Source: Moorena sp. SS36440bin_2 (GTDB lineage Bacteria; Cyanobacteriota; Cyanobacteriia; Cyanobacteriales; Coleofasciculaceae). Taken from it: DNA of 63,295 nt. The stretch is taken from contig WTKN01000048.1 of NCBI GenBank assembly GCA_011524395.1, positions 1 through 63,295 on the forward strand, read 5' to 3'. Positions 1 through 63,295 of this stretch are shown piece by piece (within the stretch, counting starts at the first letter, position 1; every line of letters starts with the position of its first letter). The position numbers and the translations under genes were made by a program. The notes under the pieces were generated by a model. The model saw nothing but the letters and a program-made list of their open reading frames with translations. It was not told the origin of the DNA and did not search any database.

Positions 1-133
1 ATTACTTGATTTTCAGTCTATCAAGTTTTCGGATAATAGTGGGATAGGTTCATTAAGCTCACCTACTTAAAGCTTACCGTTCGTGTACCGTGGCCTACGG
101 CATTCTATCCTAAGCAGTAGCTGGAGTTGCTAA

Positions 134-380
134 GAAGCCAACACTAAACTCAAAGAGTCACTGTGGGAGTATGTCACTAACCTGTACTGGCAAGACTCAG
201 AACAGCAATACCACTTCTCCCTGAAATTTACTGCTGATTTAATTGCCATGAATGGGGCTAATTTTATTATCAGCAGTACCTATCAGGAGATTGTGGTTAC
301 TGCTGATAGTGTTGGTCAGCATGAATCTTAACAGAACTTCACCATTCCAGACCTGTATCATGGGGATCAATGGCATTGAG
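134..380 (+). pseudogene. susA: Sucrose synthase remnant (C-terminal glycosyltransferase part)
   Basis: Translation from 134 reads [20 protein letters not shown], then [19 protein letters not shown], then [20 protein letters not shown]. This closely follows the sucrose synthase stretch that ends TADLIAMN(A/N)ADFIITSTYQEI and VGQYES in the family as I remember it. A TAA at 329-331 interrupts it. The match resumes as QNFTIPDLYH, and the reading frame then shifts by one base before GINGIE (366-380). Nothing recognisable precedes 134 or follows 380. Intact sucrose synthase has about 800 residues, so this is roughly a tenth of the gene, carrying a nonsense mutation and a frameshift. The assignment rests on motif recall, not on a search. 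Confidence 0.75.
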
Positions 381-737
381 TCAGAGTACTTAGGTTTTAT
401 AGCAATTTTCAGGAGGAGTGAGCGACATTGCTTATCCTTTTAAGGCAGAAGGCAGCAAGGCAAGAAGTTCTTAAGGCAAATAAGTGCTAATCAAGAGCGT
501 ACCTCATAGCTATGATAAATATATATAGCTATGGTTGGACAAGAGTCAAATAGAATTTAGTTACAATTAGGGTTGATAGGGAGTTTGTTTTGTGCTAAGC
601 TTTGCGTTGTGCCTAATTTCGGGGGCTCTCAAGGCTCATAAAACTAAGTACACCGAAGTATAGTTAAAACAGTAAAAAAACTGTTGCAAGGGAGCAAGTA
701 AGCGTTGAAAAACGCTATCTACCAAGGAGCTTAAAAC
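381..737 (+). promoter_or_regulatory. Upstream region of the polyketide cluster
   Basis: No gene is visible here. The stretch lies between the sucrose synthase remnant and the first cluster reading frame, so it is the likely site of the cluster promoter. I found no convincing -35/-10 pair with normal spacing. Two small hairpins lie near the end: AACAGT/ACTGTT at 668-685 and AGCGTT/AACGCT at 701-716. An AAGGAG ribosome-binding site follows at 723-728, nine bases before the TTG at 738. Confidence 0.35.
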
Positions 738-1433
738 TTGGAAAATATCAGATGTTTAGACTTTGACAAAAAGTTTTCCACGCTGGTAGAGTTGTTAGGC
801 TATAGAGCCCTAACTCAGCCCGCTAAAATCGTTTATGCCTTCCTAGACAAAGGGGAAGAAGAAACAGATATACAAACTTATTATAACTTATTATACCAAG
901 GCTCAAGGGCGATCGCCAGCCAGTTGCAGTCTCTGGGGGTAACGGGAGAACAAGCTTTGCTAGCTAGTATATCCACCAGGTATAGACTTGATTGCTGCTT
1001 TCTTTGGGTGCTTGTACGCTGGGGTAATTGCAGTCGCCGGATATCCACCACTCCGAACCAGTCAAAATCTATCTCGGTTGTTAGCGATCGCATCAGATGC
1101 AGAGGCTCGGTTTGGCCTAACTGCCATATCTTTTATGACCGAGTTAAACAGTCGCTTTGCCCAGCATCCAGCTCTTGCTCAGTTGCATTTGCTGGCTACC
1201 AATCAATGCGTACGCGACGGCTAGACAGCAGCAGCCTAGCCTTTCTCCAGTAAACTTCCTGCTCTACCGAGACACCCAAGGGAGTAATAGTGAGTCACTG
1301 TAATCTGCTACACAATCAGCGTATGCTTAAGCAAGCCTTCGGACATAGCCAGCAAACAATTATTGTAGTAGGTTGGTTGCTGACTTTTCACGACATGGGA
1401 CTGATGGAAAATGTATTTTTATATGAAAAATGA
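738..1433 (+). pseudogene. Broken fatty acyl-AMP ligase, N-terminal third
   Basis: A TTG start at 738 lies behind a good AAGGAG. The first frame encodes FSTLVELLGYRALTQPAKIV and continues to about residue 75. The frame then shifts near 968: YPPGIDLIAAFFGCLYAGVI and NLSRLLAIASDAEARFGL are read from 970 to 1224. It returns to the first frame at DSSSLAFLQ, meets TAA where Tyr is expected, and continues as TSCSTETPKGVIVSHCNLLH and WLLTFHDMGL before TGA at 1431. The motif core (family form YTSGSTGTPKG) has lost a Tyr and two Gly. Everything after roughly residue 210 of a FAAL is missing. The final TGA overlaps the ATG of the intact FAAL (ATGA at 1430-1433), so this fragment sits exactly in front of its replacement. 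Confidence 0.85.
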
Positions 1434-3208
1434 GCAAGCAAGAATTTTCTACTCTAATTGACCTTCTCCAATATCGCTCCCTAAATCAATCTGCTCGAAA
1501 AGCTTACAGTTTCCTAAACAATGGGGAAAAAGAGGTAAATAGCCTAAGTTACAAAGAATTAGATGAAAAAGCCAGAGCAATTGCTGTAGAACTTCAAAAA
1601 CAAGTAGATAGGAATGAAAGGGCTTTACTCCTATATCCACAGGGACTAGAATTTATTGCCGCCTTATTTGGGTGTTTGTATGCAGGAGTGGTTGCCATTC
1701 CGGCACCACCACCAGACCCAATTAGACTGAAGCGGACACTACCTAGGCTTGAAGCAATTGTCAAAGATGCCCAAGCTTCCGTAATACTTACTGATGAATC
1801 AAAGTATTCCCAACTTAAAGAAGCCACTTCGGAGTTGTCTTCAGAATTCAAAAGGCTCAAATGGATAGTTAGCGATAAAATTCCTACTGCGCTATCACAA
1901 AAATGGCTAAAACCAGATATAAATAGCGATACCCTGGCTTATCTTCAATACACATCAGGCTCGACTTCCACACCAAAGGGGGTGATGCTAACCCACAAAA
2001 ATTTAATACACCACTGTAGCTACATAAAAGAAGCTTGGGGTTATACATCAGATAGTATCGCCACAACCTGGGTTCCCCATTTTCACGATTATGGACTCGT
2101 TGATGGACTAATCCAACCGCTATATTCCGGTATTCCCTGCTATGTGATGTCCCCCATCGCCTTCTATATGCGACCGATTCGCTGGCTAAAGACAATTTCA
2201 CACTACCGAGTCACCCATAGTCAAGGACCAAATTTTGCCTACGAACATTGCCTAAGAAGAACCACACCAGAACAAAGGGCGAATTTAGACCTAAGTAGTT
2301 GGCGTACAGCTAGCAACGGAGCGGAGCCAGTTCGCCAAGAAACAGTGGAAAATTTTATTGCTACTTTTGCTCCTTTTGGTTTCCGTAGGGATGCTCTTTA
2401 TCCAGCTTATGGACTAGCCGAAGCAACTTTGTTGGTTTCGACTAAAAAACATGGGGAAAAAGCCCGGGTGTTGACCTTAGCAGCAGAAGCCCTAGAAAAA
2501 AATAGAATTGTAGTAGTATCACCAGCAGAAAAAGATCAGGTAGTACGAAAAGTAGTTAGCTGTGGACCTCCTATTGGTGGGATGAAAGTGGCGATCGTTA
2601 ATCCAAACACGTTGACAAAATGTCAACCAGATGAGGTAGGAGAGATTTGGGTCTGCGATCCAAGTATGGCTGTAGGATACTGGAATAGGTTAGAAGAGAC
2701 AGAAAAGACCTTTAATGCTTACATAGGCGAAAGTGGTGAAGGGCCATTTATGCGCACAGGGGATTTAGGATTTCGGCAAGATGGGGAACTATTCATTACA
2801 GGGCGTATCAAAGACGTGATTATTATTCGTGGTCGCAACCATTATCCCCAAGATATTGAATTGACAGTGGAAAAAAGTCACCCATCACTACGATCTAGTC
2901 ATGGAGCAGCATTTGCAGTGGAGATTAAGGGAGAAGAACGTTTAATAGTGGTTCAGGAGGTGGAGCGTGGTTACCAAAAAACACTAGATATAAATGAGGT
3001 AGTGGGAAATATTAGAGAGGCAGTTACAGACGAACATGATCTACAGGTGTATTCTGTAGTATTAATCAAAGCTGGGAGCATTCCTAAAACATCAAGTGGC
3101 AAAATACAACGCTCTGCTTGCCGAGTTAAGTTTTTGGAGGGCACATTAGACCAGTTGGAATCCAGGGTAAAAGTGAAAAGTCAACGTGTCGCAGGGCTAT
3201 CCAGTTAA
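1430..3208 (+). CDS. Fatty acyl-AMP ligase (FAAL), starter activation
   Basis: Activates a free fatty acid with ATP to the acyl-adenylate and passes it to an ACP, here most likely the free ACP at 4495. The adenylation motif YTSGSTSTPKGVMLTHKNL starts near residue 174. WVPHFHDYGLVDGLIQPLYS follows, then YGLAEATLLV, RTGDLGF, and the C-terminal PKTSSGKIQR with its Lys. Length is 592 residues, as usual for FAALs. Like other FAALs it begins with the (F)STLIDLLQYRS-type opening. The ATG overlaps the TGA of the FAAL pseudogene, and no Shine-Dalgarno site is obvious, so translation may depend on coupling to the upstream remnant. With the following desaturase and ACP the gene order matches jamA-jamB-jamC of the jamaicamide pathway. 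The chain length of the substrate cannot be read from the sequence. Confidence 0.93.
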   Translation: MSKQEFSTLIDLLQYRSLNQSARKAYSFLNNGEKEVNSLSYKELDEKARAIAVELQKQVDRNERALLLYPQGLEFIAALFGCLYAGVVAIPAPPPDPIRLKRTLPRLEAIVKDAQASVILTDESKYSQLKEATSELSSEFKRLKWIVSDKIPTALSQKWLKPDINSDTLAYLQYTSGSTSTPKGVMLTHKNLIHHCSYIKEAWGYTSDSIATTWVPHFHDYGLVDGLIQPLYSGIPCYVMSPIAFYMRPIRWLKTISHYRVTHSQGPNFAYEHCLRRTTPEQRANLDLSSWRTASNGAEPVRQETVENFIATFAPFGFRRDALYPAYGLAEATLLVSTKKHGEKARVLTLAAEALEKNRIVVVSPAEKDQVVRKVVSCGPPIGGMKVAIVNPNTLTKCQPDEVGEIWVCDPSMAVGYWNRLEETEKTFNAYIGESGEGPFMRTGDLGFRQDGELFITGRIKDVIIIRGRNHYPQDIELTVEKSHPSLRSSHGAAFAVEIKGEERLIVVQEVERGYQKTLDINEVVGNIREAVTDEHDLQVYSVVLIKAGSIPKTSSGKIQRSACRVKFLEGTLDQLESRVKVKSQRVAGLSS

Positions 3209-3389
3209 ATGTAAGGAGTTTAGATTGGTTGATTTGATAAATATTGATGATATAATTTGATTAAACTTACAGGCATAACGCCAATTCGTAAACCTGGAAA
3301 ATTACGCCCTAGATACTTAGTATTAAACAGGTGAGATGGCATTAAAAAAAATAAAAAATTTAGCAAATGGTAACTAAGGAGACAGTTTG

Positions 3390-4355
3390 ATGTCAATTCC
3401 AATGGATGTGACCAAAAAATCTTTTAAACCAGCCAAAACTCAAAAGTCAAAAACCATATCAAATGATTACATTAAAGGTCTCCAGACAAAACACTTTCTG
3501 TTGTACAATGTCATTCCAACAATCGGAACACTAATAGCGATCGCTTTACTATGGTGGTACCCGATCAGTAGCGTGGAAATAGGATTACTAATAGGAATGT
3601 GGGCATTGACTATGGTGGGGATGACTGTAGGGTTGCACCGCTACTTTGCCCATCGTGCCTTTAAAACTAGCGAAACAATGAGAGTCATTTTAGCAATTCT
3701 AGGCTGTATGGGTGCTCAAGGGCCTGTAGTTTCCTGGGTGGCAGTGCATCGTCGTCACCATGAGTACAGCGATCTACCAGGAGATCCCCATTCTCCAAAT
3801 CTAGAAGAATTACAGGAAGGAATATGGGGAACCTTACGAGGTCTTTGGCACGCCCATGTGGGTTGGCTAACAAACCACGAGTATCCTAACCCGATGTATT
3901 ATGCGCCAGAATTGATGCGAGACAAAACCATTAGCAAGATTAATCGCAATTATGTAGTATGGATAGTTTTGGGTCTGCTAATGCCAACTATTTTAGGAGG
4001 AATTATTCATGGGTCTTGGTACGGGGCTGTGGAAGGTCTTCTGTGGGGTGGATTTGTACGGATGTTTGTGGTAGATAACTCCATTTTAAGTATCAATTCA
4101 TTTTCTCATGCTTTTGGAACTCATCCTTTCGATAGTAAAGACCAGAGTCGGAACAATATTTGGGTGGCTATTCCTACTTTTGGAGAATCCTGGCAGAATA
4201 ATCACCATACTTTTGAAAATTCGGCAGCGATTGGTTTAAAATGGTGGCAAATAGATTTAGGTTACTGCCTAATCTGGGTATTGGAAAAATTAGGTTTAGT
4301 TTGGGATGTAAAGTTGCCAAGCGCCAAAATGATCGAAGCTAAGAAGTTAGCTTAA
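3390..4355 (+). CDS. Membrane fatty acyl desaturase, JamB-like position
   Basis: Integral membrane di-iron desaturase. It carries the His boxes HRYFAH (HxxxxH), HRRHH (HxxHH) and a third box NNHHTFEN. Hydrophobic stretches around residues 34-75 and 190-230 fit the usual paired membrane helices. The family is the acyl-CoA/acyl-lipid delta-9 type. Between a FAAL and a free ACP, the known precedents (JamB and relatives) act on the ACP-bound acyl chain to install a terminal alkene or alkyne. That function is an inference here, since ordinary mid-chain desaturation would look the same by motif. I chose ATG 3390 because AAGGAG at 3376-3381 lies eight bases upstream. A TTG one codon earlier (3387) is also open. 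Confidence 0.9.
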   Translation: MSIPMDVTKKSFKPAKTQKSKTISNDYIKGLQTKHFLLYNVIPTIGTLIAIALLWWYPISSVEIGLLIGMWALTMVGMTVGLHRYFAHRAFKTSETMRVILAILGCMGAQGPVVSWVAVHRRHHEYSDLPGDPHSPNLEELQEGIWGTLRGLWHAHVGWLTNHEYPNPMYYAPELMRDKTISKINRNYVVWIVLGLLMPTILGGIIHGSWYGAVEGLLWGGFVRMFVVDNSILSINSFSHAFGTHPFDSKDQSRNNIWVAIPTFGESWQNNHHTFENSAAIGLKWWQIDLGYCLIWVLEKLGLVWDVKLPSAKMIEAKKLA

Positions 4356-4494
4356 TTGTTAAAAAAAAATCGTAAACCTGAACAAGATTAGGACGTGTAA
4401 CTATCCTCAATTGGTCATAGCTGATGATAGTTACACGTATCAAGTAGTCAATAACTTCAGTAAAATCTAGTAACTACCCATCAATCAATAAATT

Positions 4495-4797
4495 ATGGAA
4501 AACTTAACAGTAGAAACCCAAAACCTGACTAATGTAGATAATGGAAGTATAGAGGATAAGAATGGACCCACAGTAGATGAGGTTCAGGAGTGGTTGATTT
4601 CTTATCTGTCACAACTATTAGATCTAGAAATTGAAGAAATATCGACAAGCACTTCTTTTAATCGTTACGGTCTGGATTCTTCAGCCTCAATATCTTTAAC
4701 AAGCGATTTCGGGGATTGGATCTCAAAAGAAATAGACCCAACAATTCTGTATAGTTACCCCACAATAGAAGCTATGGCAGAGCACTTTGGTGGATAA
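4495..4797 (+). CDS. Free-standing acyl carrier protein for the starter unit
   Basis: A 100-residue discrete ACP. The phosphopantetheine site is [19 protein letters not shown], with the modified Ser in GLDS near residue 62. This GLDSSA form is typical of ACPs paired with FAALs (JamC-like) and differs from the GMDSL form of the modular PKS ACPs downstream. The N-terminal 25 residues are polar and probably disordered. Its place after the FAAL and desaturase suggests it holds the fatty acyl chain during loading and desaturation and then delivers it to the KS of PKS1. Confidence 0.93.
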
Positions 4798-4809
4798 GAT
4801 TTATTGAAA

Positions 4810-4964
4810 GTAATCTCAAATCCGCTTAATTCGGTATAAAAAAAAATATCTGCAGCTATTGCCAAATCTTTCTAAATTCTCTTCCATCCTGACTACTGAA
4901 TTGGTAAATACTGAATCATAATTAACTATCTAATTTATACCGATGCTAGCGGATTTGAGATTAC
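4810..4964. repeat. MITE-like element with terminal inverted repeats
   Basis: The 17-base arm GTAATCTCAAATCCGCT (4810-4826) is matched by its exact reverse complement at 4948-4964. A second short arm pair, CGGTATA (4832-4838) and TATACCG (4936-4942), lies just inside. About 100 AT-rich bases lie between. There is no reading frame, so this resembles a small non-autonomous element or a long imperfect hairpin between the ACP and the flavoprotein. The rest of the 4798-5225 gap is AT-rich with several A-runs and no other feature I can support. Confidence 0.6.
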
Positions 4965-5225
4965 TAGTTAGTTTTGGGTAGAGAAGATTTGCGGAATATC
5001 TGAATATTATCCCTACCTAAAATTAGCTAGCACAAAAAACTGTAGTTTATCACGGAAACCGAATAGTTTCTTTTGCAAGTATGGCTTATAAAAAAAATGG
5101 ATGGATAAAAAAAAAAGAAAACGGTATTACTCAGTAATTACATCTAAGTAAAAGCTATCAAACAGTTTGATGGTGCAGCTATTTTGGAGTTGTAAAACTT
5201 TTGGTTTGTAAGATTTGATAAAAGT

Positions 5226-7214
5226 GTGATAAAAAATATTATGCTCGAAGTATGTATCATTGGTTTTGGATTTAGTGCGGTGCCATTGATTAGGGAATTA
5301 CAGCGCACGGGAACAGAGTTTAGAATCATTTCCGATGAAAGCAATAGTGTATGGGATGCTCTGAGTAAAAGTAACCGTTTGGATTTCGACCTAGTATCCA
5401 GTTATTTAACTAGCTTTTATTCATTTGATTTGGTAAAGGATTTTGTAGAAGATTATTATCCTACATCAAAGCAATTTTATGAAATGCACCAGAGATGGCG
5501 AAAGGTATATGAGAATGAAATAATAAGGGATCGGGTGACGAGAATAGATAATTTCCAAGACCATAGTGTAATTTTTACAAAATCTGGCCAAACACTGAAT
5601 GCCAAACACGTGATCTGCTCCACAGGGTTTAGTCGTGCTATACACACCCACATTAATGATATTGATTACAGTGTATCGAACAAAACCTTTGTGTTTGATA
5701 CGATGGGAGACTCTGCTAATCTAATCATAGCAAAATTGATCCCCAATAACAACAAAATTATCATTAGAACGAACGGGTTTAATGCTCGAGATAAAGTCAT
5801 TCCAGGAGCAGGAGCAATATATACCTTAGATCAGCTAGAAGGTCATAATTTTAGGTATATGTCCCATGAGCATTATGCCTCTGTAATCTACGGTCTGCCT
5901 TTAGGTTCAAACAAACCAATTCTAATGGGAGATCAATTTCCTGTGACTGTGCGTGATGATAGTTATATCACAAGTAAGTCACGCCCTGCAAGCGGTACAA
6001 TTGCGATCAAATACTGGCCTATCGATCAATATGCAGATAAATTTGGTAATAACCTTGAAGAGTCTATTTCTCAAGGTTACTTATTGAATGATATCGCCAT
6101 GTGGTTGCATACAGGTAAAGCTATTGTTGTGCCCAAAGATACCGCAATTGATATTGAAAAGAAAACAATCACTTACGCAGGTATTGAAAGAGCTTTCCAT
6201 CAGTATATAAAAGGGGATCCGGAACAACCGAGACTGCCAAAAATTATGATTGATGGAAATACTCCCTATGACTATCAATACAGAGATAATTTTATGGGTG
6301 TAATACCCCATACACTGAAAAATGTATACTTTATTGGATATACCCGTCCTTATACAGGAGGTCTGGCAAATATAATTGAAATGCAAGGGTTGTTCGTTCA
6401 TAAAATGATAACTCAATCAGAATTTCATCAGAAAATACATCATAACTTGGACGAGCGTATTGTCGCTTACAATAATCATTATTATGGGACAACTAAACCT
6501 CGCAGCGCAGATCACTTAGTATATTTTGGATTTTATACAGATGATCTAGCAAGGTTAATCGGCATTGATTATAAACCCAGCGAAATTAACTCAATCAAAG
6601 ATATGGTGTTTTATTATGCTTTTCCTAATAACGCATTTAAATATCGTCTGAAAGGAGAATATGCGGTTGAGGGGGTTGAAGACCTGATCAAAAAAATTAA
6701 TGAAAAATATTATGATTTTATTGGTGTATTTGCCTATTTATGGGTAACCAGCACGATGGATTCAGTTGATATTAATGAAGAAATAGAACAATTTATTCGT
6801 CAGTATTTCAACGACATGAGGCATAAAGAACCATATACAAAATTCATGGAAAATTATATTAAAGTCTATCGTCGGTTTAAAAATACAATAGTTGATGAGA
6901 CGGAGGATTATGAGTGGAATTTGATGGTAAAAAAGGCTAGTGAGACGAGAGATAGAGTTGTGCAAGATTTCAAAGAATCAGGTGATAATCAACTTGAAAA
7001 AGACTTGAATACTTTTATCTTTAATGAGATCGAAGTAATACAATCTTTAATGAGTTATAAGATTGAATCAGTTAAGGATGGCCAATTAAAAATCGTTCTA
7101 GAAAGCGTTTTAGACAAAAACGAGATGCTCCCAAAAATTGAAGCCCAAGATTGGCAATCTTTATTATCTTTGACTAAGCCCAAAGAGTATGAACTGCTGT
7201 ATTTGAAGCCCTAG
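5226..7214 (+). CDS. FMO-like FAD/NAD(P)H-dependent oxygenase
   Basis: The N-terminus has an FAD-binding Rossmann fold (CIIGFGFSAVPLIREL, a GxGxSA pattern near residues 12-18). A second nucleotide-binding motif, GDSANLIIAKL, lies near residue 161, preceded by CSTGFSRA near residue 138. This layout is that of flavin monooxygenases, N-hydroxylases and Baeyer-Villiger-type enzymes; I cannot tell which. The last 250 residues, rich in Lys, Tyr and Asp, match nothing I recognise, and at 662 residues the protein is longer than simple FMOs. Placed between the starter ACP and PKS1, it may oxidise the starter chain or a polyketide intermediate. The gene is more AT-rich than the PKS genes, which may mean a separate origin. 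The GTG at 5226 and the ATG at 5241 are both possible starts. Confidence 0.72.
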   Translation: MIKNIMLEVCIIGFGFSAVPLIRELQRTGTEFRIISDESNSVWDALSKSNRLDFDLVSSYLTSFYSFDLVKDFVEDYYPTSKQFYEMHQRWRKVYENEIIRDRVTRIDNFQDHSVIFTKSGQTLNAKHVICSTGFSRAIHTHINDIDYSVSNKTFVFDTMGDSANLIIAKLIPNNNKIIIRTNGFNARDKVIPGAGAIYTLDQLEGHNFRYMSHEHYASVIYGLPLGSNKPILMGDQFPVTVRDDSYITSKSRPASGTIAIKYWPIDQYADKFGNNLEESISQGYLLNDIAMWLHTGKAIVVPKDTAIDIEKKTITYAGIERAFHQYIKGDPEQPRLPKIMIDGNTPYDYQYRDNFMGVIPHTLKNVYFIGYTRPYTGGLANIIEMQGLFVHKMITQSEFHQKIHHNLDERIVAYNNHYYGTTKPRSADHLVYFGFYTDDLARLIGIDYKPSEINSIKDMVFYYAFPNNAFKYRLKGEYAVEGVEDLIKKINEKYYDFIGVFAYLWVTSTMDSVDINEEIEQFIRQYFNDMRHKEPYTKFMENYIKVYRRFKNTIVDETEDYEWNLMVKKASETRDRVVQDFKESGDNQLEKDLNTFIFNEIEVIQSLMSYKIESVKDGQLKIVLESVLDKNEMLPKIEAQDWQSLLSLTKPKEYELLYLKP

Positions 7215-7270
7215 AGTGTTTTGTAAGTAGTTAAACAATACACATCGCTATCTCCACAGAAAAGGCTTGT

Positions 7271-10200
7271 GTGCTGGTAGCAGAAACTGAACAAATGATG
7301 AATAAAGAACCAATAGCAATAATAGGAATGGGATGTCGTTTCCCAGGAGCTAAAAATCCAGAAGCATTCTGGAAATTACTGTGTAATGGTATAGACGCAA
7401 TTACCGAAGTGCCAGCTTCTCGGTGGGATAACGAATTATTTTATGACCCCGACATCTCCAAGCCAGGTAAAACGAACAGTCGGTGGGGTGGCTTTCTAGA
7501 GCAAGTAGATCGATTTGACCCGAATTTTTTTGGTATTTCTCCCCGAGAAACCCAAACCATGGACCCCCAACAACGGCTATTGCTGGAACTAGCTTGGGAA
7601 GCCTTAGAAGACGCAGGACAACCACCAGCAGAATTGGCAGGTACACCCACAGGGGTATTCATGGGGGTATCAAGCTTCGACTACTATGAACTCATCGCCC
7701 AAAATCCCAGTAACTTTAGTACCTATACAGGCACAGGTAACTTAAATTGTATTAACGCCAATCGCCTCTCATACTTTTTTGACTTCCATGGACCGAGCAT
7801 GGCCATAGATACGGCCTGTTCCTCATCCCTGGTGGCAGTACACTTAGCTTGCCAAAGCCTGTGGAGTGGAGAATCTACCCTAGCAATGGTAGGAGGCGTA
7901 CATATTGTGACATCGCCGTGGATGTCGGTAGCCTATGCCCAAGGAGGATTTATGGCTGCTGACGGTAGGTGTAAAACCTTTGATGCCAAAGCTGATGGTT
8001 ATGTCCGCAGTGAGGGGGCAGGGTTAGTGATACTCAAACCACTATCTCAAGCCCTGGCTAATAAAGACCGCATCTATGCCTTAGTCAAGGGAAGCGCAGT
8101 TAACCAAGATGGATACAGCAACGGGCTAACAGCCCCCAATCCCTTAGCACAGGAAGCGGTGTTACGGGCAGCATACAAAAATGCAGGTATTTCACCAGGA
8201 GATGTGCAGTATATAGAAGCCCACGGAACCGGAACAAAACTGGGAGACCCGATGGAGATGAAAGCCTTAGGAGCAGTGCTATCTCAAGATCGTGCTCCTG
8301 GTGACTACTGTGCAGTGGGTTCAGCAAAAACCAATATTGGGCATTTAGAAGCACCAGCAGGTATTGCCGGATTAATTAAAGTAGCACTGTCACTTTACTA
8401 TCGCCAGATTCCACCAAGTCTAAATTTCACAGAGCCGAATCCTTATATCAAGTTTGACGAAATACCATTGCGAGTACAGGAAACTCTGACACCTTGGCCA
8501 GAAAAATCAATGCCAGCGTACGCAGGTGTGAGTTCCTTTGGTTTTGGTGGCACTAACTCCCATGTGGTGTTGGCAGAAGTAGAGAACAAGGAACTATTAA
8601 TAGGTAACACGCAAGAAAAACCCAAAGAACGTCCAGTGCATCTGCTAACGCTATCAGCGAAAACGGAAGAAGCTCTGGAGCAGTTAGTGACCGGTTATCA
8701 GAACCACTTGAAAAAACATCCAGAATTGGCGATAGGAGATGTTTGTTACACAGCCAATGTGGGGCGATCGCACTTTCAATATCGCCTCGCTGTTGTCACC
8801 AAATCCACAGAGCAGTTACAGGAACAATTAAAGGGTGCGGCAGAAGCAGAGGAAACACCAGGAGTTATCAAGGGTAAAAAGATTGGTCGCAAGCGTCCTA
8901 AAGTAGCATTCCTCTTCACCGGTCAAGGTTCCCAGTATGTAAATATGGGACGGCAATTGTATGAAAGTCAACCTACTTTTCGTCACGCTTTAGATCTATG
9001 TGACCAAATCCTACGTCCGTATTTGGAACATTCGCTTTTAGAAGTGCTTTATCCTCAACAAGCACAAAACTCAAATTATTCTCTACTAGACCAAACTGCT
9101 TATACCCAACCGGCTCTATTTGCTTTAGAATATGCCCTCGCCAAGTTATGGGAATCTTGGGGAATCAAACCCAAGGTGGTGATGGGTCATAGTGTGGGAG
9201 AATATGTGGCAGCTTGTATTGCAGGAGTTTTCAGTCTTGAAGACGGACTGAAGTTAATTGCCATGCGTGGCAGGTTAATGCAGCAGTTGCCTAGTGGTGG
9301 CAAGATGGTATCGTTGTTGGCGTCGGAAAAGCGGGTCAAAAAGGCGATCGCGGACTATAGTTCCCAAGAGGGGTTGGACAAGCCCGCTGTAAGCATTGCT
9401 GCCATCAATGGACCGGAAAGTATCGTGATTTCTGGTGAAAGTGAAGCGATCGCAGCTATTGGCAGTAAGTTAGAAGCTCTGGGAGTAAAAACCAAACCGC
9501 TACAGGTATCTCATGCTTTCCACTCCCCTCTGATGGAACCAATGTTGGCAGAATTTAAAGCAGTAGCCAATCAAATTACCTACCATCAACCCAAAATACC
9601 AGTAATATCCAATGTTACTGGTGAAAAAGTAGGTGCGGAAATTGCTACTGCTGAATATTGGGTTCGTCATGTGCGACAACCAGTGAGATTTGCCCAGAGT
9701 ATGAAAACTCTAAATGAGCAAGGGTATGAATTGTTTCTAGAAATTGGACCCAAACCAATATTACTGGGAATGGGAAGGCAATGTTTGCCAGAGGATGTGG
9801 GAGTATGGTTGCCGTCATTGCGTCCGGGAGTGGAACAATGGCAACAGATGTTGGAAAGTTTGGGACAGTTATATGTGAAAGGTTTGAAGGTAGATTGGTC
9901 AGGATTTGAGCAAGATTATTCTTGTCAGAAGGTAGCATTGCCAACATATCCCTTCCAGCGAGAAAGGTATTGGTTAGAAACTAATAATGGTCTTCCGAAA
10001 AAACAGTATTTGTCAACAAGCCAAGCTATCCACCCCCTATTAGGTCAAAAACTCAATTGTGCGAGTGAACAACAAATTTTTCAGTCAGTATTAGGGGAAG
10101 TATCCCCAGCCTACCTCAGCCACCATAGAGTATTTGATAAAGCATTATTTCCCACGACTGCCTATTTAGAAATGGCTACAGCAGCCGGAAACTACCAATT

Positions 10201-13200
10201 TAGAAATCGCAATTTGGTAATAGAAGATTTCTTCATTCGCCAGGGATGTATTTTGCACCCAGGAGAACTGCGTTCAGCCCAAACCATACTCACTCCAACA
10301 GACAACCAAAGCTACAATTTCCAAATATTTTCTCAACAAGAACAAGAAAACGAGGAACAAAAGTGGGTACTCCATGCCACAGGAAAAATAAGATCAGACC
10401 AAACAGAGACAACTCCTAAAACAGACTTGGAAAAATACCAGAGAGAGTGTAGTCATTCCATAGAAATCAGTCAACATTATCAACAATGTCGGCAAATTGG
10501 TATAGACTATGGCAATAGTTTCCAAGGCATATACAAGTTATGGTCTGGTGAAAACCAAGCACTAGCCGAGATTAAGTTACCTGAAGAATTGCTCGGAGAA
10601 ACCATCGACTATCAGTTCCATCCGGCATTACTAGATGCAGCCTTGCAGGTAATTTTTAGTGCACTGCCACAAACAGATAGTGACAAAACTTATCTGCCAG
10701 TAGGAATAGAACAGTTCAAAGTATATTGTAGTCCAGGACTTTCCCTATGGGCTTACGCATCAGTGATGACCCCTGTCGAGGAAACTCAAGAAAGTTTGAC
10801 TACTCAAGTAACGCTAGTGAGTCCAGATGGAGAAATCATTGCCACAGTCAAAGGTTTACAACTAAAACTAGCAACTAAACAGACCCTACTGGGAACAGAA
10901 ACCGAATCACTAACAGATTGGTTGTATGAAGTAGAGTGGAGAAAAAAAGGTATTTTAGGTAAACTACTACCTCCAGATTTCCTGATACCTCCTGTAGAAG
11001 TCTCCCAAAAATTAACTCCCAGCCTAGCAGAATTAGTAACTCAAGTAGATGATGCTCGTACCTCAGAAATTGGAAAGATATTAGAAGAATTAAGCGTCGA
11101 TTATATAGTGCAAGCCTTGGGGTCAATGGGTTGGTCATACCAGCCAACAGAGAGCTTCGACTTGGAGGCAGCAGTCCAACGTTTAGCCATAGTTCCGAGC
11201 CAACGACGACTGTTCCAGCGTTTGCTAGAAATCTTAGCAGAAGTAGGAATACTCCAGTCCCAGCAACAACGGTGGCAGGTGCAACAAACCTTACAGAAAG
11301 TTAACCCTAGTGAACAAAGTCAGAGTTTACTGAGTCAATATCCAGAGGAAGCAGCAACATTGACATTATTAGACCGTTGTGCCTCTCAACTAGCGGTCGT
11401 ACTAAGAGGAGCAATAGATCCAGTACAATTGGTGTTCCCTCAAGGAGATTTAACCACAGCAACCCAACTGTATCAAGACTCAAGTGTAGCGAAAGTGATG
11501 AACACGATCGTGGAAAAAACCATCACTCAAGCTATTGAGAAATTACCACCGAGCCGAGGGATAAGGTTGTTGGAAATCGGAGCGGGAACAGGAGGGACAA
11601 CTAGCTATATTCTGCCCCATCTCAATCCCAACCAAACAGAATATATATTTACCGATATTGGGGCATTGTTCACCAGTAAAGCCCAAGAGAAATTCCGGGA
11701 TTATCGATTCGTGGGCTATAAAACCTTAGATATAGAGGTAGACCCGACCAGCCAAGGATTTGAATCTCATCAATATGATGTAATTATTGCGGCCAATGTC
11801 CTCCATGCAACCAGCAGTATAAAGCAAACCTTATCCCATGTGCGGCAACTGTTGGCACCAGGGGGAATGTTGGTCTTGTATGAAGCAACAACTCGGATTA
11901 AGTGGGCGGATTTAATCTTTGGACTATTAGAAGGATGGTGGAAATTCAGTGATGATGAATTACGACCAGACTACCCACTGCTGAGTCGCCAGGAGTGGAA
12001 AAAGGTGTTGAGTGAAACAGGTTTTACTGAAGTAGTAACCTTGCCAGAAGTGGAGGGAATGGCAAAAGCTTTGTCAGAGCAAACGGTGATTGTAGCACAA
12101 GCAGCTACCACAACCAATGAACCAACGAAGGAGACATCGAAAGGTTGGTTGATACTAGCAGACACTCAAGGAATTGCTCAACACTTAGCTAGCCAACTGC
12201 GCTCAGTAGGAGACGTTTGTACCTTAGTATTTGCAGCACAGAGCTATCAACAGCTGGCCCCGGAAGAATTTACCATTAACCCCGACAACGTCTCAGAATT
12301 TGAGCAACTGATAGAGACTCTAGCCGCCAAATCACCATCGTTATCGGGAGTAGTACAATGTTGGACTACAGCAGCAGGGGTGGGTAAAACGATCAACTCT
12401 GAGGAATTAGAAAATTTATCGAAGCTAGGGTGTGGCACAACCTTATCTTTGGTACAAGCCTTAGTCAAAGCCGGGTTATCTCAATCACCCCGGTTATGGT
12501 TAGTAACGAATGGTGCTCAAGCAGTACCGTCAAATCATCCAGTAATACCAGGAGTAGCCCAATCTTCGGTGTGGGGAATGGGAAAAGTGATTAGCTTGGA
12601 ACATCCAGAGTTAAACTGTACTCGTATAGATTTAGACCCACAGCAGACGATAGAGACTCAGGCTGAGGTGCTATTCCAGGAAATCTGGTCGGAGGATAAG
12701 GAAGATCAGGTAGCATGGCGTGGGGATGGTCGTTATGTAGCTCGGTTGGTGGCTAGTCGTCATCAGCAAGGTATCTCACAACAGTTGATACCATCACAAC
12801 CATTCAAACTAGGAAGTTCCCAGAAGGGTAGTTTAGATAACTTAATCCTAGAGCCAGTTACTAGACGCTCGCCAGGAGCAGGGGAAGTAGAAATTAGAGT
12901 TAAGGCAACAGGATTGAATTTTCGTGACGTTCTCATAGCCTTGGATATTTATCCAGGAGAGCCTGTAATGGGAGGAGACTGTGCGGGTGAAGTAGTAGCT
13001 GTAGGGTCAGAAGTCACAGGCTTTCATGTAGGGGATACAGTTATGGCTATGGCTCACGGCAGCTTTAGTCAGTATGTAACTGTTGATGCTACCTATGTAG
13101 TTATCAAGCCAGAAAATCTGAGCTTTGAAGAAGCAGCATCTATTCCAGCTAATTTTTTAACAGCTTATTATGCTTTGCATCATGTGGCCAAGATTCAGGC

Positions 13201-14938
13201 TGGCGATCGCGTTTTAATCCATGCCGCAGCCGGAGGAACAGGGATGGCTGCGGTTCAAATCGCGCAGCAAGCAGGAGCAGAAGTTTTTGCTACCGCCAGT
13301 CCTCCCAAATGGGAAGCGCTACGCCAGATGGGAGTCAAACACATTATGAATTCCCGGACAGTGGAGTTTGGTGACCAGGTGATGGCAATCACTCAAGGTC
13401 AAGGAGTGGATATTGTCCTCAACTCTCTGACTTCTGGGGAATTTATTAATAAGAGTATGTCAGTGGTAACTCAGAGTGGTCGGTTTGTCGAAATCGCTAA
13501 GCGAGGAGTATGGGATTCAAGCCAAGTAGCAGCAGTCAGACCTGATGTATCTTATTTTGTAGTGGATTTAGTCAAAGAGTCTAAACAGCAACCAGAATTA
13601 ATTAATTCTATGTTGCAAGGATTGAAAAAGAAATTCGCCAATGGTTTACTACAACCACCACCAATAAAGGTATTTCCCCTAGAGGAAGTCATTGATGCCT
13701 TCCGTTATATGCAGCAAGCCAAACATATAGGCAAGATTGTGGTGAGTCAAACACAACTTGCTGATGGTAAGATTCAGAAGCCTTTAAGTTTCCGTTCTGG
13801 AGCTAGCTATTTGATTACAGGAGGTATGGGAGGTTTAGGTTTACTGGTAGCTAATTGGATGGTGTCAAAGGGGGCTAAACATTTGGTATTATTGGGACGC
13901 CGTTCACCGGATGATGCTATTAGGAAAAAAATAACAGAGTTAGAAATGGCAGGAGCGTCCGTGGTAGTGGAAAAAGCCGACGTGTCTGATCTTGAATCAA
14001 TGACCAGAGTGCTGCACAAGATTGAGCAGTCCAACATACCACTAGCAGGGGTAATTCATTCAGCAGGGATGTTGTCGGATGGAGTGTTACAAAACCAGAG
14101 TTGGTCTAGCTTTGAGCAGGTGATGGCAGCGAAAGTGCAAGGTGCTTGGCATTTGCATCAATTGACTCAAAATCAACCATTGGACTTTTTTGTGCTGTTT
14201 TCTTCGGTAGCATCTCTGTTGGGTTCACCTGGTCAGGGAAATCATTCGGCAGCTAATGGGTTTCTTGATGGGTTAGCCCATTATCGTCGCGGGATGGGAT
14301 TGTCGGGATTGAGCATTCATTGGGGAGCCGTTGCTCAAGTGGGAGAGGCAGCCGAACGAGGTGCAGATATGAGGGTAAGTAAGCAGGGTATGGGTGTAAT
14401 TTCTCCAACTCAGGTATTAGAGTCTCTAGAACTACTGATGAGTGGTTCGGATGTAGAAGTAGGAGTGGTTCCCCTTGAGTGGTCAGGGTGGCAGGAGAGA
14501 TTAGCCCAATGGCCTTTCTTGGCAGATTGGCAGGAAACAATCCAAACCACTTCTGAAACGTCTAAGTCAGAATTTCTGTTAAAGCTGGAGGCAACAGCAC
14601 CTAACGAACGTCGCTCGTTATTAGTAGCTCATGTCCGTCGTCAATTAGCTCTGGTCTTAGGAATAAATAATCCCGAATCGATTGCCTTAGCAACAGGCTT
14701 TTTTGACCTAGGCATGGATTCTTTAACTTCTGTTGAGTTGAGGAATAAGTTGCAATCCAGTTTAGATTGTTCACTGCCATCTTCTCTGGCGTTTGATTAT
14801 CCCACGGTAGAAAAACTGGTAGATTATTTAGTTAAAGACTTACTAGCTGAAAAAGAGGAGGTACCAGATGAAAGCGATCAACTTATCGCAATAGACGATA
14901 TTGCTAAAAGGCTGGCAGAACAACTAGGAGCCAATTAG
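7271..14938 (+). CDS. PKS1: KS-AT-DH-cMT-ER-KR-ACP
   Basis: First extension module. KS residues about 13-430, with Cys183 in DTACSSS, His318 in EAHGTGT and His358 in NIGHLE. AT about 545-880 with GHSVGEY (Ser641) and HAFHSPLM, indicating malonyl-CoA. DH with His952 in HRVFDKALFP and Asp1122 in HPALLDA. C-methyltransferase with SAM motif [11 protein letters not shown] near 1435. ER about 1843-2160 with HAAAGGTGMAAVQIAQ. KR with intact TGGMGGLG, but His2325 in GQGNHSAAN where Tyr is expected. ACP Ser2484 in GMDSLTS. There is no N-terminal coiled coil, and its KS differs from the other five, fitting a KS fed by a free ACP. GTG 7271 or ATG 7295/7298 may be the start. If the KR is dead, DH and ER would have no substrate and the unit would keep a 2-methyl-3-keto group; otherwise it gives a reduced methyl-branched unit. 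Confidence 0.95.
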   Translation: MLVAETEQMMNKEPIAIIGMGCRFPGAKNPEAFWKLLCNGIDAITEVPASRWDNELFYDPDISKPGKTNSRWGGFLEQVDRFDPNFFGISPRETQTMDPQQRLLLELAWEALEDAGQPPAELAGTPTGVFMGVSSFDYYELIAQNPSNFSTYTGTGNLNCINANRLSYFFDFHGPSMAIDTACSSSLVAVHLACQSLWSGESTLAMVGGVHIVTSPWMSVAYAQGGFMAADGRCKTFDAKADGYVRSEGAGLVILKPLSQALANKDRIYALVKGSAVNQDGYSNGLTAPNPLAQEAVLRAAYKNAGISPGDVQYIEAHGTGTKLGDPMEMKALGAVLSQDRAPGDYCAVGSAKTNIGHLEAPAGIAGLIKVALSLYYRQIPPSLNFTEPNPYIKFDEIPLRVQETLTPWPEKSMPAYAGVSSFGFGGTNSHVVLAEVENKELLIGNTQEKPKERPVHLLTLSAKTEEALEQLVTGYQNHLKKHPELAIGDVCYTANVGRSHFQYRLAVVTKSTEQLQEQLKGAAEAEETPGVIKGKKIGRKRPKVAFLFTGQGSQYVNMGRQLYESQPTFRHALDLCDQILRPYLEHSLLEVLYPQQAQNSNYSLLDQTAYTQPALFALEYALAKLWESWGIKPKVVMGHSVGEYVAACIAGVFSLEDGLKLIAMRGRLMQQLPSGGKMVSLLASEKRVKKAIADYSSQEGLDKPAVSIAAINGPESIVISGESEAIAAIGSKLEALGVKTKPLQVSHAFHSPLMEPMLAEFKAVANQITYHQPKIPVISNVTGEKVGAEIATAEYWVRHVRQPVRFAQSMKTLNEQGYELFLEIGPKPILLGMGRQCLPEDVGVWLPSLRPGVEQWQQMLESLGQLYVKGLKVDWSGFEQDYSCQKVALPTYPFQRERYWLETNNGLPKKQYLSTSQAIHPLLGQKLNCASEQQIFQSVLGEVSPAYLSHHRVFDKALFPTTAYLEMATAAGNYQFRNRNLVIEDFFIRQGCILHPGELRSAQTILTPTDNQSYNFQIFSQQEQENEEQKWVLHATGKIRSDQTETTPKTDLEKYQRECSHSIEISQHYQQCRQIGIDYGNSFQGIYKLWSGENQALAEIKLPEELLGETIDYQFHPALLDAALQVIFSALPQTDSDKTYLPVGIEQFKVYCSPGLSLWAYASVMTPVEETQESLTTQVTLVSPDGEIIATVKGLQLKLATKQTLLGTETESLTDWLYEVEWRKKGILGKLLPPDFLIPPVEVSQKLTPSLAELVTQVDDARTSEIGKILEELSVDYIVQALGSMGWSYQPTESFDLEAAVQRLAIVPSQRRLFQRLLEILAEVGILQSQQQRWQVQQTLQKVNPSEQSQSLLSQYPEEAATLTLLDRCASQLAVVLRGAIDPVQLVFPQGDLTTATQLYQDSSVAKVMNTIVEKTITQAIEKLPPSRGIRLLEIGAGTGGTTSYILPHLNPNQTEYIFTDIGALFTSKAQEKFRDYRFVGYKTLDIEVDPTSQGFESHQYDVIIAANVLHATSSIKQTLSHVRQLLAPGGMLVLYEATTRIKWADLIFGLLEGWWKFSDDELRPDYPLLSRQEWKKVLSETGFTEVVTLPEVEGMAKALSEQTVIVAQAATTTNEPTKETSKGWLILADTQGIAQHLASQLRSVGDVCTLVFAAQSYQQLAPEEFTINPDNVSEFEQLIETLAAKSPSLSGVVQCWTTAAGVGKTINSEELENLSKLGCGTTLSLVQALVKAGLSQSPRLWLVTNGAQAVPSNHPVIPGVAQSSVWGMGKVISLEHPELNCTRIDLDPQQTIETQAEVLFQEIWSEDKEDQVAWRGDGRYVARLVASRHQQGISQQLIPSQPFKLGSSQKGSLDNLILEPVTRRSPGAGEVEIRVKATGLNFRDVLIALDIYPGEPVMGGDCAGEVVAVGSEVTGFHVGDTVMAMAHGSFSQYVTVDATYVVIKPENLSFEEAASIPANFLTAYYALHHVAKIQAGDRVLIHAAAGGTGMAAVQIAQQAGAEVFATASPPKWEALRQMGVKHIMNSRTVEFGDQVMAITQGQGVDIVLNSLTSGEFINKSMSVVTQSGRFVEIAKRGVWDSSQVAAVRPDVSYFVVDLVKESKQQPELINSMLQGLKKKFANGLLQPPPIKVFPLEEVIDAFRYMQQAKHIGKIVVSQTQLADGKIQKPLSFRSGASYLITGGMGGLGLLVANWMVSKGAKHLVLLGRRSPDDAIRKKITELEMAGASVVVEKADVSDLESMTRVLHKIEQSNIPLAGVIHSAGMLSDGVLQNQSWSSFEQVMAAKVQGAWHLHQLTQNQPLDFFVLFSSVASLLGSPGQGNHSAANGFLDGLAHYRRGMGLSGLSIHWGAVAQVGEAAERGADMRVSKQGMGVISPTQVLESLELLMSGSDVEVGVVPLEWSGWQERLAQWPFLADWQETIQTTSETSKSEFLLKLEATAPNERRSLLVAHVRRQLALVLGINNPESIALATGFFDLGMDSLTSVELRNKLQSSLDCSLPSSLAFDYPTVEKLVDYLVKDLLAEKEEVPDESDQLIAIDDIAKRLAEQLGAN
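11054..12582 (+). repeat. Recently homogenised tract, copy 1 (in PKS1)
   Basis: Spans the end of the DH-cMT linker, the whole C-methyltransferase and most of the structural KR half. Every line I compared matches the PKS2 copy at 18850-20378 base for base, at a constant offset of 7796. The first difference at the 3' end is A12583 versus G20379. The two encoded proteins are identical throughout. The PKS6 methyltransferase is clearly diverged from both. Confidence 0.88.
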
Positions 14939-14949
14939 GAGGTATTTCA

Positions 14950-17900
14950 ATGAGTAGTACTCAGGTGAAAGAATATGCCAAACTGATGAAAATGGCATCA
15001 GATAAGATAGCTAAGTTGGAAGCTGAACTTGATGCACTAAAAAGTAAGGACAAATCAGAACCAATCGCGATCATTGGTATGGGTTGTCGCTTTCCTGGAG
15101 GTGCATCTACTCCAGAAGCCTTCTGGGATATTTTACAAAACGGAGTAGATGCGATCACTGAAGTACCACAAGACCGATGGCACCTTGATGATTATTACGA
15201 CCCAGACCCAGACAGTCCTGGTAAAATATATACTCGCTATGGAGGATTTCTCAACAAACTTCAGGAGTTTGATAACAATTTTTTTGGTATTTCTCCCAAG
15301 GAAGCCATCCATCTAGACCCTCAACAGAGATTACTCCTAGAAGTTAGTTGGGAAGCTCTAGAAAATTCAGGAAAAAATCCGCAACAGCTCCAAGGGAGCC
15401 AAACAGGTGTATTTATTGGTATTTGTGGCAACGACTATACCCAACGTATATTCAGTCAAGGCCCAGAACAATTTGATGCCTATATAGCTACAGGTAATAC
15501 CCACAGTACAGCATCAGGGCGAATTTCCTATATTCTGGGGCTAATTGGACCCAATATCGCAGTAGACACAGCTTGCTCCTCTTCATTAGTAAGTATCCAT
15601 TTAGCCTGTTCGAGTTTAAGGAATCAAGAATGCAATCTAGCCTTGGCTGGAGGGGTTAATCTATTACTATCTCCGGAGTTTAGCATCAACTTTTCTAAGG
15701 CTCGTATGTTATCCTTTGATGGTCGGTGCAAGACTTTTGATACTTCTGCTGATGGCTTTGTCCGTGGGGAAGGATGCGGTATTGTTGTACTCAAGCGTTT
15801 ATCAGATGCACTAGCAGACCAAGATAATATTCTGGCAGTAATTCGGGGCAGTGCCATCAATCAAGATGGTGATACTAGTGGTTTAACGGTTCCTAATGGA
15901 CCTTCTCAACAATCAGTCATCCGTCAAGCTTTGGCAAATGGGGAAGTAGACCCAACAAGTGTTAGTTATCTTGAAGCTCATGGTACAGGAACTGCTTTGG
16001 GGGACCCCATTGAAGTCGAAGCCCTAGGAACGGTATTTGGCAAAACCCACTCTGTTGAACAGCCATTAATCATTGGTTCGGTTAAGACGAACATTGGTCA
16101 CAGCGAAGGAGCGGCAGGAATAGCAGGTTTGCTCAAGTTAGTCCTGCAACTGCAACATCAACAAATAGTACCATCACTACATTTTAACCAACCTAATCCT
16201 TATATTAATTGGTCTCAATTACCAGTAAAGGTCTCGACTCAACTCACCCCTTGGCAAACTAACGGGAAAAGTCGCATTGCGGGAGTGAGTTCCTTTGCAT
16301 TTAGTGGAACTAATGCTCATGTAATCTTAGAAGAAGCACCAAGAGAAGGGAACAGGCAACAGGCAACAGGCAACAGTGAAGATTACAGAAAAGGCAACAG
16401 TGAAGATTATTTAGAACGTTCAGTTCATCTGCTGACACTGTCAGCTAAAACCGAAACAGCTTTTGATGAGTTGGTCAGTAGTTATCAAAATTATGTCCCA
16501 ACTCATCCAGAATTAGGGGTAGGAGATATCTGCTATACCGCCAACACAGGACGCGCTCATTTCAACCACAGATTAGCAGTTGTCGCACAGAACCAACAAG
16601 AATTAGTTGAAAAACTCCGACAGCACCAAGAAGGAGAGGAAGTAGCTGGAATCTTTTCTGGAAAACTGCCAAACAACACTACAGCAGCAAAAATAGCCTT
16701 TTTATTTACAGGACAAGGTTCCCAATATGTCAATATGGCAAGGGACTTGTACAACCACGCATCAACTTTCCGTGAAGCGATTAACCAATGTGAGGAAATT
16801 CTTAGTAGTGTAGAAACGTTCCAGGACAAGTCATTACGAGAAATCCTCTATCCTACAGACAAAGATGAGTCCGGTTCATCCCTACTAGACCAAACAGCCT
16901 ATACCCAACCGGCTCTATTTGCCATTGAATATGCCCTATTCAAACTCTGGCAATCTTGGGGAATTAAACCAGATGTGGTCATGGGTCATAGCGTAGGAGA
17001 ATATGTGGCAGCAACTGTAGCAGGAGTACTGAGTTTAGAAGATGGTTTGAAACTAATTGCTGCTAGGGGCTCTTTGATGCAAAAATTATCTGCTGGTGGA
17101 GCAATGGTTTCAGTGATGGGATCAGAGTCGAAAGTCCTAGAAACTTTGAAGGCAATGTCGTTGGAAGAAAAAGTAGTCATTGCCGCCATCAACGGACCTA
17201 AAAGTATTGTAATTTCCGGTGAGGGAGAATCAGTAAGAGCGATCGCAACTCACCTAGAATCAGTCGGAATCAAAACCAAACAACTACAAGTATCCCACGC
17301 CTTCCATTCATCATTAATGGAACCGATGTTGGACGAGTTTGAAGCTGTTGCGAGTCAACTCACCTACCATCAACCAAAGGTACCAATCATATCGAACGTT
17401 ACAGGAACCAAGGCAGACAACAGCATTGCCACAGCACAATATTGGGTTAATCATGTCCGCCAACCAGTAAAATTTGCCCAAGGAATGACAGTCTTACACC
17501 AACAAGGCTATGAAACTTTCGTCGAAATCGGACCGAAACCAATTTTGCTGGGAATGGGGCGTCAATGCCTACCAGAAGAGGTAGGTGTGTGGTTGCCATC
17601 GTTGCGTCCGGGAGTAGCAGAATGGCAACAGCTTCTCTCCAGTTTAGGACAACTGTATGTACAGGGAGCCAAAGTAAATTGGTTAGGATTTGACCAGAAT
17701 TATGCTCGTCAGAAGGTGGCGTTACCAACGTATCCCTTCCAACGAGAAAGGTATTGGATAGAAACCAACAATAATTTAAAATTATGGCCTAAACAACAAT
17801 TGTCAACAGACCAAAACCTCCATCCACTATTAGGTCAAAAGCTAAATTGTGCAAGCGAACAACAAATATTTGCATCACAAATAGGAGACAACTCACCCAA

Positions 17901-20900
17901 TTATCTCAGCCACCACCGAATATTTAATCAAGTATTATTTCCTATAACAGGCCACCTAGAAATAGCAATAGCAGCAGGAAATCACCAATTAAAAACACCC
18001 CAGATAGTAATAGAAGACCTAACCATCAGTAAGGGATGGATACTACCAGAAGGAGAATTTACAAATGCCCAAACCATACTCACCCCATTAGAAACCCAAA
18101 GCTACCAATTTCAAATATTTTCTCAACAGGAACAACATCACCAAGAAGAACAAAACTGGACACTCCATGCCACAGGAAAAATCCGAACTTACCAAATAGA
18201 TATAACTCCAAGCAAAGTAGATCTAGAAAAATATCAAGCTGAGTGTAGTAAACCAATAGACGTTAAACAACATTATCAACAATATAGGCAAATTGGGATT
18301 GATTATGGCAGCAGTTTCCAAGGCATCTATGAGTTATGGTCTGGTGGAAACCAAGCATTGGCTCAGATTAAGTTACCCGAAGAATTGATAGCACAAACAA
18401 TCGATTATCAGTTCCATCCTGCATTATTAGATGCAGCCTTGCAGGTAATTGCTCATGCTCTGCCAAAAGTAGACAGTGATAAAACTTATCTGACAGTAGG
18501 GGTAGAGGAGTTCAAAGTATATCGTAGTCCAGGGCTTTCCTTGTGGGCTTACGCATCGCTTCTCACGCCTGTAGTGGAAAGTGAAAAAAGTTTAACCGCT
18601 CAAGTGACGCTAGTGAGTCCAGATGGAGAAATCATTGCCACAGTCAAAGGCTTACAAGTAAAACTTGCGAATAAACAGACCCTACTGGGAACAGAAACCG
18701 AATCAATAACTAATTGGTTGTATGAAGTAGAATGGAGAACCAAAGGTCTTTTGGGCAAGTTGCTACCTCCTGATTTCCTGATACCTCCTGTAGAAGTTTC
18801 CCAAAAATTAACTCCCAGCCTAACAGAATTAGTAACTCAAGTAGATAATGCTCGTACCTCAGAAATTGGAAAGATATTAGAAGAATTAAGCGTCGATTAT
18901 ATAGTGCAAGCCTTGGGGTCAATGGGTTGGTCATACCAGCCAACAGAGAGCTTCGACTTGGAGGCAGCAGTCCAACGTTTAGCCATAGTTCCGAGCCAAC
19001 GACGACTGTTCCAGCGTTTGCTAGAAATCTTAGCAGAAGTAGGAATACTCCAGTCCCAGCAACAACGGTGGCAGGTGCAACAAACCTTACAGAAAGTTAA
19101 CCCTAGTGAACAAAGTCAGAGTTTACTGAGTCAATATCCAGAGGAAGCAGCAACATTGACATTATTAGACCGTTGTGCCTCTCAACTAGCGGTCGTACTA
19201 AGAGGAGCAATAGATCCAGTACAATTGGTGTTCCCTCAAGGAGATTTAACCACAGCAACCCAACTGTATCAAGACTCAAGTGTAGCGAAAGTGATGAACA
19301 CGATCGTGGAAAAAACCATCACTCAAGCTATTGAGAAATTACCACCGAGCCGAGGGATAAGGTTGTTGGAAATCGGAGCGGGAACAGGAGGGACAACTAG
19401 CTATATTCTGCCCCATCTCAATCCCAACCAAACAGAATATATATTTACCGATATTGGGGCATTGTTCACCAGTAAAGCCCAAGAGAAATTCCGGGATTAT
19501 CGATTCGTGGGCTATAAAACCTTAGATATAGAGGTAGACCCGACCAGCCAAGGATTTGAATCTCATCAATATGATGTAATTATTGCGGCCAATGTCCTCC
19601 ATGCAACCAGCAGTATAAAGCAAACCTTATCCCATGTGCGGCAACTGTTGGCACCAGGGGGAATGTTGGTCTTGTATGAAGCAACAACTCGGATTAAGTG
19701 GGCGGATTTAATCTTTGGACTATTAGAAGGATGGTGGAAATTCAGTGATGATGAATTACGACCAGACTACCCACTGCTGAGTCGCCAGGAGTGGAAAAAG
19801 GTGTTGAGTGAAACAGGTTTTACTGAAGTAGTAACCTTGCCAGAAGTGGAGGGAATGGCAAAAGCTTTGTCAGAGCAAACGGTGATTGTAGCACAAGCAG
19901 CTACCACAACCAATGAACCAACGAAGGAGACATCGAAAGGTTGGTTGATACTAGCAGACACTCAAGGAATTGCTCAACACTTAGCTAGCCAACTGCGCTC
20001 AGTAGGAGACGTTTGTACCTTAGTATTTGCAGCACAGAGCTATCAACAGCTGGCCCCGGAAGAATTTACCATTAACCCCGACAACGTCTCAGAATTTGAG
20101 CAACTGATAGAGACTCTAGCCGCCAAATCACCATCGTTATCGGGAGTAGTACAATGTTGGACTACAGCAGCAGGGGTGGGTAAAACGATCAACTCTGAGG
20201 AATTAGAAAATTTATCGAAGCTAGGGTGTGGCACAACCTTATCTTTGGTACAAGCCTTAGTCAAAGCCGGGTTATCTCAATCACCCCGGTTATGGTTAGT
20301 AACGAATGGTGCTCAAGCAGTACCGTCAAATCATCCAGTAATACCAGGAGTAGCCCAATCTTCGGTGTGGGGAATGGGGAAGGTGATTAGCTTAGAACAT
20401 CCTGAGCTAAACTGTGTGCGCATAGATTTAGACCCACAGCAGACGATAAAGACTCAAGCTGAGGTGCTATTCCAGGAAATCTGGTCGGAGGATAAGGAGG
20501 ATCAGATAGCATGGCGTGGAGATGAGCGTTATGTGGCTCGATTGGTGGCTAGTCGTCATCAGCAAGGTATCTCACAACAACAAGGGGATGCTACTACTCA
20601 AAAGCCTCTGTGTTTCCGTGAGGATGCTACCTACTTGATTACAGAAGGTATGGGAGGTTTAGGCTTATTGGTGGCTGGTTGGATGGTAGATAAAGGAGCC
20701 AAGCATTTGGTGTTGCTAGGACGCCGTTCACCAGATGATGCTAACAGTCAAAAAATAACAGAGTTAGAAATGGCTGGAGCTTCAGTAGTAGTTGAACAAG
20801 CCGATGGGTCTGATGTCGAATCGATGACCAGAGTGCTGCACAAGATTGAGCAGTCAAACATACCACTAGCAGGAGTAATCCATTCGGCAGGAATGTTGTC

Positions 20901-21846
20901 GGATGGAGTGCTACAAAACCAGAGTTGGTCTAGCTTTGAACAAGTGATGGCATCCAAAGTCAAAGGTGCTTGGCATTTGCATCAATTGACTCAAAACCAG
21001 CCGTTGGACTTTTTTGTACTGTTTTCTTCAGTTGCATCTCTGTTGGGTTCACCAGGTCAAGGAAATCATGCTTTAGCCAATGGGTTTCTTGATGGTTTAG
21101 CCCATTATCGTCGCGGGATGGGATTGCCGGGATTGAGCATTCATTGGGGCTCAGTTGCTCAAGTGGAAGAGGTACCCAAACGAGGTGCAGATGTCAGTCT
21201 ACAGAAGCAGGGAATGGGTGTGATATCTCCAACTCAGGTGCTAGAGTCCCTAGAGCTACTGATGAGTGGTTCGGATATAGAAGTAGGGGTGGTACCGATT
21301 GAGTGGTCAGCTTGGCAGGAAAGAGTAGCCCAATGGCCTTTCTTGGCAGATTGGCAGGAAACAACTCAAACCACTTCTGAAATATATAAGTCAGAATTTT
21401 TGTTAAAGTTAAGCGCAACAGCACCCAACGAACGTCGTTCATTATTAGTAGCTCATATCCGCCGTCAATTTGCTCTAGTGTTAGGAATTAAAAATCCTGA
21501 ATCAACTTCATTAGAGACAGGATTTTTTGACCTAGGTATGGATTCTTTGACTTCTGTTGAGTTGAGGAATAAGTTGCAGGCCAGTTTAGATTGTTCACTG
21601 CCATCTTCTCTAGCTTTTGATTATCCTAATATTCAGTCACTAACTGATCACCTAGAAAAAACAATAATTCTGCCATCAGATGATACAAGATATAAATCGG
21701 AAACACCAGAGGAAATATTAGATAAGGATTCCTTGGAGCTAGAGTCTTCAGAAAGTCTATTTTCTGAAATTAATCAGTTTTCTGAAGATGAAATTGATAT
21801 GGCGGTTGATGAAGCTATCGGTCAACTGGATAAACTTCTAGAGTGA
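14950..21846 (+). CDS. PKS2: KS-AT-DH-cMT-KR-ACP
   Basis: Second extension module, 11 bases after PKS1, with a GGAGGT site before ATG 14950. The N-terminal 35 residues form a charged coiled-coil docking segment (AKLEAELDALKSK). KS Cys209; AT Ser681 with HAFHSSLM (malonyl); DH His989 and Asp1161; cMT motif [11 protein letters not shown] near 1473. There is no ER: KR sequence follows directly where PKS1 has its ER. The KR reads ITEGMGGLG, so Glu1899 replaces the first Gly of the NADPH motif, and His2040 (GQGNHALAN) replaces the catalytic Tyr, so reduction is doubtful. ACP Ser2199. The acidic helical C-terminus (EIDMAVDEAIGQLDKLLE) looks like a docking tail for PKS3. Expected unit: alpha-methyl beta-keto, or an alpha-methyl alkene if the KR works. 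A repeat-derived QQATGNSEDYRKGNSEDY peptide lies in the KS-AT linker. Confidence 0.95.
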   Translation: MSSTQVKEYAKLMKMASDKIAKLEAELDALKSKDKSEPIAIIGMGCRFPGGASTPEAFWDILQNGVDAITEVPQDRWHLDDYYDPDPDSPGKIYTRYGGFLNKLQEFDNNFFGISPKEAIHLDPQQRLLLEVSWEALENSGKNPQQLQGSQTGVFIGICGNDYTQRIFSQGPEQFDAYIATGNTHSTASGRISYILGLIGPNIAVDTACSSSLVSIHLACSSLRNQECNLALAGGVNLLLSPEFSINFSKARMLSFDGRCKTFDTSADGFVRGEGCGIVVLKRLSDALADQDNILAVIRGSAINQDGDTSGLTVPNGPSQQSVIRQALANGEVDPTSVSYLEAHGTGTALGDPIEVEALGTVFGKTHSVEQPLIIGSVKTNIGHSEGAAGIAGLLKLVLQLQHQQIVPSLHFNQPNPYINWSQLPVKVSTQLTPWQTNGKSRIAGVSSFAFSGTNAHVILEEAPREGNRQQATGNSEDYRKGNSEDYLERSVHLLTLSAKTETAFDELVSSYQNYVPTHPELGVGDICYTANTGRAHFNHRLAVVAQNQQELVEKLRQHQEGEEVAGIFSGKLPNNTTAAKIAFLFTGQGSQYVNMARDLYNHASTFREAINQCEEILSSVETFQDKSLREILYPTDKDESGSSLLDQTAYTQPALFAIEYALFKLWQSWGIKPDVVMGHSVGEYVAATVAGVLSLEDGLKLIAARGSLMQKLSAGGAMVSVMGSESKVLETLKAMSLEEKVVIAAINGPKSIVISGEGESVRAIATHLESVGIKTKQLQVSHAFHSSLMEPMLDEFEAVASQLTYHQPKVPIISNVTGTKADNSIATAQYWVNHVRQPVKFAQGMTVLHQQGYETFVEIGPKPILLGMGRQCLPEEVGVWLPSLRPGVAEWQQLLSSLGQLYVQGAKVNWLGFDQNYARQKVALPTYPFQRERYWIETNNNLKLWPKQQLSTDQNLHPLLGQKLNCASEQQIFASQIGDNSPNYLSHHRIFNQVLFPITGHLEIAIAAGNHQLKTPQIVIEDLTISKGWILPEGEFTNAQTILTPLETQSYQFQIFSQQEQHHQEEQNWTLHATGKIRTYQIDITPSKVDLEKYQAECSKPIDVKQHYQQYRQIGIDYGSSFQGIYELWSGGNQALAQIKLPEELIAQTIDYQFHPALLDAALQVIAHALPKVDSDKTYLTVGVEEFKVYRSPGLSLWAYASLLTPVVESEKSLTAQVTLVSPDGEIIATVKGLQVKLANKQTLLGTETESITNWLYEVEWRTKGLLGKLLPPDFLIPPVEVSQKLTPSLTELVTQVDNARTSEIGKILEELSVDYIVQALGSMGWSYQPTESFDLEAAVQRLAIVPSQRRLFQRLLEILAEVGILQSQQQRWQVQQTLQKVNPSEQSQSLLSQYPEEAATLTLLDRCASQLAVVLRGAIDPVQLVFPQGDLTTATQLYQDSSVAKVMNTIVEKTITQAIEKLPPSRGIRLLEIGAGTGGTTSYILPHLNPNQTEYIFTDIGALFTSKAQEKFRDYRFVGYKTLDIEVDPTSQGFESHQYDVIIAANVLHATSSIKQTLSHVRQLLAPGGMLVLYEATTRIKWADLIFGLLEGWWKFSDDELRPDYPLLSRQEWKKVLSETGFTEVVTLPEVEGMAKALSEQTVIVAQAATTTNEPTKETSKGWLILADTQGIAQHLASQLRSVGDVCTLVFAAQSYQQLAPEEFTINPDNVSEFEQLIETLAAKSPSLSGVVQCWTTAAGVGKTINSEELENLSKLGCGTTLSLVQALVKAGLSQSPRLWLVTNGAQAVPSNHPVIPGVAQSSVWGMGKVISLEHPELNCVRIDLDPQQTIKTQAEVLFQEIWSEDKEDQIAWRGDERYVARLVASRHQQGISQQQGDATTQKPLCFREDATYLITEGMGGLGLLVAGWMVDKGAKHLVLLGRRSPDDANSQKITELEMAGASVVVEQADGSDVESMTRVLHKIEQSNIPLAGVIHSAGMLSDGVLQNQSWSSFEQVMASKVKGAWHLHQLTQNQPLDFFVLFSSVASLLGSPGQGNHALANGFLDGLAHYRRGMGLPGLSIHWGSVAQVEEVPKRGADVSLQKQGMGVISPTQVLESLELLMSGSDIEVGVVPIEWSAWQERVAQWPFLADWQETTQTTSEIYKSEFLLKLSATAPNERRSLLVAHIRRQFALVLGIKNPESTSLETGFFDLGMDSLTSVELRNKLQASLDCSLPSSLAFDYPNIQSLTDHLEKTIILPSDDTRYKSETPEEILDKDSLELESSESLFSEINQFSEDEIDMAVDEAIGQLDKLLE
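16347..16410 (+). repeat. Short tandem repeat read in frame in the PKS2 KS-AT linker
   Basis: Heptad-like AGGCAAC units followed by two copies of GGCAACAGTGAAGATTA. Related stretches occur at the same linker position in PKS3 (23289-23330) and PKS5 (33421-33470). Confidence 0.7.
18850..20378 (+). repeat. Recently homogenised tract, copy 2 (in PKS2)
   Basis: Partner of 11054-12582: same length (1529 bases) and same sequence wherever I compared them. Beyond 20378 the two genes diverge at scattered sites, and PKS1 then carries an ER that PKS2 lacks. Confidence 0.88.
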
Positions 21847-21870
21847 GTAAGTAAGTTGATATTACTTACT
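21846..21870 (+). promoter_or_regulatory. Hairpin between PKS2 and PKS3
   Basis: AGTAAGTAA (21846-21854), a 7-base loop and TTACTTACT (21862-21870) form a perfect 9-bp stem that begins at the PKS2 stop codon. No T-run follows, so it is more likely an mRNA processing or stability element than a terminator. Confidence 0.4.
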
Positions 21871-21898
21871 TGTAATCAATAGTAAAAAATGGATAAAG

Positions 21899-24800
21899 AT
21901 GGAACTTAACTCACCCCAAAAACTCTCAAATGAGCAACGTCTACTGCTAAAACTCAAACAAGCAACTGCAAAAATAAAAGAAATTAAAGCAGCATCTACA
22001 GAGCCAATAGCCATTATTGGTATGGGTTGTCGCTTCCCTGGAGGTGCATCTAGTCCAGAAGCCTTCTGGGATATTTTCCACAATGGAGTAGATACGATCA
22101 CTGAAGTACCAAAAGACCGATGGCATCTTGATGATTATTACGACCCAGATCCAGATACTCCTGGCAAAATGTATAGTCGCTGTGGAGGATTTATTGAACA
22201 AGTAAAGGAATTTGATGCCAATTTTTTTGGTATTTCCCCTAAAGAAACCACCCATCTAGACCCTCAACATAGATTACTCTTAGAAGTCAGTTGGGAAGCC
22301 CTAGAGCATTCAGGAAAGAATCCGCAACAACTTAAAGGGAGTCAAACGGGTGTATTTATTGGTCTTTGTACCAATGACTATAGCCACCGTATATTCAGTC
22401 AAGGTCTAGAAAAAATTGATGCTTATATCAGTTCAGGTAATTCCCACAGCACAGCATCAGGGCGAATTTCCTATATTCTGGGGCTAATCGGACCTAATTT
22501 AGTAGTAAACACAGCCTGTTCTTCTTCATTAGTAAGTATCCATTTAGCCTGTTCGAGTTTAAGGAATCAAGAGTGCAATCTAGCTCTAGCAGGAGGAGTG
22601 AATCTATTGCTATCTCCAGAGTTTAGCATCGCCCTGTCTCAGGGTCGTATGTTATCGGTGGATGGTCGGTGCAAGACCTTTGATGCTTCAGCAAATGGTT
22701 ATGTGCGTGGAGACGGATGCGGGATAATTGTATTGAAGCGCCTCAGTGATGCAGTTGCGAATAGGGATAATATTCTGGCAGTAATTCGTGGAACTGCTAT
22801 TAATCAAGACGGACCAAGTAGTGGCTTGACAGTACCTAATGGTCCGTCTCAAGTAGCTGTTATCCGTCAAGCTTTGGCCAATGGAGGAGTAAACCCAGCA
22901 GATGTTAGTTATATTGAAGCTCATGGTACAGGAACTTCCTTGGGAGACCCTCAGGAAGTCGAAGCCCTAGGAAAAGTATTTGGCAGGACCCACTCTCAAG
23001 AGCAACCTTTAATCATTGGTTCAGCTAAGACCAACATTGGTCACACTGAAGGAGCAGCAGGAGTTGCAGGTGTGATGAAATTAGTCCTACAACTGCAACA
23101 TCAACAAATAGCACCATCACTACATTTTAACGAGCCTAATCCTTATATTAATTGGTCTCAATTACCTCTACAAGTCTCAACTAAACTTACCTCTTGGGAA
23201 ACCAATGGGAAAAGTCGCATCGCTGGCGTAAGTTCCTTTGGTTTTAGTGGAACTAATGCTCATGTAATCTTAGAAGAAGCACCAAGAGAAGGCAACAGGC
23301 AACAGGCAACAGGCAACAGTGAAGATTACTTAGAGCGTTCGGTTCATCTATTGAATTTATCAGCCAAAACTGAAACTGCTATTGGTGACTTAGTCAGTAG
23401 TTATCAAAATTATATAAAAACTCATCCCGAATTAAGGGTAGCTGATATCTGCCATACAGCTAATATAGGACGTGCCCAATTCAACCACAGACTAGCAGTT
23501 GTCACCTCAAATCAACAAGAATTAGTTGAAAAACTACAACAGTACCAACAGGGAGAAGAAGTAGCCGGAATCTACTCAGGAGAACTGCTAAACAACACCA
23601 CAATAACAAAAATAGCCTTGTTATTCACTGGTCAAGGTTCCCAATATGTCAACATGGGAAGGGACTTGTACAACCACGCATCAACTTTCCGTGACGCGAT
23701 TAACCAATGTGAGGAAATTCTTAGTAGTGTAGAAACGTTCCAGGACAAGTCATTACCAGACATTCTCTATCCTACAGACAAAGATGAGTCCAGTTCATCC
23801 CTACTAGACCAAACCGCTTACACTCAACCTGTTCTATTTGCCATTGAATATGCCCTATTCAAACTCTGGCAATCCTGGGGAATTAAACCAGATGTAGTCA
23901 TGGGTCATAGTGTGGGTGAATATGTCGCCGCAACCGTAGCCGGAGTATTTAGTTTAGAAGATGCCTTGAAACTCATTGCCGCCAGGGGATCTTTGATGCA
24001 GAAATTACCTGCTGGTGGAGCAATGGTTTCAGTGATGGCTCCAGAAGGAAAAGTCCTAGAGACATTGAATGCGATCTCCCTAGGAGACAAAGTAGCTATA
24101 GCAGCCATCAACGGACCCCAAAGTATCGTAATTTCTGGCGAGTCAGAAGCAGTAAGAGCGATCGCAACTCACCTAGAATCAGTCGGAATCAAAACTAAAC
24201 AACTACAGGTATCCCACGGATTCCATTCACCATTGATGGAACCAATGTTGGCAGAGTTTGAAGCTGTAGCGAGTCAAATTACCTACCATCAACCAAAGAT
24301 ACCAATCATATCCAACGTCACAGGAACCAAAGCAGACAACAGCATAGCCACAGCACAATATTGGGTTGATCATGTGCGCCAACCAGTCAGGTTTGCCCAG
24401 AGCATTACAACTTTGCACCAGCAAGGCTATGAAACTTTCCTAGAAATCGGACCCAAACCAATATTATTAGGGATGGGTCGTCAATCTCTACCAAAGGGAG
24501 CCGGTCTGTGGTTGCCATCGTTGCGTCCAGGAGTAGATGAATGGCAACAGATGCTTTCAAGTTTAGGACAGTTATATGTACAGGGAGCCAAAGTAGATTG
24601 GTTAGGATTTGACCAAAACTATAACCGAGAGAAAGTAGTATTACCGACCTATCCATTCCAACGAGAAAAATATTGGGTAGAAATTAACAATGGCTACCAA
24701 GAAAAACCGTATTTATCAACAACCAAATATTTGCACCCATTACTAGGAGAAAAACTCGACCTAGCAGGAATAGATCATCAACATCGTTTTCAATCATACC

Positions 24801-27800
24801 TAAGGCCTCAATCTCCAGACTACCTGAAGCACCACCAAGTGTTTGATAAGGCGCTATTTCCAGGTACAGGATACCTAGAAATAGCAATGGCAGCAGGAAA
24901 AAATATCTTCAGCTCCCAAGAGCAAGTAGTAGTGTCTGATGTGGTGATAGCGCGAGGGTTGATCCTACCAGAAACAGAAATCAAGAAAGTACAAACAGTA
25001 GTCAGTCCCTTAGAAAATAATAGTTACAAGTTTGAAATATTTAGCGCATCAGAAGCTGAGAATCAACAGACATTACAATGGAGATTGCACAGTGAAGGAA
25101 AAATTTATCCAGAGCCAATTGCCAAAAGCCAAGCAACCATAGACCTAGAAAAATACAAAAGAGACTGTAGTCATGCAATAGAAGTCCAAAAACATTATCA
25201 ACTATGTGGGTCAACAGGTTTAAAGCACGGAAGTAGTTTCCAAGGACTCAAACAGTTGTGGAAAGGTCAAGGCAAAGCCCTGGGGGAAATAGCCTTACCG
25301 GAGGAATTAATAACACAAGTAACAGACTATCAGCTACATCCAGCCCTATTAGATGTAGCGATACAAATCGCATGTCATGCTCTGGGCAAAATAGAAACAG
25401 GCGACCAAACCTATCTACCAGTAGGGATAAAAAAATTGAAACTGTTTCGTCAGACAATAAGTCAAGCATGGGCGATAGCAGAAAGACCAGAAGACAGCTT
25501 AACAGCAGACATTTTCCTGGTAGATAACCAGGGAACTGTGGTAGCCGAGCTGGAGGGATTAAGGATAATGGTCACAACAACCGATGCCCTACTGAAAAGT
25601 CTACAACCAGATATCAGCCATTGGTATTATCAAATCAACTGGCAAGCCCAAGCCCTACCATCTACGAACCCATCAATAGCAAGCAGCAAATGGTTAATCT
25701 TGGCAGAAGAGACTCAACTCTTACTATTAGACGCACTACAACACAAAGGTCACGCGTGCATTAGAGTATCACCAGGACAGACCTATAAGCAACTAAGTCC
25801 ACAACACTATCAAATCAATCCCACTAGCGAGGAACAATTTCAACAACTGCTAGCAGAAAATCCAGGGATTACGAGAGTTGTGCATTTGTGGGGAGTGCAG
25901 AAATCAGAAAACAAAGACAACTTAGAATTAGATAAAATTCAAGAAAATAGTTGTGCGGCAGCACTGCATTTAGTGCAAGCAATCCTCAAGAGCAAGGGCG
26001 AAAAAATCCCGCAGTTGTGGTTAGTAACTCAAGGAACTCAGAGCGTCAACACAGACTCGGAAGTAATTAACCCTGAGTATGGAAGTTTATGGGGACTGGG
26101 AGGAGTAATTGCCCAAGAACACTTAGAATTAAGGTGTAAACGCATAGACTGTGACCCAGAAGCAAATATTCATCAAAACTTAGACTCCCTGGTAGCTGAA
26201 CTCTTATCAGAAGATGTAGAAGACCAAATAGCACTACGTCAGGGAAGTCGTTATGTAGCCAGACTGGAACAAAAACCACAACAACAACCAATCAGCTCGG
26301 CAGGGCAACCAGTGCAATTAAAACTGGCAGAATACGGAGTTATCGACAATCTCAGCTGGCAGCCAATGCAGCGTCCTCTTCCTGAAGCTAACCAAGTAGA
26401 AATTGAGGTGGCGGCAGTGGGACTAAACTTCCGAGACGTGCTCAATGCCTTAGGATTACTCCAAGACTACTATGCCGAACACATGGGCATTACCAGTGCT
26501 AAACAACTCACCTTTGGGTTGGAATGTACGGGCAAAATCTCTGCTGTCGGAGCACAAGTCTCACAGTGGCAAGTAGGAGACGAAGTAATAACAAATATGG
26601 TTCACGACGGCTTAAGCAGTTTCACCACTATCCCAGCTGAATATCTCATCTCCAAGCCCAAACAAATGAGTTTTAGTGAAGCAGCAACCCTACCTGTGAC
26701 ATTTTCGACAGCTTACTATGGGTTGCAGCAGTTGGCCAAAATTCAACCGGGAGAGCGAGTATTAATTCATGCTGCTGCTGGTGGTGTAGGGCAAGCCGCA
26801 GTACAAATAGCTCAACTGGCGGGAGCGGAAATATTCGCTACTGCTAGTCCTCCCAAATGGGAGTTTCTCAAGTCCCTGGGTATCAAACATATTATGAACT
26901 CCCGCACCCTAGATTTTGCCGACCAAATCATGGAGCTTACTGCAGGAGGGGGAGTTGATGTAGTGCTCAACAGCCTCAACGGAGAGTACATTCCCAAGAA
27001 TTTGGAAGTATTAGCCCCTCAAGGAAGATTTGTGGAAATCGGCAAAATTGGGATTTGGGAAGCACAGCAAGTCAAAGAAAAACGACCAGATGTGAGCTAT
27101 TTCCCCTTTGATTTAGGAGAAGTAGCCCAACAACAACCAGAGGTCATTGCTCAGGTGTCAGAGGCATTAACCCACAGATGGAACCAAGGAGAACTTGCGG
27201 CCCTACCTCACAAAGTATTTCCCAGTACACAAATAACAGAAGCCTTCCGGTATATGCAACAAGCCAAGAACATAGGCAAGGTAGTAGTGGAGATGCCACA
27301 AGCTTCTGAACCCAAGTCCATCCAACCAGAAGGAAGTTATTGGATTACAGGAGGATTAGGAGCATTAGGATTGGAAGTAGCCCAATGGTTGGTCAAACAG
27401 GGAGCCAAGCATCTAGTCCTGAGCGGACGTCGTGCTCCTAGTGAAACCGCACAACAAACCATAGGGAACTTAGAAACAGCTGGAGCTTCTGTGAGTGTCT
27501 TATTAGGGGATATTTCCCGTCAAGAAGATGTCGCCAAAACTTTAGAGGCAATATCGACATCATTACCTCCTCTCAAAGGAGTGATTCATGCAGCTGGGGT
27601 ATTGGATGATGGGGTACTGCAACAGATTAGTTGGCAGCAGTTTACCAAAGTGATGGCACCAAAGGTGCAAGGAACTTGGCATTTGCATCAACTCACCAAA
27701 GATTTACCTTTAGATTTCTTTGTCTGTTTTTCCTCTGTAGCTTCTATTTTGGGGGGGCCTGGCCAAGGGAATTATGCTGCAGCCAATTCTTTTATGGATA

Positions 27801-28534
27801 CATTAGCTCACTATCGTCGGGGTCTGGGATTGCCAGGGTTGAGTATCAACTGGGGAGCTTGGGGCTCGGTAGGAATGGCTGCTCGTTTAGATAGTGTCAA
27901 TCAAAAGCGACTGGAGAGCAGTGGGATTATTACCATGGAACTCGAAAGAGGAATGCAGGCATTGGGTTCATTGCTATCCGACTCTTCCGGCCAAGTTATA
28001 GTCTCACCTATAAATTGGTCAAAATTTGTCAAGCAGCTCCCTAGTGGACGAAAGATACCATTCTTAGAGGCTTTGGTTTCAACTGAACCATCATTAACCC
28101 AAAAGTCGGCATTTAGAGAAGAACTTGAATCAGTACCAGTTTCAGAACGTCAGGAGTTATTAACCAATCAGATTCGCTCTTTGATAGCCAAAACCTTAGG
28201 CTGGACAGATACACAAAAGATAGGAATGCGACAACCTTTGTTTGACTTAGGATTAGATTCTCTGATGGCAGTGGAATTGAAAAATCGCTTGGAATCAAGC
28301 TTAGAGACAAGCTTAAGTTCAACACTATTGTTTGACTATCCGACGGTAGAAGCACTTGTAGAGTATTTAGCCAGTGATGTCATCTCGCTAGAGTTCTATT
28401 CTGACCTAGATGAAACAGAAAATGTAGAACAAGAGGAAATAGATAACGCATCTCGTTTTCAAGAAATTTCGGAAGATGAAATGGCTAACCTACTAGCTAA
28501 AAAACTAGAATCTCTGGGAGGGAATAAAAGCTAA
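21899..28534 (+). CDS. PKS3: KS-AT-DH-ER-KR-ACP, fully reducing
   Basis: Third extension module. The N-terminal coiled coil (RLLLKLKQATAKIKEIK) probably docks to PKS2. KS Cys207 (NTACSSS); AT Ser671 with [10 protein letters not shown] His979 (HQVFDKALFP) and Asp1152 (HPALLDV). There is no methyltransferase: the DH runs straight into the structural KR. The ER follows at about 1480-1800 with HAAAGGVGQAAVQIAQ. The KR is intact, with TGGLGALG and the catalytic Tyr in GQGNYAAAN, plus an LDD stretch (GVLDDGV) of the kind seen in B-type KRs. ACP Ser2121 in GLDSLMA. All reductive sites look functional, so the unit should be a plain saturated two-carbon extension. The stop and the PKS4 start overlap as TAATG, giving translational coupling. 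Confidence 0.95.
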   Translation: MELNSPQKLSNEQRLLLKLKQATAKIKEIKAASTEPIAIIGMGCRFPGGASSPEAFWDIFHNGVDTITEVPKDRWHLDDYYDPDPDTPGKMYSRCGGFIEQVKEFDANFFGISPKETTHLDPQHRLLLEVSWEALEHSGKNPQQLKGSQTGVFIGLCTNDYSHRIFSQGLEKIDAYISSGNSHSTASGRISYILGLIGPNLVVNTACSSSLVSIHLACSSLRNQECNLALAGGVNLLLSPEFSIALSQGRMLSVDGRCKTFDASANGYVRGDGCGIIVLKRLSDAVANRDNILAVIRGTAINQDGPSSGLTVPNGPSQVAVIRQALANGGVNPADVSYIEAHGTGTSLGDPQEVEALGKVFGRTHSQEQPLIIGSAKTNIGHTEGAAGVAGVMKLVLQLQHQQIAPSLHFNEPNPYINWSQLPLQVSTKLTSWETNGKSRIAGVSSFGFSGTNAHVILEEAPREGNRQQATGNSEDYLERSVHLLNLSAKTETAIGDLVSSYQNYIKTHPELRVADICHTANIGRAQFNHRLAVVTSNQQELVEKLQQYQQGEEVAGIYSGELLNNTTITKIALLFTGQGSQYVNMGRDLYNHASTFRDAINQCEEILSSVETFQDKSLPDILYPTDKDESSSSLLDQTAYTQPVLFAIEYALFKLWQSWGIKPDVVMGHSVGEYVAATVAGVFSLEDALKLIAARGSLMQKLPAGGAMVSVMAPEGKVLETLNAISLGDKVAIAAINGPQSIVISGESEAVRAIATHLESVGIKTKQLQVSHGFHSPLMEPMLAEFEAVASQITYHQPKIPIISNVTGTKADNSIATAQYWVDHVRQPVRFAQSITTLHQQGYETFLEIGPKPILLGMGRQSLPKGAGLWLPSLRPGVDEWQQMLSSLGQLYVQGAKVDWLGFDQNYNREKVVLPTYPFQREKYWVEINNGYQEKPYLSTTKYLHPLLGEKLDLAGIDHQHRFQSYLRPQSPDYLKHHQVFDKALFPGTGYLEIAMAAGKNIFSSQEQVVVSDVVIARGLILPETEIKKVQTVVSPLENNSYKFEIFSASEAENQQTLQWRLHSEGKIYPEPIAKSQATIDLEKYKRDCSHAIEVQKHYQLCGSTGLKHGSSFQGLKQLWKGQGKALGEIALPEELITQVTDYQLHPALLDVAIQIACHALGKIETGDQTYLPVGIKKLKLFRQTISQAWAIAERPEDSLTADIFLVDNQGTVVAELEGLRIMVTTTDALLKSLQPDISHWYYQINWQAQALPSTNPSIASSKWLILAEETQLLLLDALQHKGHACIRVSPGQTYKQLSPQHYQINPTSEEQFQQLLAENPGITRVVHLWGVQKSENKDNLELDKIQENSCAAALHLVQAILKSKGEKIPQLWLVTQGTQSVNTDSEVINPEYGSLWGLGGVIAQEHLELRCKRIDCDPEANIHQNLDSLVAELLSEDVEDQIALRQGSRYVARLEQKPQQQPISSAGQPVQLKLAEYGVIDNLSWQPMQRPLPEANQVEIEVAAVGLNFRDVLNALGLLQDYYAEHMGITSAKQLTFGLECTGKISAVGAQVSQWQVGDEVITNMVHDGLSSFTTIPAEYLISKPKQMSFSEAATLPVTFSTAYYGLQQLAKIQPGERVLIHAAAGGVGQAAVQIAQLAGAEIFATASPPKWEFLKSLGIKHIMNSRTLDFADQIMELTAGGGVDVVLNSLNGEYIPKNLEVLAPQGRFVEIGKIGIWEAQQVKEKRPDVSYFPFDLGEVAQQQPEVIAQVSEALTHRWNQGELAALPHKVFPSTQITEAFRYMQQAKNIGKVVVEMPQASEPKSIQPEGSYWITGGLGALGLEVAQWLVKQGAKHLVLSGRRAPSETAQQTIGNLETAGASVSVLLGDISRQEDVAKTLEAISTSLPPLKGVIHAAGVLDDGVLQQISWQQFTKVMAPKVQGTWHLHQLTKDLPLDFFVCFSSVASILGGPGQGNYAAANSFMDTLAHYRRGLGLPGLSINWGAWGSVGMAARLDSVNQKRLESSGIITMELERGMQALGSLLSDSSGQVIVSPINWSKFVKQLPSGRKIPFLEALVSTEPSLTQKSAFREELESVPVSERQELLTNQIRSLIAKTLGWTDTQKIGMRQPLFDLGLDSLMAVELKNRLESSLETSLSSTLLFDYPTVEALVEYLASDVISLEFYSDLDETENVEQEEIDNASRFQEISEDEMANLLAKKLESLGGNKS
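23289..23330 (+). repeat. Repeat-derived insert in the PKS3 KS-AT linker
   Basis: Three GGCAACA-type units followed by GTGAAGATTA, encoding GNRQQATGNSED. It is nearly the same as the PKS2 insert at the same linker position. Confidence 0.65.
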
Positions 28535-31500
28535 TGAAAGAAAGTAAAAACAGCCGTACTGTAAACTACAAAGCATTAATGGAAAATGCTTTTCGCCAGA
28601 TAGAAACTTTGCAGTCTCAAGTAGAAACGTTTGAAAATCAAAAAATAGAACCCATAGCGATAATTGGAATGAGTTGTCGCTTCCCTGGAGGAGTCAACTC
28701 TCCTGAAGCATTCTGGCAACTACTCCATGATGGAGTAGATGCGATCGCAGAAGTACCATTAGCGCGATGGAACATTGATGATTACTATGACCGAGATCCA
28801 GATGCTCCAGGTAAACTTTATACCCGCGATGGTGGTTTTATCTCAAACATAGATCGCTTCGATGCCCCATTTTTTGGGATTTCACCCCGAGAAGCTCACA
28901 GCTTAGACCCCCAACAACGCTTGTTGCTAGAAGTAAGTTGGGAAGCAATAGAAAGGGCTAACATCGTCCCGGATCAATTGTTTAATAGTCTGACAGGAGT
29001 ATTTATTGGCATTGCTAGTAACGATTACTTAAATCAGCTGGCGACCTGTGAGATGCCACAGGCTTATTGGGGGACAGGTAATGCGGCTTCTGCTGCTACA
29101 GGTCGTCTATCCTACATATTGGGACTCACTGGACCTAATCTGGCAATAGAAACCGCTTGCTCTTCGTCCTTAGTATCTGTGCATCTGGCTTGTCAGAGCC
29201 TCAGACAGCGAGAATGCAATATGGCTTTAGCTGGTGGTGTGAATCTACTCCTATCTCCTGAGTTGAGTATTGTTTTTTCTAAAGCCAAAATGTTATCTCC
29301 TGATGGTCGCTGTAAGACCTTTGATGCTTCGGCTAATGGTTATGTCCGTGGAGAAGGATGCGGAATAATTGTTTTGAAGCGACTTTCAGACGCTGTAGCC
29401 AATCAAGATAATATTCTGGCAGTAATTCGTGGAACTGCTATCAATCAAGACGGACCAAGTGGTGGATTGACAGTACCTAATGGTCCGTCTCAAGTAGCTG
29501 TAATCCGTCAAGCTTTAGCCAATGGAGGAGTAGACGCAGCAGATGTTAGTTATATTGAAGCTCATGGTACAGGAACTTCTTTGGGAGACCCCATTGAAGT
29601 TGGAGCCATAGGAACAGTATTTGGTTCAAACCACTCTGTTGAGCACCCTGTAATCATTGGTTCTGCTAAGACCAACATTGGTCACTTAGAGGTAGCAGCA
29701 GGAATTGCTGGTTTAATGAAAGTAGTCCTGCAACTGCAACATCAAAAAATAGCACCATCACTGCATTTTAACCAGCCTAATCCTTATATTAATTGGTCGG
29801 ACTTACCAGTAGAAGTATCGACCCAGCTGACCCCTTGGCAAAGGAATGGGAAAAGTCGCCTCGCTGGAGTAAGTTCCTTTGGTTTTAGTGGTACAAATGC
29901 TCATGCCATTTTAGAAGAAGCTCCAATTCAAGTCAGAAGTGAGAAGCGGTGCGACCCCGCGTCGGCGCAAGACGCAAGGGAATGCGCACCAAGAGAGTCA
30001 GAAGCCAGAAGTGAAGATATTGCCGAACGTCCAATTCATATATTAACTCTATCGGCAAAAACAGAAAAAGCTTTAGAAGATTTAGTCAGTAGTTATCAAA
30101 AACATTTAGAAAAGTATCCAGATTTAGCAGTAGCAGATGTATGTTACACGGCTAATACAGGAAGGAAACATTTTAAGCATCGACTAGCAGTTATTGCTTC
30201 TGACCAAAAGGAATTAGCAGAAAAGCTACTTTACCAAAAAACAGGAAAGGAAGTAGTTGGACTATCTTGTGGAGAATTTGATAGTGGTAGCGCAAGTTCT
30301 AAGCTAGCTTTCCTATTCACAGGTCAAGGTTCCCAGTATGTGGATATGGGTAAGCAATTGTATGAACAAGCACCGACTTTCCGTAAAGCTTTAGATCGAT
30401 GCGACCAAATTTTACAACCCTATCTAGAAGTACCTCTATTAGAAGTTATTCACCCTAAAGATGCACAAAAGTCAAGTGTATTAGACCAAACAGGTTATAC
30501 CCAACCGGCTTTGTTTGCTATAGAATATGCCCTAGCTAAGTTATGGGAATCTTGGGGGATTAAACCCAATGTGGTGATGGGTCATAGTGTGGGAGAATAT
30601 GTAGCAGCTTGTGTGGCAGAGGTTTTTAGTCTGGAGGACGGTCTGAAATTAATCGCCATGCGGGGCAGGTTGATGCAACAGTTACCCTCTGGTGGTGAAA
30701 TGGTATCTGTAATGGCATCAGAATCTCAGGTAACAGAGGCTATAGGCGAGTATAGTTCTAGGGTGACAATAGCAGCGATTAATGGACCAGAAAACATCGT
30801 GATTTCTGGTGAAAGTGAAGCGATCGCAACCATTTGTAGTAAGTTAGAAGCAATGGGAGTTAAGACCAAACATTTACAGGTGTCCCATGCTTTTCATTCC
30901 CCGTTAATGGAGCCAATGCTGGCAGAGTTTGAAGCAGCAGCTCAGGAAGTCACCTATAGTCAGCCTAGGATACCAGTTATTTCTAATGTTACTGGTCAAA
31001 AGGTGAGTTCAGAAATGACTACAGCTAAATATTGGGTAAATCATGTCCGACAACCAGTGAAGTTTGCTCAGAGTATGAACACTCTAAATGAGCAAGGTTA
31101 TGAATTGTTCTTGGAAGTGGGACCAAAACCAATATTGCTGGGGATGGGACGTCAATGTTTACCAGAAGATGTGGGAGAATGGTTGCCATCATTGCGTCCG
31201 GGAGTAGAAGAATTGCAACAGATACTCTCAAGTTTAGGAACGTTGTATGTACGGGGTGCTAAAGTAGATTGGTCAGGGTTTGATAAAGATTATATTTGTG
31301 AGAAAGTAGCACTACCTACTTATCCATTTCAAAGACAACGTTATTGGATTGAAAATTCTGAAAAAGAGTCGGCAACAATTATCCAAGAAAATAACTCAAG
31401 CTTAATTGTTAACCTGCTAAACAAAGGTGATATAGAGGGATTAACCAAGGAATTGAACCAAGAACACAATTTTACAAAAGATGAATATAAATTATTGCCT

Positions 31501-32031
31501 AAACTACTACATAGTTTAATCAATCGACATCAAAATTATCTTAAATCTTCAGATAATTCAACCGGAATTTTACAACAACTGGAGAAGACTCCAAACAAAG
31601 ACCGTCAACATTTAATTATCAAATACTTGCAAGATGTAGTAGGTAAAATATTAGGATTAGATCGACCTCAAAATATAGAGGCAAACTTGGGTTTCGTCGA
31701 TATGGGTTTAAATTACTCCATGATGCTTGAGGTCAGAGAAATATTACAAACAAGTCTTGGCTGTTCAGTTTCAGTTTCAACATTGGTAGAGCATTTTAAT
31801 ATTCAGCAATTATCTGATTATTTAATGATCCAGATTTTCGGAGAAGATTTAGATCAAAAAAATGAAACTTCAAGCTTGACAAATCCAAATCAACAAATTA
31901 CTGTTAATAATGAGATTCAACCGCTATATGAAGAGGCGATAGCAACTGCTATTAAGGAAACAGAAGTGGCCACGGCCATTCAAGAGGAACTGAAAGAAAT
32001 TACGCTTCTACTGAGTAATGATGAGGACTAA
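28534..32031 (+). CDS. PKS4: KS-AT-ACP with abnormal carrier site
   Basis: Short fourth module of 1165 residues. An N-terminal coiled coil (residues 12-36) precedes the KS with Cys209 (ETACSSS), EAHGTGT and NIGHLE, and the AT with Ser685 and HAFHSPLM; all look intact. No KR, DH, ER or methyltransferase is present, so a beta-keto unit is expected. The ACP-like region (about 1020-1110) has GFVDMGLNYSMMLEV where PKS5 has [15 protein letters not shown]. Tyr1061 stands at the phosphopantetheine Ser position and a Ser follows one residue later. The frame is open and the homology continues on both sides, so this is not a frameshift. The carrier is therefore probably not modified, and the module may be skipped, be served by a neighbouring ACP, or act in another way. 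A GC-rich repeat encodes KRCDPASAQDARECAPRE in the KS-AT linker. Confidence 0.93.
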   Translation: MKESKNSRTVNYKALMENAFRQIETLQSQVETFENQKIEPIAIIGMSCRFPGGVNSPEAFWQLLHDGVDAIAEVPLARWNIDDYYDRDPDAPGKLYTRDGGFISNIDRFDAPFFGISPREAHSLDPQQRLLLEVSWEAIERANIVPDQLFNSLTGVFIGIASNDYLNQLATCEMPQAYWGTGNAASAATGRLSYILGLTGPNLAIETACSSSLVSVHLACQSLRQRECNMALAGGVNLLLSPELSIVFSKAKMLSPDGRCKTFDASANGYVRGEGCGIIVLKRLSDAVANQDNILAVIRGTAINQDGPSGGLTVPNGPSQVAVIRQALANGGVDAADVSYIEAHGTGTSLGDPIEVGAIGTVFGSNHSVEHPVIIGSAKTNIGHLEVAAGIAGLMKVVLQLQHQKIAPSLHFNQPNPYINWSDLPVEVSTQLTPWQRNGKSRLAGVSSFGFSGTNAHAILEEAPIQVRSEKRCDPASAQDARECAPRESEARSEDIAERPIHILTLSAKTEKALEDLVSSYQKHLEKYPDLAVADVCYTANTGRKHFKHRLAVIASDQKELAEKLLYQKTGKEVVGLSCGEFDSGSASSKLAFLFTGQGSQYVDMGKQLYEQAPTFRKALDRCDQILQPYLEVPLLEVIHPKDAQKSSVLDQTGYTQPALFAIEYALAKLWESWGIKPNVVMGHSVGEYVAACVAEVFSLEDGLKLIAMRGRLMQQLPSGGEMVSVMASESQVTEAIGEYSSRVTIAAINGPENIVISGESEAIATICSKLEAMGVKTKHLQVSHAFHSPLMEPMLAEFEAAAQEVTYSQPRIPVISNVTGQKVSSEMTTAKYWVNHVRQPVKFAQSMNTLNEQGYELFLEVGPKPILLGMGRQCLPEDVGEWLPSLRPGVEELQQILSSLGTLYVRGAKVDWSGFDKDYICEKVALPTYPFQRQRYWIENSEKESATIIQENNSSLIVNLLNKGDIEGLTKELNQEHNFTKDEYKLLPKLLHSLINRHQNYLKSSDNSTGILQQLEKTPNKDRQHLIIKYLQDVVGKILGLDRPQNIEANLGFVDMGLNYSMMLEVREILQTSLGCSVSVSTLVEHFNIQQLSDYLMIQIFGEDLDQKNETSSLTNPNQQITVNNEIQPLYEEAIATAIKETEVATAIQEELKEITLLLSNDED
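29928..30014 (+). repeat. GC-rich interspersed repeat inserted in the PKS4 KS-AT linker
   Basis: AAGTCAGAAGTGAGAAG-like sequence flanks a GC-rich core containing GGTGCGACCCC and GCGTCGGCG. Similar words occur in intergenic repeats of this window (59340-59400, 62532-62617, about 46505-46540). The insert keeps the reading frame. Confidence 0.65.
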
Positions 32032-32032
32032 A

Positions 32033-35000
32033 ATGACTAATAATGCAGAGACAGAACAACAAGTTTTTTCTTCCCAACAAGTGCTTCAAACTATCAAAGA
32101 AATGCGAAATAGACTTGAAGCAGTTAACAAAGAAAAAACTGAACCGATCGCTATTGTTGGGGTTGGATGTCGATTTCCTGGTAATGCCAACGATCCAGCA
32201 TCATTCTGGCATTTATTACATGAGGGGATAGACGCTGTAGGCGAAGTACCGTCAGGTCGTTGGGATGTTGATGCTTATTACGATCCTAACCCAGGGACTC
32301 CAGGAAAAACCTACACCAAACAAGGGGGGTATATCCAGCAAGTTGACCAGTTCGACCCCCTATTTTTTGGGATTTCTCCCAGAGAAGCAGTCAGTTTAGA
32401 CCCTCAACAAAGACTACTACTAGAAGTCACTTGGGAAGCATTAGAAAATGCAGGCATTGCACCCACTAATCTGAGAAATAGCAAAACAGGTGTATATGTG
32501 GGCATTTGTACAGATGACTATGGCCAACGAGGTATGAGTTGGGAAAACCTCCCCTTGATGGATTCCCACTCTGGTACAGGAAATGCCCGTAGTATGGCAG
32601 TTGGTCGCCTTTCTCATCTACTGGGTTTACAAGGGCCAAATATCCAGTTAGATACAGCCTGCTCCTCCTCTCTGGTAACTGTGCATCTAGCTTGCCAGAG
32701 TTTGCGTTCAAAGGAGAGTAATTTAGCGATCGCAGGCGGGGTCAATTTGATTCTCTGGCCTGTGAGTACTATTGGCCGTTGTCAGTTGAAAGCAATTGCC
32801 CCTGATGGTCGCTGCAAAACCTTTGATGCTTCTGGAGATGGTTATGGTCAGGGAGAAGGATGTGGCATGGTTGTGCTGAAACGTCTTTCTGATGCTATTG
32901 CTGATGGCGACCGAGTTTTGGCAGTGATTCGAGGTTCAGCAGTTAACCATGATGGACCGAGTAGCGGTCTGACTGTGCCTAATAAAATGGCTCAAAAAGA
33001 ACTAATTCAGCAAGCGTTACAAAATGCCAAAGTTGAGCCAAGTCAGGTAAGTTATGTAGAAGCTCATGGTACAGGTACTCCCCTGGGCGATCCTATAGAG
33101 TTAGAATCTTTGGCAGCAGTTTATGGCAAAAACCGTCCCATAAATCAACCCCTGGTCGTGGGTTCAGTGAAAACAAACTTCGGACACTTAGAGGCAGCAG
33201 CAGGGGTATCAGCTCTGATCAAGGTGGTTTTATCCCTACAGAATGAACAAATACCGCCCCACTTGCACCTAAAAAATCCTAATCCCCACATTCCATGGCA
33301 TCAACTGCCGATAGCTGTTCCTACCTCAGCTACTCCTTGGCAGCGAAGCGAAAAACCAAGAATAGCAGGTATTAGTGCTTTCGGAATTAGTGGCACGAAT
33401 GCTCATATTATCCTAGAAGAAGCAGCAACAGAAAGCAACAAGCAACAGGAAACAGGCAACAGTGAAGATTGCTTAGAACGTCCGTTACATCTATTAACCC
33501 TGTCGGCGAAGACAGAAAAAGCGCTGGCAGAATTGGTCAGTAATTATCGCAATTACCTGGAAAACAAGCCAGAATTAGGAATAGAAGATATTTGTTATAC
33601 GGCAAATACAGGACGCTCCCATTTTAATCATCGACTAGCAGTGATTGCTGCTGATAAAAATGAATTATCAAAAAAACTGAGCGATCGCGCAGCAGGAAAG
33701 GACATCACAGGAATATTTGATGGCAAGCTTCCCAATACTACAACTTCACCAAAAATAGCATTTTTGTTTACTGGTCAGGGTTCTCAGTATGTCAACATGG
33801 GAAGAAAACTGTATGAGACTCAACCTATTTTCCGTCAAACTTTAGACCAATGTAACCAAATTTTGAGTTCATTTTTAGAGAAACCTTTGTTAGATGTTCT
33901 CTATTCTGACTCAGAAAATGGAAAAGAAAATTCTTTACTAGACCAGACTGCTTATACTCAACCTGCCCTATTTTCCATTGAATACGCATTAGCTCAATTA
34001 TGGCAATCTTGGGGAATTAAACCAGATATAGTGATGGGTCATAGCGTAGGAGAATATGTGGCAGCTTGTATCGCAGGAGTATTCAGTCTAGAAGATGGTC
34101 TGAAACTAATTGCAACTAGGGGACGGTTAATGCAGCAGTTACCCAGTGGTGGGGAAATGGTTTCTGTGTTAGCATCAGAATCTTTGGTAAACGAGGCAAT
34201 AGCACCCTACAGTTCCCAAGTAAATATAGCAGCAATCAACGGACCAGAAAGCATCGTTATTTCTGGTGTGGGTCAAGCTATCCAAGCTATCTGTAACAGT
34301 TTGTCAGAAAAGGGAGTTAAGACAAAACCCCTACAGGTATCCCATGGGTTCCACTCCCCACTCATGGAACCAATGTTGGCAGAATTTGCAGTTGTAGCAA
34401 AAGAATTAACCTATACTCAACCACAAATTGACTTGATTTCCAATGTGAGTGGAAAACTAGCAACAGCAGAAATTGCTACCCCAGACTATTGGGTAAATCA
34501 TATTCGTCAACCCGTGCGTTTTACCCAGAGTATGGAAACTCTAGAACAAGAAAACTATCGACTGTTCTTAGAAATTGGACCCAAACCAATATTACTGGCA
34601 ATGGGTCGTCAATGTTTGCCAGAAGATGTGGGCAGTTGGCTGCCTTCATTGCGTCCACCTCAAGATGATTGGCAGCAAATACTTACCAGTTTGGGGCAAC
34701 TGTACACACAGGGAGTTACAGTAAACTGGTCAGGATTTGACCGCGACTATCCTCGTTCTAAAGTCGCCGTACCAACTTATCCGTTTCAAAGACAGCGTTA
34801 TTGGCAAGAAGTTAAAGAAAACGGACATAAATCTCAAGATGACACTCTATCAACTCCCATTGTTAAACTGCTCAACCAAGGTGAAACAAAGCAGTTAGCA
34901 GAGGAAGTAGAATTAGCAGGGGAACTAACAGAACAAGAGCAACAAGTTTTACCAAAATTGCTCGAACTTCTGGTAAAACGACAGCAAAATTATCTGGAGT

Positions 35001-37825
35001 TTAAAGGCGGTACCGTTCACGAGTATTACAATGCCGTGGCAACCTTGGGTCAAGTACAAGCTGGTAGTCAAGCAGATGGGTTAGCAGAATCACCATATTT
35101 AACCTTTGGTTTGTTTCCAGAAAAAGTCCCTGATTTTTCCTGGATTAAATGTTTGACTGAACCTAATCAAGAAAAAAATCGTCAGATGATTTTTGATTCT
35201 CAAAAAGAGTTGAGACAACTATTATTTGCCCAAGTCGATTTTTCAGCTTGTCAAAAAGTTCTAGACTTTGGTTGTGGATATGCTTCAGATTTGCTTCAGC
35301 TTGCTCAAAAATACGAACACCTGCAATTGAATGGATACACTATTTCTAGCGAACAAGCCAAATTTGGTAGCACAAGAGTCCGCGAAAGTCAACTGCAAGA
35401 GCGAGTAAAAATTTATAACCGAGATAGTGCAAAAGATGAGTTTCCTAACCATTACGATCTGGCGTTTGGGTTTGAAGTTGCTCACCACATTTTGGATAAA
35501 CAGGCACTGTTTACCAATATCGGCAATCATTTAAATCAACAAGGATATCTGGTGCTGGCAGATTTCATCTCCAATAGCGATATAGCGATCGACCATGAAG
35601 AAACATCTTCCTACTTTATTACAAAATCTGAGTGGGTGGAACTTTTATCTCAGCACCATCTCCAGTTATTAGCAGCAATAGATGTGAGTCCGGAAATCTC
35701 TAACTTTTTGTACGACCCAGACTTTGAAGGACGCTTGGAGCAGTTATATCAAAGGAATCAAGATGAAAATGTACGTTCTGGATTCAAATCTTACTATCAA
35801 TTAGGAAAAGTTTTGAGTAAAGGAATAGCAAGTTATGTATTGCTGACAGCTCAAAAGCAAGAACAGTTATCAAGTGAAGAAGTTGCTGAGTGGAATCAAC
35901 AAATCCTCGCTCAACTGACATCCTACTCGGAAGTAACACCCCAACGTTGGTTGTATGAACTGGAATGGCCAGCTCAAAAGGCAAAAAGCAAAGGGCAAAA
36001 GGTAAAAGAAAACTGGTTGTTGTTTGCAGAAGATGGTGCTGTGGCATCAGGGTTAAGGGAAAAATTGGGAGATGGATGTGTCATAGTTTCTCCTAGTAAT
36101 AGTTATCAGCAGATCGATGGGAAACACTACGAAATTAATCCTACTGCTCCTGAAGACTTTAAACGTCTGTTGAATGAAACTAAGGAGATACAAGGAATAG
36201 TTCATCTGTGGAGCATGGCGACAAATAGCGATCGCCTAGAAACAGCAATAGAATATGGTTGTGCTAGTTTGTTACATCTGGTGCAAGCTTTGGCGGAAAC
36301 AAAACCACAGCAGATGCCGCATTTGTGGGTAGTTACTCAAGGCGCAATGGGTGTGGTTACTGACGAAGCTGTACAAGTCCAACAATCGCCAGTTTGGGGA
36401 TTAGGTCGAGTCATTACCCAGGAACATCCAGAAATGCAATGTCGGTTACTCGACTTGGAAGCAAGTACGAAAGCAGAAGACGTAGCAGAGTTGTTATACC
36501 AAGAACTCTTGTCTCCAGAAGAAGAAAACCAGATAGCTTATCGGCAGGGAGAACGTCGTGTAGCGCGACTGGTAAGACGAGAACAGCAAACAACTACAGA
36601 AGACAAATCAGAAATTAATATTGTTGCAGAAGGCAGTTACCTAATTACTGGTGGTTTGGGCGCTCTGGGATTACAACTAGCTCAGTGGTTAGTAGATAAG
36701 GGCGCTAAATATTTAGTACTGACCGGACGTCGTGAACCATCAGAGAAAGCGAAACAAGCTATTGCTCAACTTGAACAACTGGGAACACAAGTATCAGTCC
36801 AGTTAGGAGATGTTGCTGTCGAGCAAGATGTAGCAAGTATAATTGAGCAGGTCAAGACATCCTTACCAGCATTGCATGGTGTGATTCATGCAGCAGGTGT
36901 TTTGGATGATGGGGTGTTGCAACAGATGAACTGGGAGCGGTTTACAAAAGTAATGGCCCCCAAAGTTCAAGGTGCCTGGAATCTCCATCAGTTTACTCAA
37001 GATTTGCCATTAGACTTCTTTGTGTGTTTCTCCTCCGCAGCATCTTTCTTGGGTTCCACTGGTCAAGGTAACTATGCAGCAGCTAACGCTTTTATGGATG
37101 GTTTGGTTTATCATCGCCGAGCATTAGGTTTACCTGGGTTGAGTGTGAACTGGGCCGCTTGGGGAGAAGGAGGCATGGCAGCACGTTTAGCAAGTCAATT
37201 CCAAAGTCGGATTCGCTCTCTAGGTATGAGTAGTATTCCACCAGAACAAGGATTAGATATGTTGAGCCAGTTATTGGCAGAGTCAGCAACTCAAGTGGGA
37301 GTCATACCTATTAACTGGTCTCAGTTTGTGGCTCAACTGCCTGCGGGAATGATCATGCCAGTGTTGTCAGAGTTTATGAGTTCCCAGTCTGTCGCAGTAG
37401 AAACCAAGAGTAACGAATTTTTAGCGGAACTTCAAAAGGCAAAAGCAAGCGATCGCCCACAGATAATGACAAATTATCTCCAAGGTGTGGTAGGTAAGTT
37501 ACTTGGGTTCCCAGAATCTCAACTGCCAGATACACAGTTAGGCTTTTTTGATATGGGAATGGATTCTTTGTTGTCTTTGGAACTCCGGAATTTGCTACAA
37601 AACAGCTTAGGTTGTTCGGTGTCTTCTACGGTTTTGTTTGAGTATACAAATATTGAAGCTCTAGCTGAGTATTTAGCTACCGAAGTTTTGGCACCAGAGT
37701 TAGAGAAAACTGTTGATACTTCAGACAACGATAAGCCTGAAACACCAGCTATCCCTCAGGAAAAAGTTACAGATGCGATCGCCGAAAAATTCCAACAGAT
37801 ACAAAATCTACTTAACAACAACTAA
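32033..37825 (+). CDS. PKS5: KS-AT-oMT-KR-ACP
   Basis: Fifth module. I prefer ATG 32033, just after the PKS4 TAA with GAGGA upstream; ATG 32018, overlapping PKS4, is also open. KS Cys210; AT Ser671 with HGFHSPLM. A domain of about 300 residues from 990 follows, opening with [10 protein letters not shown] and carrying a SAM motif [15 protein letters not shown] near 1076. It is unlike the cMTs of PKS1/2/6 and resembles the O-methyltransferases embedded in curacin- and stigmatellin-type PKSs. A structural KR half and an intact KR (TGGLGALG near 1537, Tyr1681 in [16 protein letters not shown]) follow, then the ACP with Ser1845. There is no DH. The expected unit is a beta-methoxy group made by ketoreduction then O-methylation. 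A repeat-like Lys-rich [11 protein letters not shown] lies before the structural KR. Confidence 0.93.
33421..33470 (+). repeat. Repeat-derived insert in the PKS5 KS-AT linker
   Basis: AGCAACA/GGCAACA units followed by GTGAAGATT, encoding [11 protein letters not shown] at the linker position used in PKS2 and PKS3. Confidence 0.6.
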
Positions 37826-37854
37826 GGGAGGATAAACTAGCATTGGGTGATTAG

Positions 37855-37998
37855 TGTAGGAGCAATAATTGCTCCTACAATTTAGTTATATACACCTAAT
37901 ATTAGGTCTGGTAGAACACTAATAATTATGCTCGTAGTAGCGCTTTAGCCCAAACATAAATATTTGAGATTTGAGGGGATAAAGCCCTACTACAAACA
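37855..37998. repeat. Two inverted repeats between PKS5 and PKS6
   Basis: A near-perfect palindrome, GTAGGAGCAA / TTGCTCCTAC, lies at about 37857-37879. A second, longer one pairs GTAGTAGCGCTTTAGCCC (37935-37952) with GGGGATAAAGCCCTACTAC (about 37976-37994). Both resemble short interspersed repeats common in filamentous cyanobacteria. They make the 230-base gap before PKS6 the longest break inside the PKS run. It could hold an internal promoter, but I see no consensus. Confidence 0.6.
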
Positions 37999-38055
37999 AA
38001 AAATTTATGACCGCTAATTATCGGGATTTGATATCAGAGTAATTTATCCAAACTT

Positions 38056-41000
38056 ATGGGACAACAGGCGCTTTCATCTGAACAATTATTTCAGCTTTTA
38101 GAACAAGTTCACAGTAAGCTTGAAACAGTCGATAGAGAAAAAACAGAACCCATTGCCATTATTGGAGTCGGTTGCAGATTTCCTGGTAATGCCAATGACC
38201 CTGATTCATTCTGGCATCTATTACACGAGGGTATTGATGCAGTTACAGAAATACCATCAGACCGCTGGGATATTGAGAGTTACTACGACCCAGACCCAGA
38301 AGCTCCCTTAGCAGCATATACCCGACAGGGGAGTTTCATTCAACAAGTTGACCAGTTTGACCCTCAGTTTTTTGGTATTTCTCCCAGAGAAGTAGTAAGC
38401 TTAGACCCCCAACAAAGGCTACTATTAGAAGTTACCTGGGAAGCACTGGAAAACGCTGGAATTGCACCAAATCATCTGAAAAATAGTAAAACAGGGGTAT
38501 ATGTTGGGATTTGCACCGATGACTATACATCAATCCAGCTCGCCACCGGAACGGCAAAAATAGTTACCCAAATGCTTGACCAATCTTCCAGGAATAAGGA
38601 GAATAGCGTTTCTGCCAATGCCTACTCTAGTCTAGGTAGCGCCCGCAGTATGGCAGTCGGTCGTATTTCCCATCTACTGGGTTTACAAGGCCCAAATATT
38701 CAGTTAGATACAGCCTGTTCGTCGTCTCTAGTCGCGACGCATCTGGCGTGTCAAAGTCTGCGCTTAAAAGAATGTAACTTAGCTTTAGTAGGTGGGGTAA
38801 ATTTGATTCTCTCACCAGGGAATACAGTTGCTCGTTGTAAAATTAAAGCCCTAGCTCCTGATGGTCGCTGCAAAACTTTTGACGCATCCGCAGATGGTTA
38901 TGGCCAAGGAGAAGGATGCGGAGTTGTTGTTCTCAAGCGTCTTTCTGATGCTATAGCTGATGGAGATACAGTTTTAGCAATGATTCGAGGTTCAGCTATT
39001 AACCATGACGGGCCAAGCAGTGGTCTGACTGTTCCTAATAAAAAAGCGCAGAAAGAAGTCATACAACAAGCTCTGCAAAATGCCAGAGTGGAACCCCATC
39101 AGGTGAGCTATGTGGAAGCACATGGAACGGGAACCACTCTGGGCGACCCCATAGAATTAGAAGCTTTAGCAGCCATTTATGGTAAAAATCGTTCTCAAAA
39201 TCAACCGCTGATAGTGGGTTCGGTGAAAACTAATTTCGGGCATTTAGAAGCAGCAGCAGGAGTTTCATCTTTAATCAAAGTAGCACTGGCACTTCACCAT
39301 CAGGAAATACCGCCTCATTTACACTTTAATAAACCTAATCTCTATATTCCCTGGAATCAAATCCCTGTAACTATTCCCACTTCTGGCATACCCTGGCAGG
39401 ATGGCGAAAAACCCCGAAGGGCAGGAGTTAGTTCTTTTGGCATGAGCGGTAGCAATGTTCATGTTGTTTTGGAGTCTGCTCCTATCCAAGTCAAAAGTGA
39501 AGAAAGTTTAGAACGTCCGGTTCATTTATTAACGTTGTCAGCAAAAACTCAACCTGCTCTGGAAGAGTTGGCGAAACGTTATTGTGAGTATTTAGAAAAT
39601 CATGTAGGGACGTTCCATGGAAGATCATTAGATGATATTTGTTATACAGCAAATGTGGGGCGATCTCATTTTAAACATCGTCTTGCTGTATTAGCAACTT
39701 CGGTGAATGAACTAAGAGAAAAATTAGGAACTTTTAATACTGAAAATGAACTTGTAGGATTGTTCTCTAGTCAACTTCCGAACACTACCAGTAAGCCTAA
39801 AATTGCTTTTTTATTCACTGGTCAAGGTTCCCAATATGTAAGGATGGGATGGGAGTTGTACCAAACTCAACCCACATTTCGGAGTGCTTTGGAGGCATGC
39901 AACAAAATTCTGCAACCTTACCTAGAAAAACCTCTGTTAGACGTTCTCTATTCTGATTTAGAGAATAGGGAGCAGGGTAAGGGTGAATGGCCATTCGCCC
40001 CTACGGAGAAAAGGGAAGAAACTTCTTTACTAGACCAAACAGCATACACTCAACCAGCTCTGTTTGCCCTAGAATATGCTCTAGTGCAGTTATGGAAGTC
40101 TTGGGGAGTAGAGCCAAATGTTGTCATGGGTCATAGTGTTGGAGAATATGTGGCAGCAACTGTAGCGGGAGTTTTCAGTCTCGAAGATGGTCTGAAGCTG
40201 ATCGCTACTAGGGGAAAATTAATGCAACAGTTACCTGATGCTGGAGAAATGGTGTCAATATTGGCATCTGAATCTCAGGTAAGGTTAGCGATCGCTCCCT
40301 ATAACTCAGAAGTAGCTATTGCTGCTATTAATGGTCCGGAAAGTATTGTGATTTCTGGAGCAAGTGGAGCTATTGGAGAAATTTGTAGTAAACTGGAATC
40401 TCACAAAGTTAAAACCAAACGCCTACAAGTATCCCATGCTTTCCACTCTCCATTAATGGAACCCATGCTGGCAGAGTTTGAGGTTGTAGCTAGACAAATT
40501 ACTTATAATCAACCCCAAATTCCATTAATATCAAATATTTCTGGAAAATTAGCTGATGAAAGCATCGCTACAGCAAAATACTGGGTGAATCATATCAGAC
40601 AACCAGTACGGTTTGTTCAGAGTATGGAAACTTTGGATCGGCAAGGATATAAAGTTTTCCTGGAAATTGGATCAAAACCAGTATTGTTGGGAATGGGGCG
40701 TCAATGTTTGCCTGAAAATCAAGGTATGTGGTTGCCTTCTTTGCCTCCGGGTAAAATCCCCCTCCTGTCCCCCTTAGAAAAGGGTAAGCCAGAGGAACCT
40801 GCGCTTTTGAGAGGTGAGTGGGAACAAATACTTTCTAGTTTGGCACAGTTGTATTTGCAGGGAGTTAAAGTTGACTGGTCAGGGTTTGACCAAGATTATG
40901 TTCGTTGTAAGGTGATGTTGCCAACTTATCCGTTCCAACGTGAAAGGTATTGGATAGAAACAAGCAATATTTTAACGACAAAACAATATTTTTCAACAGG

Positions 41001-44000
41001 TAAAAATCTACATCCACTATTAGGAAAAAAACTAAATTGTGCAGGTGAACAACAAATTTTTACATCACTCATAGGAGAAAAAGCCCCAACTTACCTCAGC
41101 CACCACAGAGTATTTAATCAAGCACTATTTCCTACAACAGCTTACTTAGAAATAGCGCTAGCAGCAGGAAATTACCGATTAAAAAACCCCAAGTTAGTAG
41201 TAGAAGAACTAATCATCCAACGGGAATTGATTTTGCCAGCAGAGGAATTAATCTCACTCCAAACTATACTCATCCCATCAGACAACCAAAGCCACCAATT
41301 ACAAATATTTACTCAACTCGAACAACACAACCAAGAAGAACAAAAGTGGATACTTCATGCCACGGTAAACATCCGACCCAACCTAACAGATACATCTCAA
41401 ACCAGAGTAGACCTGGAAAAATACCAAGCTTGGTGTAGTCAACCGATAGAAGTCAAACAACATTATCAACAATTCCAAAAAATTGGCATAGACTACGGCA
41501 GCAGTTTCCAGGGAATTGAAAAAATGTGGTCTGGAGCTAACCAAGCACTTGCTGAGATTAAATTACCTGAAGAATTAATAGCAGAAACAATTGATTATCA
41601 ATTCCATCCTGCATTATTAGATGCAGCATTACAGGTAATTACTCATGCACTGCCACAAATAGAGAGCGACAAAACTTATCTACCAGTAGGGGTCGAGCAA
41701 TTTCAAGTATATGGTCGTCCAGGACTTTCCCTTTGGGCGATCGCATCAGTCACTCCAGCAAAGCTAGAAAGTCAAGAAAATTTAACCACTGAAGTGACCC
41801 TAGTGACTCCAGAGGGAGAAATCATTGCCACAGTTAAAGGCTTTAAAGTAAAACTTGCTACTCAACAAACTCTACTAGGAACAGAAGACGAATCAATCAC
41901 TAATTGGCTCTATGAAGTAGAATGGAGAAAAAAAGGTCTTTTGGGGAGGCTGCTATCCCCTGATTTCCTGCTCAAACCAGTAGAAGTGGAGCAAAAACTG
42001 ACTCCCAGTGTGACAGAATTAGTAACTCAAGTAGATAATGCTCGCACCTCAGAAATCGGAACTGCCTTAGAAGAATTAAGCATAGATTATATAGTGCAAG
42101 CATTGCAGTCAATGGGTTGGTCATACAAGCCGACAGAGAGCTTTGAATTTGATGCAGCAGCCCAACATTTAGGCATAGTTCCTATCCATAGACGACTGTT
42201 TCAACGTCTGCTACAAATCTTAGCAGAAGCAGGAATACTCCAGTCCAATCAACAGCAGTGGCAGGTGAAACAAACCTTAGAAAAAGTCAACCCCACTAAA
42301 AAAAATCAGAGTTTACAAAATCAATATCCAGATGAAGCAGCATTGACAATACTAGACCGTTGTGCATCTCAACTAAGTGGGGTACTACGAGGAGCAATAG
42401 ACCCGCTGGAACTGGTGTTTCCTCAAGGAGAATTAACCGCTTCAACCCAACTGTATCAAGACTCACCTGTAGCGCAAGTGATGAATACGATACTGCAAAA
42501 AGCCATCACGAAAGCCATGGAGAAATTACCACCTAGCCAAGGAATACGGTTGTTGGAAATTGGAGCGGGAACAGGAGGGACGACAAGTTATATTCTGCCC
42601 CATCTCAATCCCAACCAAACAAAATATATCTTCACCGATATTGGAGCATTATTTACAAGTAAAGCCCAAGAGAAATTCCAGGATTATCGATTCTTGGGCT
42701 ATCAAGCCTTAGATATAGAGGTAGACCCGACAAACCAAGGATTTGAGTCTCATCAATATGATGTAATTATTGCTGCTAATGTGCTTCATGCAACCACCGA
42801 TATGAAACAGACATTATCCCATGTACGGCAACTGTTGGCACCAGGGGGAATGTTGGTCTTGTATGAAGCAACAACTCGGACTCGGTGGGGGGACTTGACA
42901 TTTGGATTGTTAGAGGGATGGTGGAAATTCACTGATTATGATATACGACCAGACTATCCTCTACTGAGTCGTGATAAGTGGAAGCAATTACTTAGTGAAA
43001 CAGGTTTTACTCAAGTAGTTACTTTACCAGAAATTGAGAGCATGCCAGAAGTTTTGTCTCACCAGGCAGTGATTGTTGCACAAGCTGAGCAAACAGTGTC
43101 AGAGAAGACATCATCAGAACAGAAGCACTGGTTGATATTAGCAGATACTCAAGGAGTTGCTCAAGAGTTGGCAACTCAACTACGCTCAATGGGAGAAACC
43201 TGTACTTTGGTATTTGCTGGAGAGCAATATCAACAAACAACACCAACAGAATTTACGATTGACTATCACAACCTTGCAGAATTTGAACAACTGATAGCTA
43301 CTATTTCAGCTAATTTACCTTCAATATATGGGGTAGTGCAATGTTGGACAATGGACGCCAAAGCTGCGGAACACATCAGTTCCCAGGAATTAAAAAATCT
43401 ATCGATACAGGGGTGTGGTGCTACATTATCTTTGGTTCAGGCATTGGTTAAAGGGGGATTATCAAAACCGCCTCGGTTATGGCTAGTAACCTGTGGAGCG
43501 CAACCGATACAGGGAACTCATCCAGACGTCTCAGGATTAGCCCAATCTTCGGTCTGGGGAATGGGGAAGGTGATTGGTTTGGAACATCCAGAACTCAATT
43601 GTGTGCGAATTGATTTAGACTTGAACCAGACTTTAGAGGCTAAAGGGTTGGCACTTTTCCAGGAAGTTTGGTCAGAGGATACAGAAGACCAAGTAGTATG
43701 GCAAGGGGATGATCGTTATGTAGCTCGGTTAATACGCTCTCATCCTACAACCGAAGTTTCCCTACACTTCCGTGAGGATGCCACGTACCTAATTACAGGA
43801 AGTATCGATATTTTTGAATTGGTTGGACGTTGGATGGTATCGAAGGGAGCCAAGCATTTAGTATTGATGGGAAATTATTCACCGGATGATGGTGCAATTG
43901 AGAAATTGACTGAGTTAGAACTTGCTGGAGCTGAAGTAGTAGTAGAACTGGCTGATGTGTCAGAAGTTGAATCTATAGCTAGGGTGTTGAATAATATTAA

Positions 44001-45618
44001 CCACTCAAGATTCCCATTGGCAGGAGTGATTCATGCAGCCGGAATCTTGTCCGATGGAATCCTACAACACCAGACTTGGTCAAGCTTTGAGAAAGTGATG
44101 ACTCCAAAAGTTCAAGGTGCTTGGCATTTGCATGAGTTAACTCAAAATCAACCATTAGACTTTTTTGTGTTGTTTTCTTCAGTAGCATCCCTTTTTGGTT
44201 CACCGAGTCAGGGAAACCATTCAGCTGCTAATGCTGTTCTTGATAGTTTAGCTCATTATCGTCGAGGTATTGGGTTGCCTGGATTGAGTATTCACTGGGG
44301 TGATTTGACTCAAGTGGGAGAAGCCGTTGAACATGGTGCAGAGGTGAGGGAACAGAAGCAAGCTCTAGGTTCCCTCACTCCAACTCAGATGTTGGAGTCT
44401 CTAGGGCTACTGATGAGTAGCGAGGTGACAGAAGTCGGGGTAGTGCCAATTAATTGGTCAGCTTGGCAAGAGAGAGTGGCACAATGGTTGTTCTTGAAGG
44501 ATTGGGAGAAAACAATCAAGATTGCGTCTCCACAGCAATCCACTAAAAATGTTGAACTAATCCAAAAATTAGCAACAGTTTCTACTCAAGAATGCAAACA
44601 AATTCTAATTGAATATATCCAACAGCAGGTTGGTAAAATACTTCTAATCAATGCTTCAAACCTTATAGATCCACAGCAATCTATTTTAGAATTGGGTTTT
44701 GATTCCTTAACTGGTATTGAACTCAGAAGTAAACTTGAAAGTCAACTAGAAGTGACTATATCTGCTGGCAAAATCCAAGAAGGACCTAGCATAATTGAAT
44801 TAGCAGAAGATCTGACTAAACAACTGACTCAAGACAGTTATTCTAATTCTAAAGATGAAAGTAAAGAATTAGTTGACAAAACAAACCTTTGGATTGCATA
44901 TCATCAACCAAAACCCAATGCTCGTCTGCGTCTATTCTGCTTTCACCCATGGGGTTCAAGTGCCTCAATGTTCCAAGGATGGTCTGATCAGCTCCTAACA
45001 GATATAGAAGTATTGCCAATTCAACTTCCAGGCAGGCAAAGACGCCTACAGGAAAAACCTTTTACTGAGTTTGTTCCTCTCATCCAGGTTTTAGGAGAAA
45101 TTCTCAGTCCTTACTTAGATAGACCATTTGCTTTTTTCGGCCATAGCATGGGAGCATTGATTGCTTTTGAACTTGCCCATCTTCTTGAAGAAGACTATAA
45201 TCTCAAACCACTACACCTTTTCTTAAGTGCTGCCCTACCACCATCAGATATTTATTTTTCAAAGGAGTTTGAATCTTTCTCACAAGAACAAAAGCTGAAT
45301 TATTTTATGAATATTTCAGAAATCCCAAAAGATATTTATGACGATCCATCACTTTTACAAGAATTGATTAATGTATTTAAAGCAGACCTGCAGCTATTAC
45401 AAAGCTATAGTTACGTGGAAAAACTTGCTCTGAGTTGCCCAATCTCTAGCTTTGGTGGCATCAACGATTCTTTGACAAGTGAAAAACAACTTTCAGAATG
45501 GTCGAAGTACACTTCGAGTACATTTGAAGTGCAAATGTTTCCTGGTAAACATATGTTCTTGAAGGATAGCAAAAAACTGCTTTTGGACACAATTGCTCAG
45601 ATCCTATCTATAGGATAA
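38056..45618 (+). CDS. PKS6: KS-AT-DH-cMT-KR(degenerate)-ACP-TE, terminal module
   Basis: Sixth module and chain release. N-terminal coiled-coil docking segment ([17 protein letters not shown]); KS Cys221; AT Ser694 with [10 protein letters not shown] His1017 and Asp1189; cMT motif [11 protein letters not shown] near 1500. The KR has lost its NADPH motif ([12 protein letters not shown] near 1912) and has His2055 for the catalytic Tyr, so it should be inactive and the DH idle. ACP Ser2217 in GFDSLTG. The last 240 residues form an alpha/beta-hydrolase thioesterase with GHSMGA (Ser2364), an Asp in GGIND and His in [20 protein letters not shown] and LPGRQRRL make it look like a type II (GrsT/RifR) thioesterase fused to the end. 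Expected last unit: alpha-methyl beta-keto acid or a lactone from it. Repeat-derived peptides lie in the AT ([10 protein letters not shown]) and after it ([16 protein letters not shown]). Confidence 0.95.
39961..40020 (+). repeat. Palindromic interspersed repeat inside the PKS6 AT
   Basis: Contains GGGTGAATGGCCATTCGCCC, an almost perfect palindrome of a type I know as dispersed in cyanobacterial genomes. It is read in frame as [11 protein letters not shown], at a position where the other five AT domains have no such segment. Confidence 0.7.
40749..40823 (+). repeat. Second repeat-derived insert in PKS6 (end of AT)
   Basis: CCCCCTTAGAAAAGGG-type sequence encoding [21 protein letters not shown] between LPSLPPG and EWEQILSSL. 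In the other PKS proteins these two motifs are only a few residues apart. Confidence 0.65.
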
Positions 45619-45628
45619 GATAGGATCT
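45599..45628 (+). promoter_or_regulatory. Hairpin across the PKS6 stop codon
   Basis: AGATCCTATCT (45599-45609) pairs perfectly with AGATAGGATCT (45618-45628) around an 8-base loop that contains most of the TAA. There is no following T-run, so it may slow or stabilise the transcript rather than end it; the lipocalin-like gene starts 67 bases later. Confidence 0.45.
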
Positions 45629-45694
45629 GATTAAGTATTCAATTAGACGTAGATAATAGGCGTATTATAAAAAAAAAGTAATTAAGGAACAAAA

Positions 45695-46180
45695 ATGACA
45701 CATAGTATAGTATCAAAAGATGCTTTTGTCGGAACATGGAAACTTGTCGAAATGAAATCTGTAGATAAGGAACAAAAAATAAGTTATCCCTATGGCAAAA
45801 ATCCCGTAGGGCAGATTATATATACTCAGGAGGGATATATGTCAGCCTCAATCATGAGGAGTAATCGCTTGAATCTTGGCTTATCTATGGAAGAAATCCA
45901 GAATGGTAGGAAGGTATCCAAACTAGAGTTAATAACAAACATACTGAAGTATATAAAAGCACCTTTTATATATTCTCAGGCAGCGATGAACTATATTTCT
46001 TATAGTGGTAAATATGAAATTAGAGATAATAAAGTTATTCACGATGTTGAAGTTAGTTTAATTCCAGATATGATTGGTATAAACTTAGAACGGAATTTTG
46101 AGCTTTCAGAAGATATACTTGTACTAAGTAAATTATTTGCGGGGAATACCTTTTACCTCACTTGGCAACGTGTTTCCTAG
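45695..46180 (+). CDS. Lipocalin-like small protein, last gene of the cluster
   Basis: A 161-residue protein that begins FVGTWKLVEMKSVDKEQ and continues YPYGKNPVGQIIYTQEGYMS. This is the signature of the lipocalin-like family (Lipocalin_5 type), a small beta-barrel. Later strands include YISYSGKYEIRDNKVIHDVE and a final LTWQRV. There is no signal peptide. AAGGAA precedes the ATG. Family members sit in several bacterial and fungal polyketide clusters, and some small barrel proteins shape or cyclise polyketides, so a role in product folding, cyclisation or binding is plausible but unproven. It is on the same strand as the PKS genes, 76 bases after PKS6. Confidence 0.75.
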   Translation: MTHSIVSKDAFVGTWKLVEMKSVDKEQKISYPYGKNPVGQIIYTQEGYMSASIMRSNRLNLGLSMEEIQNGRKVSKLELITNILKYIKAPFIYSQAAMNYISYSGKYEIRDNKVIHDVEVSLIPDMIGINLERNFELSEDILVLSKLFAGNTFYLTWQRVS

Positions 46181-46630
46181 AACCTCAGGGGGTGAAAAGG
46201 TAGCTAAAAGCTAGGGAGCGACTTTCGCCCCTTCAGCCAAGTTACAAAATTGAGCGTTGCTGATTCTGGGTATGGTTTTGCACCCCTAGCACCCCAATTT
46301 TGGGGGGAACAAAACTCTTAAAGTCCCCCCCAGTGCCCTTGACATAGGCGAATTTAATAATTTAGATCCTGAAAGCGCACCTAAGGTTCTAAACTTTGTC
46401 TTGATGCAGTCGCTCATGGGGGGGACCCCCAAGACCGCGCTACCTCGCTGCATCGCTTTGTATTGTTCCGGCGGGTCGGGGCATCCCGTGTCGTTAATAA
46501 TAAATTAACCCGTGTAACCGTTCGCGCAGCGTCGGCGAAAGCTGATACCCTTGGGTGGTGTTGGTAAGAAGCCCGTATTCGGGCTTGTCAGCGTCGGGAG
46601 TATGTCACGAAACACAGAATTGAACATCGA
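46181..46630. repeat. Intergenic region with palindromic interspersed repeats
   Basis: No gene. CACCCCAATTTTGGGGGGAA, a palindromic element, lies near 46289-46309 with the related AAAGTCCCCCCC just after. A 54-base copy of the GATGCAGTCGCTCATGGGGG / CCCCCAAGACCGCGC family occupies 46402-46455, and a GCGCAGCGTCGGCG-type repeat lies near 46510-46540. These separate the PKS cluster from the next gene. Confidence 0.7.
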
Positions 46631-47695
46631 ATGCAGCGATCGCATAACTATACCCAGCAGCCTTGGGAAGAAGACTACAGTGAAATTATTGATGTGCGCT
46701 CCCCGAGTGAGTTTGCTGAGGATCATATGCCAGGTGCGATTAATCTACCTGTGCTCGATGATCAGCAACGGGCTAAGGTGGGGACTATCTATAAACAAGT
46801 GTCTTCCTTTGAAGCTCGTAAAATTGGTGCCTCTCTAGTTGCTGGCAATATCTCTCGACATCTGGAAAGTCACTTTGCTGCTAAGGATAAAAATTACCAT
46901 CCCTTGGTGTATTGTTGGCGGGGTGGACAGCGTTCCCAGAGTTTGGCAGCAGTGTTAGTTCAAATTGGCTGGCAAGTTACAGTTCTCGACGGGGGATACA
47001 AAACCTATCGAGCTTATGTAAGGGAACAATTAGAACAGTTGCCACAACAGTTTACTTACCGAGTATTGTGTGGACTAACCGGTAGTGGGAAAACCCTGAT
47101 CTTGCGGCAACTTGCTCAGCAAGGTGTGCAGGTGCTGGATTTAGAAGAGTTAGCCAATCATCGAGGTTCCCTGCTCGGTCAAGAGTGGGAAGGTGAACCA
47201 TTGTCTCAACCATCCCAAAAATGGTTTGAATCCCTGCTATTGGAAAAATTGCAACACTTTGATGTCGATAAGCCAGTATGGGTAGAAGCAGAAAGCAATA
47301 AGATTGGACAAAATTATTTGCCTCATTCAGTATGGCAAAACATGAAGGATGCTAGCTGTGTGGAAGTTGAGTTACCCTTGGCACGTCGAATTGAATGGTT
47401 GTTGCAAGAGTATCCTCACTTGCTTACTAACCCTGAGTTTTTCAAAGGTAAGCTAGAGTTTCTAAAATCTCGCTATGGCTGCAAAAAAATTAATCAGTGG
47501 TATGGAATGATTGATGGGGGTCAAGGTCATGCTTTGGTAGGAGATTTGCTTGAAACTCATTATGATCCAGCTTACCGCCGCTCGATTAGTAAGTGTTATG
47601 GAAATGTAGAATTTAGCTTACCGATTTTGGATTTATCAGAGCAGAGTGTTAATACTTTGCTCAATAGTTTGGTGTCTTTGACGGAATTATGCTAA
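46631..47695 (+). CDS. mnmH: tRNA 2-selenouridine synthase
   Basis: Replaces sulfur by selenium (through a geranylated intermediate in characterised enzymes) in 2-thiouridine at the tRNA wobble position, using selenophosphate. The N-terminal rhodanese domain (about 16-140) starts EIIDVRSPSEFAEDHMPGA and has the active Cys in YCWRGGQRSQS. A P-loop GLTGSGKT near residue 154 follows, with a C-terminal half typical of SelU/YbbB (YGCKKINQWYG, GRR-like basic patches). Length is 354 residues, as expected. No other selenium gene is visible in the window. Nothing links it functionally to the PKS genes. Confidence 0.9.
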   Translation: MQRSHNYTQQPWEEDYSEIIDVRSPSEFAEDHMPGAINLPVLDDQQRAKVGTIYKQVSSFEARKIGASLVAGNISRHLESHFAAKDKNYHPLVYCWRGGQRSQSLAAVLVQIGWQVTVLDGGYKTYRAYVREQLEQLPQQFTYRVLCGLTGSGKTLILRQLAQQGVQVLDLEELANHRGSLLGQEWEGEPLSQPSQKWFESLLLEKLQHFDVDKPVWVEAESNKIGQNYLPHSVWQNMKDASCVEVELPLARRIEWLLQEYPHLLTNPEFFKGKLEFLKSRYGCKKINQWYGMIDGGQGHALVGDLLETHYDPAYRRSISKCYGNVEFSLPILDLSEQSVNTLLNSLVSLTELC

Positions 47696-47898
47696 GGATA
47701 GTTAATCAGCAATTGTAGATTTTATGTCCGAGTACTTATCAAAGTTTAATGATAAATTACTGATAACAAAGAATGAGATATTGTTCAGTTGTTTCGGTTA
47801 GGTTCATAGTTTATTTTTTACCCATTACCCTAAATTATAGCACTACTCATTCAAGTTAGGATATTGATAAAAGCTCATTTGCTAATGCACGTAAACTT

Positions 47899-47926
47899 TT
47901 GCCTCTTGCCTCTTGCCTCTTGCCTT
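47899..47926. repeat. Heptanucleotide tandem repeat
   Basis: Four units of TTGCCTC (the last TTGCCTT) in the gap between two convergent genes. Such AAGGCAA/GAGGCAA heptads are scattered through this genome type. Confidence 0.75.
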
Positions 47927-47967
47927 AAACGTAGCGCTATATTGCACAATTGGGCAACGCTAAATTA

Positions 47968-50900
47968 TTACTCATCCAACGCTTCTGCCCTTTCCCAGTC
48001 TTCTGGCACCCCATAGGTTTGATACCTTTGGCAGCGTTTGACATAGAGCATGGCTGCTTTATCCTGGGAATTGGTTTGTAAAACTGACTGAAATATCTGT
48101 TCAGCTTGAGCGAAAGCTTGTCTATGGTAGAGAAAAGCAGCTTGTTCAAAGTTACTCTTAGTTTCTCTCTTTAACTGCTTAAGTTGTGGTTCATCTTGAT
48201 CAAATAGCTCAAATACTGCCACCGGTTTATTTTTTCCCTTAACTTTGACTCGATCCAGAAATCTATAACTGTACTTTTGAAACTCATTCAGGTTATAGAG
48301 GGTTTGTTGGCTAATCATAATCCCTGCACCATAAAGTTTGGTTAATCCTTCCAAGCGGGAAGCAAGATTCACTGCATCAGAAATAACGGTACTTTCCATT
48401 CGCTTTTGTTCACCGATTGTTCCTAGCATTAAGCTACCTGTATGTAAACCAATACCGATAGTAATCGGAACATAACCACTTTGACACCGATGCTGATTGT
48501 AGACCGCAACTGTTTGTTGCATCTCAAGTGCACCTTGAACCCCATCATCCGCTGACTCAGGAAAAAGTGCCATAACTCCATCTCCAATGTATTTATCAAT
48601 AAAGCCGTTGTGAGCCCGGATTGCTGGACTAACTCGACTCAAATAGCTATTAATAAAATTAAAATTTTCTTGAGGAGATAACTGTTCTGATAGGCTGGTA
48701 AAAGAGCGAATATCAGCAAAAAGAACTGTCATTTCTTTTTGAACGTGATCCCCTAATTTAACATCAACAATACTTTCATATCCTAGGAAGCGCAAAAAAT
48801 CATGGGGGACAAACTTACCATAAGCAGAGGTAATTTTAGAAAGCCGTAAATGACTTTTAATTCGGGCTAACAATTCATGCTTAGAAAAAGGCTTTGTCAG
48901 ATAATCATTTATTCCACAAGTAAACCCTTCCACCAAATCGGAAACTTGATTGTTGGCGGTTAACATAATCACCGGAAGTTCACTGGGCAAAAACTTCTGG
49001 CGAATTTTTTCGCAAACTTCATAGCCCGTCATGCGGGGCATCATCACATCCAGTAAGATCAAGTCAGGCTGGAAACCAGTTGAGAGAATTTCTAAAGCTT
49101 CTAAACCATTAGTGGCTGTAGCGATCGCATAGTTTTCCATGGAAAGATAATTGCTAATAACCTGGCGGTTGACTGGTTCATCGTCCACAATCAAAATTTT
49201 GATATATCCACTATCTGCTGCTAAGGCTCCAGTAAAGTTCGGGGTTTCATTGGTCAAGTCCGGAACTGGAGCGATGGATTCAATTGGCAACAGTGCTGAG
49301 GTCTGCTGAACCTGCCTCTGACACACTGGCAAAGTAAATGTAAACTGGGAACCAGACTTATTTTGCGATCCCTTAGGGGATCCTCCCAGGCGAAATTGTG
49401 CTTCTCGCAGGCTACGCGATCGCACATGAATTTTGCCACCATGTAACTCGACTAACTGTCTAGTAACTGCTAATCCCAAACCCCTCCCACCATATTTTTT
49501 AGTCCTAGGGCAATCTACTGATTCAAAGGAGTCAAAAATCCGATTTATTTTATCTGCTGGAATACCAATTCCTGTATCTGAGACAGTAATGACTAACATT
49601 GGTAGCTCGTCATTGCTAACGGGTAACTGCTCAGCTGATATTTCAACCTTACCAGATTCAGTAAACTTAATAGCATTCTCTATTAAGTTATAAAAAATTT
49701 GTTGCAGCCGATTTTCGTCAGCATCGACCAAGGGCATATCGGCAGGAATTGAGTTAATTAACTGCAAAGGTTTTTTGCCAATTAGAGAGTTGGAATGTCC
49801 AAGGACAAGATTGACTATTTCTCGCAGGCTGACTGGCTTAATTTCAAGTTCAAGATGTTTGTGTTTTAGCTTCGAAAAATCCAGGAGATCGTTGACTAAA
49901 TTCCCTAGTCTTTTTCCACTAGATGCAATGATGGCAAGATTAGCGTTTGCTTTGGATGGCAATTGTCCTGCAACACCATCCATCAGGGATTCAGCAATAC
50001 TGATCATGCCATTAAGGGGGGTGCGGAGTTCTTGGGAGGTATTCGCTAAAAATTCGTTTTTCAGTTGATCGAGGTGCTGCAATTCAGTATTCTTGGCTTC
50101 TAAGGTGGCAAACGACTCTTGCAATTGTCTTGCCATGTGATTAAATGCCTTAACCAAAACCCCAAGTTCATCGGAGCGCTCCTGGTTGACAATTTGGTCA
50201 AATTGTCCCTTCTCTAGAGCAATGGCTGCATCCTTCAGTTGGACGATAGGCCGGACAACCCAACGGGATGTAACGATTCCGACTTCTGTTGCCAGTAACA
50301 ATGCTACTAGGCATAAGGCAATAGTAGTGCGGGTATGGGCGTGGATTTGTTCGATGAAATCTGCTTCTGGCACGACTACCACAATCAACCAATCCAAGCC
50401 AAACTCATCTTGAAACGGCTGTATTTGTACAAATTTTCGTTTACCATCAACAGCAAATTCCCATTGCTGTAAACGTTTAATTGGTTGTTTTTGATTCAGT
50501 TTGGTAGATAAATATTGAGCCGTAGTTTTAGTGAAAGCATTACTACTATCCGTTGCTTTAAATCGTTCGGATACGTAGTCTTGATGAGTAGTGCGAAAAG
50601 CCTTCTCACCGGTAGAGGTTGCCACGAGCATTCCCGAACGTTCAATGATAAAAACTTGTCCAGTTTTGCCAACCTTTAGACTTCCTAAAAAATTGCCGAT
50701 TTGTGATAAGTTTATATTAGTTAGAAGTACCCCCTGCAATTTATCCTGTTTGTCGTAAAATGGCATTGATGCACCGAGATAGGCAGTTATCCCAGCAGTA
50801 TTGGGGTAAATTTCACTCCAAGTTGAGCGACCAGCTTTGACAGCAGTTCTATACCATGGTCGAGTGCGCGGATCAAATTTAATACTGTCTAGGATTTCCT

Positions 50901-51471
50901 GACGCTTCTTGATGCAGTCACTCATGGGGATTTCCCCTAAGACCGGGCTACATCGCTCCCCAGATTCGTTAGTAGAATAGGAGTAAAAAATATGATTGGT
51001 AGCTTTGGTGGAAACTCTTAGTATCAGTGTACCATCATCTAATCGTTCTGCTCCTAGGTTTTCTTTATTCTCTAAGCCTAATCCAGTAAATGTCAGGGTA
51101 TTAAAGATCTGAAGCTGCCGCCAAAAGTAACGCTCTAATTGAGGAATATCTTGCAAATTCAATTGACCTAGATTGATGGCAGTGGCATTAATCTGATTAA
51201 CTAGATGAGGGATGGTTAGGTAAGCCTCCAAATTCTGCTCAACCCGAGCATTGACTTCTTTAAGCAGTTGAGTAGCAACATCATTAACCGCTCTCTTGCT
51301 GTTTCTATAGGACAGATATCCCACAAGTCCCACAGCTGCGAAGATTTGCAGAACAAATGGTATGACCAAGATCAGGCGAAGGGGAACTTTCCCAGAAACC
51401 TTGGAAACCCCTTGGGCTAAAGATTTGAATATCATTTGCTTGTGCCATCCTGCTTGACTGACAAATCGCAT
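47968..51471 (-). CDS. Cache/HAMP histidine-kinase-like, receiver, adenylate cyclase hybrid
   Basis: Large membrane sensor, 1167 residues. TM1 about 32-52, an extracytoplasmic dCache-type sensor about 60-370 (FDPRTRPWYRTA), TM2 about 376-398, HAMP, then a HisKA-like region. Its H-box reads FLANTSQELRTPLNG, so Gln480 (CAA) replaces the phospho-acceptor His. The ATPase domain keeps N, G1 (DTGIGIP) and G2 motifs. A receiver follows with Asp808 (LILLDVMMP), then a class III cyclase with FADIRSFTSL, YIGDGVMALFP (both metal Asp), a Lys in DKYIGD and DAVNLASR, suggesting ATP as substrate and cAMP as product. The C-terminus has a TPR-like tail. Two interspersed repeats are read in frame: GERCSPVLGEIPMSDC in the sensor and RSLREAQFRLGGSPKGSQ in the ATPase domain. 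An alternative start at 51435 follows an AGGA sequence. Confidence 0.9.
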   Translation of the reverse strand: MRFVSQAGWHKQMIFKSLAQGVSKVSGKVPLRLILVIPFVLQIFAAVGLVGYLSYRNSKRAVNDVATQLLKEVNARVEQNLEAYLTIPHLVNQINATAINLGQLNLQDIPQLERYFWRQLQIFNTLTFTGLGLENKENLGAERLDDGTLILRVSTKATNHIFYSYSTNESGERCSPVLGEIPMSDCIKKRQEILDSIKFDPRTRPWYRTAVKAGRSTWSEIYPNTAGITAYLGASMPFYDKQDKLQGVLLTNINLSQIGNFLGSLKVGKTGQVFIIERSGMLVATSTGEKAFRTTHQDYVSERFKATDSSNAFTKTTAQYLSTKLNQKQPIKRLQQWEFAVDGKRKFVQIQPFQDEFGLDWLIVVVVPEADFIEQIHAHTRTTIALCLVALLLATEVGIVTSRWVVRPIVQLKDAAIALEKGQFDQIVNQERSDELGVLVKAFNHMARQLQESFATLEAKNTELQHLDQLKNEFLANTSQELRTPLNGMISIAESLMDGVAGQLPSKANANLAIIASSGKRLGNLVNDLLDFSKLKHKHLELEIKPVSLREIVNLVLGHSNSLIGKKPLQLINSIPADMPLVDADENRLQQIFYNLIENAIKFTESGKVEISAEQLPVSNDELPMLVITVSDTGIGIPADKINRIFDSFESVDCPRTKKYGGRGLGLAVTRQLVELHGGKIHVRSRSLREAQFRLGGSPKGSQNKSGSQFTFTLPVCQRQVQQTSALLPIESIAPVPDLTNETPNFTGALAADSGYIKILIVDDEPVNRQVISNYLSMENYAIATATNGLEALEILSTGFQPDLILLDVMMPRMTGYEVCEKIRQKFLPSELPVIMLTANNQVSDLVEGFTCGINDYLTKPFSKHELLARIKSHLRLSKITSAYGKFVPHDFLRFLGYESIVDVKLGDHVQKEMTVLFADIRSFTSLSEQLSPQENFNFINSYLSRVSPAIRAHNGFIDKYIGDGVMALFPESADDGVQGALEMQQTVAVYNQHRCQSGYVPITIGIGLHTGSLMLGTIGEQKRMESTVISDAVNLASRLEGLTKLYGAGIMISQQTLYNLNEFQKYSYRFLDRVKVKGKNKPVAVFELFDQDEPQLKQLKRETKSNFEQAAFLYHRQAFAQAEQIFQSVLQTNSQDKAAMLYVKRCQRYQTYGVPEDWERAEALDE
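49362..49424 (-). repeat. Interspersed repeat inside the kinase ATPase domain
   Basis: Contains GATCCCTTAGGGGATCC and GCGATCGC words and encodes about 20 extra residues (RSLREAQFRLGGSPKGSQNK) just before the GSQFTFTLP strand. Related kinases go almost directly from the GGKI strand to GS.FTFTLP. Confidence 0.6.
50910..50958 (-). repeat. GATGCAGTCRCTCATGGGG-family repeat inside the Cache sensor
   Basis: The same family as the intergenic copies at 46402-46455, 59400-59485 and 61331-61372. Here it is read in frame and encodes GERCSPVLGEIPMSDCIKK in the extracytoplasmic domain. Confidence 0.75.
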
Positions 51472-51704
51472 TTGAGCTACATTTACAGAGTTCCCAGAAA
51501 TCTAAGAAAAGTAGCGTTAGCACCCCTTGACTGAAGTAAGTAGGCTTCAAGTCCTTTATTTCCTGATGCCTGAATGCTTATAAAAGACTTCATAAATCTT
51601 TATCTGGAGTATCGCTTGTTTTGTTAGCAAATTCTCTTGAGGGGAGTATAATATAGTTATTTTTCCATTAACTCCAACGTTAGTTTTGGTTTGGGAGCAT
51701 CAAA

Positions 51705-52364
51705 ATGCTTACTTTAAAAGTGTTCTCACTAGCTACAGTTGCCGTGGTTTTGAGCAGTTGCTTAATACCTGAAAAAGCTTTGGCTAGTCGTCTTGATTTT
51801 ACAGCTGAAGCAATTGGCAGTTCAACTCCTTCAACAATACTAAATTCCAGTATTGGTCAAACCATACAAAACGGGGATTTTACGATAGAAAGGACTGGGG
51901 GTAACACCACCCTTGGTAATGGGATTGATGAAGATACCAGTTGGAGCTTTGATTTTTCTGACTTGGCAACATCAATAAATGACTTATTGCAAGCGAAACT
52001 AATTTTAGACCTGACACCAAACAATGCCCTGATTAGTACCGATGTATTTGGTATCATAGGATTGGATACTATTACTATTGATCTGATCAGCAATTTCCCA
52101 ATAGGAACTAAGCAATCGCTGTCTTTAAATTTACTGGAATTTTACGACTCAGGAGAAATCGAGAACGTATTTAATGCTAATAGTGGTAAAATTCCGGTAT
52201 TTTATGGAGATGATGCCATTGTATCTCGTGCTGAGCTCTCATTGTCTACAGGTGAAAGAGTTCCCGAACCTACTGCTACCCTAGGGATTTTAGCTTTGGG
52301 AGCTTTAGGAATTAGTTCCGTATTGAAGCAGGAAGTCAAGCCGCAGAAACAAGCAAAGCAGTAA
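51705..52364 (+). CDS. PEP-CTERM sorted exported protein
   Basis: A 219-residue secreted protein. It has a signal peptide (hydrophobic core VFSLATVAVVLSSCL, probable cut after ALA near residue 27) and a C-terminal PEP-CTERM tail: VPEPTATLGILALGALGISS followed by a basic end. PEP-CTERM proteins are processed by an exosortase and released to the cell surface. The middle is rich in Thr, Asn, Ser and Asp with beta-strand character, and no enzyme motif is visible. A GGGAG site precedes the ATG. No exosortase gene is in the window. Specific function unknown. Confidence 0.85.
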   Translation: MLTLKVFSLATVAVVLSSCLIPEKALASRLDFTAEAIGSSTPSTILNSSIGQTIQNGDFTIERTGGNTTLGNGIDEDTSWSFDFSDLATSINDLLQAKLILDLTPNNALISTDVFGIIGLDTITIDLISNFPIGTKQSLSLNLLEFYDSGEIENVFNANSGKIPVFYGDDAIVSRAELSLSTGERVPEPTATLGILALGALGISSVLKQEVKPQKQAKQ

Positions 52365-52477
52365 TATCAATCAAGTATGATAAGTAGTCAACCGGACACG
52401 ATATAACTACAGTGTGTTGTTGACGGTTGATGATTGAACAGTGAACGGTGAACAGTTAACTTTCAATCGTCAACCAT

Positions 52478-52611
52478 GGCCTTAAGGCCGTAGGCCACGC
52501 TGCGCGATTAGCCCAAACGGCTACGCTACGCGATTAGCCCAAACGGCTACGCTACGCGATTAGCCCAAACGGCTACGCTGCGCGAACGGCCACGCTACGC
52601 GAACAAGAAAA
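52478..52611. repeat. 26-bp tandem repeat of the GCGTAGCC family
   Basis: Unit starting GCGATTAGCCCAAACGGCTA recurs at 52504, 52530 and 52556, followed by diverged half units ending GGCCACGCTACGCGAAC. It abuts the 3' end of the peptidoglycan-binding gene. Just before it (about 52421-52477) an inverted repeat TTGACGGTTGA / TCAATCGTCAA surrounds GAACAGTGAACGGTGAACAG. Confidence 0.8.
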
Positions 52612-52617
52612 ATTTGA

Positions 52618-53427
52618 TCAACGTAGCAAAGCATTCCAAGTAGCAGGACCAACAATGCCATCAGGTTCTAGTTTGAACTTGCGCTGAGCCGCTTGTACTG
52701 CTGCTTTCGTAACCTCTCCAAATACCCCATCTACTGTGGCTTTTAAAAAACCAAGAGATTTCAGTCGCCTCTGCAATTGCTGGACTGCTGGACCACGCAT
52801 ACCTTGTCGGAGAATTGGTAAGGTTATAGCGCTAGGCTTAGTTCTCTCGACTGTGACCGCATTGCCTGTTCTGCTAGTGGGATTACCAAAGCCACTGCTG
52901 GTTGCTGGGGAAGAAGGGTTGGGGCGAGTTGTGGTGTTTTGGGTAATAGCTTCTGTGATGGAAGGCCTCGGAAAGGATGAAGCTGAGATGCCATCAGAGG
53001 TGGTTGGTGGTGTTCTACTTGCTGAGGGTAAGGGATTGGAAGTAGAGGTTGAGGATGTTGGATTGGGTGGCATGCTTGGAAACAAAAAATTCCATTCAGC
53101 AGCTCCCATGATGCCATGGGGAGTTAAACCCGCTTTTTGCTGGAGCTTGGAGACAGCGATCGCAGTATTATCTCCATAAAACCCATTTACCTCTCCTGTG
53201 TAATACCCCAATAATTTAAGAACTGCTTGTAATTCAGATACTCTTTCCCCCTCACTACCAATGTCAAGAGTTGGTCGGTTGATTTTGACTTGGGTAACTG
53301 CTTGAGCCAGTTTTGGGACAACGCCATTGGCTTCAAGGGCAACTGCTGGCAAATTCCCTAAGCTAAAGGCTACTGATCCAAAGATAGTTATACCGATAAT
53401 GCAGTTAGTAGTGTCTATAGAATCCAT
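52618..53427 (-). CDS. Exported protein with two peptidoglycan-binding domains
   Basis: A 269-residue secreted protein with an N-terminal hydrophobic segment (IIGITIFGSVAFSLG). The first PG_binding_1 domain at about 54-112 reads LDIGSEGERVSELQAVLKLL and GFYGDNTAIAVSKLQQKAGL. A Pro/Ser/Thr-rich linker runs from about 116 to 200. The second domain at about 206-268 reads RQGMRGPAVQQLQRRLKSLG and DGIVGPATWNALL. No catalytic domain is present, so it probably anchors to the cell wall or forms a subunit of a wall-remodelling complex. The TTAACGTAG end directly touches the 26-bp tandem repeat. Confidence 0.87.
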   Translation of the reverse strand: MDSIDTTNCIIGITIFGSVAFSLGNLPAVALEANGVVPKLAQAVTQVKINRPTLDIGSEGERVSELQAVLKLLGYYTGEVNGFYGDNTAIAVSKLQQKAGLTPHGIMGAAEWNFLFPSMPPNPTSSTSTSNPLPSASRTPPTTSDGISASSFPRPSITEAITQNTTTRPNPSSPATSSGFGNPTSRTGNAVTVERTKPSAITLPILRQGMRGPAVQQLQRRLKSLGFLKATVDGVFGEVTKAAVQAAQRKFKLEPDGIVGPATWNALLR

Positions 53428-53567
53428 ATCTTTACAGCAAATTAATTCTTATCACGACTTAATTTAACTGTATCGATTCAAGGGGATTTATAGACAACAA
53501 TACATTAAGGTCTCCCCCGGTTAAAAGGTAAAACACGGGAGAGACCTCAAGTGTTTAGTTTGCTCTG

Positions 53568-54842
53568 TTAACCGAGGAAGTTGATTGCAACAGCCGGTCC
53601 GACTAGAGAAATATAAGGTTCAATGAAATAGCGATTAGCTGCTGTTTGAGCCATCTCTGGAGTAACCCTTGTCACATCTTGTTGAAACAGGGTATCAAAC
53701 TCAACTCCTAGCCCGATCGTCTCATACCAGCCATAGACTTGAGCGAGCTGACCATTGGTTTGTTTACCTAGTGCATATTGACCAAGAAGCTTATTTTTGG
53801 CAACTTGCAATTCATCCTGACTCAGTTGTTGAGAACAAAGACGTTCCACTTCGGTAACCAGACCAACCAGGGCAGTTTCTGTATTTTCCGGTGCTGTCCC
53901 CATGTAGGCTATAAACGTAGAAGCCGACTGGCGTGTCGGAAACAATGCTGAGACATCATAGGCTAAACCCCGCTTTTCTCTGAGTTCTACAAACAAGCGA
54001 CTAGAAAGACCATTCCCCAGGTAGGTATTCAAGAGTTTGAGGGTAGCAAAGTCAGCCTCTTGTACGGCTGAGGTAAGATAACCCAGCATCACAATCGACT
54101 GCTGCGTGTCTTGGGCAGTAGTCACTTGGCAGGGTTTTGCCATCGGGGAGGGTAAGGAGGGTTTGCTCAGGGGTGTATCGGGAACTTGCCAATCCCCAAA
54201 CACTTGCTCTACCTGCCCAATCGCATCTTCTGAGTTAATACGACCTGCAATACTAATTATGAGGTTATCAGGGCGGAAATAAGTCTGATGATAGTGTTCT
54301 AAGTCAGCTCGACTGAGTGTAGATACGGTAGCTTCTTCTCCCAACACTGAAAACCCGTAGGGATGCTCTTGATACATTGCCTGTCGCAATTGCGTATAGG
54401 CAATGTTAAAGGGTTGCTCCTGTTGGGCACGAATAGTTTGAATGGTTAGGTACTTCTCTAGGTCTACTTCGGCATCTGGGAAACTAGGCGATCGCAAAAT
54501 CTGTCCTGCTAGCTGTAACATTTCAAACCAGTCAGCTGCAACGGTTTTCAGGGAGATTAGAAAATAATCGTTAGCTGCATCAGCACCAAGTTGAGCCCCC
54601 ATAGACTCCACTCGTTCGGCAATGTCTATGGAGGATAATTCTTGGGTTCCCTTGGTGATAACTGCTGAGACCAGGTGAGATAGCCCAGCTTGGTTTGGTG
54701 GATCGCACTGACTACCTGCCCGAAGAAATAGACGGCTGGCAATGATATCAGCAGCAGCATTTTCAACTACAATGACCACGATGCCATTATCTAGCACTGT
54801 ACGATGGATATTCTGTTGTTGCTTTAGTGTGATATTAGGCAT
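53568..54842 (-). CDS. M16 family peptidase-like subunit without zinc motif
   Basis: A 424-residue M16 (pitrilysin/MPP) fold protein. At the position of HxxEH it reads GLSHLVSAVITKGT, so the Glu and second His are missing and it cannot bind the catalytic zinc as usual. Family landmarks remain: FLRAGSQCDPPNQAGLSHL, PYGFSVLGEEATVSTLSRAD, and the later ELREKRGLAYDVSALF. It lies 267 bases downstream of the active M16 gene on the same strand. Many bacteria encode such an active/inactive pair that forms a heterodimer, as in mitochondrial MPP, so this is probably the non-catalytic partner. Confidence 0.88.
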   Translation of the reverse strand: MPNITLKQQQNIHRTVLDNGIVVIVVENAAADIIASRLFLRAGSQCDPPNQAGLSHLVSAVITKGTQELSSIDIAERVESMGAQLGADAANDYFLISLKTVAADWFEMLQLAGQILRSPSFPDAEVDLEKYLTIQTIRAQQEQPFNIAYTQLRQAMYQEHPYGFSVLGEEATVSTLSRADLEHYHQTYFRPDNLIISIAGRINSEDAIGQVEQVFGDWQVPDTPLSKPSLPSPMAKPCQVTTAQDTQQSIVMLGYLTSAVQEADFATLKLLNTYLGNGLSSRLFVELREKRGLAYDVSALFPTRQSASTFIAYMGTAPENTETALVGLVTEVERLCSQQLSQDELQVAKNKLLGQYALGKQTNGQLAQVYGWYETIGLGVEFDTLFQQDVTRVTPEMAQTAANRYFIEPYISLVGPAVAINFLG

Positions 54843-55109
54843 GATAGTCTTAAGTCTTAGGCTCGATAGTCTTAGGTTTTAGGAAATTTTCAATTTTCAA
54901 AATTTCAATGCACGAATTTGTACTTTTACTACATGCCTTTGTGAAGAGTAACCACCTTTAATGAGTTTTAATTAGTTACGTAAGCTATCCTGTTGAGGAT
55001 TGTGATAGCTCAGGCGATGGTATAAAGATACAGTATCAGGTAAGAAGTAGCTTACCTATAAAGATGTCAGCTTTTGAATCTAAAAATGAGTGACAATTTA
55101 CGCTATACT

Positions 55110-56441
55110 TCAATCTATACTGTTGAGAATTGTGATAGCATAGCGATGGGGAGAAAGATACCGCTGGGCTAATTGAATTACGTCATTAGCTGTTAGCTTT
55201 TGAATCTCAATCGGATAACTATAGGCTGCTTGTGCTGTAGCAATAGTGCTGTAGTAACCATACAAACCAGCAAGTTGACCAGCAGATTCTGTGGAAAAAA
55301 TATAGTCGTTATAGAGCTGACGTTGACAACGTTTGAGTTCTGTACTTGATACTGGTGTCTGTTGCAATTGCCACAGGTGTTCCCTAATTATTGCTTCTAC
55401 CTGTTCCAGGTACTCGGGTTCTAGGTAGGCGGTAATAGTAAACAAACTCGAATCACGCTGTAGAGAGAAACTACTACCAATGTCTTGCACTAATTGTTTC
55501 TCTTCCCTTAATTCTCTTACCAAGCGAGAAGAGCGTCCATCAGCGAGCAGCACAGAGAGTAAATCCAAACCACAAGCATCCCCAAGCTGATCTATCCCTG
55601 GTCCGTGCCAAGCCATCAATAGACGTGCGTGCTCCAGGCGAGGCAAGTTTAGTTCCTGACGCCTAATTCCGATAAATGGTGCTTCAGCCATCACCTCTGG
55701 TTTAGGACAATCACTGGGGGAAGCAAAATCTTGAAATGACTGGTTAACTATAGTTAATGCTGATTCTTGGTCAATATCACCTACAATCACCACAGTCATG
55801 TTTTCTGGCTGGTAATGGCATTGGTGGAAACAGCGCATTTGTTGGGGAGAGTGAGCCATCAAATCCGCTTCAGTACCCAAAATCGGTCTGCCATAGGGGT
55901 GACGTTGATAAACGCTCTCAGAAAGAGCCTGAAATCCTACCCAATCAGGATTATCGTAGCTGCCACGAATTTCTTCTAACACCACACACCGTTCCCGGAC
56001 AAATTCTTCTTCAGGAATAGCAGGATGTAAGAGTAATTCTGCCAAGGGAGGCAGGGTGTATTTTAAGTACTCAGAAGCACTGGTTACGAAAAAATGAGCA
56101 AAGTCATGGCTAGTAGCCGCATTCGTTACACCACCGTGGCTTTCAATCACATAGTCAAACACACCAGGAGGAATGGTCTCGGTACCCTTAAAAATCATGT
56201 GTTCCAAGAAGTGAGCCATGCCATACCATTCATCTGGTTCTGCGATCGCACCAGCACCAACCCACACATCGGCCACTACTACTGGTGTAGCGCTTAGGTA
56301 TTGATGAATGACATTCAAGCCATTGGTCAGTTTGAAAACACTAGCAGGAAACTTTACTTGAGGTAGGGGCTCAGATAACAATGCTTCTAATCTCAATGTG
56401 TAACTTCGTGAACTACCCCAACCTACTTGGCCTATGGCCAC
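55110..56441 (-). CDS. M16 family zinc peptidase, catalytic subunit
   Basis: Active M16 peptidase with GMAHFLEHMIFKGT (HxxEH near residue 76) and the downstream Glu in RCVVLEEIRGSYDNPD. HPYGRPILGTEADL and ELREEKQLVQDIGSSF are further family landmarks. The open frame begins at GTG 56441, but residues 1-10 (MAIGQVGWGS) are encoded by the end of the adjacent IS element, including its terminal hairpin. The native protein probably began nearer PQVKFPASVFKLTNGLNVIH, and its original start codon and upstream region may have been displaced by the insertion. TTG codons near 56395 are candidates. Partner: the zinc-less M16 protein downstream. Confidence 0.88.
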   Translation of the reverse strand: MAIGQVGWGSSRSYTLRLEALLSEPLPQVKFPASVFKLTNGLNVIHQYLSATPVVVADVWVGAGAIAEPDEWYGMAHFLEHMIFKGTETIPPGVFDYVIESHGGVTNAATSHDFAHFFVTSASEYLKYTLPPLAELLLHPAIPEEEFVRERCVVLEEIRGSYDNPDWVGFQALSESVYQRHPYGRPILGTEADLMAHSPQQMRCFHQCHYQPENMTVVIVGDIDQESALTIVNQSFQDFASPSDCPKPEVMAEAPFIGIRRQELNLPRLEHARLLMAWHGPGIDQLGDACGLDLLSVLLADGRSSRLVRELREEKQLVQDIGSSFSLQRDSSLFTITAYLEPEYLEQVEAIIREHLWQLQQTPVSSTELKRCQRQLYNDYIFSTESAGQLAGLYGYYSTIATAQAAYSYPIEIQKLTANDVIQLAQRYLSPHRYAITILNSID

Positions 56442-56442
56442 G

Positions 56443-57699
56443 CTACGCGAACGTAGAGGTTGGGGCTTCCAGTTTCACGGAAGAATGCCTCAACTTAGAC
56501 GGACGTCCTCGTCTTGGTCTTACTTCTTCTCCGCTGGCGTTGACCTCCCCCGTCCCAGAGGAGGATAGCATTCTGATTCCTTCTGCCCTAATGTTTTTAG
56601 CCGCATTACCGTCTCTGTCATGGTGAGTTCCACAACTTGGACAAGTCCAAACTCTTACGTTAAGTGGCAACTCCTTGATTTGGTAATGACAATTAGAACA
56701 GGTTTTAGAACTGGGGAACCACCGATTTATCTCGACCAAAACTTTCCCTTGTTTTTCGCATTTATAATACAGGAAGTTTACAAAGATTCCCCAACCCATA
56801 TCAGAGATCGCTTTAGCTAGTTTGTGGTTACGAACCATGCCCTTGACATTTAGGTTTTCGACTACTACCACTTGGTTATTGCAAACTATCTTCCTAGAAA
56901 GTTTGTGTAGGTAGTCTTGGCGGACATTTCCAATGCGTTCGTATACCTTAGCTACAATTTTTATGGCTTTCTTTCGCCGATTACTACCCTTCTTCTTTCG
57001 GGCAGCAATACGTTGCTTTTTAGCTAGTTTCTTTTCGTACTTGGCTAGGTGTTTGGGATTCCCAAACTTAGAGGTCTTTTCGCCGTCATAGGTGATCGCA
57101 AAATCCTTGATACCCAAATCAATACCGATAACCTTTCCTTTTGTGGAAGGTTGCCTGTATTCTGATTCATACTCCATTAGCACGGAGGCGTAGTATTTCC
57201 CTGATGGAGTTCTACTGACGGTTACAGTCTTAATTTCTCCATCTAATGATCGGTGTATTATCGCCTTAACAAGTCCCAGTTTCCCGGGGAATTTAAGGCA
57301 ATTACCTACGCGGCATACCCGCTGTGGATATTGAATTGATTGGCGATGATGATATGACTTGAACCTAGGATATTTGGCTCTCCCTTCAAAAAAGTTTTGA
57401 TATGCACGGCTAAGATTCAGACTCACAGCTTGTAACACCTGAGAGTAACAATCTTTTAGCCATTCAGTTTCTTTATCTTTTTTGAGTTTTGGCAACATAG
57501 CATTGAGGGCAGCGCGAGACAATCCAAAGCCTGTTTCTTTATAGGTTTCTATACACTGATTCAGTGCATAGTTCCACCACCAGCGGGCACAACCAAAGTG
57601 CTGAGCAAGTATATGAACTTGTTCTTGAGTTGGATAAATCCTGACCTTGACTGCTTGATGTTTTATTGCTTTTACCTCATCTATCGACCTATGTACCAT
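56443..57699 (-). CDS. tnpB: TnpB RNA-guided nuclease of an IS605-type element
   Basis: RuvC-type TnpB with a helix-turn-helix start (VKVRIYPTQEQVHILAQHFG). The three RuvC acidic residues are present: Asp in GIDLGIKDFA, Glu in VVVENLNVKG, Asp in HHDRDGNAAKN. The four-Cys zinc ribbon is CSNC...CPSC. All look intact, so the nuclease is probably functional. The length of about 420 residues is normal. In this family TnpB cuts DNA guided by an RNA made from the element's right end and helps keep the transposon in place. The start is uncertain: ATG 57699 and the upstream ATG 57720/TTG 57726 all overlap a perfect promoter-like sequence, and no start codon follows before the conserved region. Confidence 0.9.
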   Translation of the reverse strand: MVHRSIDEVKAIKHQAVKVRIYPTQEQVHILAQHFGCARWWWNYALNQCIETYKETGFGLSRAALNAMLPKLKKDKETEWLKDCYSQVLQAVSLNLSRAYQNFFEGRAKYPRFKSYHHRQSIQYPQRVCRVGNCLKFPGKLGLVKAIIHRSLDGEIKTVTVSRTPSGKYYASVLMEYESEYRQPSTKGKVIGIDLGIKDFAITYDGEKTSKFGNPKHLAKYEKKLAKKQRIAARKKKGSNRRKKAIKIVAKVYERIGNVRQDYLHKLSRKIVCNNQVVVVENLNVKGMVRNHKLAKAISDMGWGIFVNFLYYKCEKQGKVLVEINRWFPSSKTCSNCHYQIKELPLNVRVWTCPSCGTHHDRDGNAAKNIRAEGIRMLSSSGTGEVNASGEEVRPRRGRPSKLRHSSVKLEAPTSTFA

Positions 57700-57726
57700 T
57701 ATATATATTTTGTGGTACATTGTCAA
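57698..57726 (-). promoter_or_regulatory. Consensus sigma-70 promoter in front of tnpB
   Basis: On the minus strand TTGACA (57726-57721), exactly 17 bases, then TATAAT (57703-57698): both hexamers are perfect. The palindrome ATGTACCA/TGGTACAT overlaps the spacer and -10 and may be the IS left-end hairpin or an operator. Confidence 0.6.
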
Positions 57727-57749
57727 ACCATCGCTAAAGATTTTTGAGA

Positions 57750-57800
57750 GGGTCTATCCATCCCTATCCATCCCTGGGACGGGTAGGGATGGATAGACCC
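57750..57800. repeat. Long hairpin between tnpB and the next gene
   Basis: A 17-bp perfect stem: GGGTCTATCCATCCCTA (57750-57766) with TAGGGATGGATAGACCC (57784-57800), loop containing a further TCCATCCCT. It lies downstream of no gene (both neighbours point left, one ending at 57855), so it could terminate the minus-strand gene at 57855-59303. Confidence 0.6.
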
Positions 57801-57854
57801 TTCAAACTCCCCTATTTGTTAAAGATCATGTTTTCTACTTGACAGTTCTGCTAA

Positions 57855-59303
57855 CTAAGTGCCAGGACTGTGTACCTGAATCAGAGCTCCATCAGCGGTA
57901 TAGATTTCCATAGGGATATCGGAATTATAGCTAATCCCTTTGAGGGCATCTTCTAAAGTCAATACGTGATTGACGATGCCAGCGTGAGCCTCTACATCAC
58001 CTCTAACTTGAGCCGTAATGGCTGTTTGTCTGACCTGATACATATAAGTAGGTGTTAATTCTACTTTAATCAGACTTTCATCAATGGTGTAATTACAAAC
58101 TCGAGTTTCCCCAGTACAGATTTGTTCAAGATCACCACCAATTTGTTTTAACTTTATCTGTAACTGCAACTTGCTTTGAACTGCCTTAAGGGCGTTTTTA
58201 TAAGGCTCAATTAAAGACTGTGCATTTTTGTGGTAGTATGTAGAGTTAGGAACTTGCTTCACGTAAGTTAAAGCGTTGCGCCAATGAATCGCAGCCACCG
58301 ACCATTGCTGCTTTCCCTGAGCTTTTTGAGCCAACTGAGCCAAACGTAGTCCCTGATTGTAGGCGTTGGTAGCAATTTTTTCCTGGGTTTTGCGATCGCG
58401 CGCCCTGGCCAGATTAGTTTTATAGAATTCCTGCAGTCGTTGCTTGTCCTCTTCAACGGTTGTTGCTTTAGGAATTTGGTTGAGACGGTCTAATGCGGTT
58501 TTCCAAGTACTATAGACTAGTTGCCATTCCTCTAAAGTCTGGGCTACACCCTGGCGAGCTTGGGCAATCTGAGCTGCTTTCTTCGCCGCTTTCATAATTT
58601 GACTAGCCTGTCTTTCTTTGACTAATCGCCGATTAACTTCGTCTAAATTGACCTTATATAGCTTAATTTTTTGTTGCGCTATAGCATTAAGGCTACTCTC
58701 CTTAGGCATTTGTTCAAGGCGGGCAATTGCCTCTCGCCACAGTTTTTGAATTGCTATCCACTTTGATGCCTTATGGGGAGGATTTTTACCTTTATGACCT
58801 GCCCTTGCTGCCATTTGCATGGCTGTCACTAACTGATCTAGGTCTTTACCTCTGACTTGATAGGCTTGAAGCAACCCTTGTGCTGTTTCATGCTTCATTG
58901 ACCAAAACGGAATTGCTTTGAGTCCTTCAATCGCTGTCTTTAATTGCTTCTGAGCTTCGAGAATGTCCTTTCCTGATTTAGGTTTTTTGAGGGTGTCTGC
59001 TGATTTTTGACTCAATAGTTGAGCTTCATTCAGTGAACTACAAGACCCAAATACGCAGGGACGGGTAAAAACATAAAAGCCGCCGGTTAAAAATACTAGA
59101 CCCAATCCCATGCCCACCACCACCAACAAAAGAAACGTACTTTGAGAATTTCCTTCATGGGGTTGTAGTGTTTCAGGGAATGGCTCATCGGTTTGAGCCT
59201 CGGGATCAGAAAGTGGTTCGTCCCAAGGGTGGGGTGCAACGTCAGAATCTATTGATTGATCGTTGCTTTGGTTAGACTCAGGGGTTAACTGGTTAGAATC
59301 CAT
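57855..59303 (-). CDS. Membrane-anchored coiled-coil protein of unknown function
   Basis: Not recognised. An acidic N-terminal region of about 55 residues precedes one transmembrane helix (LLLVVVGMGLGLVFLTGGFYVF). The next 300 residues are Lys/Gln/Ala-rich helices that probably form coiled coils, with several WxxAIxxLxxIP-like repeats (WREAIARLEQMP, WKTALDRLNQIP, WRNALTYVKQVP). These suggest a repeated helical hairpin. The last 100 residues look like a small beta domain (CNYTIDESLIKVELTPTY). I chose ATG 59303; a TTG 11 codons upstream is also open. The repeated helical unit is the main clue, pointing to a scaffold or envelope role, but this is a guess. Confidence 0.8.
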   Translation of the reverse strand: MDSNQLTPESNQSNDQSIDSDVAPHPWDEPLSDPEAQTDEPFPETLQPHEGNSQSTFLLLVVVGMGLGLVFLTGGFYVFTRPCVFGSCSSLNEAQLLSQKSADTLKKPKSGKDILEAQKQLKTAIEGLKAIPFWSMKHETAQGLLQAYQVRGKDLDQLVTAMQMAARAGHKGKNPPHKASKWIAIQKLWREAIARLEQMPKESSLNAIAQQKIKLYKVNLDEVNRRLVKERQASQIMKAAKKAAQIAQARQGVAQTLEEWQLVYSTWKTALDRLNQIPKATTVEEDKQRLQEFYKTNLARARDRKTQEKIATNAYNQGLRLAQLAQKAQGKQQWSVAAIHWRNALTYVKQVPNSTYYHKNAQSLIEPYKNALKAVQSKLQLQIKLKQIGGDLEQICTGETRVCNYTIDESLIKVELTPTYMYQVRQTAITAQVRGDVEAHAGIVNHVLTLEDALKGISYNSDIPMEIYTADGALIQVHSPGT

Positions 59304-59339
59304 TGCCTGTAGCAGGAGCAAAGCCAGAGATACCAAAAA

Positions 59340-59485
59340 GCGATGCAGAGGTGCGACCCGTGGCGAATTTAATTCTTAATGGGTCAAACGCACCATTACG
59401 GTCTTGGGGAGGCAGCGCCGACCTGCGGGGGTTCCCCCCATGAGCGACTGCCGTGGTTTCCCCCACTCGCGCTTTGCATCAAGAA
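59340..59485. repeat. Composite interspersed repeat
   Basis: Lies in the 59304-60013 gap, where I see no gene. It starts GCAGAGGTGCGACCCGTGGC and continues to GGGTCAAACGCACCATTAC, a block found again at 62532-62590. The GGTCTTGGGGAGGCAGCGC and CCCCCATGAGCGACTGC words of the dispersed palindromic family follow. The rest of the gap has only a TTTTGACATCCTCCCAC motif near 59593 and weak reading frames. Confidence 0.75.
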
Positions 59486-60013
59486 AAGGTACTTAATCTT
59501 AACCCAAAATAGCCTCCTATGCTGCCATTGCTTAGGTAGGAATTAGTGAGATATTAAGGCAACAGTGAGGAATTATAGGGGTTAGGGGGGAATTTTGACA
59601 TCCTCCCACTGCGCTCATCGTAGATTATAGCGGGGGTACCTCGCGACTCACGACTTAGGTTTCTGCTTCAATGCACCAGCTGTCACAAGCCTCACCATTA
59701 GCATTCCTAGATCGACACTTATCATGAACCATCAACGAATAGCTTCCCTGATCTGGCTGCGGCGGTGATCTGGAGTTATCAATTATTGACTTCTATCATA
59801 GATGAATAACTCAGCGACTGCATCAAGACAGCGATCGACACCTGCTTCCCTTCTACCTATCCTACCTAGGGGCTACTGGGGGAAGAATTTTCCTGTTTTT
59901 GATAACCAATTTAAAGCCGCTTCAGGTGCTAGACGCTTTCACGGAAGTGTTTCTAAGGCATTGACCAAGTGGCAAAAGATTTGAAACGTCGTGCTTAGGA
60001 TTGTTCGCGAATC

Positions 60014-61309
60014 ATGCATCTGTTAGAATACCAGGCTAAAGAATTATTCCGTGAGATTGGCATTCCGGTTTTGCCTGCTCAACGCATTGACCATCCTACC
60101 GACATCAAGGGATTACAGATTCCCTATCCGGTGGTGCTCAAATCTCAAGTATCTACTTATGGAGACAACCCAGATCGTCGCGTCCGGTGTGTAGAAAATA
60201 CCATCGATGCGATCGCAGCAGCTAGGGCAATTTTCAAACTCCCGATTCTGGGTAACCATCCTCAAGTAGTGCTAGCAGAATCCCGTTACAATGCTGAACA
60301 AGAATTTTATCTAGCGGTGTTCCTAGACTACAACTTGGCCCGTCCTGTCCTATTGGGTTCTTCCCAAGGGCGTATGGATACCAAAGCCTTGATGACCCAT
60401 ATGCCAAAGGTTGTGGTGGAGCAAAACTTTTCACCCTTCTATGGGCGGCGTCTTGCCATCAAAATGGGACTTCATGGTAATCTGATTGAGTCAGTGAGTG
60501 GGATTATTAATAAAATGTACCAACTTTTTGTCCAAAAAGATTTGGACATAGTGGAAATTAATCCCCTCGGTGTTAGCCCAACTGGTCAACTCATGGCTCT
60601 TGATGGCAAGATTGCTATCAACGACAAGGCTCTGAGACGTCATCAGGATTTGATCAAGTTGACATCGACCATGGCTGAGAGCGGGTCTTACCAAGATATG
60701 CCCACTAACTCAAGCCATAATTTCAATGGTCGTGATCTCAACGGCAACATCGGGATTATTTGCAACAGCATGTGTCTAGCTGCAACAACAGTTGATCTGG
60801 TACACCAAGCAAATGGTAAACCAAGACAGTGTCATCTGGTTCCAACTATCAACTCTAACCAATACTGGCCAATAACTCCTGCTGCGATAGAGGAACTGCA
60901 AGAGGCTTTGGGAGAACTAACCACATCTGAAGGGATTAAAGTGGTCTTAGTGAATATCTTGAGCAATAGGGCTACCAGCAATGCCGCAGCTGAGATGATT
61001 GCCAACTATCTACTGTCTCAAAGATGGGAAACACCTGTACTCAATTCAGATAACCAGGAGCAAAATTCCACTAGTCATCCCCTTCGCTCGCTCCACCAAG
61101 ACCTGTTATCTAAGGCCAAATCTCCTCGTTCAGCCTCTGGGATTGAGAGACCTCACCTTGTGATCCGTTTAGTTGGGACAAATTTTCACTCGATTCAACA
61201 GCGTTTGGCTCACCTCCCGGTACACTTTACAGACAACTTAGATGAGGCAGTCAAGCAAGCTGTATCTATTGCCAGGAAGGGGTTACGACGTCCTAACCTA
61301 GTGACCTAA
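60014..61309 (+). CDS. Succinyl-CoA ligase beta-like ATP-grasp protein
   Basis: Opens HLLEYQAKELFREIGIPVLP, the SucC start pattern, and carries DIVEINPLGVSPTGQLMALD with the metal-binding Glu/Asn and Asp of the ATP-grasp fold near residues 180-200. A Rossmann-like ligase half follows (NGNIGIICNSMCLAATTVDL). However, the glycine-rich GGRGKAGGV loop of true SucC is replaced by SQVSTYGDNPDRRVR, and the C-terminal part carries an insert (about 345-380). With the following SucD-like gene, which lacks its phospho-His, this pair may not make succinyl-CoA; another acyl-CoA ligase or a regulatory role is possible. Length is 431 residues versus about 390 for SucC. Confidence 0.8.
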   Translation: MHLLEYQAKELFREIGIPVLPAQRIDHPTDIKGLQIPYPVVLKSQVSTYGDNPDRRVRCVENTIDAIAAARAIFKLPILGNHPQVVLAESRYNAEQEFYLAVFLDYNLARPVLLGSSQGRMDTKALMTHMPKVVVEQNFSPFYGRRLAIKMGLHGNLIESVSGIINKMYQLFVQKDLDIVEINPLGVSPTGQLMALDGKIAINDKALRRHQDLIKLTSTMAESGSYQDMPTNSSHNFNGRDLNGNIGIICNSMCLAATTVDLVHQANGKPRQCHLVPTINSNQYWPITPAAIEELQEALGELTTSEGIKVVLVNILSNRATSNAAAEMIANYLLSQRWETPVLNSDNQEQNSTSHPLRSLHQDLLSKAKSPRSASGIERPHLVIRLVGTNFHSIQQRLAHLPVHFTDNLDEAVKQAVSIARKGLRRPNLVT

Positions 61310-61330
61310 TTGAGACGATTCTTTGTCAGC

Positions 61331-61372
61331 CATGCAGTCGCTGATGGGGGTTTCCCCCAAGACCGCGCAAAT
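61331..61372. repeat. Dispersed palindromic repeat copy
   Basis: ATGCAGTCGCTGATGGGGG and CCCCCAAGACCGCGC: the same family as the copies at 46402, 50910 and 59400. It lies between the two ligase-like genes. Confidence 0.75.
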
Positions 61373-61433
61373 CACGCTTGTTCCTTATCCTTTGTGATTA
61401 GTCAGAGTCTGCTGGCAGCTACAAATGATCAAC

Positions 61434-61479
61434 GTGATCAATCATTATTGACCAATGTGATCAATCATTATTGACCAAT
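61434..61479. repeat. Perfect 23-bp tandem duplication
   Basis: Two adjacent copies (61434-61456 and 61457-61479) of a unit beginning GTGATCAATCATTATTGACC, directly upstream of the SucD-like start. The TTG inside copy 2 opens the longest frame, which may be an accident of the duplication. Confidence 0.85.
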
Positions 61480-61491
61480 GACAAACAACAA

Positions 61492-62415
61492 ATGACTAAG
61501 GAGCAATCAAAAATCAACTTGAGCAGCAATAGCAAAGTACTAGTACAAGGTATTACACAACCTCTAGGTTTGTACTATGCTGCCCGGATGAAAGCCTATG
61601 GCACCAATGTAGTAGGTGGAGTTAGTACTGGTCAGGGAGGCCAAACCTTACATGGCATTCCCATATTTGATTTAGTAGAGCAGGCTTGCCATCATGTCGA
61701 TGCTGTGGACACAACCATTATTTTTGAAGAATCTTACCAGGTAAAGGATGTTGCCTTGGAAGCGATAGATGCTGGAATAGGGCAAATTATTCTAGTTACT
61801 GGTAGTATTCCTCCCTTGGATATGGTAGAACTGCTAGCTATTGCCCAAGCGACTAAAACCATTATTCTTGGTCCGAGCAGTTCTGGGATTATTGTTCCAG
61901 GAAAAGTTTTGTTAGGGACTCACGAGAGTGAATTTTACACCCCTGGCTCAGTGGGATTAATTACCCGTGGTAGTTATCTGATCTACGAAGTGGCTTTAGG
62001 CTTAACTCAAGCTAACCTAGGACAGTCAATCGCTATTAACCTTGGCAGTGAAGCAATTGTTGGTTCTTCATTTAGCCATTGGCTGGAGGTTTTGGAAAAA
62101 GATCAAGCTACAAACGTTATTGTCCTAATTGATCAGACTGGCGGCGGCTACGAAGACGTGGCCGCCGCTGCGTATATAGCCCAGGAAATTCATAAACCAG
62201 TGATTTCCTACATTGCGGGACGCTATACACCAGAGACACAACTAATTTATAACCCTAGTGCATTGGCTTTGACTCACCTACCAGAGGCTATGAGTAATAT
62301 GACTAAAATGTCTACGGCACAGGAAAAAGTGGCAGTATTTAAGCAAGGGAGAATCCCAGTAGCTGAACGCCCGTCCCAAATTCCCATCTTGGTTCAAAAG
62401 GCTCTCGACCATTGA
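61492..62415 (+). CDS. Succinyl-CoA ligase alpha-like protein without catalytic His
   Basis: CoA-binding Rossmann domain KVLVQGITQPLGLYYAARMK, AYGTNVVGGVSTGQGGQT, then GPSSSGIIVPGKVLLGT and a ligase half (SVGLITRGSYLIYEVALG, SEAIVGSSFSHWLEVLEKD). This order is that of SucD. Two active-site features differ. The GEIGG/Glu motif reads DQTGGGYED, and the RMGHAGAI phospho-His segment reads QLIYNPSAL, so the His that is phosphorylated in succinyl-CoA synthetase is absent. It is encoded 182 bases after the beta-like gene on the same strand, so the two probably form a complex of altered function. I chose ATG 61492; the frame is open back to TTG 61471 within a tandem duplication. Confidence 0.8.
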   Translation: MTKEQSKINLSSNSKVLVQGITQPLGLYYAARMKAYGTNVVGGVSTGQGGQTLHGIPIFDLVEQACHHVDAVDTTIIFEESYQVKDVALEAIDAGIGQIILVTGSIPPLDMVELLAIAQATKTIILGPSSSGIIVPGKVLLGTHESEFYTPGSVGLITRGSYLIYEVALGLTQANLGQSIAINLGSEAIVGSSFSHWLEVLEKDQATNVIVLIDQTGGGYEDVAAAAYIAQEIHKPVISYIAGRYTPETQLIYNPSALALTHLPEAMSNMTKMSTAQEKVAVFKQGRIPVAERPSQIPILVQKALDH

Positions 62416-63295
62416 CAAGAATTGATTCCTAACCCCATCACCCGTTAGTCGGATTTATAGCGCTACGCGCAAGTAAGAAGTCAGAAGTAAGAAGTCAGAA
62501 GTAAGCTAGACTCACGTTTAGGAGTTTAGGAGCGATGCAGAGGTGCGACCCGTGGCGAATTAAATTACGGGTCAAACGCACCATTACCGACCTGCGGGGG
62601 AAACCCCCGCAGACCAAACCTGATTACGTTGAGCCTTTATGGTTGGTAGGCTCAAAGACGAAACCTTAGAATAAGGCAGCCTTTATGGTTGTTCGGCTAT
62701 GCAGATGCATGGGGTTTAACTTAGCCGATTTTGGCTGGCTTATTCTTACGGTAACTTCAAATGCAGATGCATGGGAAAACTTATTGATTAGCGTGATTTG
62801 CGCGGTCTTGGGACTGAAGTTCCCCCGTACACATGTACTAAAGAAGTCCAAAAGTACTGCCAATCCTAGCTTTGATGGTTGTAGAACAATAGTATTACTG
62901 GGTACAGACTGACGAGGTAAAACGTCTGAACCTATTGCTATGAATAAATTGTAGCGTACTCGTGCATTGAAGGGTGTACACTGTTGCCATTTATTTTAGC
63001 AAAAGTTGGCGCGATAGTTCAATGCAACTCCTCCGCCATGTAAAAACTTGTTTTTGGTTGCGCGTATGCACTACAATGGGAACTTGGACATTAAACATGT
63101 GATCCAGCCGAAACTCCCACCACACAAGGCTTAGAGAGATTTGTACCCAGTAGTACATTAGTTCTACACTATCAAAATGTAAGCGCAGTAAAGCTTTGAG
63201 AGACAGGTAGTACGTTTGTACGGGGTAACTTCAGTTGGGAAGGCAGCGCGGTCTTGGGGAGGCAGCGCGGTCTTGGGGAGGCAGCGCGGTCTTGG
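62416..63295. repeat. Gene-free, repeat-rich end of the window
   Basis: No gene that I can support. It holds a 14-bp tandem (AAGTAAGAAGTCAG, 2.5 copies, 62471-62505), a composite repeat at 62532-62617 (second copy of the 59340 block, ending in the palindrome GCGGGGGAAACCCCCGC), and two copies of ATGCAGATGCATGGG (62699 and 62761). Three copies of a 19-bp unit GGCAGCGCGGTCTTGGGGA (63242 to the window end) close it; the last array is cut by the window border. Confidence 0.8.

Follow-up and report, generated by a model that had tools for sequence, protein, structure and literature searches.

A predicted bromoalkyne-primed, NRPS-free polyketide assembly line of the jamaicamide/vatiamide lineage in Moorena sp. 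SS36440bin_2

Gene content of the locus

The 63,295 bp window, meaning the whole stretch of contig WTKN01000048.1 that was analysed, carries eleven genes in the order FAAL, desaturase, ACP, halogenase, six single-module PKS proteins and a lipocalin-like ORF (Table 1). The six PKS ORFs span positions 7271–45618 on the forward strand. In a Pfam scan of 22 window ORFs, all genes and domains claimed in the preliminary description of this DNA were found as intact ORFs at their positions with strong Pfam matches. This holds for the FAAL, desaturase and free ACP in jamA-B-C order as well as for the six single-module PKS proteins with three C-methyl steps (cMT domains in modules 1, 2 and 6), a separate methyltransferase in module 5 and a C-terminal thioesterase. 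Its count of ten genes, by contrast, has to be raised to eleven, with the lipocalin-like ORF closing the cluster. As had also been described, no NRPS module is present: among the 22 ORFs scanned no condensation domain was found and AMP-binding was detected in the FAAL alone, so that an NRPS or hybrid cluster was rejected.

Table 1. Features of the cluster and of its upstream leader (positions in the window).
Feature	Position	Strand	Basis
Leader preceding the FAAL, common to the window and genome G398, with a decayed FAAL copy	526..1429	+	DNA identity block starts at 526
FAAL, JamA-type	1430..3208	+	Pfam AMP-binding, FAAL-type NCBIfam models
Membrane desaturase/acetylenase, JamB-type; start codon TTG	3387..4355	+	PF00487
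Free ACP, JamC-type, GLDS intact	4495..4797	+	PF00550, alignment; 95 % identity to G398
AetF/JamD-type single-component flavin-dependent halogenase, 662 aa, between ACP and module 1	5226..7214	+	PDB AetF match
Module 1: KS-AT-DH-cMT-ER-KR-ACP; KS of JamE-like type, remainder of JamJ-like type	7271..14938	+	Pfam, mosaic scan
Switch zone from JamE-like to JamJ-like within the module 1 AT	9300..9900	+	Informative-site scan
Module 2: KS-AT-DH-cMT-KR-ACP	14950..21846	+	Pfam, alignments
Module 3: KS-AT-DH-ER-KR-ACP, without MT	21899..28534	+	Pfam, alignments
Module 4: KS-AT-ACP, Tyr at phosphopantetheine Ser (GLNYSMM); predicted not to extend	28534..32031	+	Motif scan, alignments
Module 5: KS-AT-oMT-KR-ACP; predicted beta-methoxy	32018..37825	+	Pfam; KR with Tyr and LDD motif
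Module 6: KS-AT-DH-cMT-KR(defective)-ACP-TE	38056..45618	+	Pfam, alignment
Lipocalin-like protein after the TE; predicted to act on released beta-keto acid	45695..46180	+	PF13924

Each of the six modules combines a KS with its own malonyl-type AT, as in cis-AT modular type I PKS, and all six retain the KS cysteine and both histidine motifs, the AT motif GHSVG and either HAFH or HGFH. In a first pattern scan the third KS motif seemed to be missing from modules 5 and 6; this was rejected, as KTNFGH is present and both KS domains are intact. The contig ends do not appear to cut the cluster, because a FAAL relic lies upstream and mnmH downstream. This relic, located in the leader, matches residues 4–228 of the FAAL but is frameshifted and contains a stop (tblastn, 31 % identity over 232 aa, E 4e-24). 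Among the matches listed in the literature searched, we noticed no pure polyketide that would correspond to the cluster.

Starter genes and halogenase

The adjacent FAAL, membrane desaturase/acetylenase and free ACP constitute a terminal-alkyne starter cassette of the jamABC type. The FAAL is 93 % identical at protein level to its counterpart in G398, a genome of the same genus, and 86 % identical to that of Okeania SIO2C9; it probably activates a short fatty acid, 5-hexenoic acid, and loads it onto the ACP. The desaturase translation carries the boxes HRYFAH, HRRHH and NNHH and matches acyl-CoA desaturase structures at E 3e-28. Given its 95 % identity to the G398 homologue, the enzyme is likely to form an alkyne and not an alkene alone.

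The ORF between the ACP and module 1 has no Pfam match at E 0.001, but matches PDB structures of the single-component flavin halogenase AetF at E 1.5e-255. Full-length similarity, the GxGxxA motif (GFGFSA) and both catalytic residues, with Lys262 and Glu205 aligning with Lys258 and Glu200 of AetF, place it in the AetF/JamD family. A CylC-type dimetal halogenase, considered as well, was rejected in view of the AetF structure match. The JamABC-like start recognised earlier was thus correct in its FAAL priming and yet understated, since the halogenase makes the set jamA-B-C-D-like, and the alkene- or alkyne-ended starter proposed there is best revised to a bromoalkyne as the most likely form, given the JamD-type halogenase gene downstream of the ACP. 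The terminal bromination of alkynes has been ascribed to JamD (PMC12645471), and AetF itself is able to act on alkenes and alkynes (PMC13317684); the enzyme encoded here is predicted to brominate the terminal alkyne.

That the halogenase has another target group or uses another halide such as chloride or iodide, or that the product is only partly halogenated, appears unlikely. Jamaicamide B, the non-brominated form, is in line with partial halogenation. AetF uses both bromide and iodide, and the iodinated jamaicamide F is known (PMC12210266); AetF can also halogenate alkenes and alkynes and accepts many arenes (PMC13317684). Against this stand the 92 % identity to the G398 halogenase at the same gene position of a jam-type cluster and the predicted pathway, which contains no aromatic unit, whereas AetF acts on tryptophan as a 5,7-tryptophan dibrominase.

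All four starter genes are 89–95 % identical at protein level to those of G398 and share their order. In Okeania SIO2C9 (L002, L031, L032) the FAAL, desaturase, ACP and halogenase are 78–86 % identical and the next KS is of the same type (90 %); unlike in the window, weak FAAL matches (28–32 %) further on were taken as NRPS adenylation domains. As veraguamides A and K were reported in Okeania samples (PMC7825088), this could perhaps be the start of a veraguamide cluster.

A mosaic first module without the vinyl-chloride cassette

Modules 1–2 are 90.6 % identical at DNA level over 8.9 kb to the jamaicamide/vatiamide-type cluster of G398 (G398:C3). The later genes of that cluster include KS-AT-PhyH-ACPx3, a KS, an HMG-CoA synthase, an ECH and an ECH-ER-KS-AT-DH-cMT-ER-KR-ACP protein, together with two stretches whose weak FAAL matches (22–24 %) were taken as NRPS adenylation domains. 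In the 22 ORFs scanned in the window, no part of the vinyl-chloride cassette was found, neither the PhyH-type halogenase domain nor tandem ACPs, HMG-CoA synthase or ECH, and NRPS modules, which like the cassette mark the jamaicamide/vatiamide pathway, were absent as well. The jam cluster itself comprises 17 ORFs on 57 kb with the jamABC alkyne cassette, the JamD halogenase and a long leader upstream of jamA (PMC2799420, PMC4356899, PMC12645471). By description, our cluster resembles it in alkyne cassette, halogenase and leader and differs from its vinyl chloride and mixed PKS/NRPS composition.

In the informative-site scan against the G398 cluster, positions 7100–9300 follow the JamE-like KS-AT, and the sequence from 9900 onward the JamJ-like module. 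Module 1 is therefore a chimera of the first KS-AT of the G398 cluster and a later methylating module, in which a single switch within the AT skips the vinyl-chloride cassette. We do not claim a deletion in the window as the settled direction of this event; the other lineage may instead have gained the cassette, since Okeania SIO2C9 and G391, a genome of another genus of the same family, likewise have this KS type immediately ahead of DH-cMT.

With 441 contigs the genome is repetitive, and modules 1 and 2 share an exact repeat of 1,531 bp, so that a collapsed extra module is possible and there is room for assembly error. This repeat would fit an artefactual origin of the chimera or of the module order, which we nevertheless consider very improbable. 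The AT switch zone resembles neither parent closely (45–88 % identity per 100 bp), hence no exact repeat joins them there, and module 1 matches one and the same G398 module on both sides of the long repeat (DH 93–96 %, KR 94 %). Furthermore, a search at E 0.001 of the genome to which the window belongs gave no hit for the HMG-CoA-synthase-type gene of the cassette.

Module 4 without the phosphopantetheine serine, chain release and predicted product

The KS and AT of module 4 look intact by their catalytic motifs. Its ACP carries tyrosine in place of the phosphopantetheine serine, for which reason module 4 probably does not extend the chain. This supports the guess of the preliminary description that ten instead of twelve carbons would be added if module 4 were skipped. 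The same replacement occurs in G391:C423, where a KS-AT-ACP protein with dead ACP is followed by counterparts of module 5 (84 %) and module 6 (76 %), arranged as in the window, although this cluster has fewer modules, its contig ends inside module 6, and FAAL, desaturase and halogenase were not found on that contig. Module 4 could still extend if the serine one residue on (NYS) or another carrier held the extender, giving six extensions, twelve backbone carbons and one more ketone, with computed [M+H]+ values of 413.169 for the ketone product and 457.158 for the acid. The preserved KS and AT motifs would suit such a role, as would docking ends that appear, judged by eye, to be in line and an ACP dN/dS of about 0.1 (with dS saturated; 0.28 for the whole tail), a sign of some constraint and therefore of some function for module 4. 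The tyrosine is, however, present in both clusters that have the module 4 protein, and in G391 the adjacent serine is alanine and the AT serine is lost too, which makes extension rather doubtful. A non-extending module 4 is thus retained below.

The methyltransferase of module 5 matches the O-MT structures StiE (E 1e-75) and StiD (E 4e-70), which bears out the single O-methyl step described before. In the KR of module 6, TGSI-DIFE replaces TGGMGGLG, i.e. the Gly-rich NADPH loop is lost with a one-residue deletion. The other change, Tyr to His, is common to related modules; we did not accept it alone as KR loss in modules 1, 2 and 6, because three related KRs (two in G398, one in G391) have the same His, and counted only the Gly-loop loss of module 6. 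A functional module 6 KR would lead to a 2-methyl-2-enoic acid end. Such an end would be compatible with the DH domain, with most KR residues being retained and with a dN/dS (0.18–0.23) resembling that of module 2 (0.16–0.20; module 1, 0.10–0.19), i.e. with no clear relaxation. It has a low probability in our view, given the missing loop with its deletion and the lipocalin-like neighbour, which in three other genomes stands after TE modules that lack a KR.

Among 12 genomes examined for lipocalin-like genes, a whole TE-ending module lies just upstream in three, none of which has a KR (0/3, Pfam). The other nine depart from this arrangement: the gene comes after a module with KR and reductase end in G213 and after an ACP-TE fragment in G278, lies beside a PKS on the opposite strand in G101, and in six genomes no PKS domain was found near it. 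A PDB search with the lipocalin-like protein gave nothing above chance (best E 0.1), and neither the papers listed in the literature searched nor passages of PMC8406957 offered anything relevant on a function for the TE and lipocalin-like pair.

Taken together, the FAAL would put a C6 acid onto the free ACP, the desaturase would make the terminal alkyne and the JamD-type enzyme would halogenate it, most likely with bromine. An alpha-methyl unit in fully reduced form is predicted from module 1, an alpha-methyl alkene from module 2 and a C2 unit, again fully reduced, from module 3; module 4, keeping its KS and docking ends, would most likely connect modules 3 and 5 as an adaptor that does not extend the chain. 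Module 5 would provide the beta-methoxy unit, and module 6 an alpha-methyl unit that would stay a ketone because the KR lost its NADPH loop, before the TE releases the chain. Five extensions would yield 16-bromo-5-methoxy-2,8,10-trimethyl-3-oxohexadec-8-en-15-ynoic acid (C20H31BrO4; computed [M+H]+ 415.148), which would likely decarboxylate, a step in which the lipocalin-like protein perhaps assists, and so give the ethyl ketone C19H31BrO2 (computed [M+H]+ 371.158 for 79Br). Release as the alpha-methyl-beta-keto acid or its ethyl ketone is our best guess. Of the beta-keto acid or lactone end suggested previously, the former is kept as one option; macrolactone release is disfavoured, as no free hydroxyl is expected to remain on the chain.

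Curacin- and malyngamide-type pathways are lipid-primed PKS lines with methoxy groups from related genera, a likeness at the level of their general descriptions. We assign a probability of roughly 0.6 to the reading that the locus is complete and stands alone as an assembly line of the jamaicamide/vatiamide lineage, lacking vinyl-chloride cassette and NRPS modules, jointly with the pathway and product proposed. More tentative, and less likely than not, is the specific combination of a conserved KS adaptor without usable carrier between extending modules and a TE plus lipocalin-like release of the alpha-methyl-beta-keto thioester as ethyl ketone, resulting in an amino-acid-free bromoalkyne ketone. 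If true, both the release route and this use of the JamABCD starter would be new. The TE and lipocalin-like pair occurs in other cyanobacteria too. The idea that assembly lines retain a carrier-dead KS-AT protein for docking, as an adaptor, can be tested on module 4 and the corresponding protein of G391. The module 1 mosaic points to the AT as a natural junction at which a cassette of ~12 kb can be lost or gained in frame, which is useful for PKS engineering. Should our reading be correct, the locus would supply a pure polyketide with a bromoalkyne tip from a compact natural source, and would serve as a test case of module loss or gain in assembly lines.

Layout of the cluster and the lipocalin-like gene

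All open reading frames and domains listed in the preliminary description (FAAL, desaturase, ACP, six PKS modules, methyltransferases and TE) were found to be present, and the cluster genes lie tightly packed on a single strand with intergenic gaps of -14 to 428 bases. The cluster is bordered on the right by mnmH and on the left by a leader of about 900 bases shared with G398, a 9.9 Mb genome of the same genus featuring a jamaicamide/vatiamide-type cluster. A decayed FAAL copy in this leader, also found in G398, may explain why jamA has been described with such an unusually long leader. The strongest jamaicamide promoter is described as lying 832-902 bases upstream of jamA (PMC2799420).

Features of the window and of related loci
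Feature	Position (strand)	Content
Decayed FAAL copy	738-1253	in leader of FAAL gene
Halogenase	5226-7214	
Module M1		KS-AT-DH-cMT-ER-KR-ACP
Module M2		KS-AT-DH-cMT-KR-ACP
Module M3		KS-AT-DH-ER-KR-ACP
Module M4		KS-AT-ACP
Module M5		KS-AT-oMT-KR-ACP
Module M6		KS-AT-DH-cMT-KR-ACP-TE
Exact repeat, 1,531 bp	11052-12582 = 18848-20378	spans cMT regions of M1 and M2
Lipocalin-like gene	45695-46180 (+)	
Large sensor protein	47968-51471 (-)	Cache, HAMP, histidine kinase, receiver, adenylate/guanylate cyclase domains
TnpB-type protein, downstream of cluster	56443-57726 (-)	OrfB_IS605, Cas12f1-like TNB domain
Insertion in G398 cluster	L082:12688-14007 (-)	RRXRR + HNH protein, presumably IscB-like, between HMG-CoA-synthase and ECH genes
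G320 cluster	L107:2336-19928	KS-AT-DH-KR-ACP, KS-AT-ACP-TE, lipocalin-like, two FMO-like, one Lipase_3 protein
Halogenase fragment	L007:10001-10414	

Sixteen other genomes gave a match to the lipocalin-like gene, and its surroundings were inspected in 12. Type I PKS domains lie nearby in six of these 12 (in G101 on the other strand) and none were found in the other six; in four, an ACP-TE stands immediately upstream on the same strand. Three of these four (G320, G392 and G395) hold whole TE modules, all lacking a KR by Pfam, and the fourth, G278, is a fragment. Since the gene follows a module with a KR and a reductase end in G213 and no PKS domain was found near it in six genomes, a strict link to KR-less TE modules is disfavoured. 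Lipase_3 proteins were detected downstream by Pfam in three lipocalin-like loci, in G320 after an FMO-like gene, and not in the window. The G320 TE shows 64% identity to that of the window. Two small clusters from two genera, L085 and L086, combine FAAL, KS-AT-cMT-ACP-TE, lipocalin-like and Lipase_3 proteins with a weak AurF-like match below the Pfam cut-off, which we guess to be a CylC-type halogenase.

Halogenase and starter unit

The halogenase reading frame, absent from the preliminary description, gave no Pfam match at E 0.001 and matched crystal structures of the single-component flavin halogenase AetF over residues 6-661, nearly its full length (E 1.5e-255). Counted along this match, Lys 262 and Glu 205 align with AetF Lys258 and Glu200, which are named as catalytic (PMC13317684), and both are retained in 7/7 aligned halogenase sequences, the window's included. 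Matches are rare. Of 386 genomes sampled across the phylum two matched, the window's own and one in which an FMO-like protein matched at 23%; in the family, four of 20 genomes did so, the window's own counted, two of which hold fragments only. A contig search returned six loci from Okeania, Symploca (a fragment), Adonisia, two acidobacterial MAGs (one of Vicinamibacterales) and one gammaproteobacterial MAG. At L003, L004, L005 and L006, which belong to the two acidobacterial MAGs, Adonisia turfae and the gammaproteobacterial MAG, the AetF/JamD-type halogenase is complete or almost so, with 40-60% identity. The fragments L007, L011 and L035, with stops or the middle missing, come from two genomes of one genus, including Symploca SIO1C2, and are decayed JamD-type genes.

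JamA is described to load 5-hexenoic acid, which JamB turns into the alkyne (PMC4356899), and JamD is named as mediator of terminal alkyne bromination (PMC12645471). Identities to G398 amount to 93% for FAAL, 95% each for desaturase and ACP, and 89% for the halogenase (92% in global alignment). The halogenase gene follows the ACP gene in G398 as well, and in the jam cluster jamD comes directly after jamC. 6-Bromo-5-hexynoyl-ACP is thus a highly probable prediction for the starter unit.

Mosaic of module 1

Unlike the window, G398 continues after the starter genes with a vinyl-chloride type cassette and, further on, weak FAAL matches (22-24%) taken for putative NRPS adenylation domains; the vatiamide strain is Moorena sp. 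SIOASIH (PMC7825088). Module 1 was scanned against G398 in 100-bp bins with informative sites, up to position 10400. Positions 7100-9300 track the first, JamE-like KS-AT at 84-99% in all but two of 22 bins, which stand at 73% and 78%; informative sites in the first of the 22 run 47 to 1. Positions 9900-10400 track the JamJ-like module at 93-100% (60 to 1 at 10000-10099). The zone between 9300 and 9900 is mixed, with 54-81% to one parent and 45-88% to the other. An HMG-CoA-synthase-type gene gave no match at E 0.001 in the window's genome, which is 99.87% complete, and a strong one in four of seven genomes searched, G398 among them. Because of this mosaic and the missing gene, we infer that one recombination within the AT distinguishes the two cluster types. 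It may have been a cassette loss in the window's lineage or a gain in the other, as a KS of this type also stands immediately ahead of DH-cMT in Okeania SIO2C9 and in G391, from another genus of the family.

The cMT domains of modules 1 and 2 are 99.7% identical in protein sequence, and the exact repeat spanning them points either to recent gene conversion or to an assembly risk.

Modules 4 and 6 and the predicted product

The carrier motif of M4 reads GLNYSMM versus G(M/L/F)DSL in the other five modules. At the same position, G391 encodes a KS-AT-ACP protein with the carrier motif GLDYAMM and the AT motif GHSVG changed to GSNVG. Among the matches listed from 17 genomes searched, a single one from beyond the window is close to the M4 tail, that in G391 (59% over residues 6-220). 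Next by score come ordinary carrier regions of at most 42% identity, and a linker about 55 residues long turns up in other places with up to 55% identity. N- and C-terminal ends, judged by eye, suggest docking of M3 to M4 and of M4 to M5. We lean towards a non-extending M4. The KR of M6 has lost its Gly-rich loop, and a beta-keto end of the product is the probable outcome.

Five extensions of the starter would give the acid BrC#CCCCCC(C)C=C(C)CCC(OC)CC(=O)C(C)C(=O)O (C20H31BrO4, computed mass 414.1406), or alternatively, upon decarboxylation, C19H31BrO2 (370.1507). The structure as a whole is tentative, with a probability of roughly 30%.

Every part of the cluster has a known counterpart. We did not notice the combination of a JamABCD-type starter, an NRPS-free line and a carrier-dead module among the open-licence papers that our searches brought up.
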